64,000 nt of DNA from Sphaerolaimus hirsutus (taxonomy: Eukaryota; Nematoda; Chromadorea; Monhysterida; Sphaerolaimidae). The stretch is taken from NCBI GenBank assembly GCA_964036195.1, contig OZ038456.1, positions 5,580,001 to 5,644,000 on the forward strand, given 5' to 3'. Position numbers and translations under genes: made by a program. The notes beneath the pieces are model-generated. The model had not been told where the DNA came from, made no database searches, and saw only the letters and a list, made by a program, of their open reading frames with translations. This document shows, one piece after another, positions 1 through 64,000 of this stretch (the stretch's first letter is position 1; every line of letters begins with the position of its first letter).

Positions 1-3000
1 TTGTGCTTCAAGAAGTACCCATCTGCCATCAAAATTCACTATTCAAGATTGTGCTTCAAGAAGTACCCATCTGCAATCTCAAGTCACCATTCAAGATTGT
101 GCTTCCAGAAGTACTGATCCGCACTCGAAAGTCACTATTCAAGATTGCGCTTCAAGAAGTACTGATCTGGAATCTAAATTCACTATTCAAGATTGTGCTT
201 CAAGAAGTACCGATCTGCAATCTAAATTCACTATTCAAGATTGTGCTTCAAGAAGTACCCATCTGCCATCTAAATTCACTATTCAAGATTGTGCTTCAAG
301 AAGTACCCATCTGCAATCTCAAGGCACCATTCAAGATTGTGCTTCCAGAAGTACTGATCTGCACTCGAAAGTCACTATTCAAGATTGTGCATCAAGAAGT
401 ACTGATCTGCAATCTAAAGTCACTATTCAAGATTGTGCTTCAAGAAGTACTGATCTGCAATCTAAATTCACTTTTCAAGATTGTGCTTCAAGAAGTACCG
501 ATCTGCAATCTAAATTCACTATTCAAGATTGTGCTTCAAGAAGTACCTATCTGCCATCTAAATTCACTATTCAAGATTGTGCTTCAAGAAGTACCCATCT
601 GCAATCTCAAGTCACCATTCAAGATTGTGCTTCCAGAAGTACTGATCTGCACTCAAAAGTCACTATTCAAGATTGTGCTTCAAGAAGTACTGATCTGCAA
701 TCTAAATTCACTATTCAAGATTGTGCTTCAAAAAGTACCGATCTGCAATCTAAATTCACTATTCAAGATTGTGCTTCAAGAAGTACCCATCTGCCATCTA
801 AATTCAGTATTCAAGATTGTGCTTCAAGAAGTACCCATCTGCAATCTCAAGTCACCATTCAAGATTGTGCTTCCAGAAGTACTGATCTGCACTTGAAAGT
901 CACTATTCAAGATTGTGCTTCAAGAAGTACCGATCTGCAATCTAAATTCACTATTCAAGATTGTGCTTCAAGAAGTACCCATCTGCAATCTCAAGTCACC
1001 ATTCAAGATTGTGCTTCCAGAAGTACTGATCTGCACTCGAAAGTCACTATTCAAGATTGTGCTTCAAGAAGTACTGATCTGCAATCTAAATTCACTATTC
1101 AAGATTGTGCTTCAAAAAGTACCGATCTGCAATCTAAATTCACTATTCAAGATTGTGCTTCAAGAAGTACCGATCTGCAATCTAAATTCACTATTCAAGA
1201 TTGTGCTTCAAGAAGTACCCATCTGCCATCTAAATTCACTATTCAAGATTGTGCTTCAAGAAGTACCCATCTGCAATCTCAAGTCACCATTCAAGATTGT
1301 GCTTCCAGACATACTGATCTGCAATCTCAATTCACTTTTCAAGATTGTGCTTCAAGAAGTACCGATCTGCAATCTAAATTCACTATTCAAGATTGTGCTT
1401 CAAGAAGTACTGATCTGCCATCTAAATTCACTTTTCAAGATTGTGCTTCAAGAAGTACCGATCTGCACTCGAAAGTCACTATTCAAGATTGTGCATCAAG
1501 AAGTACTGATCTGCAATCTAAAGTCACTATTCAAGATTGTGCTTCAAGAAGTACTGATCTGCAATCTCAATTCACTTTTCAAGATTGTGCTTCAAGAAGT
1601 ACCGATCTGCACTCGAAAGTCACTATTCAAGATTGTGCTTCAAGAAGTACTGATCTGGCATCTAAATTCACTTTTCAAGATTGTGCTTCAAGAAGTACCG
1701 ATCTGCACTCAAAAGTCACTATTCAAGATTGTGCATCAAGAAGTACTGATCTGCAATCTAAAGTCACTATTCAAGATTGTGCTTCAAGAAGTACTGATCT
1801 GCAATCTCAATTCACTTTTCAAGATTGTGCTTCAAGAAGTACCGATCTGCACTCGAAAGTCACTATTCAAGATTGTGCATCAAGAAGTACCCATCTGCAA
1901 TCTCAATTCACTTTTCAAGATTGTGCTTCAAGAAGTACCGATCTGCAATCTAAATTCACTATTCAAGATTGTGCTTCAAGAAGTACTGATCTGCCATCTA
2001 AATTCACGATTCAAGATTGTGCTCCCAGAAGTACCCATCTGCCATCTAAATTCACTTTTCAAGATTGTGCTTCAAGAAGTACCCATCTGCAATCTCAATT
2101 CACTTTTCAAGATTGTGCTTCAAGAAGTACCGATCTGCACTCGAAAGTCACTATTCAAGATTGTGCATCAAGAAGTACTGATCTGCAATCTAAAGTCACT
2201 ATTCAAGATTGTGCTTCAAGAAGTACTGATCTGCAATCTCAATTCACTTTTCAAGATTGTGCTTCAAGAAGTACTGATCTGCACTCGAAAGTCACTATTC
2301 AAGATTGTGCTTCAAGAAGTACTGATCTGCCATCTAAATTCACTTTTCAAGATTGTGCTTCAAGAAGTACCGATCTGCACTCAAAAGTCACTATTCAAGA
2401 TTGTGCATCAAGAAGTACTGATCTGCAATCTAAAGTCACTATTCAAGATTGTGCTTCAAGAAGTACTGATCTGCAATCTCAATTCACTTTTCAAGATTGT
2501 GCTTCAAGAAGTACCGATCTGCAATCTAAATTCACTATTCAAGATTGTGCTTCAAGAAGTACTGATCTGCCATCTAAATTCACGATTCAAGATTGTGCTT
2601 CCAGAAGTACCCATCTGCCATCTAAATTCACTATTCAAGATTGTGCTTCAAGAAGTACCCATCTGCAATCTCAATTCACTTTTCAAGATTGTGCTTCAAG
2701 AAGTACCGATCTGCAATCTAAATTCACTATTCAAGATTGTGCATCAAGAAGTACTGATCTGCAATCTAAAGTCACTATTCAAGATTGTGCTTCAAGAAGT
2801 ACTGATCTGCAATCTCAATTCACTTTTCAAGATTGTGCTTTAAGAAGTACCGATCTGCACTCGAAAGTCACTATTCAAGATTGTGCTTCAAGAAGTACTG
2901 ATCTGCAATCTCAATTCACTTTTCAAGATTGTGCTTCAAGAAGTACCGATCTGCAATCTAAATTCACTATTCAAGATTGTGCATCAAGAAGTACTGATCT

Positions 3001-3313
3001 GCAATCTAAAGTCACTATTCAAGATTGTGCATCAAGAAGTACTGATCTGCAATCTAAAGTCACTATTCAAGATTGTGCATCAAGAAGTACTGATCTGCAA
3101 TCTAAAGTCACTTTTCAAGATTGTGCTTCAAGAAGTACCGATCTGCAATCTAAATTCACTATTCAAGATTGTGCATCAAGAAGTACTGACCTGCAATCTA
3201 AAGTCACTATTCAAGATTGTGCATCAAGAAGTACTGATCTGCACTCGAAAGTCACTATTCAAGATTGTGCTTCAAGAAGTACTGATGCTAACATCACTCA
3301 ATCATCAGTTTGA
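1..3313. repeat. 48-bp tandem satellite, about 69 units
   Basis: Head-to-tail array of a 48-bp unit (core gattgtgcttcaagaagtac) starting before the window and ending near 3290. Units differ at a few fixed positions: act/acc before gat or cat, caa/cac/cca, ttc/gtc, aaa/caa/tcgaaa. Higher-order runs of the same variant order recur, which points to segmental amplification. Because 48 is a multiple of three, each frame repeats as a 16-residue unit. Confidence 0.97.
2..3313 (+). CDS. Possible repetitive protein tail encoded by the satellite
   Basis: One plus-strand frame runs through the whole array without a stop and ends in a unique tail, ANITQSSV, before TGA at 3311-3313. It encodes about 69 copies of a 16-residue unit like TIQDCASRSTDLQSKF, one Cys per unit and rich in Ser/Thr/Asp. 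Residue changes concentrate at four positions (D/H, Q/H/P, F/V, K/Q). A second frame is also open over long stretches (3-896, 915-2843), so openness may simply follow from the 48-bp period. No start lies inside the window; if real, this is the C-terminal part of a larger secreted or structural protein. No family recognised. Confidence 0.25.
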   Translation, partial: CASRSTHLPSKFTIQDCASRSTHLQSQVTIQDCASRSTDPHSKVTIQDCASRSTDLESKFTIQDCASRSTDLQSKFTIQDCASRSTHLPSKFTIQDCASRSTHLQSQGTIQDCASRSTDLHSKVTIQDCASRSTDLQSKVTIQDCASRSTDLQSKFTFQDCASRSTDLQSKFTIQDCASRSTYLPSKFTIQDCASRSTHLQSQVTIQDCASRSTDLHSKVTIQDCASRSTDLQSKFTIQDCASKSTDLQSKFTIQDCASRSTHLPSKFSIQDCASRSTHLQSQVTIQDCASRSTDLHLKVTIQDCASRSTDLQSKFTIQDCASRSTHLQSQVTIQDCASRSTDLHSKVTIQDCASRSTDLQSKFTIQDCASKSTDLQSKFTIQDCASRSTDLQSKFTIQDCASRSTHLPSKFTIQDCASRSTHLQSQVTIQDCASRHTDLQSQFTFQDCASRSTDLQSKFTIQDCASRSTDLPSKFTFQDCASRSTDLHSKVTIQDCASRSTDLQSKVTIQDCASRSTDLQSQFTFQDCASRSTDLHSKVTIQDCASRSTDLASKFTFQDCASRSTDLHSKVTIQDCASRSTDLQSKVTIQDCASRSTDLQSQFTFQDCASRSTDLHSKVTIQDCASRSTHLQSQFTFQDCASRSTDLQSKFTIQDCASRSTDLPSKFTIQDCAPRSTHLPSKFTFQDCASRSTHLQSQFTFQDCASRSTDLHSKVTIQDCASRSTDLQSKVTIQDCASRSTDLQSQFTFQDCASRSTDLHSKVTIQDCASRSTDLPSKFTFQDCASRSTDLHSKVTIQDCASRSTDLQSKVTIQDCASRSTDLQSQFTFQDCASRSTDLQSKFTIQDCASRSTDLPSKFTIQDCASRSTHLPSKFTIQDCASRSTHLQSQFTFQDCASRSTDLQSKFTIQDCASRSTDLQSKVTIQDCASRSTDLQSQFTFQDCALRSTDLHSKVTIQDCASRSTDLQSQFTFQDCASRSTDLQSKFTIQDCASRSTDLQSKVTIQDCASRSTDLQSKVTIQDCASRSTDLQSKVTFQDCASRSTDLQSKFTIQDCASRSTDLQSKVTIQDCASRSTDLHSKVTIQDCASRSTDANITQSSV

Positions 3314-3385
3314 ACGTGTGTTCCGCATTGTACAGATCACAAACTGCGGTATTTGTCATGTACGTTCCCTTTACACTCAATTTTA

Positions 3386-3695
3386 GGGGGGGTATTTCGA
3401 GGGGTTGGTTTATTTTTTCCTCAGCAGAATTTTAGGGGGGGTATTTCGAGGGGGGGGTTTATTCAAGGGGGGGGATAATTCGAGGTAATACGGTAACACA
3501 GTCATTGTTTTTAACGTGTGTTCTGCATTGCCAGGGTCACAAACCGCAGCTTTTGTCATTATAGTTCTCTTTACAGTCAATTTGGGGGGGGGGGTAGTTC
3601 GATGGGGGGGGGGCTAATAAATTCACAGTGCCCATTTTGAGGGGGTATTTCGGGGGGGGGGGGGTTATTTCGCGGAAATACGGTATAAATATCCC
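3386..3695. mobile_element. Degenerate TA-flanked G/C-run MITE
   Basis: Contains repeated ggggggtatttcgagg blocks and two aatacggta or aatacggtat right ends (3485-3495, 3680-3690). Interior sequence such as aacgtgtgttctgcattg recurs in other copies (12 kb, 17 kb, 54 kb). Left end is unclear because it abuts the satellite. Confidence 0.7.
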
Positions 3696-4400
3696 AAGAT
3701 TTTTAAAAACGCTATCTCTGATTAATAGCGCGCACCGCTGAGCCAACGGTAACGGATGTAAATACAGTATCTGTCAGAAATCAGAAATCTGGATGTCTGG
3801 CTTTAAGACAATATGATTGGAATGGCCGGCCAGTAGGGGGCCAAGACAGACATGGGAATATGGAAAAACAAGTAAAATTAAACTACCGCGCTCGAGGAAA
3901 ACAGAGATTGCAATCAATCGCACAATGCGACTGGCTTCCTTCAACTGTGCTTTTGCTTCAGTGCGCATAACTCGACGGAAAAAGTGCCCCGAAAATCAGA
4001 GTTGCGGGAAGTAGGGTACTTGTTATACTGTAAGTATATGTAAAGTATTTATTTTTACTTATTCCTGAGTACAGAAAACGTAAAGAATTTTTGTTAAAAA
4101 TTTTACACTACCAAAAAAGTAAATAAACGTAAATATCAGTATTTTTACTCAGGGGATACGTAAAAGCGAGTTTTTCTTTCTATTTTCTTTCTATTTTCTA
4201 TTTTACGTAGGATAACATAGTGATCGCTTTTCCTACCCATCACACCTTCAATCATTTCCGCTGCCATTTTTGCCGCCGTTTCAATTTGTTTGAGTCGTTT
4301 TTTGCACGCAATAAATTTCTCTTAATTACGTTTTCTGTGCTCGCTTACTTTCAAAAAGTACACGTAAAGGTGAGTACAGGTGTTATTTATGTAGGAAACA

Positions 4401-4830
4401 TACCGTATTACCTCGAATTAACCCCCCCCCTTGAATTAACCCCCCCCTCGAAATACCCCCCCTAAATTTCGGCTGAGGAAATAATAAACCCCCCCCTCGA
4501 AATACCCCCCCTAAAACTGAGTGTAACGTGAACGTACATGACAAATACCGCAGTTTGTGTTCTGTACAATGCAGAACACACGTTAAAACTGATGATTAAG
4601 TGACATTAGGGAAGGGTTTTTGTGTATATACAGTTATAGATGCCTTTAAACACACATACATCTATGTAATTGTTCGATTTTTCTACGTCTGCGTATGGGG
4701 AATTTTCGAAAATTTCTGGCGAAATAATAGACCCCCCCCTCGAATAAACCCCCCCCTCGAATTATCCCCCCCTCAAATTTTGCTGGCGAAATAATAAACC
4801 CCCTGGGGGTATTTCGAGGTAATACGGTAG
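4401..4830. mobile_element. TA-flanked MITE, terminus CCGTATTACCTCGAAT
   Basis: Inverted termini TACCGTATTACCTCGAAT and its complement enclose runs of C and internal repeats of the terminal motif. TA on both sides fits a TA target duplication (Tc1/mariner-like, inferred). It sits inside a larger tract (about 4015-4890) of iterated cgtaaa/tttacg motifs. Confidence 0.8.
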
Positions 4831-4946
4831 ACGTATTTACTCAGTACTCGAGTATACGTATCTTTTGAGTAAACGTAAATACGTTTCACCAACTATGCAG
4901 AAATAATGCCCGGAAAACTCACTCTGGCTGTACATAAAGTGCCAAC

Positions 4947-5811
4947 CAGAGTTGTGCAAATACTGGTATTTTTGGAAAACGTAAACGTAAACGTAAATAC
5001 CTTTTTCAAATCAAAAGTATCAATACTAAAACGTAAGGTATTTATAAAATACCAAGGAATACGTAAAATAAAACGTAAACGTAAAAAAAAATTTTACACA
5101 CAGTATTTGCCATTGTGCTTTGGAAAATACCATTATTTTCACACGTCATGACTGGCGTCACTCCCAGACCCTATAAAATGCCCTGTCAAATGTCATGCAA
5201 AGTGTCTAAAGTCATGCAAAATGCTCTGGCAGGTGGCAAATCTTTGCCATTTTGCTGGGCATTTTACATGAGTTTTGACATTTGCATGAAATTTCACATT
5301 TTACAGGGCATCCTACAGGAGTCTCGGATTGGCTGGCACCAGAGGTTGCACTCGCCCTGCCAGTTTCAAAATGTGTGCTACTCACAGTTGTTGCAACTGG
5401 CGTTGTCGGAATTCATCACAAAAAAATTATTAACGCAAGGCTCCACAAATAAACAAAAAGGTTTCTGTGTTCAGCATTTGAACACATTTATGATTATGTA
5501 CCCAGTATTCCATGTGTAAGTGCAAGCGTGCAGTCACTTTTTCATATACCGCTTTTTGTTTCTATGTATACATGTTACATTTATGCAAAGACATAAGAAT
5601 ATTGTTGGCTGCAGGTGGTGCAGCCCATTTGAACTTGTGCACGTGTGAACGATCACAAGTTTTTTACGTTTTCCCTAGTACCCGGGTATTTTGGTCAGGA
5701 AAACGTAACAAAACGTAATGGTATTTTTGGAAAACGTAAACGTAAACGTAAATATAAATACCCGAATAACCGGGTATTTCGGGTAAACGTAAATACGTTT
5801 TTCCAACTCTG
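4947..5811. mobile_element. hAT-type MITE, TIR CAGAGTTG, 8-bp TSD
   Basis: Termini CAGAGTTG and CAACTCTG are flanked by the perfect 8-bp duplication gtgccaac (4939-4946 and 5812-5819). The interior is rich in iterated aacgtaaacgtaaa. A degenerate palindrome of the introner family is nested at about 5150-5335. An 8-bp TSD with a CAG-type terminus is characteristic of hAT transposons; no transposase is present. Confidence 0.85.
5150..5335. mobile_element. Degenerate introner-family palindrome, nested
   Basis: Has the family's cactcccagaccctataaaatg start, the aatgtcatgcaaagtgtc arm and a mirrored right arm ending ggctggcaccag. It is nested in the 4947-5811 hAT element and not in a recognised gene, showing that the family also inserts outside exons. 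Confidence 0.75.
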
Positions 5812-5997
5812 GTGCCAACGCAATGTCCCACCAAAATTCACTTTATAAACATCGCATGATAACAACAATATCAAATCCAAAGAGCTCTGTATACCATGAT
5901 ATTCATGTTGAATATTTGGAACATGCAGTCCAGTCGGTAATGAAAAATGTTTATGCATCTAAATCAGGGTTTGGGGCATGAATGAATCTAGGTATCG

Positions 5998-6312
5998 TAT
6001 TTGCTTGAATAGTTCCCCCCTTGAATAATTCCCCCCTCGAATAATCCCCCCCCCTTAAGACGAGTGAGGAAATAATAATTCCCGCTCGAAAAATCCCCCC
6101 TTTAAAGATTTGATTAATTTGTTCTACCTAATTTTAACAAAAATGGCACGTTATTGTGTTTATAAGGCACGTTTTGGGAAATGAGTTGATGGAAACATGC
6201 TTGAAAATTTTGACGAAATAATAATTCCCCCCTTGAATAATTCGCCCCCTCGAATAGCCCCCCCTCAAAAATGTCTGACGATCCCAGGGGGATTATTCAA
6301 GCAAATACGGTA
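5998..6312. mobile_element. TA-flanked MITE (CGTATTTGCTTGAAT variant)
   Basis: TATCGTATTTGCTTGAATAG at the left and attcaagcaaatacggta at the right form the inverted termini around blocks of cccccctcgaat. Same family as 28919-29125 by terminus. Confidence 0.75.
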
Positions 6313-6426
6313 TACATTTGGGTATTTTATTTACTTGACAATCTCGTCTGTTGTAGATTGTAGAAATGGTACTGCGGAACCATAAACATTACCAGCACAA
6401 TTATACTCATTGAAATGTGTTATTTG

Positions 6427-6601
6427 AGGGCCAGTCCCGCAAGTTGACAAGTACCTTACTCTTGACGTTGCTCTTGTCTTTTAACTTGACTCTTAACTTT
6501 GCCACTTGTGGAACCAGCAGCAGAGTCAAGTTAAGAGTCAAGTTAAACGTCAAGAGCAAAGTCAAGAGTAAAGTACTTGTCAACTTGTGGGACTGGCCCT
6601 T
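6427..6601. mobile_element. Second introner-type palindrome (aagttgac variant)
   Basis: Starts gggccagtcccgcaagttga and ends tcaacttgtgggactggccc, a near-perfect inverted repeat whose arms iterate agagtcaag/cttgactct. Shares the CCAGTYCCGC terminus with copies at 19090, 34432 and 57346. It lies just upstream of a possible exon at 6629. Confidence 0.8.
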
Positions 6602-6628
6602 GGTTTCACACATATTTCCTTCTCGCAG

Positions 6629-6700
6629 TCTCGAATGTTATGAGAGCAACGTTACTTTGTGTCGAGTAGACGTTCTTCAATTCAATTGTTGCCCATTTAG
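6629..6700 (+). CDS. Possible internal exon, Cys-rich peptide
   Basis: A 72-nt open segment with acceptor ttctcgcag before it and donor gtaagt after it encodes LECYESNVTLCRVDVLQF followed by NCCPF. Four cysteines in 23 residues suggest an extracellular Cys-rich domain, perhaps Ly6/uPAR-like, but the fragment is too short to assign. No confident flanking exons were found, so it may belong to a decayed gene. Confidence 0.3.
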
Positions 6701-6703
6701 GTA

Positions 6704-8184
6704 AGTTTCTGGGCATATAACTACTGAACTTTAATGAGTAAATGAGTGTACGTACGTGTATGGGTAAATACTTAGCTTTTTACACATGCTACGCTGATAG
6801 TTTCGAATGCAAATAAATACAATGGGAAAAATGCAACAAATTTGGACAAGAAGTCGACATTCCACTTAATTTATTGGGGCCCGGACCGGAGCAAAAATGT
6901 TGTCGCGTGCAAGAAATTGACAGGTACATTTTCTTCCCAAAACATTTCTGCATACTTAAGTCCTAAGTGGATTTTATTGACACTTTTTTTCACACATATG
7001 TTGAGATCAGGCGCTGAAAATTTGACACTTTATTATCAATGTTTTGAATGGTATACATGAGGAGCACTATTGGACACAGCACGGGCAGTGAATTGAAAAT
7101 TAAACTTCAAATGCGATTGCCTCAAAATCGCATTTTGTGAATATGTCAACTTTTAGAAAGACGCATCATTTGTCACCTTACCCGCGATTATCTCAATAAA
7201 TACCAAATAAAATAATGCAAAAAATAAACTAGCAATTTTACATCAGCACAAAGGAATGGACACATAAACCCTCAAGAAATTTGATAGGGAATTATGAATA
7301 CTAAGCCTAAATTCTTCAAGAGAAGCGGGGACCCACTCAAACGCATTCAACCAGTGAATGATTTCAAATTTCATACAGTTAACTGGCTGGGCTCCGTCCC
7401 AGACGTATCAATTTACTTTGAGCGATATTTGAGTTTCCTAAAGTGAGACCCGTCTGAACGGAATGAAATGTTTAGTTAAAGAAGGAGTCATTTGATAATG
7501 TTCGTTATTTATATTATTTAAATATTTATCACTATCAGTTCATAGATGTGGTGGGAATAAATAATGAAATGTATATTGGAAAAATTGTGCATGAACGAAA
7601 GGATATGGGGAAATAAAATTCTGAAACACCTCCAGAAAAATAAATACCGAAATTAATACCAAATGTACCATGAATTAATGAATATAGGTTGCTAAATCCA
7701 TATTTCTATTCAAATTCCTGTTACATTCCCCATTGGCATTTATTTCTCGGGTGGTGTTTCCTAGTTCAACATTCCCCTCTCCTCGAAATGCTTCAACCCA
7801 ATTCGCAGAAAGCAAACATAAACCGTATCCATTTAGCTCGCAGCGTCGCTTTGGAAACGGCCCCAGTAGAAATGCGCCTTTTGGTTCCTAAATTTGATTT
7901 ATTTTTCTTTATATGCATGAATGAGCTAGCCCCTCCAAAAGCTCCGTTTTTCCCCTCAGTCAATTTTCTGATACACGCATCCGCATAGACACAGAGATTC
8001 GGTTCAGAGGCATTTTTATCCAATTTTCGTTAAGAAGTTATCCATTTTAGTGGATTGGATTTCACGTGAAAAATGTGCACCAGACGCTAGGCGAATCTAA
8101 GTAGGAGAAAATGCAGCCTATGAAGAAAAAACACACCAAAAAGCACTATGATAAATCTACGGCAAGTAAAAACAGCAAAGTAGA
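6704..8184. other. No recognisable gene or repeat
   Basis: AT-rich sequence with only short open frames lacking homology that I can recognise and lacking convincing splice signals. Read as intergenic, downstream of the minus-strand lectin-like gene. Confidence 0.5.
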
Positions 8185-11141
8185 TCACACTTTCTTCAAC
8201 ATATCCATTTTGCCCCCAAAATCGACTGTTGTGTCATTCTTGGCAGTAAGAATTACCCCTTCACTTTCATCACTATCACTGACAAGCGTGGCAGCAGTGG
8301 CAGGCAACCAGGGGGCAGTCCCTGACCATGTAAAATGCCCTGTAAAATGTAAAATGGCATGCAAAGTGTCAAAAGTCATGTTAAATGCCCTGCAAAATGA
8401 CAAATTTACAATGTCATTTTTCAGGGCATTTTACATGACTTCTGACACTTTTTATGACATTTAACACATTACAGGGCATTTTACAGGGTCTGAGACTGGC
8501 ACCAGGCACCCCTCACTTCACACACGGTGATAAACATCCTGCCGCACAAGGAAGCCAGGTATGTGTCACTGGCGCTGGCGTATTTTCTGCATTGGTCAAA
8601 ATGACCGGTGGCTGTGAGCTGGTTGCCCAGGGTCCAGAAAACAGCATTTTTGGATGTGAGCCAACTTGGATGGTATTTCTGAAGGGTGCACTTTGGATGT
8701 GATCAGGTTTCGATTAATTAACATCAATGTCATTTCGGTTCATCATTAATCCCTATTGGGTTTAGTGATGGAATGGCGCCATGGCGCTGGCGCCATTTGA
8801 GGGCGCCAAAGGGCGCCGCGCCATGGCGCCATTGGCGCTTGGCGCCCTTTTTCTGTGGCGCCCTTGGCGCCTGGCGCCCACATTCTGAAAGGCGCCATGG
8901 CGCCCTTGGCGCTTGGCGCCCTTTTTCCGTGGCGCCCTTGGCGCCTGGCGCCCTGCTTTAGAAGGGCGCCAAAAAGGCGCCAGCAAGGTTTCACGGTGAG
9001 TGCTGTGTAAACGAGAAAAAAAAGAAAGCCGCATCCGGGGATGATCTAAATTCGCCAGAAAAATGGACGGAGTGGTGCGAGTGGGTGGAAATCTTTCGTC
9101 CAACGGTTCATCAGATCTGTCTGACGGATCAGAAGACAAGAATGATGGACCGTCTAACTTGCAAAATCATAAACAAACGGATTTAAATCGTTGCAATTAG
9201 GAAACATTGTTTGGAAAGGTTTATTTGTAATGAATGGATTGTTGTCAAATGACAATTTCATTGCGTTTGGATTCGTCATGTGGATTTTTTTCAAAAAAAA
9301 CTTGTTGCAAGCCTTGTTTTTGTTCATTACATCCGAGAACGCGAATTAAGAAGTGAATGCGCGTACAATGGTGCTGTAGAAACATTTTTAGCACACGCAT
9401 GGTGTTGTAGGCACTTTTTTATCCTGGCGCCCTTGGCGCCTGGCGCCTTATTTTCCAAATGGCGCCATGGCGCCTTGGCGCTTGGCGCCCTCTTTCCGTG
9501 GCGCCCCTGGCGCCTGGCGCCCACTTTCTGAATGGCGCCATGGCGCCCTTGGCGCCTGGCGCCCTTTTTCTGTGGCGCCCTTGGCGCTTGGCGCCCACTT
9601 TCTGAATGGCGCCATGGCGCCCTTGGCGCCTGGCGCCATTTTTTCTGGCGCTTTTCCATCACTAATTGGGTTGTTTTGATACAAATTTCAATTGAAAGAT
9701 GAATCGCTGAAAAATAACGTTGTTGCAACCTCAATAAGGTAAAACGTTTGCACAAGTGTGCCCCACCCAGACCCCACTCAGTTGTGGAATGTATTTAGGT
9801 TTAATTGAGGTAGAATAAAAACGACAATTATAATATTTATTTACCTTGAGATTTGCTCTGAACGCAGCATACACATCAACATCATCCAAATCTGCCAGGC
9901 GACCATTAGGCACGCCAATTACATCGCCGCGAGCACAGCTAAAAATAAAAGGAACACAATTTCAGTCACACAGACATACATAAAGGACAGGGTGGCGATT
10001 CGGAGGAACCCCCCACCATTGGAGACCCCTGGGGGCAGGCCCCCAGACCCTGAAACAGTCCCTGCAAAGTGTAAAATACCCTGTAAAATGTCATGTATCA
10101 TGTAAAATACCCTGTAAAACGTCAGGCGTCAAGTAATACACCATGTAAAAGTGTAAAATGTCATGTAAAAAACTCTTTAAAGTGTCATGTGTATCAAAAT
10201 ATTTTTGTACCGTATCCAAATCTAATGTTTTTTGTATTCAAATCTTATGCCCAAAATAAAATTTGAATATAAAAACATAATATTTGGATACAAAAAAAAC
10301 ATAAGATTTGGATACAAAAAAACATAAGATTTGGATAAGATACAATAAGATTTGGATACACCTGACATGTTACAGGGAATGTTACACTTTACAGGGTCTT
10401 TTACAGGGTCTGAGAGTGGGGGGACTATGGCACCTGATGCACACAATCGTGTGCCTGTCGCTGTGTCGCTGTATATGTGTGTATATTTACATCACATATA
10501 GCGATTCACGGTGCTGGCAAACAAAAAAATTCTTTAAATTTTGTTGATTTGACCTCGCAGCCGCATCAGTGCCGTAAGTGTTCGGCAACAACGTGACACA
10601 TCTGCCATTCGAGTACAGCGGCTCCCCGTTCACCCGTTTGCACAGATCTTCCGTTGTGTTCCCTGGGATTGGATGATAAAATAGTTTAATCAGTGTTTCA
10701 AGCAGCTAGATTCATCATATTAGTAAGTTTCAAACGGGATTGACTTTTCGGGATCGGGATCGGAATTTTCACATTTAGGAATCGGGATGGGACTTTCGGG
10801 TTTGTGATCGGGATCGGGATCGCTGAATCCCGGAAATGATCGGCATTCGGTACCCCGTTCGAACGCTATATATTTATAGACGGCTATTGCTGCCAGGAAT
10901 CTGGCTGTCTAAACGGTGGCATTTGGCATTTGTAGTACAAAATGTGTACACTAATTGAGCAGCGAATAAATAAAAAGTACCTACCTATAAACGAATCTGC
11001 CTACGGGTACGAAAATACCTATAAATAAACCTACCTATTTATAGCCAGATTACCTAGTCAGAAATGAAAAAATGCACCTCTGGGCATGCCATATGCCACT
11101 GACACGGACAGTAACGCGACTGCGATTGCAAACTTGTCCAT
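8185..11141 (-). CDS. Secreted C-type-lectin-like protein, paralogue 1
   Basis: Six-segment minus-strand gene: 11141-11078, 10662-10554, 9938-9845, 8678-8503, 8308-8185. Lengths total 567 nt (188 residues) with matching phases. It opens with a signal peptide (MDKFAIAVALLSVSVAYG). The body has a C-type-lectin-like layout: Cys, NGRCVTL, an A-A-x-C stretch, GRLADLDD, an aromatic Y-x-A-F segment, FWTLGN, CRKY, and a closing C...VCE. Sugar or partner binding is unknown; no classical EPN/QPD Ca2+ motif is visible. The last intron, 8502-8309, is an introner splitting the Trp codon of RGAW. It is a tandem paralogue of 13397-15251. Likely secreted for defence or recognition, by family analogy only. 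Confidence 0.8.
8309..8502 (-). mobile_element. Introner in lectin-like gene 1
   Basis: A 194-bp palindrome inside the last coding exon. On the coding strand it begins GTGCCAGTCTCAGACCCTG and ends GGGACTGCCCCCTG. Exact removal joins TG|G (Trp) and gives RGAW-LPATAAT, matching RGAW-VPASANI in the paralogue, whose DNA is uninterrupted here. The right end is CTG, not CAG, so the acceptor is non-canonical unless a nearby AG is used; a later AG 33 nt downstream (GTCAG) would also keep frame. Confidence 0.9.
8763..9664. mobile_element. hAT-type element with GGCGCC-repeat arms, copy 1
   Basis: TIR TAGTGATGGAA / TTCCATCACTA with perfect 8-bp TSD attgggtt (8755-8762, 9665-9672). Both arms are long arrays of ggcgcc-containing units (about 8775-8990 and 9425-9650) around a unique AT-rich core. 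It lies in the intron between the third and fourth coding segments of the lectin-like gene. Long open frames in the arms are by-products of the repeat. Confidence 0.92.
10022..10425. mobile_element. Long introner-family variant in an intron
   Basis: Ends resemble the introner terminus (cagaccctgaaacagtccct on the left, cagggtctgagagtgggg on the right) and the arms carry aaaatgtcatgta motifs. The centre is replaced by aaatctaatgttttttgtat palindromic repeats. Similar arms reappear near 60150 and 61240. It lies within the second intron of lectin-like gene 1. Confidence 0.7.
10727..10868. mobile_element. GGGATCGG-iterated palindromic element, degenerate
   Basis: Begins tttcaaacgggattgacttt, iterates cgggatcggg, and ends ccccgttcgaac. 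It belongs with the complete copy at 60675-61227 that carries an 8-bp TSD. Located in an intron of the lectin-like gene. Confidence 0.7.
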
Positions 11142-11670
11142 GCTCAAGAATGTTAGATGCATATGTTTGTGAGGGAAACTTTAATTGCAAAAAAATGATG
11201 CCACTAATTTGGAAAACGGTTGCAATTGTCCTTATCATAACATGAATGTTATCATTTTAATCAGTTCACCTCATGCATAGAACTTGTATTTATTGTTGGG
11301 CAGTATTTGGTAGGGTACATCGGCAGGCATACACCGGTACAAAATAAATAAGCCATGAAAGATTTATTTTTAATTTTCTGAATCAAATGGACTTCAGCCG
11401 GTTCAGAGGATACCTAGTAGCTATAAAAAAGTGCATCTGGGATAGATAGATAGCTGGAGCGTTTCGGGGGTGGGTGGTACCCCAACTTCTGAACTCCTGT
11501 AACACACAAACGAGAATTAAAAAAAATTGAGAACGTATGAGAAAAATTTGGAAAAAATTTTATTTTATAAGTGCAAAAATATATCAAGGCATTGGATAAT
11601 TTGCTAAATGCGTCGCGAGTGGGAATGCACAAAATCGCTAAAAGTAGGTTAGCGATAGCTAAAAACAGGT

Positions 11671-12462
11671 ACCGTATTACCTCGAATTATCCCCCCCCCT
11701 TGAATTAACCCCCCCCCCCCTCAAAATGGGCTGGAGAAATAATAAACCCCCCCCCCCTCGAAATACCCCCCTCCGGAATGATGTACATCATGTATGCAAT
11801 GTACATGATATATTTATTACTACCGTATTTCCTCGAAATACCCCCCCCTCGAAATACCCCCCCCCTCGTTTGACCCCCCCTCTCGGAGCCACTATGAAAC
11901 AATCACCCCCCCCCCCCAAATTGAGTGTAAAGGGAACGTACATGATAATAACTGTAGTTTGTGTTCTGTGTACTGCAGAACACACGTTAAAACAATGTCG
12001 GTGTCACGTTAGAACAGTGTACACACCATCTACATACTAATATTAGTCTACAGAACCTTTTAAATGGCGGTTTTTGTTGCATTTTTCGACGTCTGCGTAC
12101 GTTTCAGACGACAATTTCGTACTTGGTTTTCAAAAATTTTCTTGTGAAATAATAACCCCCCCCCCTCGAAATACCCACCCCCTCGTTTAACCCCCCCCCC
12201 CCCCTTTCGGGACCACTATGAAACAATCACCCCCCGGCCGGGGGGTATTTCGAGGAAATACGGTATACTCACACATTTATTACCGTTATTGTGTAAGAAA
12301 TAGCGTATTCTTTACTATCAATTTCCTCGAAATTTTCTGGCGAAATAATAAAAAAAACCCTCAAATAAGCCCCCCCCCCCTCGAATTAACCCCCCCCCCC
12401 CCCTTAAATTTTGCTGGCGAAATGATAAACCCCCATGGGGGTATTTCGAGGTAATACGGTAT
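11671..12462. mobile_element. Cluster of TA-flanked C-run MITEs
   Basis: At least three overlapping or nested copies: taccgtattacctcgaatta at 11670, accgtatttcctcgaaatac at 11823, right ends tcgaggaaatacggtat near 12265 and tcgaggtaatacggtat near 12460. Interior text (gtaaagggaacgtacatga, ttctgtgtactgcagaacac) matches the 16.8-kb copy. Confidence 0.8.
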
Positions 12463-12660
12463 ATAACATATACATAGATAGTACACAAAGCTATCCTATG
12501 TACATACATAGTACACAAAATAGCTGAAAATAGGCAATAGAAGAAATCAACGGTGATTTTGAATGTTATAAACTATAAATCGGTGTAAGAATTGGTTAGA
12601 ATTTTGAGCGAAAATTGGCTAAAATTTTTCAAAATCGCTCCAGATAGATAGATAGCTAGG

Positions 12661-12996
12661 GTGTCAAAAAATTTTTTTACGGAAAACGGAAATTGGAAAA
12701 AAAATTTCAGCGGCCGGAAAACGGAATGGAAAACGGAAAAAAATTTGCACTTGGCGGGAAAACGGTAACGGAAATAGAAAAAAAATCAGTCGCCGGAAAA
12801 CGGGAAAAGGGGACGCCAGTAAAAAGGAAAACAGAAACGGAAAAATGAAATTTGCATGGAAAAGGGAAAATTCAAAAACAAATAAAATTTGCTGAAATTT
12901 TGCTGCAAGTGGAAAACATTTGCAGAAATTTTGCTGGAACATTTACATGCAAACGGAAAAAATTTACCTGCAGAAAACGGAAAACGGAAATTTGAC
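12661..12996. repeat. Palindromic cggaaaacgg-iterated element
   Basis: Terminal gtgtcaaa and tttgacac enclose dozens of iterated cggaaaacgg/ggaaaac motifs. The flanking atagatag occurs on both sides, a plausible 8-bp duplication, though this flank is itself repetitive. Confidence 0.65.
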
Positions 12997-13396
12997 ACCA
13001 TATAGATAGCTGGACGATTTGGGGGTGGGGGGGGGGGGTTTAGGGGATAGTATATAGTTTAGGGGTAGATAGATAGCTGGCGGATTTGGGTGGGGGGGGG
13101 GTAACTCCACCCCCTCCCCAAGTAAACCCCTGCTATTCTACCCCGATATTTACGTCGTCATTTAATTCACGGGTATGTTTTATTACAGCAATCAAAATGT
13201 AAATATGTCAAATATCACCACTCAACTGTAATGAAATGATAACTAAGCAATTAGAGCAGCATCACAAAATTAGGTACTTAAATGTTCCAATTCGATCGTA
13301 CAATCCTATTCACAACACACTATATTTGTGAAATTTTCCCAAAATCACCATCACATGTACACATTCAGTTTATCAACTGTCACATCAGCCCTATAA

Positions 13397-15251
13397 TCAT
13401 GGATCAACCATTGTCCCATTTCCAGCGACAATAATGTTAGCAGATGCTGGCACCCAGGCACCTCTCACTTCACACACAGTGACAAGATTGGCTGTGCAAG
13501 TGTCTGCCATATATTTGTCTGGGGGCAGTCCCAGACACTGTAAAATGCCCTGTCAAATGTCAAATGTCATGCAAAGTGTCAAAAGTCTGACATAAATGAA
13601 AATAAATGTGTAGTGAATGAAGTTTGCCATGTTGAAGGGTATTTTACATGACGTTTGACATTTTGCTTGACATTTCACATTTCACAGGGAGGGTATTTCA
13701 CAAAGTCTGGGAGTGGCACCAGAGCCACTGACATATTTTCTGCACACATCAGAGATGCCAGTTGATGTGAGCTGGTTGCCCAGTGTCCAAAACAGGGCAT
13801 AGATGGAGGTCAGCCAACTTGGGTGATATTTCTGGATGGGTGTTGAATATTTGTAATTCAAATGCCACTTAAGAGAATAAATATGCGCATTTTCGGACGG
13901 TTATAATCAATAATTTTCTAATAATTCCGACGCCATAAATTAAACTACCCAAAAATGACATTTTGGTCCAACGTAACTTTGCTAGACCTTGAGATTTGCT
14001 CTGAAAGCCGTGTACACATCGATATCGTCCAAATCTGCCAGTCGGCCTCCAGGCACACCAAGCACATCCCCGCGTGAACATCTAAGAGAAAATTGAGGAA
14101 ACAGTCAGCCACAGAAAGTGGCATCAAAAGCAGTGCTGATGATCAGTTGTGATCTACCGTAAGGTGCACTGTGAAGTGCACGTGAAGTGGTTTAAGGCCC
14201 CCCTGTGATCACACTGCAGAGCGTGATCACACCTGATCACCAGGCACTTCACAGCCAGTGATTGTACTTCACAGCATGATTATGCCTGATCACCGACGGC
14301 CAACACGTCAACACACTTCACGAATTTCCTAGCAATTCAAATGTAGATGATTTAAACTGTGAAGTGTCTGTGTGAAGTGCATGTCATTGGTGATCAGGCT
14401 ATGAAGCCTCATCACGCTTTGAGCCTGAGGCTATAGGGGGGGGGGGGCTTTAGATTACTTCAGTGCACTTCACAACCACTTTATTTGCAGTGAGCAAGAA
14501 CAAAAATCCAACACAATCACCTAGCGGCAGCGTTTGTGCCGTATGTTCCAGGCATCAATAATGTAACACATCTGCCATTTGAGTAAAGTGCCTCTCCATT
14601 GACACTTGAGCACAGTTCTTCCGTTGTCTTTCCTGTTGGTGAAAGTTTATTGTGAATATATTGTTACTTTAAGAGTATACAGCAAATCCTCGAATAAGAC
14701 CCCCCCCTCGAATAACTCCCCCCCTTGATTAACTCCCCCCTGTTAGCGAGGTGAGGAAAAAATAACTCCCCCCCTCGAATAACTCCCCCCTCTTGAATAA
14801 CTCCCCCTCTGGATGAAAACGATACAATACAAAAATACAAAATAATATATGCCTATACAGCAGCGACAGCAGATACATGATATGTATGCAGTGTATACAC
14901 ATCATTTTGTTGTTGTTAGACAGGTAAATACCTGAATTACATGTGTTTACACACTGCATCGACACAATGAATTAAGTCCAAGTTTCTGGGGAAAAATTGA
15001 CTCCCCCCCTCGAATAGCTCCCCCCCTTGAATAACTCCCCCCTCTAAAACGTCTGAGGAAAAAATAACTCCCCTGGGGTCTTATTCGAGGATTTAGGGTA
15101 TAATGGAAGTATAGAGTAGATAATACACAATGTGTAATACTTTTAGAATTTACATGAAGAAATGTTTTTATAAAAAAATATAAATACCTCTGGGGATGCC
15201 ATGTCCAACGGAAAGAGATAGTAACATAATTGTGATGCCAAAATTGTCCAT
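13397..15251 (-). CDS. Secreted C-type-lectin-like protein, paralogue 2
   Basis: Coding segments 15251-15188, 14632-14521, 14081-13988, 13831-13720, 13518-13397 total 504 nt (167 residues). Same architecture as 8185-11141: signal peptide (MDNFGITIMLLSLSVGHG), then ELCSSVNGEALYSNGRCVTL, CSRGDVLGV, GRLADLDDIDVY, FWTLGNQLTSTG, and a terminal CTANLVTVCEVRGAW block. Exon borders are shared with paralogue 1 except for the introner, which here splits the Ser-Asp junction (SGS|DKY) and is absent from paralogue 1. Conversely this gene reads straight through RGAWVPAS. The C-terminal tail is shorter. Function is inferred only from the fold-like cysteine pattern. Confidence 0.8.
13519..13719 (-). mobile_element. 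Introner in lectin-like gene 2
   Basis: A 201-bp inverted repeat. On the coding strand it begins GTGCCACTCCCAGAC and ends GTCTGGGACTGCCCCCAG. Splicing TCT G|AC restores SGSDKYMADTC, aligned with SASDTYLASLC of the uninterrupted paralogue. It has both a GT donor and an AG acceptor exactly at the element ends. Confidence 0.93.
14158..14490. repeat. Iterated tgaagtgcac inverted-repeat tract
   Basis: Intronic tract of lectin-like gene 2 with many direct and inverted gtgaagtg / cacttcac / tgatcaggc motifs. It resembles a MITE with motif-iterated arms; termini are unclear. Confidence 0.5.
14683..15101. mobile_element. C-run MITE (aaatcctcgaataagac variant)
   Basis: Inverted ends aaatcctcgaataagacccc and gggtcttattcgaggattt bound internal ccccctcgaataactc blocks. 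It lies in the first intron of lectin-like gene 2. Confidence 0.75.
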
Positions 15252-15530
15252 GTTTTGATATGTGATAAAAATGGAGCTCAAAGGGCAATACTAGGGACTG
15301 AAAGTCGCAATTATTTACAGTAGCGGGTCTAGCCCACAGCGTGCTTTTGCTTATCACTGCAAATTTGTTAATGTATCTTATGGCTGGAATTGAAATTTAT
15401 TCATCTAAGGCTACTGTTAAAGTTTGCATTTAAGTTTGTTAATAGCAGAATGTTTATTATCAGGGTTTTCGCTCAGTTTTTTTGCTTCTCTGCATTTACC
15501 TATGTAGGTAGGTAGATTGGGGGCAGGCCT

Positions 15531-15728
15531 GATACGCACATCTGCCCGTTACGCCCATTTTTTTCACTTGACACTTTTTCAAGTGATTTTCAGATATGAG
15601 AAAAGTGAAAAAAAAGTTGCGCAATCACATTAGTGAACTTTTTTCACGTCACTCATATCTGAAAATCACTTGAAAAAGTGTCAAGTGAAAAAACGGGCAA
15701 ATGTGCGTAACGGGCAGCTGTGCGTATC
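15531..15728. mobile_element. Palindromic MITE, TIR tgatacgcaca
   Basis: A 198-bp inverted repeat: left arm ctgatacgcacatctgcccg then ttcacttgacactttttcaa; right arm mirrors it and ends cagctgtgcgtatcag. The loop is about 30 bp. A related fragment, ggcaggcctaatacgcacat, occurs at 36126. Confidence 0.8.
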
Positions 15729-15747
15729 AGTGCAAATGAGATGCAGC

Positions 15748-16634
15748 TAGTGATGGAAAAGCGCCAGAAAAAATGGCGCCAGGCGCCAAGGGCGCCATGG
15801 CGCCATTCGGAAAGTGGGCGCCAAGCGCCAGGGGCGCCACAGAAAAAGGGCGCCAGGCGCCAAGGGCGCCATGGCGCCATTGAGAAAGTGGGCGCCACGG
15901 AAAGAGGGCGCCAAGCGCCAAGGGCGCCATGGCGCCATTTGGAAAATAGGGCGCCAGGCGCCAAGGGCACCAGGATAAAAAAGTGCCTACAACACCATGC
16001 GTGTGCTAAACATGTTTCTCCAGCACCATTATACGCGCATTCAGATCTTAATTCGCGTTCTCCAGGATGTATTGACAAAAACAAGGCTAGGAACAAAATT
16101 TTTTTGAATAAAATCCACATGACGAATTCAAACGTAATGGAAATTGTCATTTCACAACAATCCATTCATTACAAATAGACCTTTCCAAACAATGTTTCCT
16201 AATTGCAACGATTTAAATCCATTTATTTATGATTTTGCAAGTTAGACGGTCCATCATTCTTGTCTTCTGATCCGTCAGACAGATCTGATGAACCGTAGGA
16301 CGAAAGATTTCCACCCACTCACACCACTCAGTCCATTTTTCTGGCGAATTTAGATCATCCACGGATGCGGCTTTCTTTTTTTTCGTTTACACAGCACTCA
16401 CCGTGAAACCTTGCGGGCGCCTTTTTGGCGCCCTTCTAAAGCAGGGCGCCAGGCGCCAAGGGCGCCACGGGAAAAGGGCGCCAAGCGCCAAGGGCGCCAT
16501 GGCGCCTTTCAGAATGTGGGCGCCAGGCGCCAAGGGCGCCACAGAAAAAGGGCGCCAAGCGCCAATGGCGCCATGGCGCGGCGCCCTTTGGCGCCCTCAA
16601 ATGGCGCCAGCGCCATGGCGCCATTCCATCACTA
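15748..16634. mobile_element. hAT-type element with GGCGCC-repeat arms, copy 2 (inverted)
   Basis: Reverse-oriented sister of 8763-9664, nearly co-linear through the core. TIR TAGTGATGGAA / TTCCATCACTA and perfect 8-bp TSD gatgcagc (15740-15747, 16635-16642). No transposase. Confidence 0.93.
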
Positions 16635-16786
16635 GATGCAGCGTGTCTAAAAAATTGAAAAATTATGAACCACGAAAAAGCAGTTACGGAGTTATAACAA
16701 ATCTTTTGATGCTACCATCGATATCAGAAATGTTCTTGATCCCGACCCCGACCTTGAATAATACGCATTGCGTTGCAAATTCATAC

Positions 16787-17203
16787 CGTATTTCCTCGAA
16801 ATACCCCCCCCTCGTTTGACCCCCCCCCCTTTCGAGACCACTATGAAACAATCACCCCCCCCCTCGAAATACCCCCCCCAGATTGAGTGTAAAGAGAACG
16901 TACATGACAAATACTGCAGTTTGTGTTCTGCGTAGTGCAGAACACACGTTAAAACAATGTCGGAATCACGATAGAACAGTGTTTATACCATCTACGTACT
17001 AATATTGGTCTACATAACCTTATAAATGGCGGTTTTTGTTGTATTTTTCGACGTCTGCGTACGTTTCAGATGACTATTTCGTACTGGGATTTAAAAAAAT
17101 TTCTTGTGAAATAATAACCCCCCCCCCTCGTTTAACCCCCCCCCCCCTCTCGGGACCACTATGAAACAATCACCCCCCGGGGGGTATTTCGAGGAAATAC
17201 GGT
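16787..17203. mobile_element. TA-flanked C-run MITE
   Basis: TACCGTATTTCCTCGAAATA at the left and its complement ggtatttcgaggaaatacgg at 17184-17203. Interior is near-identical to the 11.8-12.27-kb copy, including a ttcgacgtctgcgtacgttt segment. Confidence 0.85.
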
Positions 17204-17360
17204 AAACAGTTTTTACACCACATTTTTCCCATCAAAAATTATCCATTATTTAACAGTTCTGCGCAAACGTCCCTGCCATACTGTGGCAGGGTTAATGCTA
17301 AATTTACGGTAACACACAACAGTTTCACATTGCCCGAAGGTTTTCTTATGTTCGCATTTA

Positions 17361-17622
17361 CCGTATTTCCTCGAATTACCCCCCGAGGGGTTTATTTTTT
17401 CAGAGTGAAAATTTTGAGAGAAAAACGTGAAAAATGCAACAATAACCACCATTTATAAGTTTTTACAGCCTTATATAAGGATGTAGATGGTATAAACGAT
17501 GTTCTAACGTAACACAGTAAGTGTTTTGAACGTCTGTTATGCATTTCCCGGACCACAAATTCATAGTGCCCATTTTGAGATGGCTAATTCGAGGGGGGGA
17601 GGTATTTCGAGGAAATACGGTA
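17361..17622. mobile_element. TA-flanked MITE, inverted relative copy
   Basis: Left taccgtatttcctcgaatta, right ggtatttcgaggaaatacgg. Interior contains the reverse complement of the 12-kb and 17-kb copies (ataaccaccatttataag). Confidence 0.8.
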
Positions 17623-17649
17623 GTTCTGATGACTTAATACTAAAGTAAA

Positions 17650-17850
17650 TACACTCGTCGGACAGCTCACTTAGTATGGAAACCTACCATAATTTTACGA
17701 ATGAAATCTTGTGATAAATTTCGTAATTTATTATTGCATATTTAAAAACGAAATATTATGATGAAAAAACTGTAAAATTTCTAGTTCATTATTCATATGG
17801 GTTATGGTAGGTTTTCACACTAAGTGTGATGTCCGCAGAGTATACCTAAG
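17650..17850. mobile_element. MITE with actcgtcggac / gtccgcagagt termini
   Basis: About 200 bp with inverted ends; inner arms read cttagtatggaaacctacca and its near complement. Related termini occur at 21470-21725 and 62455-63007. Confidence 0.7.
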
Positions 17851-18041
17851 TATCATAAGACGTAACGAAGGTACATGATCCAGTCAAAAACGCTGTTTGT
17901 TCAGCTGAATTCCATTCCGATCTTATATTCTTTACGATCGTACCTATTTATATTCTTAACGAAACATTTAATTGAACCAATGCTACACAGAACGAGCCAA
18001 AAACAAGAAACCTAAAATAAAAAGTTGACAAAACTGAAAAA

Positions 18042-21000
18042 ATGTATCCCGTTTGCATAATCATCGCCACCATTTGGCTTACGTTTCAGCCGCTGTGCTC
18101 TTCAGTTTCTGGTTTGTGTAAACTACTTAGATTTGTTTACTCCATCTACCCCCCCCACACCCCCTCGAAATACCCCAGGTCTGAGCGAGCTTATGAAAAA
18201 ATACCCCTCGATTTACCCCTCTCCGGGCATTGAAACTGCAATAAAAAATCTCGCATTGCAGTGGATTGAAAGCATCCAATAAGCCAACATTAATAGCACA
18301 GATTTGACTGATATAAAAACACAAGAAAATGATATTTACATCCATTCAGCCTGCGGACAGTCGTCAAAATCACATCCAGCAGCACTCAAACTTTCCCGAG
18401 ATGGAATAATTGGCCTGGAAAATGGCATCATTGGCGGAAATGAAGCCAATCCCCATTCGTACCCATGGATGGTGTGGATGTTGAGAGTAGAACCGGTTGA
18501 TAAGGAACGTCGACATTCCTGGTGGCAGTCCCAAGCCCTGTAAAGTGTAATGTCAAGTGTAAAATGACATGTAAATCTGTCAATTGTAATGCAAAGTGTC
18601 AGGCAAGGTGTCAACTGTAAGGCATAGTTATATTTTGTTCTGTTTTGTTTTGATTGGTAGGTATTTTACATGACTTTTTACACTTAACTTTACAAGGCTT
18701 GGGACTGCCCTCAGGTATTACATATGTGGTGGGGCAATGATCAGTGACAGGTGGATTGTCACAGCGGCACACTGTGTCCACAGGAAGAATACCATGTAAA
18801 ATTATGAGTTTTGAGGCTTTCGCATGGTGTTACTTCTTCTCTTACAGGGAAACCCAGCTTACTGAGAACCCGCCGCCAGCGAGCATCAGCTCAGCTGTCA
18901 AGCAAAAAAAATACATCAATGACACCAAATTTTGCAAATTGCTGCCTGCAACTTTCTATCTACCTATTAGATTTACTCTTCCATAGAGCTGACAGCTTGA
19001 TGCCAAATATAGACGACTGCATGTTAATTTGTTGTCTACCAGCTGGCAGCGAGTTGTGAAGCTGTCAAGTTCTGAGCTCTGTTTCCCTGGGCCAGTCCCG
19101 CAAATTGAGAAGGCCAATGGCAACAGAAATTACTTCTTTTTCACTTCGCTTTTGCCAATTTACTTGCCATTTCACTTCACTTTTACTTAGCTTTTGCCAT
19201 TTTACTTCTCACCTCTCAATTTGCGGAACTGGCACCCTGTGTTGAATTGTGGATATGTGATATATTGTGCCCCATTCGATAACACACAGGCAGCCGGTCG
19301 GTGTAAATGATATGAAACTTTTCATCGGCAGACATACGACATCAGTCAAAAACGACAGACATTCTGGCACTGTGCCAAAACGAATAATTGTCCATGAAGA
19401 TTATAGGCGGGAATGGAGTGGCAAGCTGTACAACGATATTGCATTGATTGAGTTGAGGAATCCAATTAGATTCAGGTTTGTTATGATTATGAAATGCATG
19501 GACAAATTTTGGGCTTTTGTCCAGTACACACTACCTTTAGCTACCACACTACTTTGCTTTTTACAATCATAAAAATTTTGTTACCTCTAGGCTTCAAAAT
19601 CTAAAAGAAAATTTTGATAAACATTTTTATGTTGTTTTATTTATAATCAGCATGTTTTTGTAAAGATCCATAAAATATTCAAAACAATCTTGTATGCTTG
19701 ATGCGGTTTTTCCGAATTTCGAAAAACAACATGAAACAATTATATTTACAGTGACAAAATCCAGCCAATTTGCCTGCCAGAAATGAGTCAAGACTTCACA
19801 ATGTTGAAGACCAGTCTCGTTGCCGCAGGTGTGTGTCAGAGTTGTTAAAATTACTGAAATCTTTCCAAAGTATACGTATCTGTAAAATACTTTTTACTCA
19901 CACCTATATACAGAAAATGCAAAATACTTTTCTACCCATTCTGCGGTGTGTGTGCTAGTGATGTTAAAGGCACCGGGAAAAATGGCACCGCACCGCACCG
20001 GCACTTTTGCCAACGCATGAAAAGGGCACCTGGCACCCTGGGGCACCGGCCAGAAAATGGCACACCACCGCATCAGCACCGGTGCCTTTTGGAAACAATG
20101 GCACCGGCACCGAAGGGCACCGGCGGGTTGCCGGTGCTAGCACCGAAAGGCACCGCACCGGGCTGGAATTTCTGAAGTAAATATCGGGCAGTTTCTCAGT
20201 GGTCTCACATTTGGAAGTGCATATTTCCATGAATTTTCAACCGATATTGATGGTTGAGCACTTAAAATGATCAGAATGATGTGGCAATCACTTTTATGAA
20301 GCAATTACAATGATTACAAATGAAAGATCAAATATGTAATTCTCTGCAATGTCCATAGCCACTATTGTCTACTGATCGGAGTCGTTGCTGTACAGAGAAT
20401 GGAACTATCTCTGTTATAAACTGACAACAAATTTTGAACAAACAAGTAAGATAAATATAAAATATAAAAATGATTTAAAATTAAACAAAATTTTAGATTC
20501 GCTCATCAGATCATGTATCTTGTAAAATGGATTTCACAGTAGGTATATTTATTTGATGGGAGGTTTAGAAAATAGGCAAAAACGGTTGGGTAAATATATC
20601 GCTGTTTTTTGAAATATGAATAAGCACAAACTATGGACAAAATTGCACAGCACATGAAGCCTTGGCCAGTGGCTTTCCCGGTGCCTTTTACTTTGGCCCT
20701 GGTGCTAGCACCTTTGGCAAAAAAATGGCACCGCACCGCACCCGCACCGGTGCTATTCTGAAAAAAAATGGCACCGGCACCGGCATGGCACCCCTGAAGA
20801 TTGCAATGGCACCGCACCAGCACCGGTGCCGGTGCCCTTCGGTGCTTCAGTAAACATCAAAAATTACCTGCATTATTTCAGGTTGGGGTGACACAGTGAC
20901 AAAAGGGAATGCTCAATATTCTGCTAATCTAAAACAGGCTCTCCTTACAACAAAAGATTGTGGCGGCAATTCAAAAGGAAACTTGCTTTGTGCAGCTGGC

Positions 21001-23015
21001 AATTCACAAAGCGCTTGTCAGGTATGGCGCTTATGCTGCGATTACAGCTCGGGCGTAAAATTGACTGGGCGTAAAATTGATTTTGGGCGTAAAATTAATT
21101 ACAGATGAATGGATAAATATACGACATTGTTGTTTCAGTCAAAGAAAGCTTAGATGCAGACGTTTTTTGTGTCCAAAGCTCATGAGTTTATTTTAATGAT
21201 ACTGGTAGTTATGAATTTTAGCACACCTTTTTCAATTATACGCTGTAAGTGGAGTAAAATTAAAAACATTTGCGCCAAAATTCATAACTTCTAGTGCAAT
21301 TAAGATAAACTGATCAGCTTTGGACACAAGCAACATCTGCATGTGCGCTTTCTTTGACTGCAATTACAATGCCATATCTTTATCCATTCACCTGTAATTA
21401 ATTTTACGCCCAAAAATCAATTTTATGCCGGTCAATTTTACGCCCGAGCTGTAATCGCAGCATAATGGGACTTGGTATACTCGGCGGACCGCAAAGTATG
21501 CGCCCAAAATTATTTATATCTTGGTCGATAACGCGCGAGCTGGATACTTATGTATGCAGTTTCACAAAAAAAAAGATTTTTTTAAGGCGGAGTCGCGTAC
21601 AAACGAGGAATGTTTTTCCCAAAATGATTTTTCTTTTTTTTCTGGAATAATTTTTTTTTAATGATGACGTCATGATGGAGTGGTTCCTTAAGAGAAATGC
21701 ATAGCATGCGGTCCGCCGGGTATATCAAAATTCTGGGACTTATTTACTTGAATGTGAGGGGGATAAAATACTGTATTTACTCGAATACTTATCCCAAGGA
21801 ATTATTTTTCATCAGACTTTTTGAAGGGGGACTATTCGTGGGGGCGGGGGATTTTTCAGAGGGGAAATGTATTTTCAACAAAAAGTTAAGCCTGTTTCTA
21901 TCATCGTTTCAAGAAATATGCTTTATAAACCACACAACGTGCTTCTTTTTGTCCAAATTATACACAACAGATTGATCATATTGTTAAAGGGGGAATTATT
22001 CGAGGGGGAGTTTTGTTTTCCTCACTCGTGTAACAGGGGGAATTATTCAAGGGGGATTGTTCAAGTGGGGGAATTTTTCGAGTAAATACCAGAGTTGCGA
22101 AAGCGTATTTACGCTTACCCGAAATACCCGGGTAAATGGGTATTTATACTTAGGTATGCTTATGCTTTCACAGAATACCTGTACGCTTTTTTACGCTTCC
22201 CCGGCTGAAATACCTGGGTACTAAAAGCGTAACCAAGCCTTCACATGGGTCAGTTTTACGCTTTTGAAAAAGTGTAAAACCACGAAAAGAAAGTGAACAA
22301 AAAACTGAGTACCAAAAATGACCGCATGTGTGCGGTAATGCACTGGAAATAGCGGCAATTGTACAAATTTTGTTGCAGTATGAATGTCTGGTGAACACAG
22401 TGTTGTCAACCAAAATCGTGTCTTTAGATTAGAAATGTTGGGGCTGAAAATGGATTCCGACCACGATGTTGTCGCTGTCAAAAGCACAAACTCTGAGTTA
22501 GAAAATGAAGATGACTTAAGTGTCGCTGCCGATGAATTTCCATCAACATCTAAGGGCAGACCACCAAGTGGACGTCTGAAAAATGTCGCTGAGAGCTTTC
22601 TCTGCTTTCTTTCTGAGAAAGAAGACACTGAGCGAAAACTCACTTAAAGATTTTTACGCTTGCGCTTTTTTACGCTTTCATAGGTATTTTAAAAATACCT
22701 TATTCTTTAGTATTCATACTCAAAATTTGGAAAGTGTATTTACAGTTACGCGTACGCTTTCCAAAAACACTGGTATTCTAACAACTCTGGTAAATACAGT
22801 ACATCAAAGGTACCCCAACCACAGCTGCTATGTTTTTACACACATCAACTACATCACAGGGAGACAGTGGCGGCCCTTTGATGGCATACAAAAATGGAAA
22901 GTTCATACTGGCAGGGATCACATCAACCATAAATAGTTATTCTTGTACAGGTGACAACATTTTCACCCATGTTCCTTATTTCAGAACATGGATAAAAAGT
23001 AAAACTGGGGTTTGA
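18042..23015 (+). CDS. S1-family serine protease (chymotrypsin fold), secreted
   Basis: Seven exons: 18042-18111, 18350-18521, 18715-18795, 19290-19475, 19752-19828, 20882-21021, 22860-23015; 882 nt, 293 residues, all phases consistent. Signal peptide MYPVCIIIATIWLTFQPL. The mature start is IIGG (residues 50-53) preceded by Asn-Gly, not the usual Arg/Lys. The triad is visible: His in WIVTAAHC, Asp in YNDIALIEL, Ser in GDSGGP. The residue six before the active Ser is Ser (SACQGDS), the chymotrypsin-type choice at position 189, but the usual SWG wall is replaced by TST. Predicted secreted endopeptidase, possibly digestive or immune. The second intron is an introner. Confidence 0.95.
18130..18230. 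mobile_element. Partial C-run MITE in first protease intron
   Basis: Short tract with ccccccacaccccctcgaaataccccag and ctcgatttacccctctccgg style blocks but no complete termini. Confidence 0.5.
18522..18714 (+). mobile_element. Introner in protease gene
   Basis: A 193-bp element with ends GTGGCAGTCCCAAGCC and GGCTTGGGACTGCCCTCAG. Exact splicing joins TG|G (Trp) and gives ERRHSW-YYICGGAMISDRW, the expected S1 sequence before the TAAHC box. GT and AG coincide with the element ends. Confidence 0.95.
19090..19235 (+). mobile_element. Second-family introner-type element within an intron
   Basis: Inverted ends GGCCAGTCCCGCAAATTGAG and ctcaatttgcggaactggca; inner arms iterate acttcgcttttgcc. It lies inside the intron between the His and Asp exons of the protease, so it is not itself the intron. 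Confidence 0.8.
19958..20850. mobile_element. ggcaccgg-iterated TAGTGATG element(s)
   Basis: Begins ctagtgatgttaaaggcacc and carries two blocks of iterated ggcaccg (19970-20165, 20670-20845) around an AT-rich core. Same terminus and repeat as 30592-30847. The right end is eroded, so the TSD is not visible. Intron of the protease gene. Confidence 0.7.
21029..21465. mobile_element. Long-TIR MITE (ttatgctgcgattacagctc)
   Basis: Left end cttatgctgcgattacagct followed by cgggcgtaaaattgac; the right end is the near-perfect complement. Inner arms mirror over more than 150 bp. Located in the last protease intron, starting 7 bp after the donor. Confidence 0.85.
21470..21725. mobile_element. MITE, TIR tatactcggcggaccgca
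   Basis: TATACTCGGCGGACCGCAAA at the left and tgcggtccgccgggtata at the right. Family shared with 62455-63007 and, more distantly, 17650-17850. Confidence 0.75.
22090..22789 (+). mobile_element. hAT-type element, TIR CAGAGTTG, with residual ORF
   Basis: CAGAGTTG...CAACTCTG with perfect 8-bp TSD gtaaatac (22082-22089, 22790-22797). Arms iterate acgctt/aagcgt with aaatacccg. Same termini as 4947-5811. Contains an 87-codon acidic ORF at 22384-22647. Confidence 0.9.
22384..22647 (+). CDS. Short ORF inside hAT-type element, possible transposase remnant
   Basis: 87 codons with non-repetitive composition: an acidic stretch ending in ENEDDLSVAADEFPSTS, then a basic KGRPPSGRLKNVAESF segment. It lies between the TIRs of a 700-bp element, so it may be captured or residual coding sequence of the autonomous parent. 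No zinc-finger or catalytic motif is visible and no family could be assigned. Confidence 0.3.
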   Translation: MSGEHSVVNQNRVFRLEMLGLKMDSDHDVVAVKSTNSELENEDDLSVAADEFPSTSKGRPPSGRLKNVAESFLCFLSEKEDTERKLT

Positions 23016-23193
23016 ATATGATCATAATTGCTTCTTGTGAGTCTTTTGTTTATTTTACAAATAAAAGATTGAAATATGTCCTTGAAATAAACTTAGCACA
23101 CTTGAATGTCTATCATGAACAACAATAAATTTTTTTAATCTAACAAAATGGAAATTTGACAAATAAAGTAACAAGCTAAGTGAAAGTACTACG

Positions 23194-26100
23194 TCAAAGC
23201 AAGAACTTTCTAAACGGCTTAAGGGTCTTCTCACTTTCAAACATCACTCTGACATTCCTCCGTCCATAGTGATTGCAGTAAATATTGACACAAACCGCAC
23301 CAATTTCATCAAAATCTACATTAATTTTGCCTGGTTCATCAAAGGATTCAAAATGTGCACAAGCAGCTTTTGCTAAACAAAGCAATGATCCAGCCCTCTT
23401 CAAACTGTGACCACCGAACAAAATGGCAGTGGTTTCACTGATTTCTCGTAAAATCAATATTGCCTGATTTGAAGCTTCACCACTTTTTGCCATTTGTGAT
23501 GCCAGCAGAAGCCGTTCAGCTGTCTGTTTTTGTCTTTGGAACAGGGAAACATTTAAATTGGGCAGGAAACTTTTGAGATAATCCAATTTTGTTTGGACTC
23601 GTTTCACATCGTCCTGCGAATTTAGTAGACCAGTGAAACTCAAGAAATGAATTAATATAATGAGTACATGAGGCTGGGGATGGCCAATGGTTTTTATAAA
23701 TACAAGCATCAAAACTGTGTTTAAATGCAGCTAAGTATTTTATGTGATATCCAGCCAATCTACTTCCACATACTCCCACAGTGTGAACCATCACTTCCAC
23801 AGTGTATTAGCCTTCTCTTTTAACATTATTTACAAACACTATGCCATGCCCAACTTCACTTCAAGTCACAAATGTTAAACAAAAAGCAATATACTTCATG
23901 ATTCAACAAAAAAAAATGGATGTTTTGCCAGAAATAACCACTTATGATGCTATCCGATGGCTCCACAGCCATTCTATAACACTGCCTAAGTACGGCCACT
24001 TGTCAGATACATACATCGACTCATAAAACCATATTTGGGACCTTTTGAAAAAAGTTTTTATCCAAAATTTTGTTTTCAAAAACATGATCATTGAAAAAAC
24101 GCTTTTTCCATCACTAGATGAAGCACAAAAATTGACTGTATACTCACATCAGAGCAGAACGGCAGGCCGATCAACTTGTCATACATTCCTAGTATTTCAT
24201 GCGCCTTTTTCATGCATTGCAATTTGATCTTTTCATCACACTGACACAACCCCATCTTGACTTCACAAATATGCTGCACCTCTAGCAGTTTTTTGGCATC
24301 CACAACCAGCTGGCCACAATTCTGGCACAAACAAGCATCAGAGGCCAATTCAATGTGGGCAAATCTGCCGTCGGAATCTGACAGCTTGCATGCGGGGCAA
24401 TCGCAGCTAAAGTGGTAGTTTTCCTGGGGGCAGTCCCAAGCCCTGTAAAGTGTAAAGTAAAGTGTCAAATGTAAAGTCAAATGTAAAGTCAAGTGTCAAT
24501 CAAAACAAAAAAAGAAAAGAGTTATTACTGAAATTAGCATGACAATTGACAGTTTACTTTGCATTTGACTTTACATTTGACACTTTACTTTGCATTTGAC
24601 TTTACATTTGACACTTTACTTTACACTTTACAGGGCTTGGGACTGCCACCTGAAGGATCTGCACTCGAGTAGGTCTTGGTTGAAGACCACATTTTGGCCC
24701 GTAGCAGTTGAGCAATTCCTCATTGGGTTTGATGTCACAGGTGGTGCGTGCCTGAAAAGCAGGGGTGTTATAGATTTTGACCCTCCTGGGGGGTTGGATA
24801 GGTAGCTGAGCAGCCTCCGAGAATAGATAGATAGCTGGAAAAAATTTGGGGCGAGGTTGGGGGTTGTTTGGGGTTGTTTGGGGGGGTTGCAGGGGTTTGA
24901 TATACAGGCTTTTCTAAGGTGTATAAGGAAGAAAAGGGGAAAAATCGCTAAAGGTAGATGAAAAACGGCTAAAAATGGGTATATAAGCACATATAGTACT
25001 AAAATAGCTGAAAATAGGCAGTCAGATACATGAACTAGTGATTTAGGGTGTGAAAATCTACAAAAAAAGTACGAAAAATAGCGATTTTGATTGAAAATTG
25101 GGGTATACTTTCTTAAAAATCGCGCCAGATAGGTTGATAGATAGCTGGCCAATATGGGGGGGGGCTTTAGGGGATAGTAGCCCAAAACTTTGCCTCCGGT
25201 ATAGATAGATAGCTGAACAGCCTCTGAGATAGATAATTAGCTAGGCATTGGGGAAGGGGTAACCCCCCAACCCACCTTTCCTACCCCTGCTGGAAAGAGC
25301 ACTTTTACTTAGCAATTAACAATACAAAATTATACTACTGTAAATGCTAGTATGAACCAAAAATTAACCTGCATGGCTCCACACTTCCCAAATATCATGT
25401 GCACATTAGGCACACACGAATGGTTCAACATAGCAGCCAATGTACAGTAAATGCCAGATGCCTTGTAACCATCAGCCAACTGTAGTGCTTTTGATGCATC
25501 AGCATTGTTTCTGGGGGGCAAGTGCTCGCACATGCCCTGCTTGTTGCAAACGAGTCTCATAATGCAGCCTGAGAGGATCTCGGTGACTTTTGTGATCCTC
25601 TGATCAACATCTGTGCTCATGGCACATTTCTCCAGAATTTGACTGCAATGGGCATCAAACTGTAGAATAACTGTGTTCAGACTGGTGAAGAAATCTAAAC
25701 ATCATACTTACATGAAATTCTCATTTTTACACAGCACTTCTGATAGGAATTTTGATAAACTTGAAACTGAGGTCATTTCACTGTTGCTCTGCTGCGCCTC
25801 GTGTGTAATCAGCTGATCAAAGGTACCACATTCTGTGAATTCTGAGCCAACTATTTGCATTTTTGAGATCATGGCTCTAATTGCCAAAAGTTGCCCATAT
25901 ACTTTGACACCTGTGTTTGTTGCGGCATTTCTCACAGCACCACACTCGTACTTGTGACTGGCCTGTAAATTGGGAGGCAGCAGACCAAATATTCATCAGT
26001 ATTATGAGTAAGTGGAAGCCATTGTTTCCTCAAACCTCCCAGCCAGAATCTCTGCACTTTTCATCACAGTATCTGACATTTTTATCAGCACAGCAAGAAC

Positions 26101-28541
26101 AAGGCAACCAGGTAACTGGCAGTGCCATGAGACAGTGATCACAGAATGATTGTTGGCACTCATCCAAAAGGCAGTAGGCAAAGGGCTGTTCAACAATGAC
26201 CAGTGAACCAGCAGGGATAAACTGATTTGCTGTGAGATGCCTGCCTTTTTCTGGACTGTGACTGATTGTTACAGCACTACTGAGAGCACCACTGGAGTTA
26301 TTGATGCAACAGTCATTGACACCCTGATGTTTTACAAATAATTGAGTATGAAAGAAAATGTACATATACTCCAGCGACATTACACCTTACAATGAAATCT
26401 ACCATATCCCATCTGAATAAAGGAACAAACATAAAAATTTCTCATCATATTTATCACATTGCTTCTACTTTGGGTGAATTTGGTGCAGTTATCCACATTA
26501 CCTAATTCATCAAAATATAATACCATTCATTGTAAAGCGATCTGTCTATCCAGTCTCAAAATGTTGCGCAAAACAGAGGTTGAATGAAACTGACCATGAA
26601 CAAATCATCCCTACAGTACAAAGTTTCAGGGGTGTGCCAGTCTTCTGCCAGACTCCCATTTCCAGTGTCACGATCTCTTACACTGATCAACATTAATTGA
26701 GTCAATATTGGTGCTGGGATCAATTTGATCTGGCCACGTCTGGCCAATCTGTTCAAGTCAGCCTAGCAGGGGTATTTAATATAAGAATCACAGTGGGATG
26801 GAACCATGTTATGAATAAGCTGTAACCTGCAGTGTATCCTTGCTACAATTACCTCCCTTCAGCATGAAATAGGCTACAGCCCTTGCAGCAATAGCCCTGT
26901 CCCACAGTTCTGGCCCGCTGCCAACACTTTGATCGCTTTTGCCAGCATGTTCAGGTTTGCCATCACTCCTACTAAAGTGGTCAATTGGGGGTGCATGTAG
27001 CAATGCCATGTGAGCATAATGTAGGGCTGTTTGCACTTGAGTGGCTGAGATAGATGATGACTGCTTTTTGGTTTTTCCACTGGAATTGTTGCTGGCGAAA
27101 AGCTGACCACCTGAATGTGGCCGGTTGGTTTGATGAGCGGTGTAATTTGATCCGTCGTTTGGTGGGGGTCTTTAACGGTGTGGTTGGGTGGGGGTCACCA
27201 TCAAATCCATCAGACACAGCAAAATATATATTGGATGAGTGGATGCGCTGTGAAGCGTCATGAAGTGTCTTCACGCCGACGCTGCCCGACGCATCACGCA
27301 GCATGCTAGCGTTTCCACACACATCTTGAATACATGCGTGAAGACACTTCACGCTTCTTATATGTGAAGCGTGTGAAGACACTTCACCGGAAATTTCGTG
27401 ATGCTTGTGGAAGCGTGTTGAAGCGCGCCGCTTCACGCGCATCCAGCCCGCTTCCACACGCTTCACGAACCCATTTTTTTGCTGTGAGATGTCAATTTAT
27501 TCCAGGCCACACGGTTATCTATCTATCCTGAGTGAAAGCTTCGCTTTTGGCTACTGCTCCCTTTGGACCCACCCCAATCACTTATATGCCGATAAATTGG
27601 TGCTAATTGGGACAATGTCTGACAAAACAATGCATAAATAAAGCGGTCTTGAGGAAACTTTATTTATTATCTTGCTTTATTTTCGACTTTGTGTTATCGC
27701 GCGTGGATGTCTTTGTTTTCATTGCGCCCTAGGAGTAAAAGAGGGCAGTGAAAAAGACATGCACGGCAAGGGCAACATTACAAAAACGAAAATAATGCTA
27801 GTAATGCACTCAACAAAAAAAAAATAAAAAATAGTTTGGCAGATTGCCATGAAACTTTGTGACAGCGATATTTGGCATTCCTTGAGTTAAATGGTGTTGC
27901 AACTCGCGATTTTATTAAAAACCTTGTCATCAACAGTTATCTAAATTTTACGGATCGAAATCCATAAGATTTGCCAAAAATTATTTTAATTGTACATTTT
28001 TAATTTTCAGGCGTGTCGGGCGTATTTCGCGACAATTAAATGTGGCGTCTGGCGTTAATACCACAAATAAATAGATAGAAACATTGCAAGGATTTTACAT
28101 TTTACAACTATTTAACACTATTCCATGGCCCAATTCACCTGTCTGCTTCAGAAATTTTTCACACAATTGAGTGCATTTTTCAGGACCTTCTTGGAGCGCC
28201 TCAGTCCGATCATGCGAGCCTTGGCGGTTTTTACCTGGCATAAATAATGTAAAATTGAAACAGGTTGAAATTGAATGTAAAATTGAATGAATCAAGTCAA
28301 TGAACGAACGGGATTGTTTTTTTTGGCTATCGGGATCGAGATTGGTTTTTTATTTGTCGGGATCATGATCGGGATCGAGGTCACGGGACTGGGATCGGGA
28401 TAGGTTTTTTTAGTTTTCGGGATCGTGGCTGAAATCGGGATTGGCGTTCCGGGATCGAGATCGGGATCCCGTTTGAACCCTATAGGGGGTACGAGAAAGG
28501 TAAGAACTACCTGAACTTCTGGCTGCTTTCTTCCCACTCAT
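23194..28541 (-). CDS. SMYD4-like SET/MYND-domain methyltransferase
   Basis: Ten exons on the minus strand: 28541-28511, 28234-28139, 27044-26827, 26762-26595, 26323-26036, 25962-25712, 25681-25369, 24751-24650, 24423-24148, 23613-23194; 2,163 nt, 720 residues. Order: short basic N-terminus, a helical TPR-like region (AIAARAVAYFML), the first SET half with EKGRHLTANQFIPAGSLVIV, a MYND zinc finger (CDHC, PCSCC, YCDEKC, KYEC), then GIYCTLAAMLNHSC and NCYGP of the second SET half, a Cys-rich post-SET segment (FSCDCPAC, CQNC), and a C-terminal helical tail. The length is close to vertebrate SMYD4 (about 800). Likely protein lysine methyltransferase; substrate unknown. It carries an introner and a 30-nt intron. 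The first two exons are less certain. Confidence 0.9.
24424..24649 (-). mobile_element. Introner in SMYD4-like gene
   Basis: A 226-bp inverted repeat. On the coding strand it starts GTGGCAGTCCCAAGCCCTG and ends CTTGGGACTGCCCCCAG. Exact splicing gives RVQILQ-ENYHFSCDCPAC, matching the SMYD4 post-SET junction. CAG is present on both sides, consistent with a 3-bp target duplication supplying the acceptor. Confidence 0.95.
24772..25290. mobile_element. tagatagct-type element(s) in SMYD4 intron
   Basis: Tract with gatagatagctgg, aaaatcgctaaaggtag and multiple taggtagctgagc motifs shared with elements at 35724, 53289, 57917 and 60203. No full pair of cleaned ends found here. Confidence 0.7.
25682..25711 (-). 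other. Inferred 30-nt intron in SMYD4-like gene
   Basis: Between MYND and second SET halves the frame meets TAA immediately after NENF. Removing 30 nt with donor GTAAGT and acceptor CACCAG yields KNENF-ILNTVILQFDAHC and continues in frame. No other GT-AG pair nearby preserves both flanking frames. Confidence 0.65.
27235..27485. mobile_element. gaagcgtg-iterated palindromic element
   Basis: Iterated gaagcgtg / cacgcttc and gaagacacttcac motifs, right end cccatttttttgctgtgag. Same motif set and cccattttttgctgtgac end as 62640-62985. In the SMYD4-like intron between exons 2 and 3. Confidence 0.7.
27486..28138. other. Intronic sequence with no recognised feature
   Basis: AT-rich intron of the SMYD4-like gene. 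No repeat termini or credible coding segment seen. Confidence 0.5.
28300..28482. mobile_element. gggatcg-iterated palindromic element
   Basis: Left gaacgaacgggattgttttt, right gggatcccgtttgaacccta, interior of iterated cgggatcg. In the first intron of the SMYD4-like gene. The TSD is not clean. Confidence 0.75.
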
Positions 28542-28918
28542 TCTGCTGTTTGTATTGTAGACAACTTTATTGACAAAGATATTTTAATGGCATAACGTGT
28601 TTATTTTTTAAACTAGTTTAGAATACAAACGCAAAAATGGGGCGTTTTCGCATTTGCAGACAAACTATGCGATTATAATTACGCAACATAATTTCAAACG
28701 AAATGCCCGGTTATAGCATAAAAGAGCAACTGTCACATTTTTCATATAACTTTGAGTAGGAAAATGGAGAGAGAAAGCAAATTGTGTGGGTACTTAAGTA
28801 TTGGTACTAGTAATCGAATGGCGCAATCCTTCTTAAGCAGCGCCAAATGTAAATGCTTACGCCATTTCATTGTAATAAGCACGACAAAAATCACGGGAGA
28901 TTTATATATTTTTGAATA

Positions 28919-29125
28919 TACCGTATTTGCTCAAATAATTCCCCTGGGGAATTATTATTTCGCCAGACCTTTTTAGGGGGGAACTTTTCAGGGGGGAATT
29001 TTTCAAGCGGGAATTATTCAAATTCGAATCTTTGAAGGGGGGAATTATTATTTCCTCATTATTCATACAGGGGGGAATTATTTGGGGGGGTATTTAATGA
29101 TGGAACTATTCAAGCAAATACGGTA
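28919..29125. mobile_element. TA-flanked MITE (CCGTATTTGCTC variant)
   Basis: TACCGTATTTGCTCAAATAA at the left and attcaagcaaatacggtatt at the right enclose ggggggaatt blocks. Same variant as 5998-6312. Confidence 0.8.
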
Positions 29126-30591
29126 TTATACATATATTTGTATATTTTGCTACAGGTTTTTCCAGAGATTTAATTGTATTTTTGAGAGATTTTCTCAGAT
29201 TTTATTTATTCATTGTTTTTCTGAAAATCACTAATTTTTGAAATGCTAAGCGTAAAAATCAGTGTCTTTGGCGCGCTGGTCCTTTTCCGGCAATGTTGCA
29301 TCACTAATCGATGTAAATACATTTATGTACTCAACATATAAATACATATTATGTAAATATGCTCACAATAGAATTGCAGTGCGCTGCGCTACTGCCACCG
29401 TGTTTAACTTCGAAAAAATTCAGCAAAAAGTGTTTATTTGTGTATTGAATAGTTCACCTGATACTTTCAAAGAACGACTAGCCTGGAATACTTTTGACAA
29501 AGCTTTTTTCATTGGGAGATGAATTTTTTTCTCTGAAATCGCCTCTGAGGGTAGATAGATGAACTAAAAGCCATATAAATTGATAGCCAGTGTTCACATA
29601 TACTTTCTGTGGTAATATGTATAATTGCTGTAGAGCTTTGAAAACGGTTGAAAGTCATTTTCAATCTTTCAATTTGAAAGTTTTTGAAAAGTTTGAATAA
29701 CAAAGAACAAAGTCAAAAGTAACAAACAAATAACAAAGACAAAAGTAACAATTTTGTTATATTTGCAGTGTGAACCATATTTCATCAACTTTTTGCAATT
29801 TTGTTTGCAGAAGTTGCATGCCCTTGATGAGAACACAGTAAAAATCATCCTGGAAGTAAACATAGATTGATTTCATTAATGTTTGATACAAAAACACATA
29901 GAACTATGTACCGTATACTAACCACAATCATTCACAGCGTACCTTACACGCTCAAGGAAGTGATGCTACACCATGAAACTGACTGTAAAAGCCATGAAAT
30001 AAGCAACTGATGTATTGGATGCATGAAAATGCAGACCTGCGCACAATTTTTTTTTTTTTTTTACCAAAATGGGTACCAAACCTATTTGACCAAACACTCC
30101 AACATGACGTCATCATTAATAAAATAAACATTGGGTGGAATAAAAAGACGAAAATGATTCCAGGCACAAAAAATACGTTGGTTGTACTCGGCTCCGCCTT
30201 TTTCTTTTAAAACATGTTTTTTTTGTGAAGTAAGTATTGTACAATATCCTGCCCGCAAATTATCGACTATAACATAAATGATTTTGGGGGCATGCTTTCG
30301 GTTCGCCGATGCGAGTGTAGTACCTAGATTCCGGCCCCTCGTCTTGTAAAACGTTGGCATTTCCAGTCAATTCTCCAGTATGTAAAAATGCTTTTCCAAC
30401 TTATTTTTTAATGGTTGAAAAAGATTATCTACCCTTCCAATGACTCCGTATCCGCCAAACAACGCAACTTGATATTTCAAAGCACTTTAAGGCACTTTGA
30501 TCGTGTTTGAATGTGACGAATTCGCTCATCAAATAAAAAGTCGACATGGAAACGTAATGCAAAACTGCATCCACACATTTAGACTAGTGAT
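29126..30591. other. No recognisable gene
   Basis: AT-rich intergenic region between two divergently placed genes. A few open frames on both strands lack domain-like content. Nothing else supportable. Confidence 0.5.
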
Positions 30592-30847
30592 GTTAAAGGC
30601 ACCGGGAAAAATGGCACCGCACCGCACCGGCACCTTTACCATCGCGTGAAAAGGGCACCTGGCACCCTGGGGCACCGGCCAAAAAATGGCACCGCACCGC
30701 ACCGCACCGGTGCCATTCTGAAAAAAATGGCACCGGCACCGGCAGGGCACCTCTGAAATTGCGAGGGCACCGCACCAGCACCGGTGCTGGTGCCCTTCGG
30801 TACCCAGCACCGGGGCACCGGTGCCCAGGTGCCTTTACATCGCTAAT
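30592..30847. mobile_element. hAT-like TAGTGATG element with ggcaccgg arms
   Basis: Left tagtgatgttaaaggcaccg, right gcacctggg...cctttacatcgcta; interior is iterated ggcaccg. Flanks atttagac and attccgac match at 6 of 8, compatible with an aged 8-bp TSD. Confidence 0.75.
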
Positions 30848-31031
30848 TCCGACATGGCCTTATGCTCGTCACAGGTGCATCGAATTGCAAAAAGCAAACA
30901 TTCCACCACAAACGCGGTTATTTTACACAAATTAAATTCCAAGTCATTTGCAACTGTGAAAGATTGTAAAGACTTTTTTGAATAGCTAGTGGTTTTCTAA
31001 CAATCTTCAAATCAAAATAAGAAACTACACA

Positions 31032-34000
31032 ATGTCTGAAAACAATCCAACGCCGGCAACACGATCGTTTTCGGAAGCGAGAGAAAGAAAGAAATCAGCT
31101 GTGGCAGATATAGCATCTATCCGGGTACCACTCCCAGACCCTGTGAAAAGCTCTGTAAAATGTAAAATGTCAAGCAAAGTGTCAAACGTCATCGAAAATG
31201 CCCTGCAAATTGGCAAACGTACGTTTGCCATTTTGCAGGACATTTTCCATGACTTTTGACACTTTGCATGACATTTGACATTATACAGGGCTTTTTACAG
31301 GGTCCGGGAGTGCCCCCTGATGTCTGACAAAAGAAAGGTGAGCACTGTTGGATATATTTAAAACGAAAACCTGAAAAATTCATTCTCGACCCCCCAAATG
31401 CCCTTGGTTGTTACGTATCCCAGACTAGGGTTGGGACCGCTAACCGACCCGAACCGAACCGAACCGCGGTTCAAATCATATTTTGGAACCGAGAACCGGG
31501 AACCGGAACAAAAATTTTTGAGGAATCGAGAACCGATATCCGAACCGAAATTTTTGAAATTCCCAACCCTATCCCAGACGCTGCTGACCTAATCGATTGA
31601 GACGAACTGAAAATAAGTATCCATAAAAATTTCATCAGCATTCATCAGATTTCATCAACTCCCTCCATCCCTAGTTTGTTATAGTATTTATAAATGAAAA
31701 TAAGTACCTAGGCAATAAGGCACATGAACTACCGATTTTGAAGATGAAAATGGGCAAAAATGCAGAAAAATAGCGATTTTTAGCAAAAATTAGGGGCAAA
31801 ATTTCTCAAAACAATTTCCGGATAGCAAATAGGTAGTTGATTTGGTGGGTTACCCCCCCACACCATTATCCACCCCTGAAACCTTTGTAACCCATAATAA
31901 TGCAGAGTGAAGAACCCAGCGGCCCAGGGAACATAGTCAGAGCGTGGTGTGAGCGGACCACCTTCCACGGTGTCCCAGATTTGTACTACGCAGTGAGAAT
32001 TGTCACTCAAATTGTCTGGTGCCAGTCCCAGACCCTGTAAATGCCCTTTAAAATCTCAAATGTCATGCAAAGTGTCAAAAGTCAGGGAAAATGCCCTGCA
32101 AAATGGCAACCAAGTTGCCATTTTGCAGGGCATTTTCCATGGCTTTTGACACTTTGCATGGCATTTGACATTTTGCAGGGAATTTTGCAGGGTCTGAGAG
32201 TGCCCCAGGGCGACAATTATTTCTGCACTGTTTATTACAGCAACAGTATATATCGCGTATGCTACAGACAGTTATTTTTCCAGGCCGCACTACAAAGTGT
32301 CCCACGTGTACCAGAAAAATCCCACATTGGACTTTCCATACGTGATTTTGTGCAACAGAAACAGAATCAATGCTAAAAAGGTGCAGATTTGTCACTACTT
32401 TCGAAGATGTGAAGCAGGAGTATCTTGAATTTCGACATATTGTATAGATATTTTGATACTCCAGGGGCGGGGAGCATTTTGAGGGATGCGCAGGAGTTCA
32501 ATAGTCTGTATTTCCTCGAAATACCGCCCCCCCCCCTCAAAATGATCACTATGAAAAGCAGTTTTTTGCGCAACAAAAGTTTATTGTGCAGGAGAAAACT
32601 CTGGTGATGGAATGTCGCGATAGTACCTCTACGAACGTCATTTTTGTATTATTTACCCAAAAACCCTATATTTTGTTAAAACCCAAAAATATATATATTT
32701 TTGAGACCCCCTATCCAACGATGGAAAAAACACAGAAATTGAACACAGAAACTCATTGAGTTTCTGTGTTTTTGTTTTACACAGAAACACGGAAACTCAT
32801 AAATTTTGAAAAACTCAAAACTCAAATGAGTTTTATTTTGGAGAACACAGAAACACAGAAACACGGAAACACAGAAAAGTTTTTTGAGTTTTTGTGTTTT
32901 TTTTCAGTGAAACGGTTGAATGCACATTAATTCAGTTAAACTAAACAAGATAAGATAAGCAAGTATAGGTAGTATGTACATAATGTATTCATCTAATATT
33001 TTATAATGGTACAAAAAAGAAATTCAAGATGGCATGCACATCTCATGGTGGATTTGACAATTACAGTTTCGACATTTAAGTATACCTTATTACCTCGAAC
33101 TAACCCCCCTTGAATCAACCCCCTCAAAATGGACTGGTGAAAAAATCCCCCTCGAAATACCCCCCTCCGGGATGATGTACACCATGTATCCAATGTACAT
33201 GATGTATTTATTACTGCTAATTTGCATCGCAGCTACACATAGACTGTACTAGGTTGTGTAGCTATCTACATGTTTATTTCAAATATATCCTGTTTGTACT
33301 CATTTATAACCTGTTTTGGGTACGTAAATGCCTACTATTTTCTATGATCTGTACAAAACTTTCTGACAAAATAATAAACCCCCATGGGGGTATTTCAAGG
33401 TAATATGGTAGTTGTAGTTCAAATCAATTCCATACAGTGCCATACAGTCCCAGTTCCATACAGTCCATTGAAGAATTTTGGAGTACTGCATAAATTGTCG
33501 TTTCTGGGCATTTTGTTGCTGGTGTTGTGATGTTGATGTCCTCATTGTGGACATTTTTATGGACTTTTTTGACACTTGAATGAATACACATATGTTATGT
33601 GGGGTTAAAACATGTGCAAAACCAATATTTTATAAGAAAACCACTGTTTCCAGATCGAAATGCTGTAAATCAAAAAAATTTTGGGGAAAACTCAATTTTT
33701 TTGAAAAAAACTCGAGTTTTTTAGAAAAAAACTCAAAAACTCGAGTTTTTACAAAAAACACAGAAATAAAAACAGAGTTACTCAAGTTTTTTTCGAGAAA
33801 AAAACTCAAAACACAGGTATTCATTTTTGAAAAACTCAAAACACAGAAAGTGTTTTTTTTTGGAGAACTTACCCATCGTTGCCCCTATCTCGGGTCAGGG
33901 GGGGCGTAGAAAGTCGCCTTTCTCAATGCAGCCCCGACATGAAACCTCATTTTGTTAAATTTTCAGAAAAATCCGCCCAGTGGTTGCAGAGCTGTGAGTG

Positions 34001-37000
34001 TTCAAACTTTGGCGGACCCCCCCCCCTAAAATGCTGCCCCAAAAATCCAATATGATGGCAGTGCGCCTACGAACGAATGGCGCTAGCGTCATGGCGCCAT
34101 TCTGTCACTTTGAAGACAAAATTTTAGTGGGGGGTTTGCCGCGCTCCGTGATTAAAGAGCCCCCGCCCACCCGCTCAAAAATCCTGGATACGTCCCTGAG
34201 TGACATATCACATTTCAGCTCTCAGCGCTGGGACTGTTACACATTGCGAGCCCGATCTACGACAGTTTGGACATTTTCGATTTCCAAGAAAGTCCGCTTT
34301 TGCCTTCCATGCAATCGGACGGCAGCTTCAAAGGTCTCGTCGGTGAAACTATGAAAAGGATCAATGAAAAAATGTTGAGAGATTGGGACGACGCGTATCC
34401 CAGGATCAGAGACATGTTCGGAGAAAATCTGGTCAATTCCGCAAAATGAGAAGTGAAATGGGATGTGAGAGGTGAAGTGAAAAGTGAAATGATAAGTGAA
34501 GTGCAAAGTGAAGTGAAAAGTGAACTGCAAAGTGAAGTGAAAAGTGAAATGATAAATGAAGTGCAAAGTGAAGTGAAAAGTGAACTGCAAAGTGAAGTGA
34601 AATATGAAATGATAGGTGAAGTGAAAAGTGAACTGTAAAAAGTGAAAAGTGAAATGATAAGTGGAGTGCAAAGTGAAGTGAAAAGTGAACTGCAAAGTGA
34701 AGTGAAAAGTGAAATGATTAGTGAAGTGCAAAGTGAAGTGAAAAGTGAACTGCAAAGTGAAGTGAAATATGAAATGATAAGTGAAGTGAAAAGTGAACTG
34801 CAAAGTGAAGTGAAAAGTGAAATGATAAGTGAATTGAAAGAAGAAATAAAATGAGAAGTGATAAGTGAAAAGTTTAGTGGATGATAGTCCTCATTTCTTT
34901 TACTCTTCATTTCACTTTTCACTCGCCATTTCACTTCTCCACTTGCGGAACTGCCCCTGGTCGATTTCATGGATCATTTGAAGCACACCTGCGAGGAAAC
35001 GTTTCCATTCAATGCGAGGTGTTCACAGTTCGAATCATTCCTCACACGACGTTCCAACCAGCCAAATTACCACTGCCCAATTGCAGCTGCGTGCAACACA
35101 GTGAATCCCCGGCCGCGCCATCGTATGACTGCTGTGGCAACATCACCTACTTGCTCGCCGGCACCAGGGGGCAGTCCCAGACACTGTAAAATGCCCTGTA
35201 AAATGTTAAATATCATGCAAAGTGTCAAAAGTCATGAAAAATGCCCTGCAAAATGGCAATCGAGTTGCCATTTTGCAGGGCATTTTCCATGACTTTTGAC
35301 ACTTTGCATGACATTTGACATTTTACATGGCATTTAACAGGGTCTGGGACTGCCCCCAGGGGCATTTGCATGCTGCTAGACAACCCGACCACGGTGCACA
35401 CGGCCGGTTAGAATTTTGGTCTGACTGAACGTTTTGGCTTGAGACAGAATAGATTACCGTATATACTTCAATAAGACAATAAGAAATAAGGTAGTTATTC
35501 ATTCGTTTGAAGTTTTGGAGAGGGGGGGGGGTTATTTTTTGAAAATTCAGAAAAACTTGCACCTTATCGATTGTATGGATGCAAACCGTCAACTCATTTA
35601 ATCCAGGCATCCAACTGTCCAACACCAACAAAAACAAAGTATCCACGATATAAAATTGAAAAATTCACGTGCATTGGCCTCCAATCATTCGAATACACAT
35701 TGTGGATACACATGTCAAATACCTAGATTCAGGAGTCTCGAATGGGGGGGGGGGGGTTGGGGGAACACCGGAGGCCGATATCTATCTATCCCGGAGGCCG
35801 CTCAGCTATCTATCCATCCCGGAGGCAAAATTTTGGGCTACTACCCCCTAAACCTCCCCCCCCAAATCGCCCAGCTATCTACCTATCTGGAGCGATTTTT
35901 TCAGAAACTATACCCCAATTTTCGCTCAAAATCGCTATTTTTCATACCTATATATAGATTTTAACCTCTAAAATCACTGGTTCATGCGTCTAACTGCCTA
36001 TTTTCAGCTATTTTAAGTACTATATGCTCTTGTATACCCATTTTGAGCTATTTTACACCTACTTTTAGCGATTTTTCTCCCTTTTCTTCCTTCTATGCCC
36101 CGAAAAAGCCTATATATCGAACGGGGCAGGCCTAATACGCACATCTGCATAAGCCTACATATCGAACCACCACAACCCCCCCCCCCCAACCCCCCTAAAA
36201 AATTTTTCAGCTATCTATCCCACCGGAGGAGCGATTTGCTATCTATCCAACCACTCGGAGGTCAAAATTCAAGATACCCCTGCCTAGATTATGGAATTAT
36301 CCACGAGGAGGGAGTTATTCAGGGGTGGGGATGTTATTCAAGGGGCAGATGTTTTTCAAGAGTGTCTTATTCAAGGATATACAGTAGATACACAATTCCA
36401 TGCTTCACTTTTAAAATGTTTGTACTCACGAGCGCGTATCAAGCATTTTGCGTTAATGTCCGTGTTGCTGTCTCTGTAATTTATGTGACAAGAACATCCG
36501 TCTCCAGTTGGAACCCAGTCTAGAACGCGAATTTTTTGCATGTTTCGAATCCAGAGCCTTTTTCATCAGGGATGCAGACGAGAATGGAAATAAATCAAAT
36601 GGATCCCCGATTGGATCTGTACGACACGGTGAATGCGCTGGAAAACACTGCTGACTCTGGTGCCAATCCCAAACCCTGTAAAATGTCAAATGTCATGCAC
36701 AGTGTCAACGGTCATGGAAAATGCCCTGCAAAATGGCAACTCGGTTGCCATTTTGCAGGGCATTTTCCATAACTTTTGACACTTTGCATGACATTTGACA
36801 TTTTACAGGGTCCGGGAGTGCCCCTTGGATTCCTTGTCTCGCTGAGCTATGACAAATTTTCAGTGAGTATTCAAGATCCGTTCGATTAGGGTTCAAACGG
36901 GACGGGATCGGCATTGCTTTGGTGAGATTTCGTATCGAGACCTCAAAATATCGAAAATTGTCGGGATTCGGGATTGGGATCCCGTTTGAACCCTACCTTT

Positions 37001-40000
37001 GATTGCAAAAAATATCGCTCTCAATCAGTTAGAAACAAACACAACACAGCTGTCAGACTCCGCCTCTTTCATAGTGCCACCGGGACAATATGTAGAAGTC
37101 AAAATGCAACCGAAAAATGTAAGCTACGTGACGCCGCCTTTTTTCCCAAAATGGCAACCCGTGTGCATGACTGTACGAACCGATGACCAAAAGCAACGGG
37201 TACTGAAAGGCCATTATTCGACTGCTAAATGCAGCCAGGTGCCGATCTCAGACGCTGTAATGTACTGTAAAATGTCAAAAGTAATGTAAAATGACAAAAG
37301 TAATGTAAGATGTCCGGTAAAACGGCAAGTTTGCCATTTTCCAGGGCATTTTACGTAACTGTTGGCAGTTGGCACTTTGCATGACATTTGACATTTTACA
37401 GGACATTTTACAGGGTCTGGGACTGACCCCAGGAGTGTCAAGTGCAAATCGCCTATGAACAATGCAACTGCACACCTATGCTAGAAAGGCACTCTCCATA
37501 CAATCAGACCACGTGCAATCAAACAATGGTCTCAGAATGTGTAATGAATACATATACAGATAATGACAAGAATACCGACTTTGATTGCGGTACCACTAAT
37601 GAAAAAAGGTGCAGTTTGAAATGGACAACTTGAAATATTTTGGGGTTTTGGGAAAACATTCTGTGCTTTCAATTTTTTTTAATGATAATCTGTGTTTCAG
37701 TGTTTTTCCTCTAGAAAATTTACTGTCTGTCCAAGTTGAAATATTAGAGAAATTTTGTTCATAGAAAGTACTTTTACACTTTCTGTGATGAAGCCACCGA
37801 AGTCAGCGTCTTCTACCACCGAATCCAGCAGCTCCAAGACCGTAGTGAGAAACGGCCTTTAGAGTGGTTGATTTCCCGTTGTAGCCGAACGTCCACTTGT
37901 CGACAGCCAAGTTGAGTTTATTTCGTAGTTGCGTGTTGAAAGGGGTTCAATATTGTTTCAGGTACTTTATTTGATCAGATACAGCCACATATAAAAGCGC
38001 AAAGCCTAGTGAGCTTCCTAGTCGAAGTTTCTATCGCTAGCTTATTTTCGTTCAGAAGCTTGGGGTCCGCAGACTGAAGTAAAAACTCTCAAAGTAGCTA
38101 AGACACGGAAATCACGTATAGAAAAACAGCTACAGTAATTTCCTAATACAAATGCACAAATAAGACATAAATGCAGCAAATAAACACATTTAGCCGAAAC
38201 AGTTGCCTTATACTGTGCGTGCGTACATTCAAATAATTATGGTAAAGAAATACCAGGTACAAATTGGGCTAATGGAAAAACTATTAATCTTGAGGCGCGA
38301 AGTCGGCAAACTCGGCCGATTTACTAATTTGCTTCAATTTGTCAGAAAACATTGACGCACATTGGAACTAATATGAAAGGGTTGGGAAATCTAAATAGCA
38401 GTGCAAATGTTCCTAATGACGTAAATAGAACAGGGTATATTCAACATAATAATAATAATCACTTCCTGGAAACGTATGTTGAATAAACAGTAAACTGGGA
38501 CTTATTCGGGGTAAATGGGTGTTGTAATTGAGCAGAGTCTTTAATATATTTGATTGAGCGGGGTATTATAATTATTAAGTAAATATAAATAGTTGTGAGC
38601 GAGGTTATGACAATTATGCCTATGCGAAGGGCTTTGTACAGTAAATGCTAGTTACACACAGGGCACCATTTCTCTATTAGGACGCTAGCCTAGATAATTA
38701 CGCAGCACGTAAATATTTACAAGTTTTGACTTTTGTAAATTGCAAGTAAACTATGCAAATGTATATATAATCATGATCAGAAAATTACGGCGAGTTGAAT
38801 GAGCCTAATTTCATGTTAATACACCTAATAATAACTTATTTGACTTTTTAACCTAAATATTTCACATAAACATATCTATTAATCATAAAACACTTTCCTA
38901 ATTAAATATTCTCCATGGATAAATAATATAGTGCAGGAAATATAATTTGATATTTTGCGTGGTAAATAAATATAGTGCATGAAAAGTAAATTAGTGCAAA
39001 TAAGTAAATGTGCGAATATGAGCCTAATTATCAATTCTCTGTATTTCTTTATCCATCCATTTTGCCACGGTCAGCACACTCCGGGCGGAAGAGTTGCTGC
39101 ACCCCGTTGTTGCAGCAACGTCACATGCTGGTGGTGGTGGGCGCCAAAGTGATGAGTGGCGTTTCCACAGTCGCCTCGGTGGTGAACGTGGTCGTGCGCG
39201 AAGTCGTGGGCGTGCGTGAAGTTGCAGGTCCGGTTGCTGGCGATGCCAACGCCGACCTAGCCTGATGATGAAGCAGGTAGTTGCCCGTGTCGCTTCCTGC
39301 GCGTTCGCGTGAGGTGAATTTGCGGATATCGGGCATGTGAACACTGTCTCTGTTCCTGGCTCTGACTTGTCCCTCATCAGCTGAACTTTCATCTGGCTGA
39401 ACGTATGCTGATAGTGACTTTGCCATTCTGTCCTCTGTTTCTGCTCTCCTGGCAAATCTGACGGACTGTGTTGAGTTGGATCTGGCTCTCCTCTTGATTG
39501 CTGGTCTCAACTCTGTTTTGCGTACTTTTCTCTGTGGGTAATTGGTCTCTTTTTGAGTTGACTTCTTGATAGTGTATCTGACGGCTCTGAAGCATAGCCA
39601 TATGCACTTGAATGGACACACTATGCATTTCCATATGCATGTGTATACGCATGGTGGAATCACTGGTTTCCCTGTGGCAATTCTCCAATTGTACCACAGG
39701 TATCCTGCAGCAACAATTCCAGCTACCAGGATTGTGATTCCCAGCAGCATTGCGATTGTGTTGATGATCACTTGAAAGGGTCCTTTCAGCATTCCTCCCA
39801 TAAAGTTGGTATACCCCTTTGACACTCCAGATATATAGTGACCATATGCTTTGCCGATTCCTGCTGCTGTCTGTCCAATTCCAGCTCCAATGCCTTCTAT
39901 TGAATTTCTGATCACTCTGGGATCCAATGACATGTCTGCTGTATAATCGATCAACTGGTTCTGCACATGCTCCAAATTCTGTAGTCTCTGAATCTGGCCT

Positions 40001-43000
40001 CTGACATCCATGAAATTGGTCGCTCTGTTGACAATGTTGGTGAATAGGTGAGGCGCATCAAACGTGAAAGCCTGCCACTGTCCCTTCCATGTCATTTCAA
40101 TTGGCGTCTCTGTGACATGCACCATTCCATGTGCGGACTTCCATTGTCCATGCTCATTTCTGTACAGGTGCGGTGTAGTGTGGCTGCAGTCCTCTTCTGG
40201 TGATTTCTCCACCAAGTCTCTGCTGCCTGGGCTCTTGAACCACAAGGGCCCGTCTTTATCCAATCTCATTGGTGTGTATTTGTAGCATGTCTCTCCCACT
40301 TTTCCCGTCTGATAAACTATGTACGGCTGTACTTCCTTGCATTCCCAAAACATAATTGCTTCTCCAGCCCATTCTGCATGAACATCCTGTCTTCCCAGCA
40401 TGGCTCGAATCCCTAATGTTGGATCGATGCGGAAAAGCTGAGTCAACATGTCCAGCTGGTTCTTGCGAAGTTGACATAGCTGATGCCATACAATCGCAAA
40501 TTGTGCCTGAGTCATCTCTCTGACCACATGTTGCAGGAACTGAAACTTGGAGTTTCTGTCGTCCAATCTGGCATACAATGTTCCACTGATTGTTGACTCT
40601 CTCGCCTCCACTATCTTTCCTGGCATTGCCCATTCCACAGGCACATCTTCTCTTCTGTCAAACTGGATGAATACACCTCCTTGATCGGTGTAGTATATGT
40701 CTCCTGGAACACATTCTGAGCCAATTGGCCTCTTTGTCTTGTTGCTGTGGGAGTATGCTGCTTGCAATTTTGATACAATAATTGTCTGGCCAGATATATC
40801 TGATTTGAATCTGCCAATTCTCTCATATGCACATTGATGCTTGAAGTTCTCTGTATCCCACACTGTAATTCCATAATTGTGGTCTCTGCAATGTCCCATC
40901 ATGGCTCTGCACTGGCTGAAATCTTGCAAGTCGCTGATTACAGTCTTTCCATCAAGTGAAGCCACGGTTCCTTCTTCCATGTAGAAGTTACTGACGACAT
41001 TTTCTTTGTCATGACAACACCATGAATATTCCACATTCAAGGTTTGATTGGTTGTCCACACTCTGGGTTCCATTTCCACCAAAGGTGTTCCTCTGAACAT
41101 CTTGTGAATTCTTGCGTAGTTACAGGCTACCACGCCAACTTGCTGGTATTTCTCAAAATTGCCTGTAATGCCTTTTGCTCCCCAGAAACTGGTGTGTGTG
41201 ATGATTTCTTTGATTCTGATGTAGCATCTGTATGCTTTCTCTTTCTGTGGAATCTGTCTCTGTGCGTAAAGTGTAACTTTCATTGCCTTGACAAAATTCC
41301 TTGGTGGGATATGGCACTGCACTTCTTCAGGAACTGTAAGCGCATGTCCATGCCTTCCACTGGTGCAAATTTGGTACTTCTGGCTTTGTGAACTGATCAC
41401 CTGTTCCACAGGATGATCTTTGATTGCATCCTTGAATCTCTCATAAGTCTGCATTTCTCTGACAGATTTTGGCGGCCATTCTGAAGGCAAAGGCGGCAAT
41501 CCATGATGCGCTGCCAATGATGGTGGCCTTACTGTCGAGGTTTCTAGAACGTATGTTCTGGAAAATACTTCGCTGTAAGCCTTGCCGGCTTCTCTCAGCG
41601 TTGCTGACTCTGACATGCCTGTCAGCATCAACACCATGCATAGCATTCCAATCACCAGATTGCTGGTGGTTGCTGTGGCCTTCCCTGTTGCACTCCTCAG
41701 GACTCTATCTGATGCTGAGTTCCTCTGAGCAGGGTTTGGTACAGAGTCTCTGTTCGAGCTCTGATTTCTGACATGTTTCTGGACAATTGCTGGGTCCAGT
41801 AAATCCACTTTGACTGTCACTGCTGTCTCTGGGATATCCATTGTCTTTGAATTGATTTCCAGCGGATACAATTGATTGAGTGGTCTGCTGACCACATTTC
41901 TGTTGGCAGTTCTGACTTTTGCTGAGCGAATCTGTCCATCTTTGCTGGGCTCTAACTGCTCGATGCGACCCATCCTCCATGCACCTCTGGGCATGTTCTC
42001 TTCATAAATCAGCACAACTTCATTCACTTTGGGTTCTTGAGTCGCTGTCAATCTGCCATGTTTGTGCGTCACCTGAGTTCTTTCCCTCAAGCTCGGAATG
42101 TACTCTTGATGCCACAGGTCCCAGAACTTATCCAAAGTTTGCTGGGTTGTCTCCCAGTATTTTTGCAATTTCGCTGCATTATCCATTCTGGGCACAAATT
42201 CTTCATCTTTGTCTGCGTCAAACTGTGGTGCTCCAATCTGACCTTCCCCTGTCAGGAAGTCTTTTGGCGTTAGCACCCTGAGGCTTTTTACATCACCATA
42301 GATGTAAGAGATTGGCCTGCTGTTGATCACTGCCTCAACTTCTGGCAGAAGTGTCAACAATTCTTGCAGGGTTAACATTCTGTGCCCCACAGCTGCCTTG
42401 AAATGTTTCTTGGTGATGCCCACCATTCTTTCATAGACTCCTCCCTGCCACGGTGCCATGGGAGTCGTCATGTTCCATTGGATTTGTTGCTGCGAGCAGT
42501 ATGTCTGTACGGCTCCATTTTTGACCATTTCTGACCATTCCTTTCCAGTATTGATGGCCTTGTCATTGCTTGTGTTGAGCACTTTCTCTGTCAATTTGAA
42601 TTGCGTCGCATTGTCTGAAATAACTGCTTCAGGCTTTCCACGCCTGGCGATGAATCTCCTGACTGCGTTCAGGAATTCTTGTGCTGTCATGTCTAGCACA
42701 CTTTCTAGGTGAACTGCACGTGTCACCATGCATGTGAACAAACAGATCCACATTTTCCTGTGATCTTTGTCCACTTTGTACCAAACTGGTCCCAAATAAT
42801 CCAAGCCCGTATACTGGAACGGTCTGGCTCTCTGAACTCTAGTTTCCGGTAAATCTGGCATTGGTGGAAGCTGGTACGGCTTCGCTCCCAATTTCTTACA
42901 GGTTGGGCAGGTTCTGGTCACATTGTAGATCACCCGCCTGCCTTGTGTAATCCAGTACTTTTGTCTGATCGCTGCCAATGTGTGTTGCACTCCTGCGTGC

Positions 43001-46000
43001 ATCAACTTCTCATGCTGGTCTCTGACGATCAGCTGAGTCACTGTAGCCGTTGCTGGCAACAGTATGAGTGGCACTGTAACCTCCTGTGGGTCTGTATGCT
43101 CCATCCTGCCGTGGCACTTCAGGATTCCATCCTGATGCATTTGCACATTGAGCCATTTGATCAACTGCTGGTCTGCAGCTGCTTTCTTACCATCCTGGCT
43201 GCCTTTGCTATGGCCTGTTGCCAGAATCTCTGCCACTCTTTTGTAATGATTTTGTTGCGTCACTTTGATCCAATATTTCAACGCAATCTCTCTCTCTTCA
43301 ATACTGATAATTCCCTGTGGTTTTATTGTACCACAGATACTTTTCATGATTTCTGACAATCCATTCTGACTGTCATTTTTGCTGCACTTTTCGTGCATCT
43401 GTCGCACAAATCTCATCACGTATACTGTTGCATCCAGTAACTTTGTCAGTGACGAGAATCTCTGAATCTCAATTCCCAATGGATTGCTTTGTTTGCTTTC
43501 ATCAGCTTGCTCATTGCTGGCATCTGGGTCACTGACCACTTGCTGTGTGGCGCCCAGGTAAATTGGACTGGCTTTTGGGAACTTGAGCTCTTCTCTCTTG
43601 ATTTCTGCCATTACTTCTGGCGTGACTGGCTCCACTTTCGGCTCTGGCCATTCTCCAGTCATTAGCCATTCTGGCCCCTTCCACCACAGGTTACTGCCTT
43701 CCAACTCTGACATATTCATGCCTCTTGTGGCCATGTCAGCTGGGTTTTCCAGTCCTGCGATGTGTCTGATGTGCATGTTCTCTGTCTCGCTCTGAATTTT
43801 CCTGATTTCATCCAATCTGTTCTTGACAAAACATGCCAGTGGCTTCGCTGTTGTTAGCCACTTCAGACAACAGGTTGAATCTGACCATACAACTGTTTGA
43901 CTGAATTTGACGTCCTTGAGCTCTCTGTGAATAAACTTTGACATTCTGCTGCCGATCAACATTGCTAACAATTCCAGCCGTGGAATTGTCACTTCTGGTT
44001 TCTTTGGAGCTAGTCTCAATCTGGAGTACAGCAGGCTTGACGTGCCGCTGTCATTTTCTGTTTTCTGGCATATGTATGCCGCTGCGCTGTATGCCATTGC
44101 TGAGGCATCGACGAAGATGTGCAGTTGTGCATCTGCACCACTCTGATAATTCAGATTTCTGTTGAACTTGATCTGTCCAACCTTAAGCAATTCCGTCTCT
44201 AATTGCTGCCAAATTGCTGTCTGTTCCTCAGACAGGGGTGAATCCCACTCTTTGGCACTTGGTCCTGAATGCCATAACGTTTGCAAAAATCTCTTTGCTG
44301 GCAGTAGGACAGGACTAACGAGTCCCATTGGATCAAAACATCCCGCAGTCACCTTTGCAACTGTCCTTTTCGTGGGAAGTTTGATTTTCTGGTCAGTTTC
44401 TAATAACTGTGATTGTTGAACTGTCTTTGGCGTTTTCAGCCACATCTGGTCGCTCTCTGTGTCCCATTTCATTCCTAGGACTGTTGTGACAATTTCCTTG
44501 GCTACATCTGACTCTGCCAATTGCCAAGTAAAGCTCTTATTGTTGCTGTTCCATTCTCTCAGATTCATCTGTGCCTCTGTGAACAGCACTTTGGATTCCT
44601 GGTACAATTCGATTGCTTTCTGCTCTGTGTCCACACTGAGGATCAAATTATCCACATACAGATTTTCATCGATCAATTTTGCATTTTCTGTGCCAGCTTG
44701 ATTCAGGTGGTATCTGACTGTCAGCGCCAGCAGCGCTGGGCTGCAGATTATACCAAATGGCACTCTGGCAAATCTGTAAATCTGAATGTTGTCCTCCATA
44801 GATGGTTTCGTGGGATCCTTGTACCACAGAAATCTTGTCACATCTCTGTCACTGTCCTGCAGACTGATCTGTAGAAACGCTTTCTCTATGTCTGCGACCA
44901 GTGCAATTTCATGCAATCGGAATCGCATCAGCATCCCTACCAGCTGTGGTAGTATAACTGGACCGCGATACATGCACTCATTCAAGCTTGGCATGCCTGG
45001 CGGTTTCGCTGAGGCATCATATACCTCTCTGACCTTTGTGGTAGTTTTCTCTGGCGTTATCACTGGTTGATGAGGCAATATATGGAACTTTCTGCCATCC
45101 ATAATATCCTCTTGGACTTTCTCAATCACTCCTTGCTCCTCTTGTGCTTTCATGATTGCCTGAATTTTCTCCAGTAATTCTGGGTCTCTCTTGAGCCTGT
45201 TGGTGAGGTATCTGAACCTCTTGAACGCCATTGCTTTGTTATCTGGGAGTTCATGCAAATTTGGCTTGTACATGAACTTTACAGAGTACCGTCCATCTGG
45301 GTTTCTCTGTACACTCTCATTGAATTGCTTTATGGCCTCATCATCCTCGACGAGGTCTGGCTGGTCCATTATGCCAATGGTATCCAGTCTGTCCATGTCT
45401 TTGACATTCGGTACAGGAGCAATTGACAACGGTGCTTCCTCGTACCACTTTTCTCTCTGAATTTGATGCACAATTGTGTTGACAACCACTGGATATGCAC
45501 CATCCGTGGTCCATTGATTTCTGTTGCTCGTCAGCTGCCCACCTCCCATCAGCAATCCCAATTCTGATGGAATGACATACAATCCTGACGGAAGTCTGGT
45601 GGTGCTGGTGTTTCTGGACATCAAGTCCCAGAAATAATTCAAGCCCACTATAATGTCTGGCTTGAACTTGCACTCTGTCCCTTTGTCCTTGGGAATTCTG
45701 TCTGCAAAGTAACTCTCATCCGGGAAGTACTTCTGCAGATACTTTTCGTCCTGTTCTGACACAGGCACTTTGACTTGTTCTGTGGTCAACGTCGGGACCA
45801 CATCAGCCACCATATCAACTTTCTGGCCATTTCTGAGCCGCATTCTAAATTCCACTTGCTGTACCACTTTATAGTGCGGCTTTTCATTTCCGAATGTGTA
45901 CACCTGGATGTGGTGTTCACCTGTACTCTTCAAATTAAGTTTCTTGGCCACTTTCTCTGACATGTACGTTCCCTGGGATCCTGTGTCCAAGAACGCTTGA

Positions 46001-49000
46001 ATCTGTAGTGGTGGCTGTTCAGGCTCCATCTCTGTATCCACTTCTGAAGCCTCAATCACGGTTCTGGCTGTCATCAACATTGACATGTTCCTGTTTACTG
46101 ACAGGTTCACTGACGTATTCTGTTGCTTTGTATTTGGTTCTGTAACCACTGTGCTGGATATAGTTTCTGTCTCTACCATTTCTGGTCCAGCTTCTTCCAC
46201 AGTGACACAATTCACTGTAGCCTTTCTCTGTTGGCTCTGTGCTGGTCGACCGGCCGTCGGCACGGACTTTCTGCCATTGTTTGCTGATTGCTGGCCATTT
46301 TGTTGACCATTCGCTCTGAACGCTGGAATTTGCCGTCCAGCGTTTCCATTGCTATTGTCACCAAATTTCTCTGGGCACACCGCAGTGTGGTGCCTATTGG
46401 ACTTGCAATAGAAGCAACTTCTTGTAAATTGACATTGATTCATGTAATGCCCTTTCTGCAGGCATCTCAGGCATCGCTCTGCCTTTGACAAAATCACTCT
46501 CCTTTCTCTGGCAGTTTTGAACTTTGGACACTTATCATTAAAGTGTAATTGCTGTGTGTCATTGCAGAACACACACGGCCTCCCAGGATTCATGAATCCA
46601 GCCTGTGGTGCACTCTGTCCATTCTGGATCACAGACATGCTCCCTGTGCTGGTCCTTGGGTTCTCTGGCCCTCTGAATCGGTTCCCATTGCCTTGAAACC
46701 GATTATTGAATTGCTGTGCGCGGGGATTATTCCCGAATCCCCGGCACGATTGCTGAACTGGTGCCTCAGTTTGCTGTGCGTGCTGTACAGCCTCACTGAG
46801 CGCTAGCTGCTTGCCAAACAGCTTTCTGAAATTTTCCACCGTCAAGGCTTCCTCAGTTCCCTGTTCCTTCTGGATTTCTCTGAGAACCTCGGGTGGCACT
46901 TTCTGTTGCAGCTGGCTCAACAGCATTGGATGTTCCACTGATTCACCCAGTGACTCCAACTGCTGGAGCAGCCTTTCAATTGCATCAAACAAAATTCTCA
47001 TATCCTGACAGGTATTCCTGGCCTGTCGCAACTTCATGATATTACTCATCAGCGTGTTTCTGACCACAACTGGCTGGTCATATCTCTTCTTGAGCATTGC
47101 AATTGCGGGTGCATAATTCTCTGCGGTCACACTCAATCCACTGATCATGCCAAATGCTGAGCCTTTCAGCAAGCTCCTCAAGTATGAAAACTTGGAAATG
47201 TCCTCCAAATCTGTCCGATTGTGAATGTGGGATTCGAACATTTGCCACCATGATCGAAATTTGACAATTTCCCCAGTAAACTGTTCCACTTCCAGTTTTT
47301 GTAATTTGACGCTCTTTGCTGTGGTTGCATTGGTTGAACTGGCCCCCGGAGCAGCTCCCTGAGCTGTCAGAGCCATCTGGGCAGCCATCTGCTGTATGAA
47401 TGCTGTATTGACTTCATACATGGTATTTCCGCTCTGTTGCTGGATCATGTCTTGCAACTCTTCGATGTATACATTCATGGCTGCCATTTTCTGTGTCACC
47501 AAGTCTGACATATTTGCATATTCCTCATATGAGTCTTGGTATATCTTCTGTTCTTGTTCCAACTGGTCGGGTTCGTCAATGTCCTTGACGATGTCCCTCC
47601 ATGCGTCAAATTGAGTTCTCACTGCAGTCATTGCACTTTCCAATTTTGCACCCTCCTGTTTGATAGTTGCAATCACTCTTCTCATCTCTGTTCTCTTATC
47701 TTCCTTTGATGCTTCCGCAAATAGCTCCAGGTCATACTTGGCAAATTCTCTTGCCAATCTACTTTCCACCCTGTGCTTTGCTGGCCCCAGGGTCTTTCTG
47801 ATGTGACCTGTTGGCGAAACCATTTTTGCTGATGAATTTTTCCTTCACTGTTTCTTTTTATAGTGCGTCGCCTGTGACGCTTGTGACGCTTCTCTGCGTC
47901 TTTCTGTGCAGTGCTCTGTGCACCACGGATTTGTTGTGCCACGCACAATACCAATGCAGTCCTACAGGCCCCTGACGTGTTCTCACGCGTTGACCTTTAC
48001 TGCACTGGCACCAGGTGTGTTCCTAAAGCCCCTGACGTGATTGTTTACACGCGTTGACTTCAACACACCGGTCAAATCCACCTGGACAATAAACAATTTA
48101 TTTGCCCAGCAGTGTGCGCCCAAGGAGGGTCCGTACACACTCTTTCTAAGCGCTCTGGCGCTCTTTCTGGCACGCCTGTGTGCCTTGTGACCACGCCGGC
48201 CACTTGCTTTCCTGAGCGGCTCCTGTGCCGCTGTGCGCAGTGCTGCGCTTGCCGTGTCACCTGTGACACGTTTCTGTGCACTCTGGTGCACTTTCTGATT
48301 CTGGGCAGTGTTTCTGTACACTGCTCTGCAATTGCGCCTGTGCAATGCAGAATTTCTGGCACTTTTATGCTGTCTGATCTGATGGTACCGAGCAGGCACA
48401 GCGTGTATATTTGATGGGAGCTCCGCAAAGCCCCTACACGCTACCAAGTATCCTAATACTTGGTTTTCAAATCCACTCTCTGTCAGCTACAGCCCTCTGT
48501 CAGCTACAGCCCTTTGTACACTGATACCCCTACTTTTGCACTTCCGAGGTATGAGTCCACTCTTACCCAGTGGAGCGAGGGACCTCCGCGAATGCCCAAA
48601 AACAGCCCTTTGACTAGCGTGGCTCTGTGGCGATCCTGTCTCCGTCAGGTCACCCTCCCTTGGCATAGGAAGGACGTGCGAGCGGTCACTGGCGTCCGGA
48701 TGACCAGGAGCGTCCAGCGAAAGTTTGACCACCGTCCGACAATGACTCCTTGTCAAATGCCGGTGCCGCCCAGCGTCTAGCACCTTGCCAGAACACTGGT
48801 GAAAGCTGCCTGAAATCCTGACAGGCTTGTCAGAACTCCAGTGTCCTCCGCGCGTGAGCGTAGAACCGCTCCCAGGATGTAGACAGGAGTGCCGTGACTT
48901 TGGCACAATGCTGTCTGCAAATCAACAGCCAACGCTCAGCCAAGGCCAATTGATGTTCAGCAGGACTTTTGAAGTTCTGCCAACTGCCGCACAATGTCCG

Positions 49001-52000
49001 TTCCGGCTTGGTGATAGCACAATGTCATGCAATCACCCTGCTCGCTGCGCCATGTGATGAAGCCACCGAAGTCAGCGTCTTCTACCACCGAATCCAGCAG
49101 CTCCAAGACCGTAGTGAGAAACGGCCTTTAGAGTGGTTGATTTCCCGTTGTAGCCGAACGTCCACTTGTCGACAGCCAAGTTGAGTTTATTTCGTAGTTG
49201 CGTGTTGAAAGGGGTTCAATATTGTTTCAGGTACTTTATTTGATCAGATACAGCCACATATAAAAGCGCAAAGCCTAGCGAGCTTCCTAGTCGAAGTTTC
49301 TATCGCTAGCTTATTTTCGTTCAGAAGCTTGGGGTCCGCAGACTGAAGTAAAAACTCTCAAAGTAGCTAAGACACGGAAATCACGTATAGAAAAACAGCT
49401 ACAGTAATTTCCTAATACAAATGCACAAATAAGACATAAATGCAGCAAATAAACACATTTAGCCGAAACAGTTGCCTTATACTGCGCGTGCGTACATTCA
49501 AATAATTATGGTAAAGAAATACCAGGTACAAATTGGGCTAATGGAAAAACTATTAATCTTGAGGCGCGAAGTCGGCAAACTCGGCCGATTTACTAATTTG
49601 CTTCAATTTGTCAGAAAACATTGACGCACATTGGAACTAATATGATAGGGTTGGGAAATCTAAATAGCAGTGCAAATGTTCCTAATGACGTAAATAGAAC
49701 AGGGTATATTCAACATAATAATAATAATCACTTCCTGGAAACGTATGTTGAATAAACAGTAAACTGGGACTTATTCGGGGTAAATGGGTGTTGTAATTGA
49801 GCAGAGTCTTTAATATATTTGATTGAGCGGGGTATTATAATTATTAAGTAAATATAAATAGTTGTGAGCGAGGTTATGACAATTATGCCTATGCGAAGGG
49901 CTTTGTACAGTAAATGCTAGTTACACACAGGGCACCATTTCTCTATTAGGACGCTAGCCTAGATAATTACGCAGCACGTAAATATTTACAAGTTTTGACT
50001 TTTGTAAATTGCAAGTAAACTATGCAAATGTATATATAATCATGATCAGAAAATTACGGCGAGTTGAATGAGCCTAATTTCATGTTAATACACCTAATAA
50101 TAACTTATTTGACTTTTTAACCTAAATATTTCACATAAACATATCTATTAATCATAAAACACTTTCCTAATTAAATATTCTCCATGGATAAATAATATAG
50201 TGCAGGAAATATAATTTGATATTTTGCGTGGTAAATAAATATAGTGCATGAAAAGTAAATTAGTGCAAATAAGTAAATGTGCGAATATGAGCCTAATTAT
50301 CAATTCTCTGTATTTCTTTATCCATCCATTTTGCCACGGTCAGCACACTTTCCTGCTTTGAAATGTTTATTTTGACATATTTTACATTTTACGGGTTTAC
50401 ATTCCTGCATCTTTTTCTGGGTAAAACCTTCAACTTTTCATCTACACATACCCACTCATTAGTGTCAGAGGGCAGAAACGTTGCCAGAACAAGGACCCCC
50501 CAATTCTCACATTGGAGACCCCTGGGCACTAGGGTGCACCGTTTCAAATTCTAGCCGTTTCAAATGCTATGAAAAAGCACACTTCAAATGCTGAAATGCA
50601 CTGTTTCAAATGCTACTGTGCTACAGTTCAAATGCCATCATGTCATTTTGTCATACCACTCATTTTACACACTTCAAATGCCATTTGGTGCTATACTTCA
50701 AATGCTGATTGATTTTTGTTTCATACCTTTTTTACACGTTTCAAATGCTGCATTTCTCCTTATACCTCAAATGCTCATTCCTTTTTGTTTCATTCATATC
50801 TTTACATGTTTTATATGCTACATTTTACCAGGTGTGCATTAATAGCAATTAGGTAACAATGTGCAATATGTGCAATATGGTGCCATCTGTGAGCTTTTGC
50901 GTCAGAAAATCCTTTGAAGGCTTTAATCCACTTGAGTTGGGAAGTTTGGTGCACATATGGTAGCGAAATGAAGTTGAAATGAGAAAGTACAGCCAGTTGA
51001 ACAATTTGTTAACTCAGTCAGTTAGTCAGAGAGTAAAAATTGGATAGTAAAGTAAAATGTCAAATGGCTAGTAAAGAGTAATGTTAAATGTTTACTTTAC
51101 TTTTCAATTTTATTACTTTACAATTTTTACTCTACTTTTCAATTTTTACTCTACTTTTTATGTTCGTTTTTAATTTTTACATTCACCATTGACACATTTT
51201 TTACATTTACTATTGACACATTTTTTACATTGACTTTTGACACATTTTTTACATTCACACTATTGATACTATTATGCATATTTTCGCCACGCATTTGTCG
51301 TTTACATTTGATATTTATTTATGTATGGCATGGGAAGTAAAGCTTCTGTACAGCATTTGAAGCGTGCAAAAAATTAGTGTGAAACAAAAATGATTTGGCA
51401 TTTGAACTGTAGCGCTACAGCATATTTAGCGATACAGAATGGTATTTGAAGTGTAGCATTTGTTGAGCATGAGAGGATTTTATGCTGGCATTTGAAGTGA
51501 TGCTAATTGTCATTTGAAGTGAAGCTTTTTGGCAGCATTTGAAACGACCAGCATGTGAAGTGGTCCGGCCTCCTGGGCACCGGATGCCATTTTTCAGATT
51601 GTGCCAAGGCGCCAACTAGCCATGGCTCTTGAACCCTTTTGCACTTGGCACCATGGTTTCACAGGGTGCGAGCGATGGTACCATCACTGCCGGGCGACAT
51701 TTTTGGGCCCACACACACTAGTTGACATCGACACCAAACCAAATGGCAACTGGTTCTGATCCCAATGCAAGCTGTTCTGTTCAAATGCAAGACTTGAATT
51801 GGGATCGGAACCAGTTGACATTTGGTGTCGATGTCAACTAGTGTGTGTGGGGTATTTTTGACACTTTTCCATGACTAATTGAAAGTGGGGAATAAAAGTG
51901 GATCGAATAAAATTGAGAATTTTGAATTGTGTCTATCGGATCAACACCAGCATAATTTTCAACAATCCACATTTTCAACATTTTCAACATTATGTACATA

Positions 52001-54339
52001 AAATATTTGCTGTTTTTTACGAACTAAGTTTTTTATATAAAAAAAACAAAGTTTTTGTCTTTACACTTAATTTTAGCCAACCCAATTTACCAAATGAGAT
52101 AAACATTTCTTGCTTGCAGATCAAAACTTTCAAAATGTGTATGTAATTGTCAAATGCCTCCTTGTAATGAGCCCATGCAAAGTATAATTCCATACATTAG
52201 TGTGACACCATTGATTGCTGATGAAAAGGTGGAATCTTTCACTGTGAGTCTAAAATAAAGCGTTGGAAGAAGGGTGTGAAAATCTAATTTGGTACACATC
52301 AGTGGCCTCCAAGGGGGGGGGGGGTTGGGGGTTGCTACACCCCCCAAATCGGCCAGCTCTCTAGGATCTATCCCGAGGCAATTTTTTTGGCTATCTACCT
52401 ATCCTCCTAATTGCCCAGCTATCAATCTATGTGGAGCAACTTTTGAGCAACTTTTCCTCGATTTTCACCGAAAATCACTAATTTTTGCTCCATTTTGACA
52501 ATTTTAACCTTCAAAATCGCTATTTTTGGCTATATACATACTTATATGCCTGTTTTTAGCTATTTTAACCTATTTTAGTGATTTTTTTCGCTTTATGACT
52601 TCTATACTTGGAAGGAGCCTATACTTTGCCCCAAGCCAAGCCCCCCCCACAGAAAAGTTTTCAGCTATCTATCCCTCCAAGAGGAGCGATTTGCTATCCA
52701 TCCAACCCCCCCACCCCCCAGGTCAAAATCTTGGAGACCCCTAGTACAGAGTGAATTGGTCGCTAATCATTTTACTTTTAGTTCCGTGTTCACGATTTAT
52801 CTGACAGATGTCACACACCACTTCCTTTTTACCACTGTTTTAACAAAATTGGTAGAACATAATTATGCATAACGCATAATGGTAAATTTATAGCTATTTT
52901 GCCTGATTTCATTCAGTCACAGAGTGCTCCCTATAGCCATAGTTTATCCCAAACCCTGGATTGAATCTAAAAAACCTCAAAAAAATCTCAATTTTCACGA
53001 TTTTATGAACTCCTGTGAATGTGAGAATTGCGTAGGTAAAACTATTATACCTACAAACGAATTTTTTCACAGGTAGCCACGAAAGTGTTGCAGATGCGAA
53101 ATGCAACAGAAAGACCCTCAATAAAAGGAAGAGTGAAAAACTTTATCCGCATGGTAATCTATTTCGATACCATGAACACCGTGGTCACAGAATATAGCCT
53201 CAAGATGACGTTAACTCAATACATTTCAAACGTTGGCGGCCAATTAAGTGCGTTAAACATACCGTATTTCCTCGAAATACCCCCAGGGCAGGGGTCTCCT
53301 AGGGGGGGGGGGGGCTGGGGGGGGATGCCCCCCCCCCAAATCGGCCAGCTATCTATCTATCCCGAGGCAAAATTTTGTGGCTACTACCCCCAAAGACCCC
53401 CCCCCCCCAAATCGCTCAGCTATCTATCTATCTGGAGTGGTTTTTGAGAAATTTTGCCCCAATTTTCGCTCAAAATCACAAATTTTCGCACCTTTTGATA
53501 GTTTTTCACCTTCAAAATTGTGCTTTCCAGTTATATACATGGTTATATACCTATTTTGAGCCATTTTATACCTACTTTTGGTTACTTTTAACTGATTATT
53601 AGCGATTTTTTCTTAACCTTCAAAAAGCCTATATATTGTGCCCCCGCCAGCCCCCCCCAGCCCCCCCCAGAAAAATTTTTCAGCTATCTATCCCTCCGGA
53701 GGAGCGATTTGCTATCTATCCAGCCCCCGCGAGGGCCAAAATCCTGGAGACCCCTGCCCCAGGGGTTTATTTTTTTCAGAGTGTTAAATATGAGGGGGGT
53801 ATCGAAGGAGGGGTATTTTGAGGGGGTTATTACTTTGCCAGAATCTTTTTGAACTCCCAGTACTTTTTCGTTGTTTCTAACGTACGCAGACGTAGAAAAA
53901 TGAAACTATAGGTATATTCGACCCGTATAAGCATTTACAGACTTATATAAGTATGTAGATGGTGGAAGCCCTGTTCTTAGGTAACTCAGTCATTGTTTTT
54001 AGCGTGTGTTCTGCATTGCATAGATCACAAGCCGCAGTTTTTGGCAATTGCATTCTATTTACACTCATTTTGGGGTGGGGGTACTCGGGGGTGGGGGGGG
54101 GGTTATTTTTCAGAGTGTTGATTTTGAGTAGGAGGGGGGTATTTCGACGAAATACGGTAGACATAGTTTTCGCAGTCATTTACAATTACAGTGCATTCAT
54201 TACTCTCATTACTTCAAGGAAGTTTACAGGTCTGTGGACAGGGGCATCTCTGCTCACACTGGCGCAATTATTGATTTATATGATAAGTGCTTTGATAGAA
54301 GCCATACAGAAAGCAGTAAAGCATTTTACTGGATTGTGA
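31032..54339 (+). CDS. DEG/ENaC/ASIC-family cation channel subunit
   Basis: Fifteen exons: 31032-31124, 31320-31337, 31906-32018, 32209-32419, 34219-34431, 34960-35018, 35087-35167, 35360-35406, 36555-36659, 36828-36862, 37029-37238, 37433-37608, 52120-52243, 53073-53247, 54230-54339; 1,770 nt, 589 residues. Landmarks: WCERTTFHG (His-Gly gating motif, residues 51-59), TM1 about 69-91, FPYVILCNRN (117-126), GTRGICMLLDN, KCSQECQVQIAYEQCNC, CVCNCQMPPC, SNVGGQLS, and TM2 starting LWTGASLLTL with the GAS selectivity filter. Predicted plasma-membrane trimer gated by acid, peptide or touch; the ligand is unknown. Seven introns are introners and one holds a BEL/Pao element. The end of exon 4 is the least certain border. 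Confidence 0.92.
31125..31319 (+). mobile_element. Introner after first DEG/ENaC exon
   Basis: A 195-bp palindrome, left GTACCACTCCCAGACCCTGT, right GGGTCCGGGAGTGCCCCCTG. Exact removal joins ASIR|MSDKRK in frame to the next donor gtgagc. The right end is CTG; an internal AG in GGGAG|TGC would also keep frame (adds CPL). Confidence 0.8.
31426..31571. mobile_element. hAT-type MITE, TIR TAGGGTTGGGA
   Basis: TAGGGTTGGGA...TCCCAACCCTA with perfect 8-bp TSD tcccagac (31418-31425, 31572-31579). Interior iterates ccgaaccgaac. In a DEG/ENaC intron. A related fragment ends aaattcccaaccctaac near 56905. Confidence 0.9.
32019..32208 (+). mobile_element. Introner in TM1 exon of DEG/ENaC gene
   Basis: A 190-bp hairpin, left GTGCCAGTCCCAGACCCTGT, right GGGTCTGAGAGTGCCCCAG. 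Splicing TG|G restores VTQIVW-ATIISALF in the middle of transmembrane segment 1, so the interruption could not be tolerated unspliced. Confidence 0.95.
32710..33885. mobile_element. aacacagaaactc-iterated element, split by a MITE
   Basis: Ends ccaacgatggaaaaaacaca and ttacccatcgttg are inverted. Both arms iterate aaactcaaaacacag. A TA-type MITE is nested at 33083-33412. In the DEG/ENaC intron before exon 5. Confidence 0.65.
33083..33412. mobile_element. TA-type C-run MITE, diverged
   Basis: Left tataccttattacctcgaac, right gggtatttcaaggtaatatg; interior ctcgaaatacccccctccgg resembles the 11.7-kb copy. Confidence 0.75.
34432..34959 (+). mobile_element. Second-family introner with expanded gaagtgaaaagtga arms
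   Basis: Begins GTCAATTCCGCAAAATGAGA and ends ttctccacttgcggaactgcccctg. Exact removal joins FGENL|VDFMDHLKHTCEE in frame. The interior is a 24-bp-type degenerate tandem of aagtgaaaagtgaactgc with a 528-bp total length, two to three times its relatives. CTG occurs on both sides, and the right end lacks AG. Confidence 0.85.
35019..35086 (+). other. Ordinary 68-nt intron in DEG/ENaC gene
   Basis: Donor AG|GTGTTC and acceptor AATTGCAG|C. Its removal corrects an otherwise unavoidable frame change and gives FPFNA-SCVQHSESPAAP. Included because both flanking introns are introners and this one is not. Confidence 0.75.
35168..35359 (+). mobile_element. Introner in DEG/ENaC extracellular region
   Basis: A 192-bp near-perfect palindrome, left GGGGCAGTCCCAGACACTG, right GGTCTGGGACTGCCCCCAG, centre ggcaatcgagttgcc. 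Removal gives AGTR-GICMLLDNP. The left end is GG, not GT; a GT seven bases inside (GGGGCA|GTCCC) would also keep frame. Confidence 0.85.
35724..36287. mobile_element. hAT-type tagatagct element, 8-bp TSD cctagatt
   Basis: Ends caggagtctcg and agatacccctg, flanked by cctagatt on both sides. Interior: ctatctatcccggaggcc, cccaaatcgcccagctatct, then aaaatcgctatttttc and stepwise ttttagcgatttttc blocks. A stray cctaatacgcacatctgc fragment is nested. DEG/ENaC intron. Confidence 0.85.
36660..36827 (+). mobile_element. Introner in DEG/ENaC gene (TTG right end)
   Basis: A 168-bp hairpin, left GTGCCAATCCCAAACCCTGT, right GGGTCCGGGAGTGCCCCTTG. Removal gives ENTADSG-FLVSLSYDKF. No AG at the right end; an AG nine bases earlier (GGGAG|TGCC) is also in frame and would add VPL. 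Confidence 0.88.
36887..36995. mobile_element. gggatcg-type palindromic element, short copy
   Basis: TAGGGTTCAAACGGGA...TCCCGTTTGAACCCTA with flanks cgttcgat / cctttgat (6 of 8 match). In the intron after exon 10 of the DEG/ENaC gene. Confidence 0.8.
37239..37432 (+). mobile_element. Introner in DEG/ENaC Cys-rich domain
   Basis: A 194-bp inverted repeat, left GTGCCGATCTCAGACGCTGT, right GGGTCTGGGACTGACCCCAG. Exact splicing gives AKCSQ-ECQVQIAYEQC, the conserved Cys-x3-Cys motif of the family. CAG on both sides. Confidence 0.95.
37784..39078 (-). repeat. 3' LTR of BEL/Pao element
   Basis: 1,295 bp, starts TGTGATGAAGCC and ends GTCAGCACA on the plus strand. Differs from the other LTR at 38010, 38216 and 38377. 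The upstream polypurine tract is not obvious. Confidence 0.96.
39121..47823 (-). CDS. BEL/Pao gag-pol-env-like polyprotein (2,900 residues)
   Basis: Approximate residues: coiled N-terminus, then a DUF1759-type gag region (170-340); three zinc knuckles (CVFCNDT about 420, CLRCLQKGHYMNQC and CFYCKSNRHHTAVC about 450-480); aspartic protease DTGSQ (611); reverse transcriptase with YVDN (about 1,055); RNase H with IFVDAS (about 1,240); integrase zinc region HEKLMH...CPTC (1,600-1,643); DDE core with GLDYLGP, SDNATQF and GVYERMVG (1,675-1,800); a DUF5641-like chromatin-tether region (to about 1,985). After a hydrophobic stretch at about 2,055 comes a long Cys-rich ectodomain-like region, a transmembrane helix (about 2,685-2,711) and a Cys-rich basic tail, as in retroviral or arthropod-virus-derived envelope proteins. 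No stop or frameshift is visible. The env origin is not determined. Confidence 0.95.
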   Translation of the reverse strand: MVSPTGHIRKTLGPAKHRVESRLAREFAKYDLELFAEASKEDKRTEMRRVIATIKQEGAKLESAMTAVRTQFDAWRDIVKDIDEPDQLEQEQKIYQDSYEEYANMSDLVTQKMAAMNVYIEELQDMIQQQSGNTMYEVNTAFIQQMAAQMALTAQGAAPGASSTNATTAKSVKLQKLEVEQFTGEIVKFRSWWQMFESHIHNRTDLEDISKFSYLRSLLKGSAFGMISGLSVTAENYAPAIAMLKKRYDQPVVVRNTLMSNIMKLRQARNTCQDMRILFDAIERLLQQLESLGESVEHPMLLSQLQQKVPPEVLREIQKEQGTEEALTVENFRKLFGKQLALSEAVQHAQQTEAPVQQSCRGFGNNPRAQQFNNRFQGNGNRFRGPENPRTSTGSMSVIQNGQSAPQAGFMNPGRPCVFCNDTQQLHFNDKCPKFKTARERRVILSKAERCLRCLQKGHYMNQCQFTRSCFYCKSNRHHTAVCPEKFGDNSNGNAGRQIPAFRANGQQNGQQSANNGRKSVPTAGRPAQSQQRKATVNCVTVEEAGPEMVETETISSTVVTEPNTKQQNTSVNLSVNRNMSMLMTARTVIEASEVDTEMEPEQPPLQIQAFLDTGSQGTYMSEKVAKKLNLKSTGEHHIQVYTFGNEKPHYKVVQQVEFRMRLRNGQKVDMVADVVPTLTTEQVKVPVSEQDEKYLQKYFPDESYFADRIPKDKGTECKFKPDIIVGLNYFWDLMSRNTSTTRLPSGLYVIPSELGLLMGGGQLTSNRNQWTTDGAYPVVVNTIVHQIQREKWYEEAPLSIAPVPNVKDMDRLDTIGIMDQPDLVEDDEAIKQFNESVQRNPDGRYSVKFMYKPNLHELPDNKAMAFKRFRYLTNRLKRDPELLEKIQAIMKAQEEQGVIEKVQEDIMDGRKFHILPHQPVITPEKTTTKVREVYDASAKPPGMPSLNECMYRGPVILPQLVGMLMRFRLHEIALVADIEKAFLQISLQDSDRDVTRFLWYKDPTKPSMEDNIQIYRFARVPFGIICSPALLALTVRYHLNQAGTENAKLIDENLYVDNLILSVDTEQKAIELYQESKVLFTEAQMNLREWNSNNKSFTWQLAESDVAKEIVTTVLGMKWDTESDQMWLKTPKTVQQSQLLETDQKIKLPTKRTVAKVTAGCFDPMGLVSPVLLPAKRFLQTLWHSGPSAKEWDSPLSEEQTAIWQQLETELLKVGQIKFNRNLNYQSGADAQLHIFVDASAMAYSAAAYICQKTENDSGTSSLLYSRLRLAPKKPEVTIPRLELLAMLIGSRMSKFIHRELKDVKFSQTVVWSDSTCCLKWLTTAKPLACFVKNRLDEIRKIQSETENMHIRHIAGLENPADMATRGMNMSELEGSNLWWKGPEWLMTGEWPEPKVEPVTPEVMAEIKREELKFPKASPIYLGATQQVVSDPDASNEQADESKQSNPLGIEIQRFSSLTKLLDATVYVMRFVRQMHEKCSKNDSQNGLSEIMKSICGTIKPQGIISIEEREIALKYWIKVTQQNHYKRVAEILATGHSKGSQDGKKAAADQQLIKWLNVQMHQDGILKCHGRMEHTDPQEVTVPLILLPATATVTQLIVRDQHEKLMHAGVQHTLAAIRQKYWITQGRRVIYNVTRTCPTCKKLGAKPYQLPPMPDLPETRVQRARPFQYTGLDYLGPVWYKVDKDHRKMWICLFTCMVTRAVHLESVLDMTAQEFLNAVRRFIARRGKPEAVISDNATQFKLTEKVLNTSNDKAINTGKEWSEMVKNGAVQTYCSQQQIQWNMTTPMAPWQGGVYERMVGITKKHFKAAVGHRMLTLQELLTLLPEVEAVINSRPISYIYGDVKSLRVLTPKDFLTGEGQIGAPQFDADKDEEFVPRMDNAAKLQKYWETTQQTLDKFWDLWHQEYIPSLRERTQVTHKHGRLTATQEPKVNEVVLIYEENMPRGAWRMGRIEQLEPSKDGQIRSAKVRTANRNVVSRPLNQLYPLEINSKTMDIPETAVTVKVDLLDPAIVQKHVRNQSSNRDSVPNPAQRNSASDRVLRSATGKATATTSNLVIGMLCMVLMLTGMSESATLREAGKAYSEVFSRTYVLETSTVRPPSLAAHHGLPPLPSEWPPKSVREMQTYERFKDAIKDHPVEQVISSQSQKYQICTSGRHGHALTVPEEVQCHIPPRNFVKAMKVTLYAQRQIPQKEKAYRCYIRIKEIITHTSFWGAKGITGNFEKYQQVGVVACNYARIHKMFRGTPLVEMEPRVWTTNQTLNVEYSWCCHDKENVVSNFYMEEGTVASLDGKTVISDLQDFSQCRAMMGHCRDHNYGITVWDTENFKHQCAYERIGRFKSDISGQTIIVSKLQAAYSHSNKTKRPIGSECVPGDIYYTDQGGVFIQFDRREDVPVEWAMPGKIVEARESTISGTLYARLDDRNSKFQFLQHVVREMTQAQFAIVWHQLCQLRKNQLDMLTQLFRIDPTLGIRAMLGRQDVHAEWAGEAIMFWECKEVQPYIVYQTGKVGETCYKYTPMRLDKDGPLWFKSPGSRDLVEKSPEEDCSHTTPHLYRNEHGQWKSAHGMVHVTETPIEMTWKGQWQAFTFDAPHLFTNIVNRATNFMDVRGQIQRLQNLEHVQNQLIDYTADMSLDPRVIRNSIEGIGAGIGQTAAGIGKAYGHYISGVSKGYTNFMGGMLKGPFQVIINTIAMLLGITILVAGIVAAGYLWYNWRIATGKPVIPPCVYTCIWKCIVCPFKCIWLCFRAVRYTIKKSTQKETNYPQRKVRKTELRPAIKRRARSNSTQSVRFARRAETEDRMAKSLSAYVQPDESSADEGQVRARNRDSVHMPDIRKFTSRERAGSDTGNYLLHHQARSALASPATGPATSRTPTTSRTTTFTTEATVETPLITLAPTTTSM
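47824..49052 (-). other. BEL/Pao 5' leader with primer-binding site
   Basis: Between the 5' LTR and the polyprotein start. On the minus strand the first bases after the LTR are TGGCGCAGCGAGCAGG, a plausible tRNA primer-binding site starting with TGG. The rest is a 1.2-kb leader without a conserved ORF; open frames here look incidental. Confidence 0.75.
49053..50347 (-). repeat. 5' LTR of BEL/Pao element
   Basis: 1,295 bp, near-identical to 37784-39078. Followed on the plus strand by the target duplication ctttc. Confidence 0.96.
50530..51595. mobile_element. ttcaaatgc-iterated inverted-repeat element
   Basis: Left arm repeats tttcaaatgct; right arm repeats agcatttgaa; between them is a tract of ttttacattcac-type motifs. 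Boundaries near cctgggcactagggtgcacc and cggcctcctgggcaccgg. DEG/ENaC intron, right of the BEL element. Confidence 0.6.
51711..51852. mobile_element. 142-bp hairpin MITE
   Basis: Left cacacacactagttgacatc, right gatgtcaactagtgtgtgtg; arms continue with accaaa...tggcaactggttctgatccc mirrored. DEG/ENaC intron. Confidence 0.85.
52300..52742. mobile_element. tagatagct-type element, eroded left end
   Basis: Right end ggagacccctag; interior ctatcaatctatgtggagc, aaaatcgctatttttggc and ctatctatccctccaagagg as in the 53.3-kb copy. Intron after exon 13 of the DEG/ENaC gene. Confidence 0.75.
53262..54157. mobile_element. TA-flanked MITE interrupted by a hAT-type element
   Basis: TA-CCGTATTTCCTCGAAATAC...gtatttcgacgaaatacgg-TA. 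The first arm is split after the C-run by the 53289-53756 element. Interior contains the aacgtgtgttctgcattg... block shared with 3.5 kb. Last DEG/ENaC intron. Confidence 0.88.
53289..53756. mobile_element. hAT-type tagatagct element, TIR CAGGGGTCTCC
   Basis: CAGGGGTCTCC...GGAGACCCCTG with perfect 8-bp TSD ccccaggg (53281-53288, 53757-53764). Cleanest-ended copy of this family in the window. Confidence 0.92.
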
Positions 54340-55212
54340 TTGCATTGAAATTTATAAAATGCACAAACTAAGGATCTCAAGTCAACCCTACTTTAAATAA
54401 CATAACTTTACAATATTTACATAACATAATTTATTCATTAGTTCTATAAAGTTATGTCAAGTTACTGTAGGTTGTTGTTTGTATTGTGTCAGTGTCACCA
54501 TCCCCTAACTTGATGCCACTCATCCCTTAGCTTGATTTAAATAAAAATTGTTCTCCCTTTTTCTGCTTTTTGCACATTGAAAAGCAGATGGAACACAAAA
54601 AGGACACAACCAGGAGCAATTAAATTTGGTTCAAGATCACCAACCAGCTTAAAGCTGTAAATACCATAAAAGTGTACAAAATTTATTTTGTAATCAAAAT
54701 AAAAAAACAGAAAGTAATGTCTTTGAGAGGCATGCGGTGCGCCGGTCAATAGTTAGGTTTTCTTCTAAGACATTTGTATTTACCCTGAAAAGTTGACTTG
54801 AATACACAACAGAAAAAATTTTTTGAGACCAACATATGATACCCAGCGTAAACTTTTTGCACTTTTTATTGAGTGTATAAAGCTGTGTAAAAACCAAATT
54901 AACACAATTCACAAAAAAAACACACGCTGGCCACAATGTGGTCATTTATTTACCTACCATATCCACCTTCTTTTTCTGGATTGTAAATACACTTGGTTGA
55001 TAGGTAAAATGGCATTCAAAATGAAGAGAATTGCATTTCAAATGAGTGTCACATGATATCGTTGTTTGCACTGTTTTGCATACTCAGTGAAAGCCTTGCA
55101 ATTTGTATGGACATAGGATCTAAATTGGTAAATATCATTCTAAAATTCGAATAGACTGAAGAAAGCCAAGTAAGAATATGCAATTTCTTGTCACCATTAT
55201 ATTTATTCACTG
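54340..55212. other. No recognisable feature
   Basis: AT-rich spacer between the DEG/ENaC stop and the receptor start. No repeat termini or coding signal seen. Confidence 0.5.
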
Positions 55213-58200
55213 ATGGACATTTTTTTAATGAACGAAACCCATAAAATAGACAATTTTACAACGGATATAAATGACACCAGCCAAAATTCAATCGGCACTT
55301 CCACTGAGAGAAGAATATGTGGTGCAATTTACATAATTCTGGGGACACTTTTGCTGACACCCTACATTTACCTACTCTACAAAATGCTAAATGAAAAATT
55401 GGTGCTCAAACATGCAATTTTTCTGTGGATGTTTGTTCAAGGGGGTGCAGATTGTTCATCATTACTTCTCAGAGTTTGGGGCGGAGTCGAGACTTTAGCA
55501 CAGGAGAGGCTAACATCTGAACACGTGAGTATCCAAACATTGATAATTGTCTGGGTATTTAACATTGTATTTTAAGGTGACATTTCATTTTAAAGTGACA
55601 TGTACTGTGTGTTGAGCCATTGAGTTGAGCCAATGTGTGTAGGGCCATAAACTCAGTGAAAAAACTTTTTGAAAGAAAACTATTTACATATATATACAGC
55701 AGTCTGTGGGGGTCTATGCCAGTGCGCATGTAAACCTGGTGTACATGTAGGTCCATTTTCCCACATTTTTCCATCACACTGATATTTTAGAAGTACATTG
55801 GTAATCACACTGTTAATTCTCTATAAAATACAGCGAGTGGGGTGCCAGTCTCTCTACCGTATTTCTCCGTTTATAACACCCGGGTGTTATACAAAATCGG
55901 AGCAATTTTCAGCGATCTTTTTCAAAACATGTAAAACACCCGGGTGCTATTTCAAGGGGAGTGTTATACATGGGAACTTCATCAAAATAGTAACTAACAT
56001 AAACATAAACAAAAATAGCACTTCATCAACATTGTATTCATGACTTTTTATATTAAGATGGTAACAATAACACTAAATAGACATTATATCTATTACTTTT
56101 TGTGGTGGAAAAGCGCGAGAAAAAATGGTCCCTGCATATTGTTTGGTTCCAAGCGTGCAGCTAATTCAATTTAATTCAATTGCTAATGTGCATGCCACGG
56201 AATTATGAGTGGCGCCACGCACAATATTTGAATTCGAGCCTAACCAATTACAATGTTTTTTGAAACATAGCATAGCACTCCCGGGGTGCTATACAATTGT
56301 GTAACACCCCGGGTGTTATGCACAGGGGGGGTGCTATAAACGGAGAAATACGGTATATGTACATGTATTTACATACATATCAGAGATTTTTGGCACCAAT
56401 GCCAATGGCGCAGCGCCATGATGCCATTTCGTCACCATGAAGGTAAACTTATAGGGTGGGTGGCTGAATCCCCCTCCTGTACACCGGGGTCAGTAAACAA
56501 ACAGACACCATGCTCAAAAATCCTGGATATGTACCTGGCCCCTGAAGCAAGGGGTCTACATGCGCTGGCACCATGGCATGGCACCTATGAATGGCGCGAG
56601 CGCCATGACACCATTCCGCCACTACGGGGGCAAAATTTTAGGGGGGGGGTTGTTTTATGTTGTTTTTCCTTTGTTCAGCTTATTATTTTCTTACTCCCGA
56701 TTTTTTCATTACCCGATACCTGACTTTTTCATTACCCGGAACCAAAATTTTTGACAATTTGGAACCAAAAGAACCAAACCGGATCCGAACTTAAGGACCG
56801 AACCGAGAACCGGAACTGAAAATTTTGAGGAACCGAGAACCGAGAACCGAACCGAAATTTTTTAGAACCGAACCTTAAACCTTAAATTTTGAAATTCCCA
56901 ACCCTAACCTAGGCAGGGCAGGGGTTCTGTAGGGGGGTTATGCAAGGTTATCCCCCGCCAAATGCAGCAGCTATCTATCTATCCAGGGGGCCACTCGGCT
57001 ATCTATTTACCCCGAGGCAAAATTTGTGGCTACTATACCAATAGAAAGAAACAAAAGAGCTCCTCTCAAAAAAACTTGACCATCTAGGTATGTATCTATC
57101 TGGGGCAATTTTTGAGATCTATATGATCTATCTATATGAACTCCCAGAGGGATTCAAATTCACTGAACCCCTGTACTTACCATCTTACAGGTGCATTTAT
57201 TTATTGGTTTCTGCTATCCATTCACTTATGCTGTGGCAGTGTGGAACTATGTGGCACAGACATTTGTTATAATGCTATCCATTTGTTACCCAGTAATTGG
57301 TAGAAATTACTGTGGTGGTCCAGCTTTTGCAGACAAATTCACCAGGGGCCAGTTCCGTAAATTGAGAAGTGAGAAGTAAAATGGCAATAGCGAAGTGAAT
57401 GGAGGAGTAAAATGGCAAAAGCGAAATGAAATTACTTTTTATTTCATTTTTTTACTTCGCCTTTGCCAATTTACTTGCCATTTCCTAAGCCTAAGCCATT
57501 TCACATCACTTTTGCCATGTAACTTGACTTTTGACATTTTACTTCTAACTTCTCAATTTGCGGAACTGGCACCAGATCTTTTCATGCACTTGCCATTCAA
57601 ATCATCTGGCTCATTTCTCTACTTCATGCCTGGCTTTTCTATGGTCAGTATCCTGGCATGTATGTGCATTTCAGGTGTGTGAATAGAAACACCAATATTG
57701 CATCAATAACACACTTAAAAAAGTTTATTCACACTTTTCAGTGACAATATGGCCAGATTATGGTTTTTCAATTATACCTCACAAGCAGGGGAATTTTACA
57801 GCAAGTACATTAAGATGCACATGGCAAATGTGCCATTATTGGCTGCAATTCCTTTAGGTATAACACTAGCAATGTATGCTAAGATTGCTTGCAGGCAAGT
57901 GCCAGCTGATTAGTTTTTGCTTAACAGCATCTATCTATCCCGGTGGCAAAATTTTGGGCTACTACCCCCTAAACCCCCCCCCCCAAATCGCCCAGCTATC
58001 TACCTATCTGGGGCGATTTTTCAGAAACTATACCCCAATTTTCACTCAAAATCGCTATTTTGCATACCTATATATAGATTTTCACCACCAAAATCACTAG
58101 TTCATGCGTCTAACTGCCTATTTTCAGCTATTTTAAGTACTATATGCTCTTGTATACCCATTTTGAGCTATTTTACACCTACTTTTAGCGATTTTTCTCC

Positions 58201-59079
58201 CATTTCTTCCTTCTATGTCCCGAAAAAGCCTATGTATTGAACCACCACAGCCCCCCCCCCGAAACCCCCCCCCAACCCCCCCCCCAGAAAATTTTTCAGC
58301 TATCTATCCCTCCGGAGGAGCGATTTGCTATCTATCCAACCACTCGGAGGGTCAAAATTCAAGATACACCTGCTTAACAGCTGTAATAAGACCTAACTTT
58401 TCTCACAGAAATCACCTGTACAACAGGGATAATCCACACCAAGTGTTTCATTCCAAAGTCAGGGGCAGAGCCAGTTTGGTTCTCTTCAGGCTGGGAATAG
58501 TGATAGCAGTTCCAATGCTGATGTATGCCATTGCGAGGCCATATTTAAAGTAAGTTCTGTTATTGTGTATTGCGTATTCCATGAAGTAGAGAAATGGCTC
58601 ATGTTCAATCAATAATAATATACATAGACAAACAGAGTCTCCAATGCCTGGTTGAAGACCCCCATAAAAGTGCTCCATGTATATATATTATCTATCCATT
58701 ACCTTGGATTGTAAAAAATAAAATTGTATTTTTTAAGCTGCTTGATTTTTTGACAATTAATCAAAAACTATGGCCACCCTATACCATCCCCATTGACACC
58801 AACTCATAAAATGAAATTAAATGTATTCTTCACCCAGTTAACTGAAAGGTTTTTTCTGTGCAAAACTATTAATTTGCTGTGTTGTAATTGTCCAGCTTTG
58901 AGCTGACACTGTGGAAAAATGCATTTGACACAACACTGATTATGTTTGTGTTTGGATACAAGCCAATTGGATACATTGCAGTCAATTATAAAATTAGGCA
59001 GATGTTCAGACCAATGCTGCCCTCCTGTTGTTTTGGGTTGCACGTACATTGGACAGGTTCGTTTGGTATATATAGGTAA
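55213..59079 (+). CDS. Srt-like seven-transmembrane chemoreceptor
   Basis: Six exons: 55213-55524, 57191-57345, 57576-57674, 57742-57894, 58409-58549, 58896-59079; 1,044 nt, 347 residues, phases consistent. N-terminus has several N-x-S/T sites, then TM1 (ICGAIYIILGTLLLTPYIYL), TM2 with VQGGAD, TM3 (VAVWNYVAQTFVIMLSICYP), TM4 (LAIQIIWLISLLHAWLFYG), an FSDNMARLWFFNYTS loop, TM5 (VPLLAAIPLGITLAMYAKI), TM6 (LVLFRLGIVIAVPMLMYAI) and TM7 (LIMFVFGYKPIGYIAVNYKI). TM1 and the TM4-TM5 loop resemble nematode serpentine class T. Likely a plasma-membrane GPCR. One intron is an introner-type palindrome and one uses a GC donor. An alternative 3' exon at 59724 could replace the last seven residues. Confidence 0.8.
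55856..56355. mobile_element. TA-flanked MITE (CCGTATTTCTCCGTTTATAA)
   Basis: TA-CCGTATTTCTCCGTTTATAA...ataaacggagaaatacgg-TA; interior repeats acacccgggtgttat. In the first receptor intron. Confidence 0.88.
56930..57150. mobile_element. tagatagct-type fragment
   Basis: cagctatctatctatccagg and cccgaggcaaaatttgtggc blocks without intact ends. First receptor intron. Confidence 0.6.
57346..57575 (+). mobile_element. Second-family introner in receptor gene
   Basis: A 230-bp inverted repeat, left GGGCCAGTTCCGTAAATTGA, right tcaatttgcggaactggcaccag. Exact removal joins ADKFTR-SFHALAIQII at the start of TM4 with phases matching both neighbours. The left end lacks GT; a GT seven bases in (GGGGCCA|GTTCC) would add Gly-Gln and keep frame. 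CAG on both sides. Confidence 0.9.
57895..58408 (+). other. GC-AG intron containing a hAT-type element
   Basis: Donor is AG|GCAAGT, the classic GC-class donor; acceptor ctcacag. Filled by a tagatagct-type element (about 57929-58371) with 8-bp TSD cttaacag. Confidence 0.75.
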
Positions 59080-59156
59080 ATACTATTGGTGTTTTTCAAG
59101 AGAATTCGCAACAGGCACTTCTGGTGGGTAATGGTTGGTGTGGTAAAAGCACCATC

Positions 59157-59518
59157 CAGGGCCGTATCCAGGGGGGGGGCTGCAGCCCCCCCCCTCACGG
59201 GGCGAGACCAGAAAGTGACCGGAAAATTTGACTTTTTCAACGTCAGCGTAAAAAATTTTGCGCGCAAGCACGCATTCTTCACCAGAAATACGGTATTATC
59301 ATTCGATTTGCTCCATGTAGCCGCAAATCGTTGTAAGTACACACAATGTTGTGTTTTTGCTGTTTTGTATGTATATTTACATACATATACAGCATTCCAT
59401 GGCGCCATTCCGCCATAATGTAGCTAAAATTTTAGGGGGGGGGGGCTGAGCCCCCCCCCCTCTCCGGCCTCCGTAAACAAGCAGCCCCCCACGCTCAAAA
59501 ATCCTGGATATGTCCCTG
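59157..59518. mobile_element. hAT-type element, 8-bp TSD gcaccatc
   Basis: CAGGGCCGTATCCAGG...CCTGGATATGTCCCTG flanked by perfect gcaccatc (59149-59156, 59519-59526). Interior has opposing runs ctgcagccccccc and ggggggctgagcccc. Fragments of the same family end aaatcctggatacgtccctg near 34195 and aaatcctggatatgtacctg near 56540. Confidence 0.9.
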
Positions 59519-59842
59519 GCACCATCTAAATATATAGCTAGAATTAGCCAAAAACTTAAATTTTTGCAGATTTTGAGGTGGAAATCGGTAAAAATAGGGA
59601 TAAATATATTTTGACACTTCTTTTTCAAATATACTAAATACCAATTTGGGTGGGAGATTTCAGGGAATAGTAAATATGTATTGAGCTTAATATTGGCTAG
59701 CTGCAAAAACTTTTGCCGTTTCAGGATCGTTTCCCATTGGATCATCCTGGGTCGGGAGGTTTCAGTGGGGGTATATGAGCTGGAATTACAGCTCCACGTA
59801 AAATTGAAGAATAAAAGATTGCATAAAAGTAGATGATTATAA

Positions 59843-60117
59843 ATGTCACCAACTTTATGTTTCCAACTGATCTTACATTGGAATTTCACTGAAAAATCTA
59901 AACTTTGGAAATGGTGGGCCATGCATGTAGAGTACTGGAAATTATTGAGGGATGGATTAGGACTGGATCCACTTTTACGTGATCAATTTCACGGTAAAAT
60001 TTTACTGTTTTATTAATGCCAGCTTATATAACCCGGCTGAAGCCCATACTGATCATCCAGGACGCTCCAATGCGAAACAATCCGGGAATGCCAAAAACTT
60101 ATGCTCCAGACCAATAG
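59843..60117 (+). CDS. Small two-exon hypothetical protein (81 residues)
   Basis: ATG at 59843, exons 59843-59993 and 60023-60117 joined by a 29-nt intron (GTAAAA...GCCAG); ends DQ-TAG. The protein is Trp-rich early (SKLWKWWAMHVEYWKLLRD) and ends KTYAPDQ. No signal peptide or domain recognised. The first exon could instead be an internal exon of a larger gene. The introner-type sequence starting at 60126 would fall just after the stop. Confidence 0.4.
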
Positions 60118-60125
60118 TTCCACAT

Positions 60126-61330
60126 ACAGGGAGCAGTCCCAGACCCTCAAAAAGGTCAGGTGTCATTTAAAACACCCTGTAAAATGTCACGTCAGGTGTC
60201 ATCAGGGGTCTCCAAGATTTTGGCTCTCGCGGGGGCTGGATAGATAGCAAATCGCTCCTCCGGGAGGGATAGATAGCTGAACAATTTTCTGGGGGGGGGG
60301 GCTTGGGTGGGGGCTCGCGGGGCCAAAATATATCGGCTTTTTCAATGCATAGAAGGCAAAAGGGGGAAAAATCGCTTTAAAACAACGGGTTAAAAGTGGC
60401 CAAAAGGGATAAAAATGGCTACAAGTAGGTATATAAACATGTGTATAGGCGAAAGCTGCGATTTTGAAGGTGAAAAACTATAAAATGGTATGAAAATTAA
60501 CGATTTTGAGTGAAAATTGGGGCAAAATTTCTCAAAAATCGCTCCAGATAGGTAGGTAACTGAGCGATTTGGGGGGGGGGGGGGGCTCAGGGGGTAGTAG
60601 CCAAAATGTTTGCCTCGGGATGGATAGATAGATAGCTGGCGGATTTGCCCCCCCCCCTAGGAGACCCCTGGGTGTAGGGTTCAAACGGGATTGACTTTTC
60701 GGGATCGGGATTCACTTTTTGAGATTTTGGGATCGGGATCGGGATTGGGGTTTCAGGATCGGGATTGGTATTTTGAGATTTCGGGATCGGGATCGGGATT
60801 GGCCAGGATTGGGGTCACGGGATCGGGATCGGGATTGGCATTTTTTCGGGATCGGGATTGCGTCTAGCGATAGAGATTTTCGTCACTGTTATGGCATTCA
60901 CAGTTGTTCATAAAGGTCTCAAAACACTGTTGGATGCCAGAAAAGTGACATAAAATGGACGCTGGGGGTTTGCGTTCACATTTTTGCATGCAAAAATGTC
61001 ATTTTTTCACTTTTTATAATTTTCACTATTTTTTCCGGGATCGGGATCCCGGACGTGGGAGATTCTCGGGATCGGGATCGGGATTTGAAAGTTTTCGGGA
61101 TCGAGATCGGGATTGGTATTTTTGGATTTCGGGATCGGGATCGGGATCGAGGTTTCGGGATCGGGACTGCTAAATCCCGGAATTTCACGGGATCCGGGAT
61201 CGGGATCGGGATCCCGTTTGAACCCTACCTGGGTGTCATCTAAAACACACTGTAAAGTGTCAAATATCACATAAAATGCCCTGTAAAGTGCCATGTGTAC
61301 CGAAGTATTATTGTATCATATCCAAATCGA
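60126..61330. mobile_element. Nested stack: introner variant split by two hAT-type elements
   Basis: The outer sequence (gcagtcccagaccctcaaaa... then tgtcatctaaaacacactgt...) resembles the 10-kb introner variant. It is split by CAGGGGTCTCC...GGAGACCCCTG (60203-60670). Next to the right flank lies TAGGGTTCAAACGGGA...TCCCGTTTGAACCCTA (60675-61227) with TSD cctgggtg. Removing the latter reveals the 8-bp TSD ggtgtcat of the former. Confidence 0.88.
60675..61227. mobile_element. hAT-type gggatcg-iterated element, complete copy
   Basis: TIR TAGGGTTCAAACGGGAT, perfect 8-bp TSD cctgggtg (60667-60674, 61228-61235). Interior is dozens of cgggatcggg in both orientations around a 100-bp unique core. Confidence 0.93.
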
Positions 61331-61894
61331 ATAAGATTTTTATTTCTTTCCTATTTCTCATAAGATTTCTAAATCTATTTCAACCTAAATATTGATAAAC
61401 CATCCCTCTCCAATACCAGATCAGCACAGGATCCGCCCAACCCCAAACAACGCACAACACATCAGACAACAAACAGCATCCAGAAGGACAAACATGACCA
61501 GACAGCGCGGTGCCAATGCCACAGCTATGGCACTGAGTCACTTAACATCTAACATGCTCACAGTGTGGCAGCCGCGACTGGCTGGCAACGTGCCAACCAA
61601 TGAGCATAGTGAGGTGACCAGTGGTCATCATGTTACTATTTTGTTGTGGTTGGTGTAGTTCGGAAAGTGTGTGTGTGTTTCTTTGATGTTTAAAAAAGCA
61701 TGAGAAATGTTGGTTTTTCTAATATTAGGTAATGCCGTAGAGAATAAAGTATCTGCCAAAAATGCTGGCCATGCCTAAATACATGCTACAACGTAACATC
61801 TTAGTGTTTATAGTTTGTTAAGTTTGAGTTTTTTAGTTTTAATCACAAAAGTTTTGAAAAACTGGGTCGTTAAAAAAACGTTTTTTTCGCATCC
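61331..61894. other. Possible coding remnant, unassigned
   Basis: A candidate segment after accaatacca g at 61419 encodes MTRQRGANATAMALSHL and more, ending at TAG 61658, without a recognisable domain. The rest of the interval holds nothing supportable. Confidence 0.25.
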
Positions 61895-62170
61895 CAGTGA
61901 AAATGCATTGAAAACGCGAAAGTATTTAAACATGTGTATAGGCGAAAGCCATGATTCTGAAGGTGATAAACCATAAAATAGTATGAAAATTAAAGATTTT
62001 GAGCATAAATTGGGGCAAAATTTCTCAAAAATCGCTCCAGATAGGTAGGTAGCTGAGCGATTTGGGGGGTCAGGGGCCAGGGGGTAGTAGCTAAAAAAAT
62101 TTGCCCTAGATAGATAGATAGCTGGCGGATTTGGCCCCCCCCGCACCCACCCCCCGTAGGAGACCCCTGC
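61895..62170. mobile_element. tagatagct-type element, left-truncated
   Basis: Right end ggagacccctg; interior aaaatcgctccagataggtag and tagatagatagctggcgg match the 60.5-kb copy. It ends exactly where the next coding segment begins. Confidence 0.75.
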
Positions 62171-62422
62171 ATCACCAAAAGAATTCAGCAAAGACTCCCA
62201 GAAAATATTTCACCACGTTTATGCACTGTTTTTAACACTCGTGTTTTTCACAACCACACCACCACTGTGCACAACGCATCAGTTATTGAATTGACACCAG
62301 AAAATCTCAAAGGCAATATAGCTGAGATGAATGAGGATTTTGAAAGATTTCCAGCGAAAGGGAGCACAATGTCAATAAAGAGAACTGCGTCCTGGTCGGG
62401 TGAAAAAGTGAAAAGAAATTGA
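62171..62422 (+). CDS. Orphan terminal exon, hypothetical
   Basis: Open from the border of a repeat to TGA at 62420-62422: ITKRIQQRLPENISPRLCTV, then NASVIELTPENLKGNIAEMN, and a Ser-rich basic tail (MSIKRTASWSGEKVKRN) typical of a cytoplasmic C-terminus with basophilic kinase sites. Composition is non-repetitive. The upstream exon was not found; the repeat may lie in its intron or may have disrupted the gene. Confidence 0.4.
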   Translation: MTKRIQQRLPENISPRLCTVFNTRVFHNHTTTVHNASVIELTPENLKGNIAEMNEDFERFPAKGSTMSIKRTASWSGEKVKRN

Positions 62423-62454
62423 TTTTTCATTCGGGTGAATTTAAAAAATGGATA

Positions 62455-63007
62455 TACTCGGTGGACCGCAAAGTATGTGCGGAATCCTACCATAATTTGA
62501 TGAAAAAATTTTGTGATAAATTTCGTAATTAATTATTTCACAGTAAAAACAAAATATTGTGACGGAAAAAAAACTGTATAATTTTTGGTTCATTATTCAG
62601 GTTGGTTTTGGTAGTTTTCCATACTCACCGCAAAAAATGGATCTGTGAAGCGTGTGGAAGCGGCCTAGCGGCGCGCTTCCACACGCTTCCACATGCTTCC
62701 ACACGCTTCCACCAACATCACGAAAATCTCGGTGAAGTGACTTCCACACGCTTCACCTAGCTTCACCAACCCTTCACGCGCATCCAAACATGTGGAAGAC
62801 ACTTCACGGCGCTGGCGCTTCCACACGCTTCCCCTACGTGGGAGCGCCATATAAGGAAGCGTGAAGTGTCTTCACGCAGATTTTCGTGATATGCGTGGAA
62901 GCGCTAGCGTGCTGCGTGAAGCGTCGGCGTGAAGACACTTCCGGACGCTTCACCGCGCATCCACACACCCATTTTTTGCTGTGACTAAGTGTGATGTTCG
63001 CCGAGTA
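62455..63007. mobile_element. MITE (tatactcggtggaccgca) with nested gaagcgtg element
   Basis: Outer ends tatactcggtggaccgcaaa and gatgttcgccgagtata. The insert 62640-62985 iterates gcttccacacgcttcac and ends cccattttttgctgtgac, as at 27235-27485. Confidence 0.75.
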
Positions 63008-63021
63008 TAAATACCTATGTC

Positions 63022-63190
63022 TAGTGATGCGAAAAGCGCCAAGCGCCAATGGCGGCAGAGCAAAATAGCGCCAAGCGCCAAAAACGCCATGGCGCCACAG
63101 GAAAATAGCGCTAAGCGCCAAAAGCGCCATGGCGCTTTTTGCTTTGGCGCTAGCGCCAGGCGCCAGCGCCATGGCGCTTTTACATCACTA
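63022..63190. mobile_element. hAT-type TAGTGATG element with agcgccaagcgcc arms
   Basis: TAGTGATGCGAAAAGCGCC...GGCGCTTTTACATCACTA with perfect 8-bp TSD cctatgtc (63014-63021, 63191-63198). Confidence 0.93.
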
Positions 63191-63397
63191 CCTATGTCAT
63201 TGTTTATATGGATATGGATATGTTTAGCAAAATGCTGCAGGGTAATAAAGTGGACTGGAAATTATGACGCCTCGCACACTGAAATTTTGCGTTGTAAATT
63301 CGAACGTTCAAAGACGGGCAGTTCGCAAAAAGTCAGAAAAGATTTCTAGTACCTACTACATTCTGCAATTCGCACGTAGACATAACTTTTGATAATT

Positions 63398-63660
63398 ATC
63401 GTATTACCTCGTATTAACCCCCCATCGAAATACACCCCTAAAATTGTGCTGGGGAGATTGACCCCTAGGGATGGCCAGCGCATTTTTCAAGCGCTTTTTT
63501 TAAACTCCGCTTTTTAAAAAAAGCGCAAGGGTCTCAGCACTTTATTTATATCCAACCAATGTGCGCTTTTTAAAAAGCGCTTTTTTTAAAAAGGGGGCCG
63601 TAAAAAAAGCGCTTTTCCATCCCTATTGACCCCCCTCCCTCGACATAGCGATGAACGCGC
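63398..63660. mobile_element. TA-type MITE fragment with nested hAT-type element
   Basis: Starts cgtattacctcgtattaacc. The nested element 63466-63625, TAGGGATGG...CCATCCCTA, has perfect 8-bp TSD ttgacccc (63458-63465, 63626-63633) and aaaaagcgcttttt palindromes inside. Confidence 0.85.
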
Positions 63661-64000
63661 CTGGACTACTTTTAAGAAACGCGCTGCGGAATGTTGGCAG
63701 AAAGAACTTTGAGCGCGGAACCAAAATTTTAAATAAATGCAATACGCGTGTAATAAACTTTAAAAGCGTTAAAACGCAATAAACGCAACAAAAAATGTTA
63801 AAAGCGTGTAATGCGATGGGCATTTGCGGCAAAAACTCACATGTCTAACACATAAATCCGTTGGTGGATACGTGCTTTAAGAATGGGACTCTTAAGTTTA
63901 CCGCATTTTCGCGACCACTATTTTCGCATTGGAAAACGTTTCTGTGTAAAAACCCAGTTATTATCAACAAAAAAAGAGTTCCCACAAAAACATAACTAAA
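63661..64000. other. No recognisable feature
   Basis: AT-rich sequence to the window end; no coding or repeat signal identified. Confidence 0.5.

Follow-up and report, generated by a model that had tools for sequence, protein, structure and literature searches.

In the main text of Gozashti et al. (2022, PMC9860276), introners are reported from 175 of 3,325 genomes (5%), among animals from two groups only, and that text makes no mention of nematodes. The introners of Amoebophrya are described in PMC7789003 as having a hairpin, inverted repeats, and direct repeats of 3-5 nt at their boundaries, and many of them are not GT-AG. For Caenorhabditis, the sections of PMC9169325 cited here report that the source of new introns was not found. 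Among DNA transposons, the NuwaI group (PIF/Harbinger, PHIS), which occurs in animals, is recognised in PMC4482050 by CWG as its target repeat and by inverted repeats that usually start with GGG, and most of its autonomous candidates contain a transposase gene and a Myb/SANT gene. Human TG acceptors, in the account of Szafranski (2007, PMC2374985), always have an AG no more than 28 nt away and never act as the sole acceptor.

We consider it very probable that the repeats described below, from the nematode Sphaerolaimus hirsutus, are introners derived from a short, non-autonomous, NuwaI-like DNA transposon, their splicing being inferred from the DNA. Similar sequences ending at putative intron boundaries were found at unrelated sites, as is the case for introners. 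Like those of PMC9860276, as far as its main text describes them, they appear as dispersed similar introns with inverted ends and short target repeats, in which one splice site would be carried by the element and the other supplied by the repeat, with mRNA length usually kept; they differ in having a CWG repeat, so that insertion gives either AG or TG. A hairpin, inverted repeats, short direct repeats and copies whose putative splice ends are not GT-AG are shared with Amoebophrya (PMC7789003), which is a dinoflagellate and for which no family-specific inverted repeat is reported in the sections cited, whereas the copies described here form a single family whose ends can be recognised, with AG preferred and with sense orientation.

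Copy number and anatomy of the family

The window is a stretch of 64,000 nucleotides (contig OZ038456.1, positions 5,580,001 to 5,644,000 of the forward strand). It was searched with a profile made from 33 element copies, and ten full-length copies were found, plus fragments. Nine of these had been located in a sequence-only reading of the same DNA, and all nine were recovered at the positions given there. The copies are listed below with the left and the right repeat (in the orientation of the element) and the bases at the putative splice ends; in the text, each of the nine is named by the first position of the span formed by the element and its right repeat.

5156..5333, strand not assigned: tenth full-length copy, from the profile search; absent from the earlier list
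8312..8502, minus strand: copy in a gene without a Pfam family, a paralog of the gene holding copy 13519; CTG (8503-8505) and CTG (8309-8311); GT-TG
13522..13719, minus strand: copy in the paralog of that gene, at another codon; CTG (13720-13722) and CAG (13519-13521); GT-AG
18522..18711, plus strand: copy in a trypsin-family exon, 5' of CGG...TAAHC; CTG (18519-18521) and CAG (18712-18714); GT-AG
24427..24649, minus strand: copy in a SMYD-type SET gene; CAG and CAG (24424-24426); GT-AG
31125..31316, plus strand: copy in a short open frame 5' of a possible donor; CGG and CTG (31317-31319); GT-TG, with an AG 9 nt upstream; the weakest case
32019..32205, plus strand: copy in a DEG/ENaC gene near the first transmembrane region; CTG and CAG (32206-32208); GT-AG
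35168..35356, plus strand: copy in a DEG/ENaC exon; CAG and CAG (35357-35359); both ends GG-type; GG-AG
36660..36824, plus strand: copy in a DEG/ENaC exon; CTG and TTG (36825-36827); GT-TG, with an AG 9 nt upstream
37239..37429, plus strand: copy in a DEG/ENaC cysteine-rich exon; CAG and CAG (37430-37432); GT-AG

The ends of the element are not those of the sequence-only reading, in which a terminal CAG was part of the element and every copy began with GT and ended with AG. The element ends proposed there were ruled out: the terminal CAG belongs to a 3-bp repeat, of which it is the right-hand copy, the left-hand one remaining in the exon upstream, and GT-AG applies to five of the nine copies (13519, 18522, 24424, 32019 and 37239), the others being GT-TG (three; 8309, 31125 and 36660) or GG-AG (one; 35168).

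Within the window, a 13-base core of the terminus occurred 19 times at up to two mismatches, against 0.84 expected from shuffles. The genome (348.5 Mb, 762 contigs) was searched for the 20-base terminus, as the sequence-only reading had proposed, and 1,543 exact matches (775 + 768) were obtained, with none for the reversed control; the terminus had 0 matches in IMG/VR. A total of 37 full-length copies were present across 18 C1 loci of 10 kb. These loci were picked for holding an exact terminus and are a biased sample, and the number of elements extrapolated from them to the whole genome is probably about 10,000 or more.

Mean pairwise identity among the 33 copies was 79% (range 49-98%). Their consensus of 188 bp, GTGCCAGTCCCAGACCCTGTAAAATG...TTTTACAGGGTCTGGGACTGCCCC, is a near-perfect palindrome that pairs with itself over nearly its full length, the outer four bases (GTGC versus CCCC) being unpaired; the end sequence of the element is GGGGCAGTCCCAGACCC. 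Sampled copies were about 110 to about 480 bp long, with the right end as chosen by the script, and the hairpin predicted for copy 32019 has a free energy of -129.8 kcal/mol (z -17.6). Among 207 termini in the DNA sampled, GTGC was found at 101 and GGGG at 69, in loci that had mostly been selected for an end reading GTGC or GTGG; the two ends of the element differ, and one carries GT.

Target repeats and transposon identity

Copies lie between direct repeats of 3 bp, which in most cases are CAG or CTG; CGG/CGG and ATG-type repeats are also present. Sixty C1 copies, 30 selected for a left CAG and 30 for a left CTG, gave the left/right pairs CAG/CAG (23), CTG/CTG (18), CTG/CAG (7), CAG/CTG (1) and other (9), two copies being without a right end; right ends were picked by a script partly on similarity to the left repeat, a rule that inflates the number of equal pairs but does not bias CAG over CTG. 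CWG was present at both flanks in 49 of these 60 copies, which had been selected by a left CWG. Outside the repeats, C was found at -1 in 31 of 49 and G at +1 in 32 of 49, which points to a CCWGG-like target.

The family is probably a non-autonomous PIF/Harbinger (NuwaI-like) element. It shares with NuwaI, as described in the sections of PMC4482050 cited here, the CWG repeat and a GGG start at one end, and differs from it in being a short non-coding palindrome, seemingly working as an intron, with GTG at the other end; a GGG start at both ends, by which NuwaI is recognised, was not found, the two ends being GGGG and GTGC. The Harbinger-type transposase domain DDE_Tnp_4 had at least 163 matches in the genome, and these are probably close copies, most of the matches listed having equal length and score. 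In the abundant transposase gene, the additional length was considered as an element and rejected: the 691-bp piece sampled contains no copy of the element and can be read as two ordinary introns. A search for long elements in the DNA sampled returned one candidate of 1,065 bp with no ORF of more than 104 aa.

Insertion into coding exons

Protein homologs and one paralog pair were used as uninterrupted comparators. When the element and one repeat were removed from copy 18522, the trypsin domain was regained (E 7e-13), and the alignment with elastase had gaps away from the junction only. Removal of copy 24424 regained the corresponding segment of SMYD2, again with gaps away from the junction only. 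DEG/ENaC (ASC) domains continue across four junctions (of the two pieces involved, one is a composite joined from several exons); a DEG/ENaC protein search at 1e-8 matched 0 of 1,828 candidates. The claim that exact removal restores conserved motifs was thus borne out in that the frame opens and conserved sequence returns, with the exception of copy 31125, which shows an open frame only and is without a homolog.

The genes holding copies 8309 and 13519, termed lectin-like in the sequence-only reading, had no Pfam match. Each is uninterrupted at the site of the other's element, which provides mutual empty sites. The two are identical at 152 of 205 aligned columns, and the 'five unrelated genes' of that reading therefore include one pair of paralogs.

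Further insertions were examined in other loci. After removal, CNOT9 (L088, C1) was aligned with a solved structure over 177 aa without a gap, and its Rcd1 match crossed the junction (E 2.7e-97); the first nine named matches among its relatives were all nematodes, with Plectus sambesii the top of these at 90%. The Na/K-ATPase (C1) was likewise aligned after removal with a solved structure over 96 aa without a gap, and in the comparisons of BCKDHA (L075, C1) and ALKBH7 (C1) with solved structures there was one gap each, downstream of the junction. In the receptor gene of L071, a Srx match crossed the junction (E 1.3e-7), and both Srx and Srv were matched, which we take to be nematode families. 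Pfam scans of four protein sets gave matches in 3 of 10, 0 of 6, 6 of 10 and, weakly, 1 of 10 proteins; in the set with six matches, BCKDHA and ALKBH7 scored below the Pfam cut-off. In mitochondrial COX1, conserved positions are best matched when AGR is translated as Ser (table 5), and a tunicate host was rejected on this ground. Of the 120 COX1 matches listed among 7,999, the top two (89% and 79%) have no species name and the named ones inspected are arthropods, chiefly insects, at about 65%, so that COX1 did not place the host; CNOT9 and the receptor gene point to a nematode.

Orientation

All 12 orientable copies with homology on both sides (18522, 24424, 32019, 36660, 37239, 8309, 13519, L088, L075, L082, L070 and L071) are in sense orientation, with the GT end upstream; this count is not free of choice, because frames were picked for looking conserved and the 20 scanned were 15 sense and 5 antisense. 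Copy 35168, with GG at both ends, cannot be oriented.

A codon model that treated both strands alike found the same strand and phase across the exact junction in 20 sense versus 4 antisense copies (n = 58, p 0.0015); seven of the tested copies were included in its training exons, and the counts without those are 14 versus 4. A plain test of stop-free open frames gave a weaker result: sense lengths exceeded antisense lengths (p 0.006), but exact junctions did not outperform frame-shifted ones (p 0.82). Antisense copies with the same phase in open frames were found in L046, L053, L072 and L087. A Pfam match came from one of the five antisense frames scanned, that of L053 in a GDT1 gene, and was confined to a single side of the junction. 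L053 was not retained as an antisense exonic copy, since an ordinary phase-1 intron can account for its position.

Bias toward AG and candidate TG acceptors

Symmetry predicts equal numbers of CAG and CTG. Genome-wide, with exact ends, the right repeat was CAG in 883 copies and CTG in 610 (p 1.7e-12), the left repeat was CAG in 744 and CTG in 646 (p 0.009), and the CAG/CTG proportions of left and right repeats differed (p 0.003). A left CTG was paired with a right CAG in 11 of 30 copies, as compared with a right CTG after a left CAG in 1 of 24 (p 0.007), where the denominators are copies with a CWG right end and some copies are duplicates of each other. The first 60 C1 copies alone gave 7 of 25 versus 1 of 24 (p 0.049); eight CTG-left copies from C2, five of them with a right end, were added after that test. 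In the duplicated genes L096 and L097, which have the insertion in common, the right repeat is CTG in L096 and CAG in L097. AG is preferred at the right end, as a 3' splice site would be.

About 40% of exact CWG right ends are CTG, so many copies are without AG, and TG right ends are common also in genes that are presumably essential. Alternative GT-AG and GC-AG introns that keep the reading frame and introduce no stop were sought in a rescue scan reaching about 30-70 bases. For BCKDHA, the best 5 of 14 alternatives (those with the smallest length change) were all GC-AG with exonic donors, and for CNOT9 the best 5 of 40 replaced or deleted conserved VKTDEQ residues; because of these alternatives, BCKDHA and CNOT9 are the best TG-acceptor cases. 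ALKBH7 was discarded as proof of a TG acceptor, since a GT-AG alternative that loses one codon exists. Copy 8309 has a GT-AG alternative with 6 extra bases. For copies 31125 and 36660, where the reference stretch meets a stop, none was returned; the AG 9 nt upstream, read by eye, is in frame.

Use of the AG 19 nt upstream would shift the frame in both BCKDHA and CNOT9, so the productive site would have to be the TG. Of the 18 CTG/CTG copies, 17 have an upstream AG at a distance of no more than 28 nt, and in 11 the distance is 19 nt. Our guess is that the upstream AG might serve in early recognition and the TG in the second step, perhaps aided by the hairpin. The CTG copies in BCKDHA and CNOT9 suggest either TG acceptors or a rescue route. 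The arrangement resembles the human TG 3' splice sites of PMC2374985 in that a TG is accompanied by a nearby AG, here mostly 19 nt upstream, but those sites are, in the sections cited, never sole acceptors, whereas in BCKDHA and CNOT9 the TG is the putative productive site.

Proposed origin and alternative explanations

The proposed course of events is as follows, with carets marking boundaries. A transposase acting in trans would insert elements at C^CWG^G, duplicating three bases. The ancestral inverted repeat probably started with GGGG, and a change of one end to GTGC would have created the GT, after which an insertion would read ...CWG^GTGCCAG...CTGCCCC-CWG^... In a sense copy, the left repeat would complete the 5' splice site (CAG^GT) and the right repeat would act as the 3' splice site, and splicing would take out the element with one repeat and leave the mRNA unchanged. 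A CAG target would give an ordinary GT-AG intron. A CTG target would give a GT-TG start, probably with poorer splicing, which a T-to-A change in the right repeat could improve. More tentative, and to our minds somewhat more doubtful than assured, is the proposal that the choice of target alone writes the 3' splice site, with GT-TG tolerated in essential genes by virtue of the hairpin and the upstream AG, and later turned into GT-AG by one T-to-A change.

Three other explanations were weighed. In hairpin-guided removal, proposed for Amoebophrya (PMC7789003), the stem would join the repeat copies and a relaxed spliceosome or other machinery would excise the element. That precedent, the strength of the predicted hairpin (-129.8 kcal/mol, z -17.6), the CTG copies in BCKDHA and CNOT9 and the GG-AG copy 35168 all speak for it; a hairpin, however, would serve both orientations, and the 12 orientable copies with two-sided homology are all sense. 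With the right-end preference for AG also against it, we regard this explanation as improbable. Somatic excision of DNA, like that of ciliate internal eliminated sequences, would fit the exact removal between short direct repeats and the lack of a universal GT-AG, but predicts neither the sense orientation nor the AG preference, and we give it very little credence. DNA elimination occurs in nematodes; we know of no precise excision within exons among such cases.

It is just as hard to believe that the copies are ordinary MITEs lying in pre-existing introns, in pseudogenes or in deleterious polymorphic alleles. Many sampled copies are without coding evidence on either flank and some paralogs may be decaying, as would be expected of such elements, but conserved codons with two-sided homology flank the insertions in CNOT9, BCKDHA, ALKBH7, the Na/K-ATPase, and the SMYD, trypsin and ENaC genes. 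The introner reading, first put forward from the letters of the window, is supported as to kind by the ends, repeats, copy number, sense orientation, restored exons and empty sites in the paralogs, although the ends themselves had been misdescribed.

Implications

In the introner, intron-gain and Harbinger papers surveyed, no nematode or Harbinger-type introner was recognised. The elements are of a known kind, perhaps new to the phylum, with a new splice-site logic. The origin of new introns is an old question to which introners are a known answer, and the family would offer a simple way for a Harbinger-type element to turn into a maker of introns, by a change at one end that creates GT. With one element inserted at targets of both kinds, CAG and CTG, a built-in comparison is available, and the strength of selection on the terminal bases of introns can be measured directly within one genome. 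If the proposed use of TG is true, it would mean that an animal uses TG as the sole acceptor on the scale of its genome.

Repeats in the window and possible extent of the DEG/ENaC gene

The DEG/ENaC gene may extend from approximately 31.9 to 53.4 kb of the window, because positions 53040-53447 resemble its C-terminal exon in our own reading of the ORF list. A BEL/Pao retrotransposon falls within this span, and its open frame, which was searched in two pieces, matched the Pao peptidase (E 6.9e-40), reverse transcriptase, and integrase. A further dispersed repeat was spotted by eye in the ORF list at five places, through translated phrases in common, and a long tandem repeat at 897-3386 translates as FKIVLQEVPICNLNSL over and over.

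Transposable and dispersed repeats in the window
39121-47844, minus strand, BEL/Pao retrotransposon, single open frame of 2,907 aa
24628-25236, minus strand, dispersed repeat
35602-36520, plus strand, dispersed repeat
53040-53559, plus strand, dispersed repeat
57914-58553, plus strand, dispersed repeat
61808-62209, minus strand, dispersed repeat

Mitochondrial genome

The mitochondrial genome (contig C762) is 14,754 bp long with 83% AT. Its ND1 and ND2, named by eye, lie on the minus strand, which differs from the one-strand gene order of most nematodes. Cytochrome b is split over two overlapping frames near 8054-8211.

Insertions and transposase copies elsewhere in the genome

Loci L096 and L097 are a duplicated gene pair with one insertion common to both, the right repeat being CTG in one gene copy and CAG in the other. 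Harbinger-type transposase was matched at no fewer than 163 places genome-wide, and a single sampled piece (L098) appears to have two ordinary introns. Many matches were equal in length and nearly equal in score, which suggests that this transposase spread recently.
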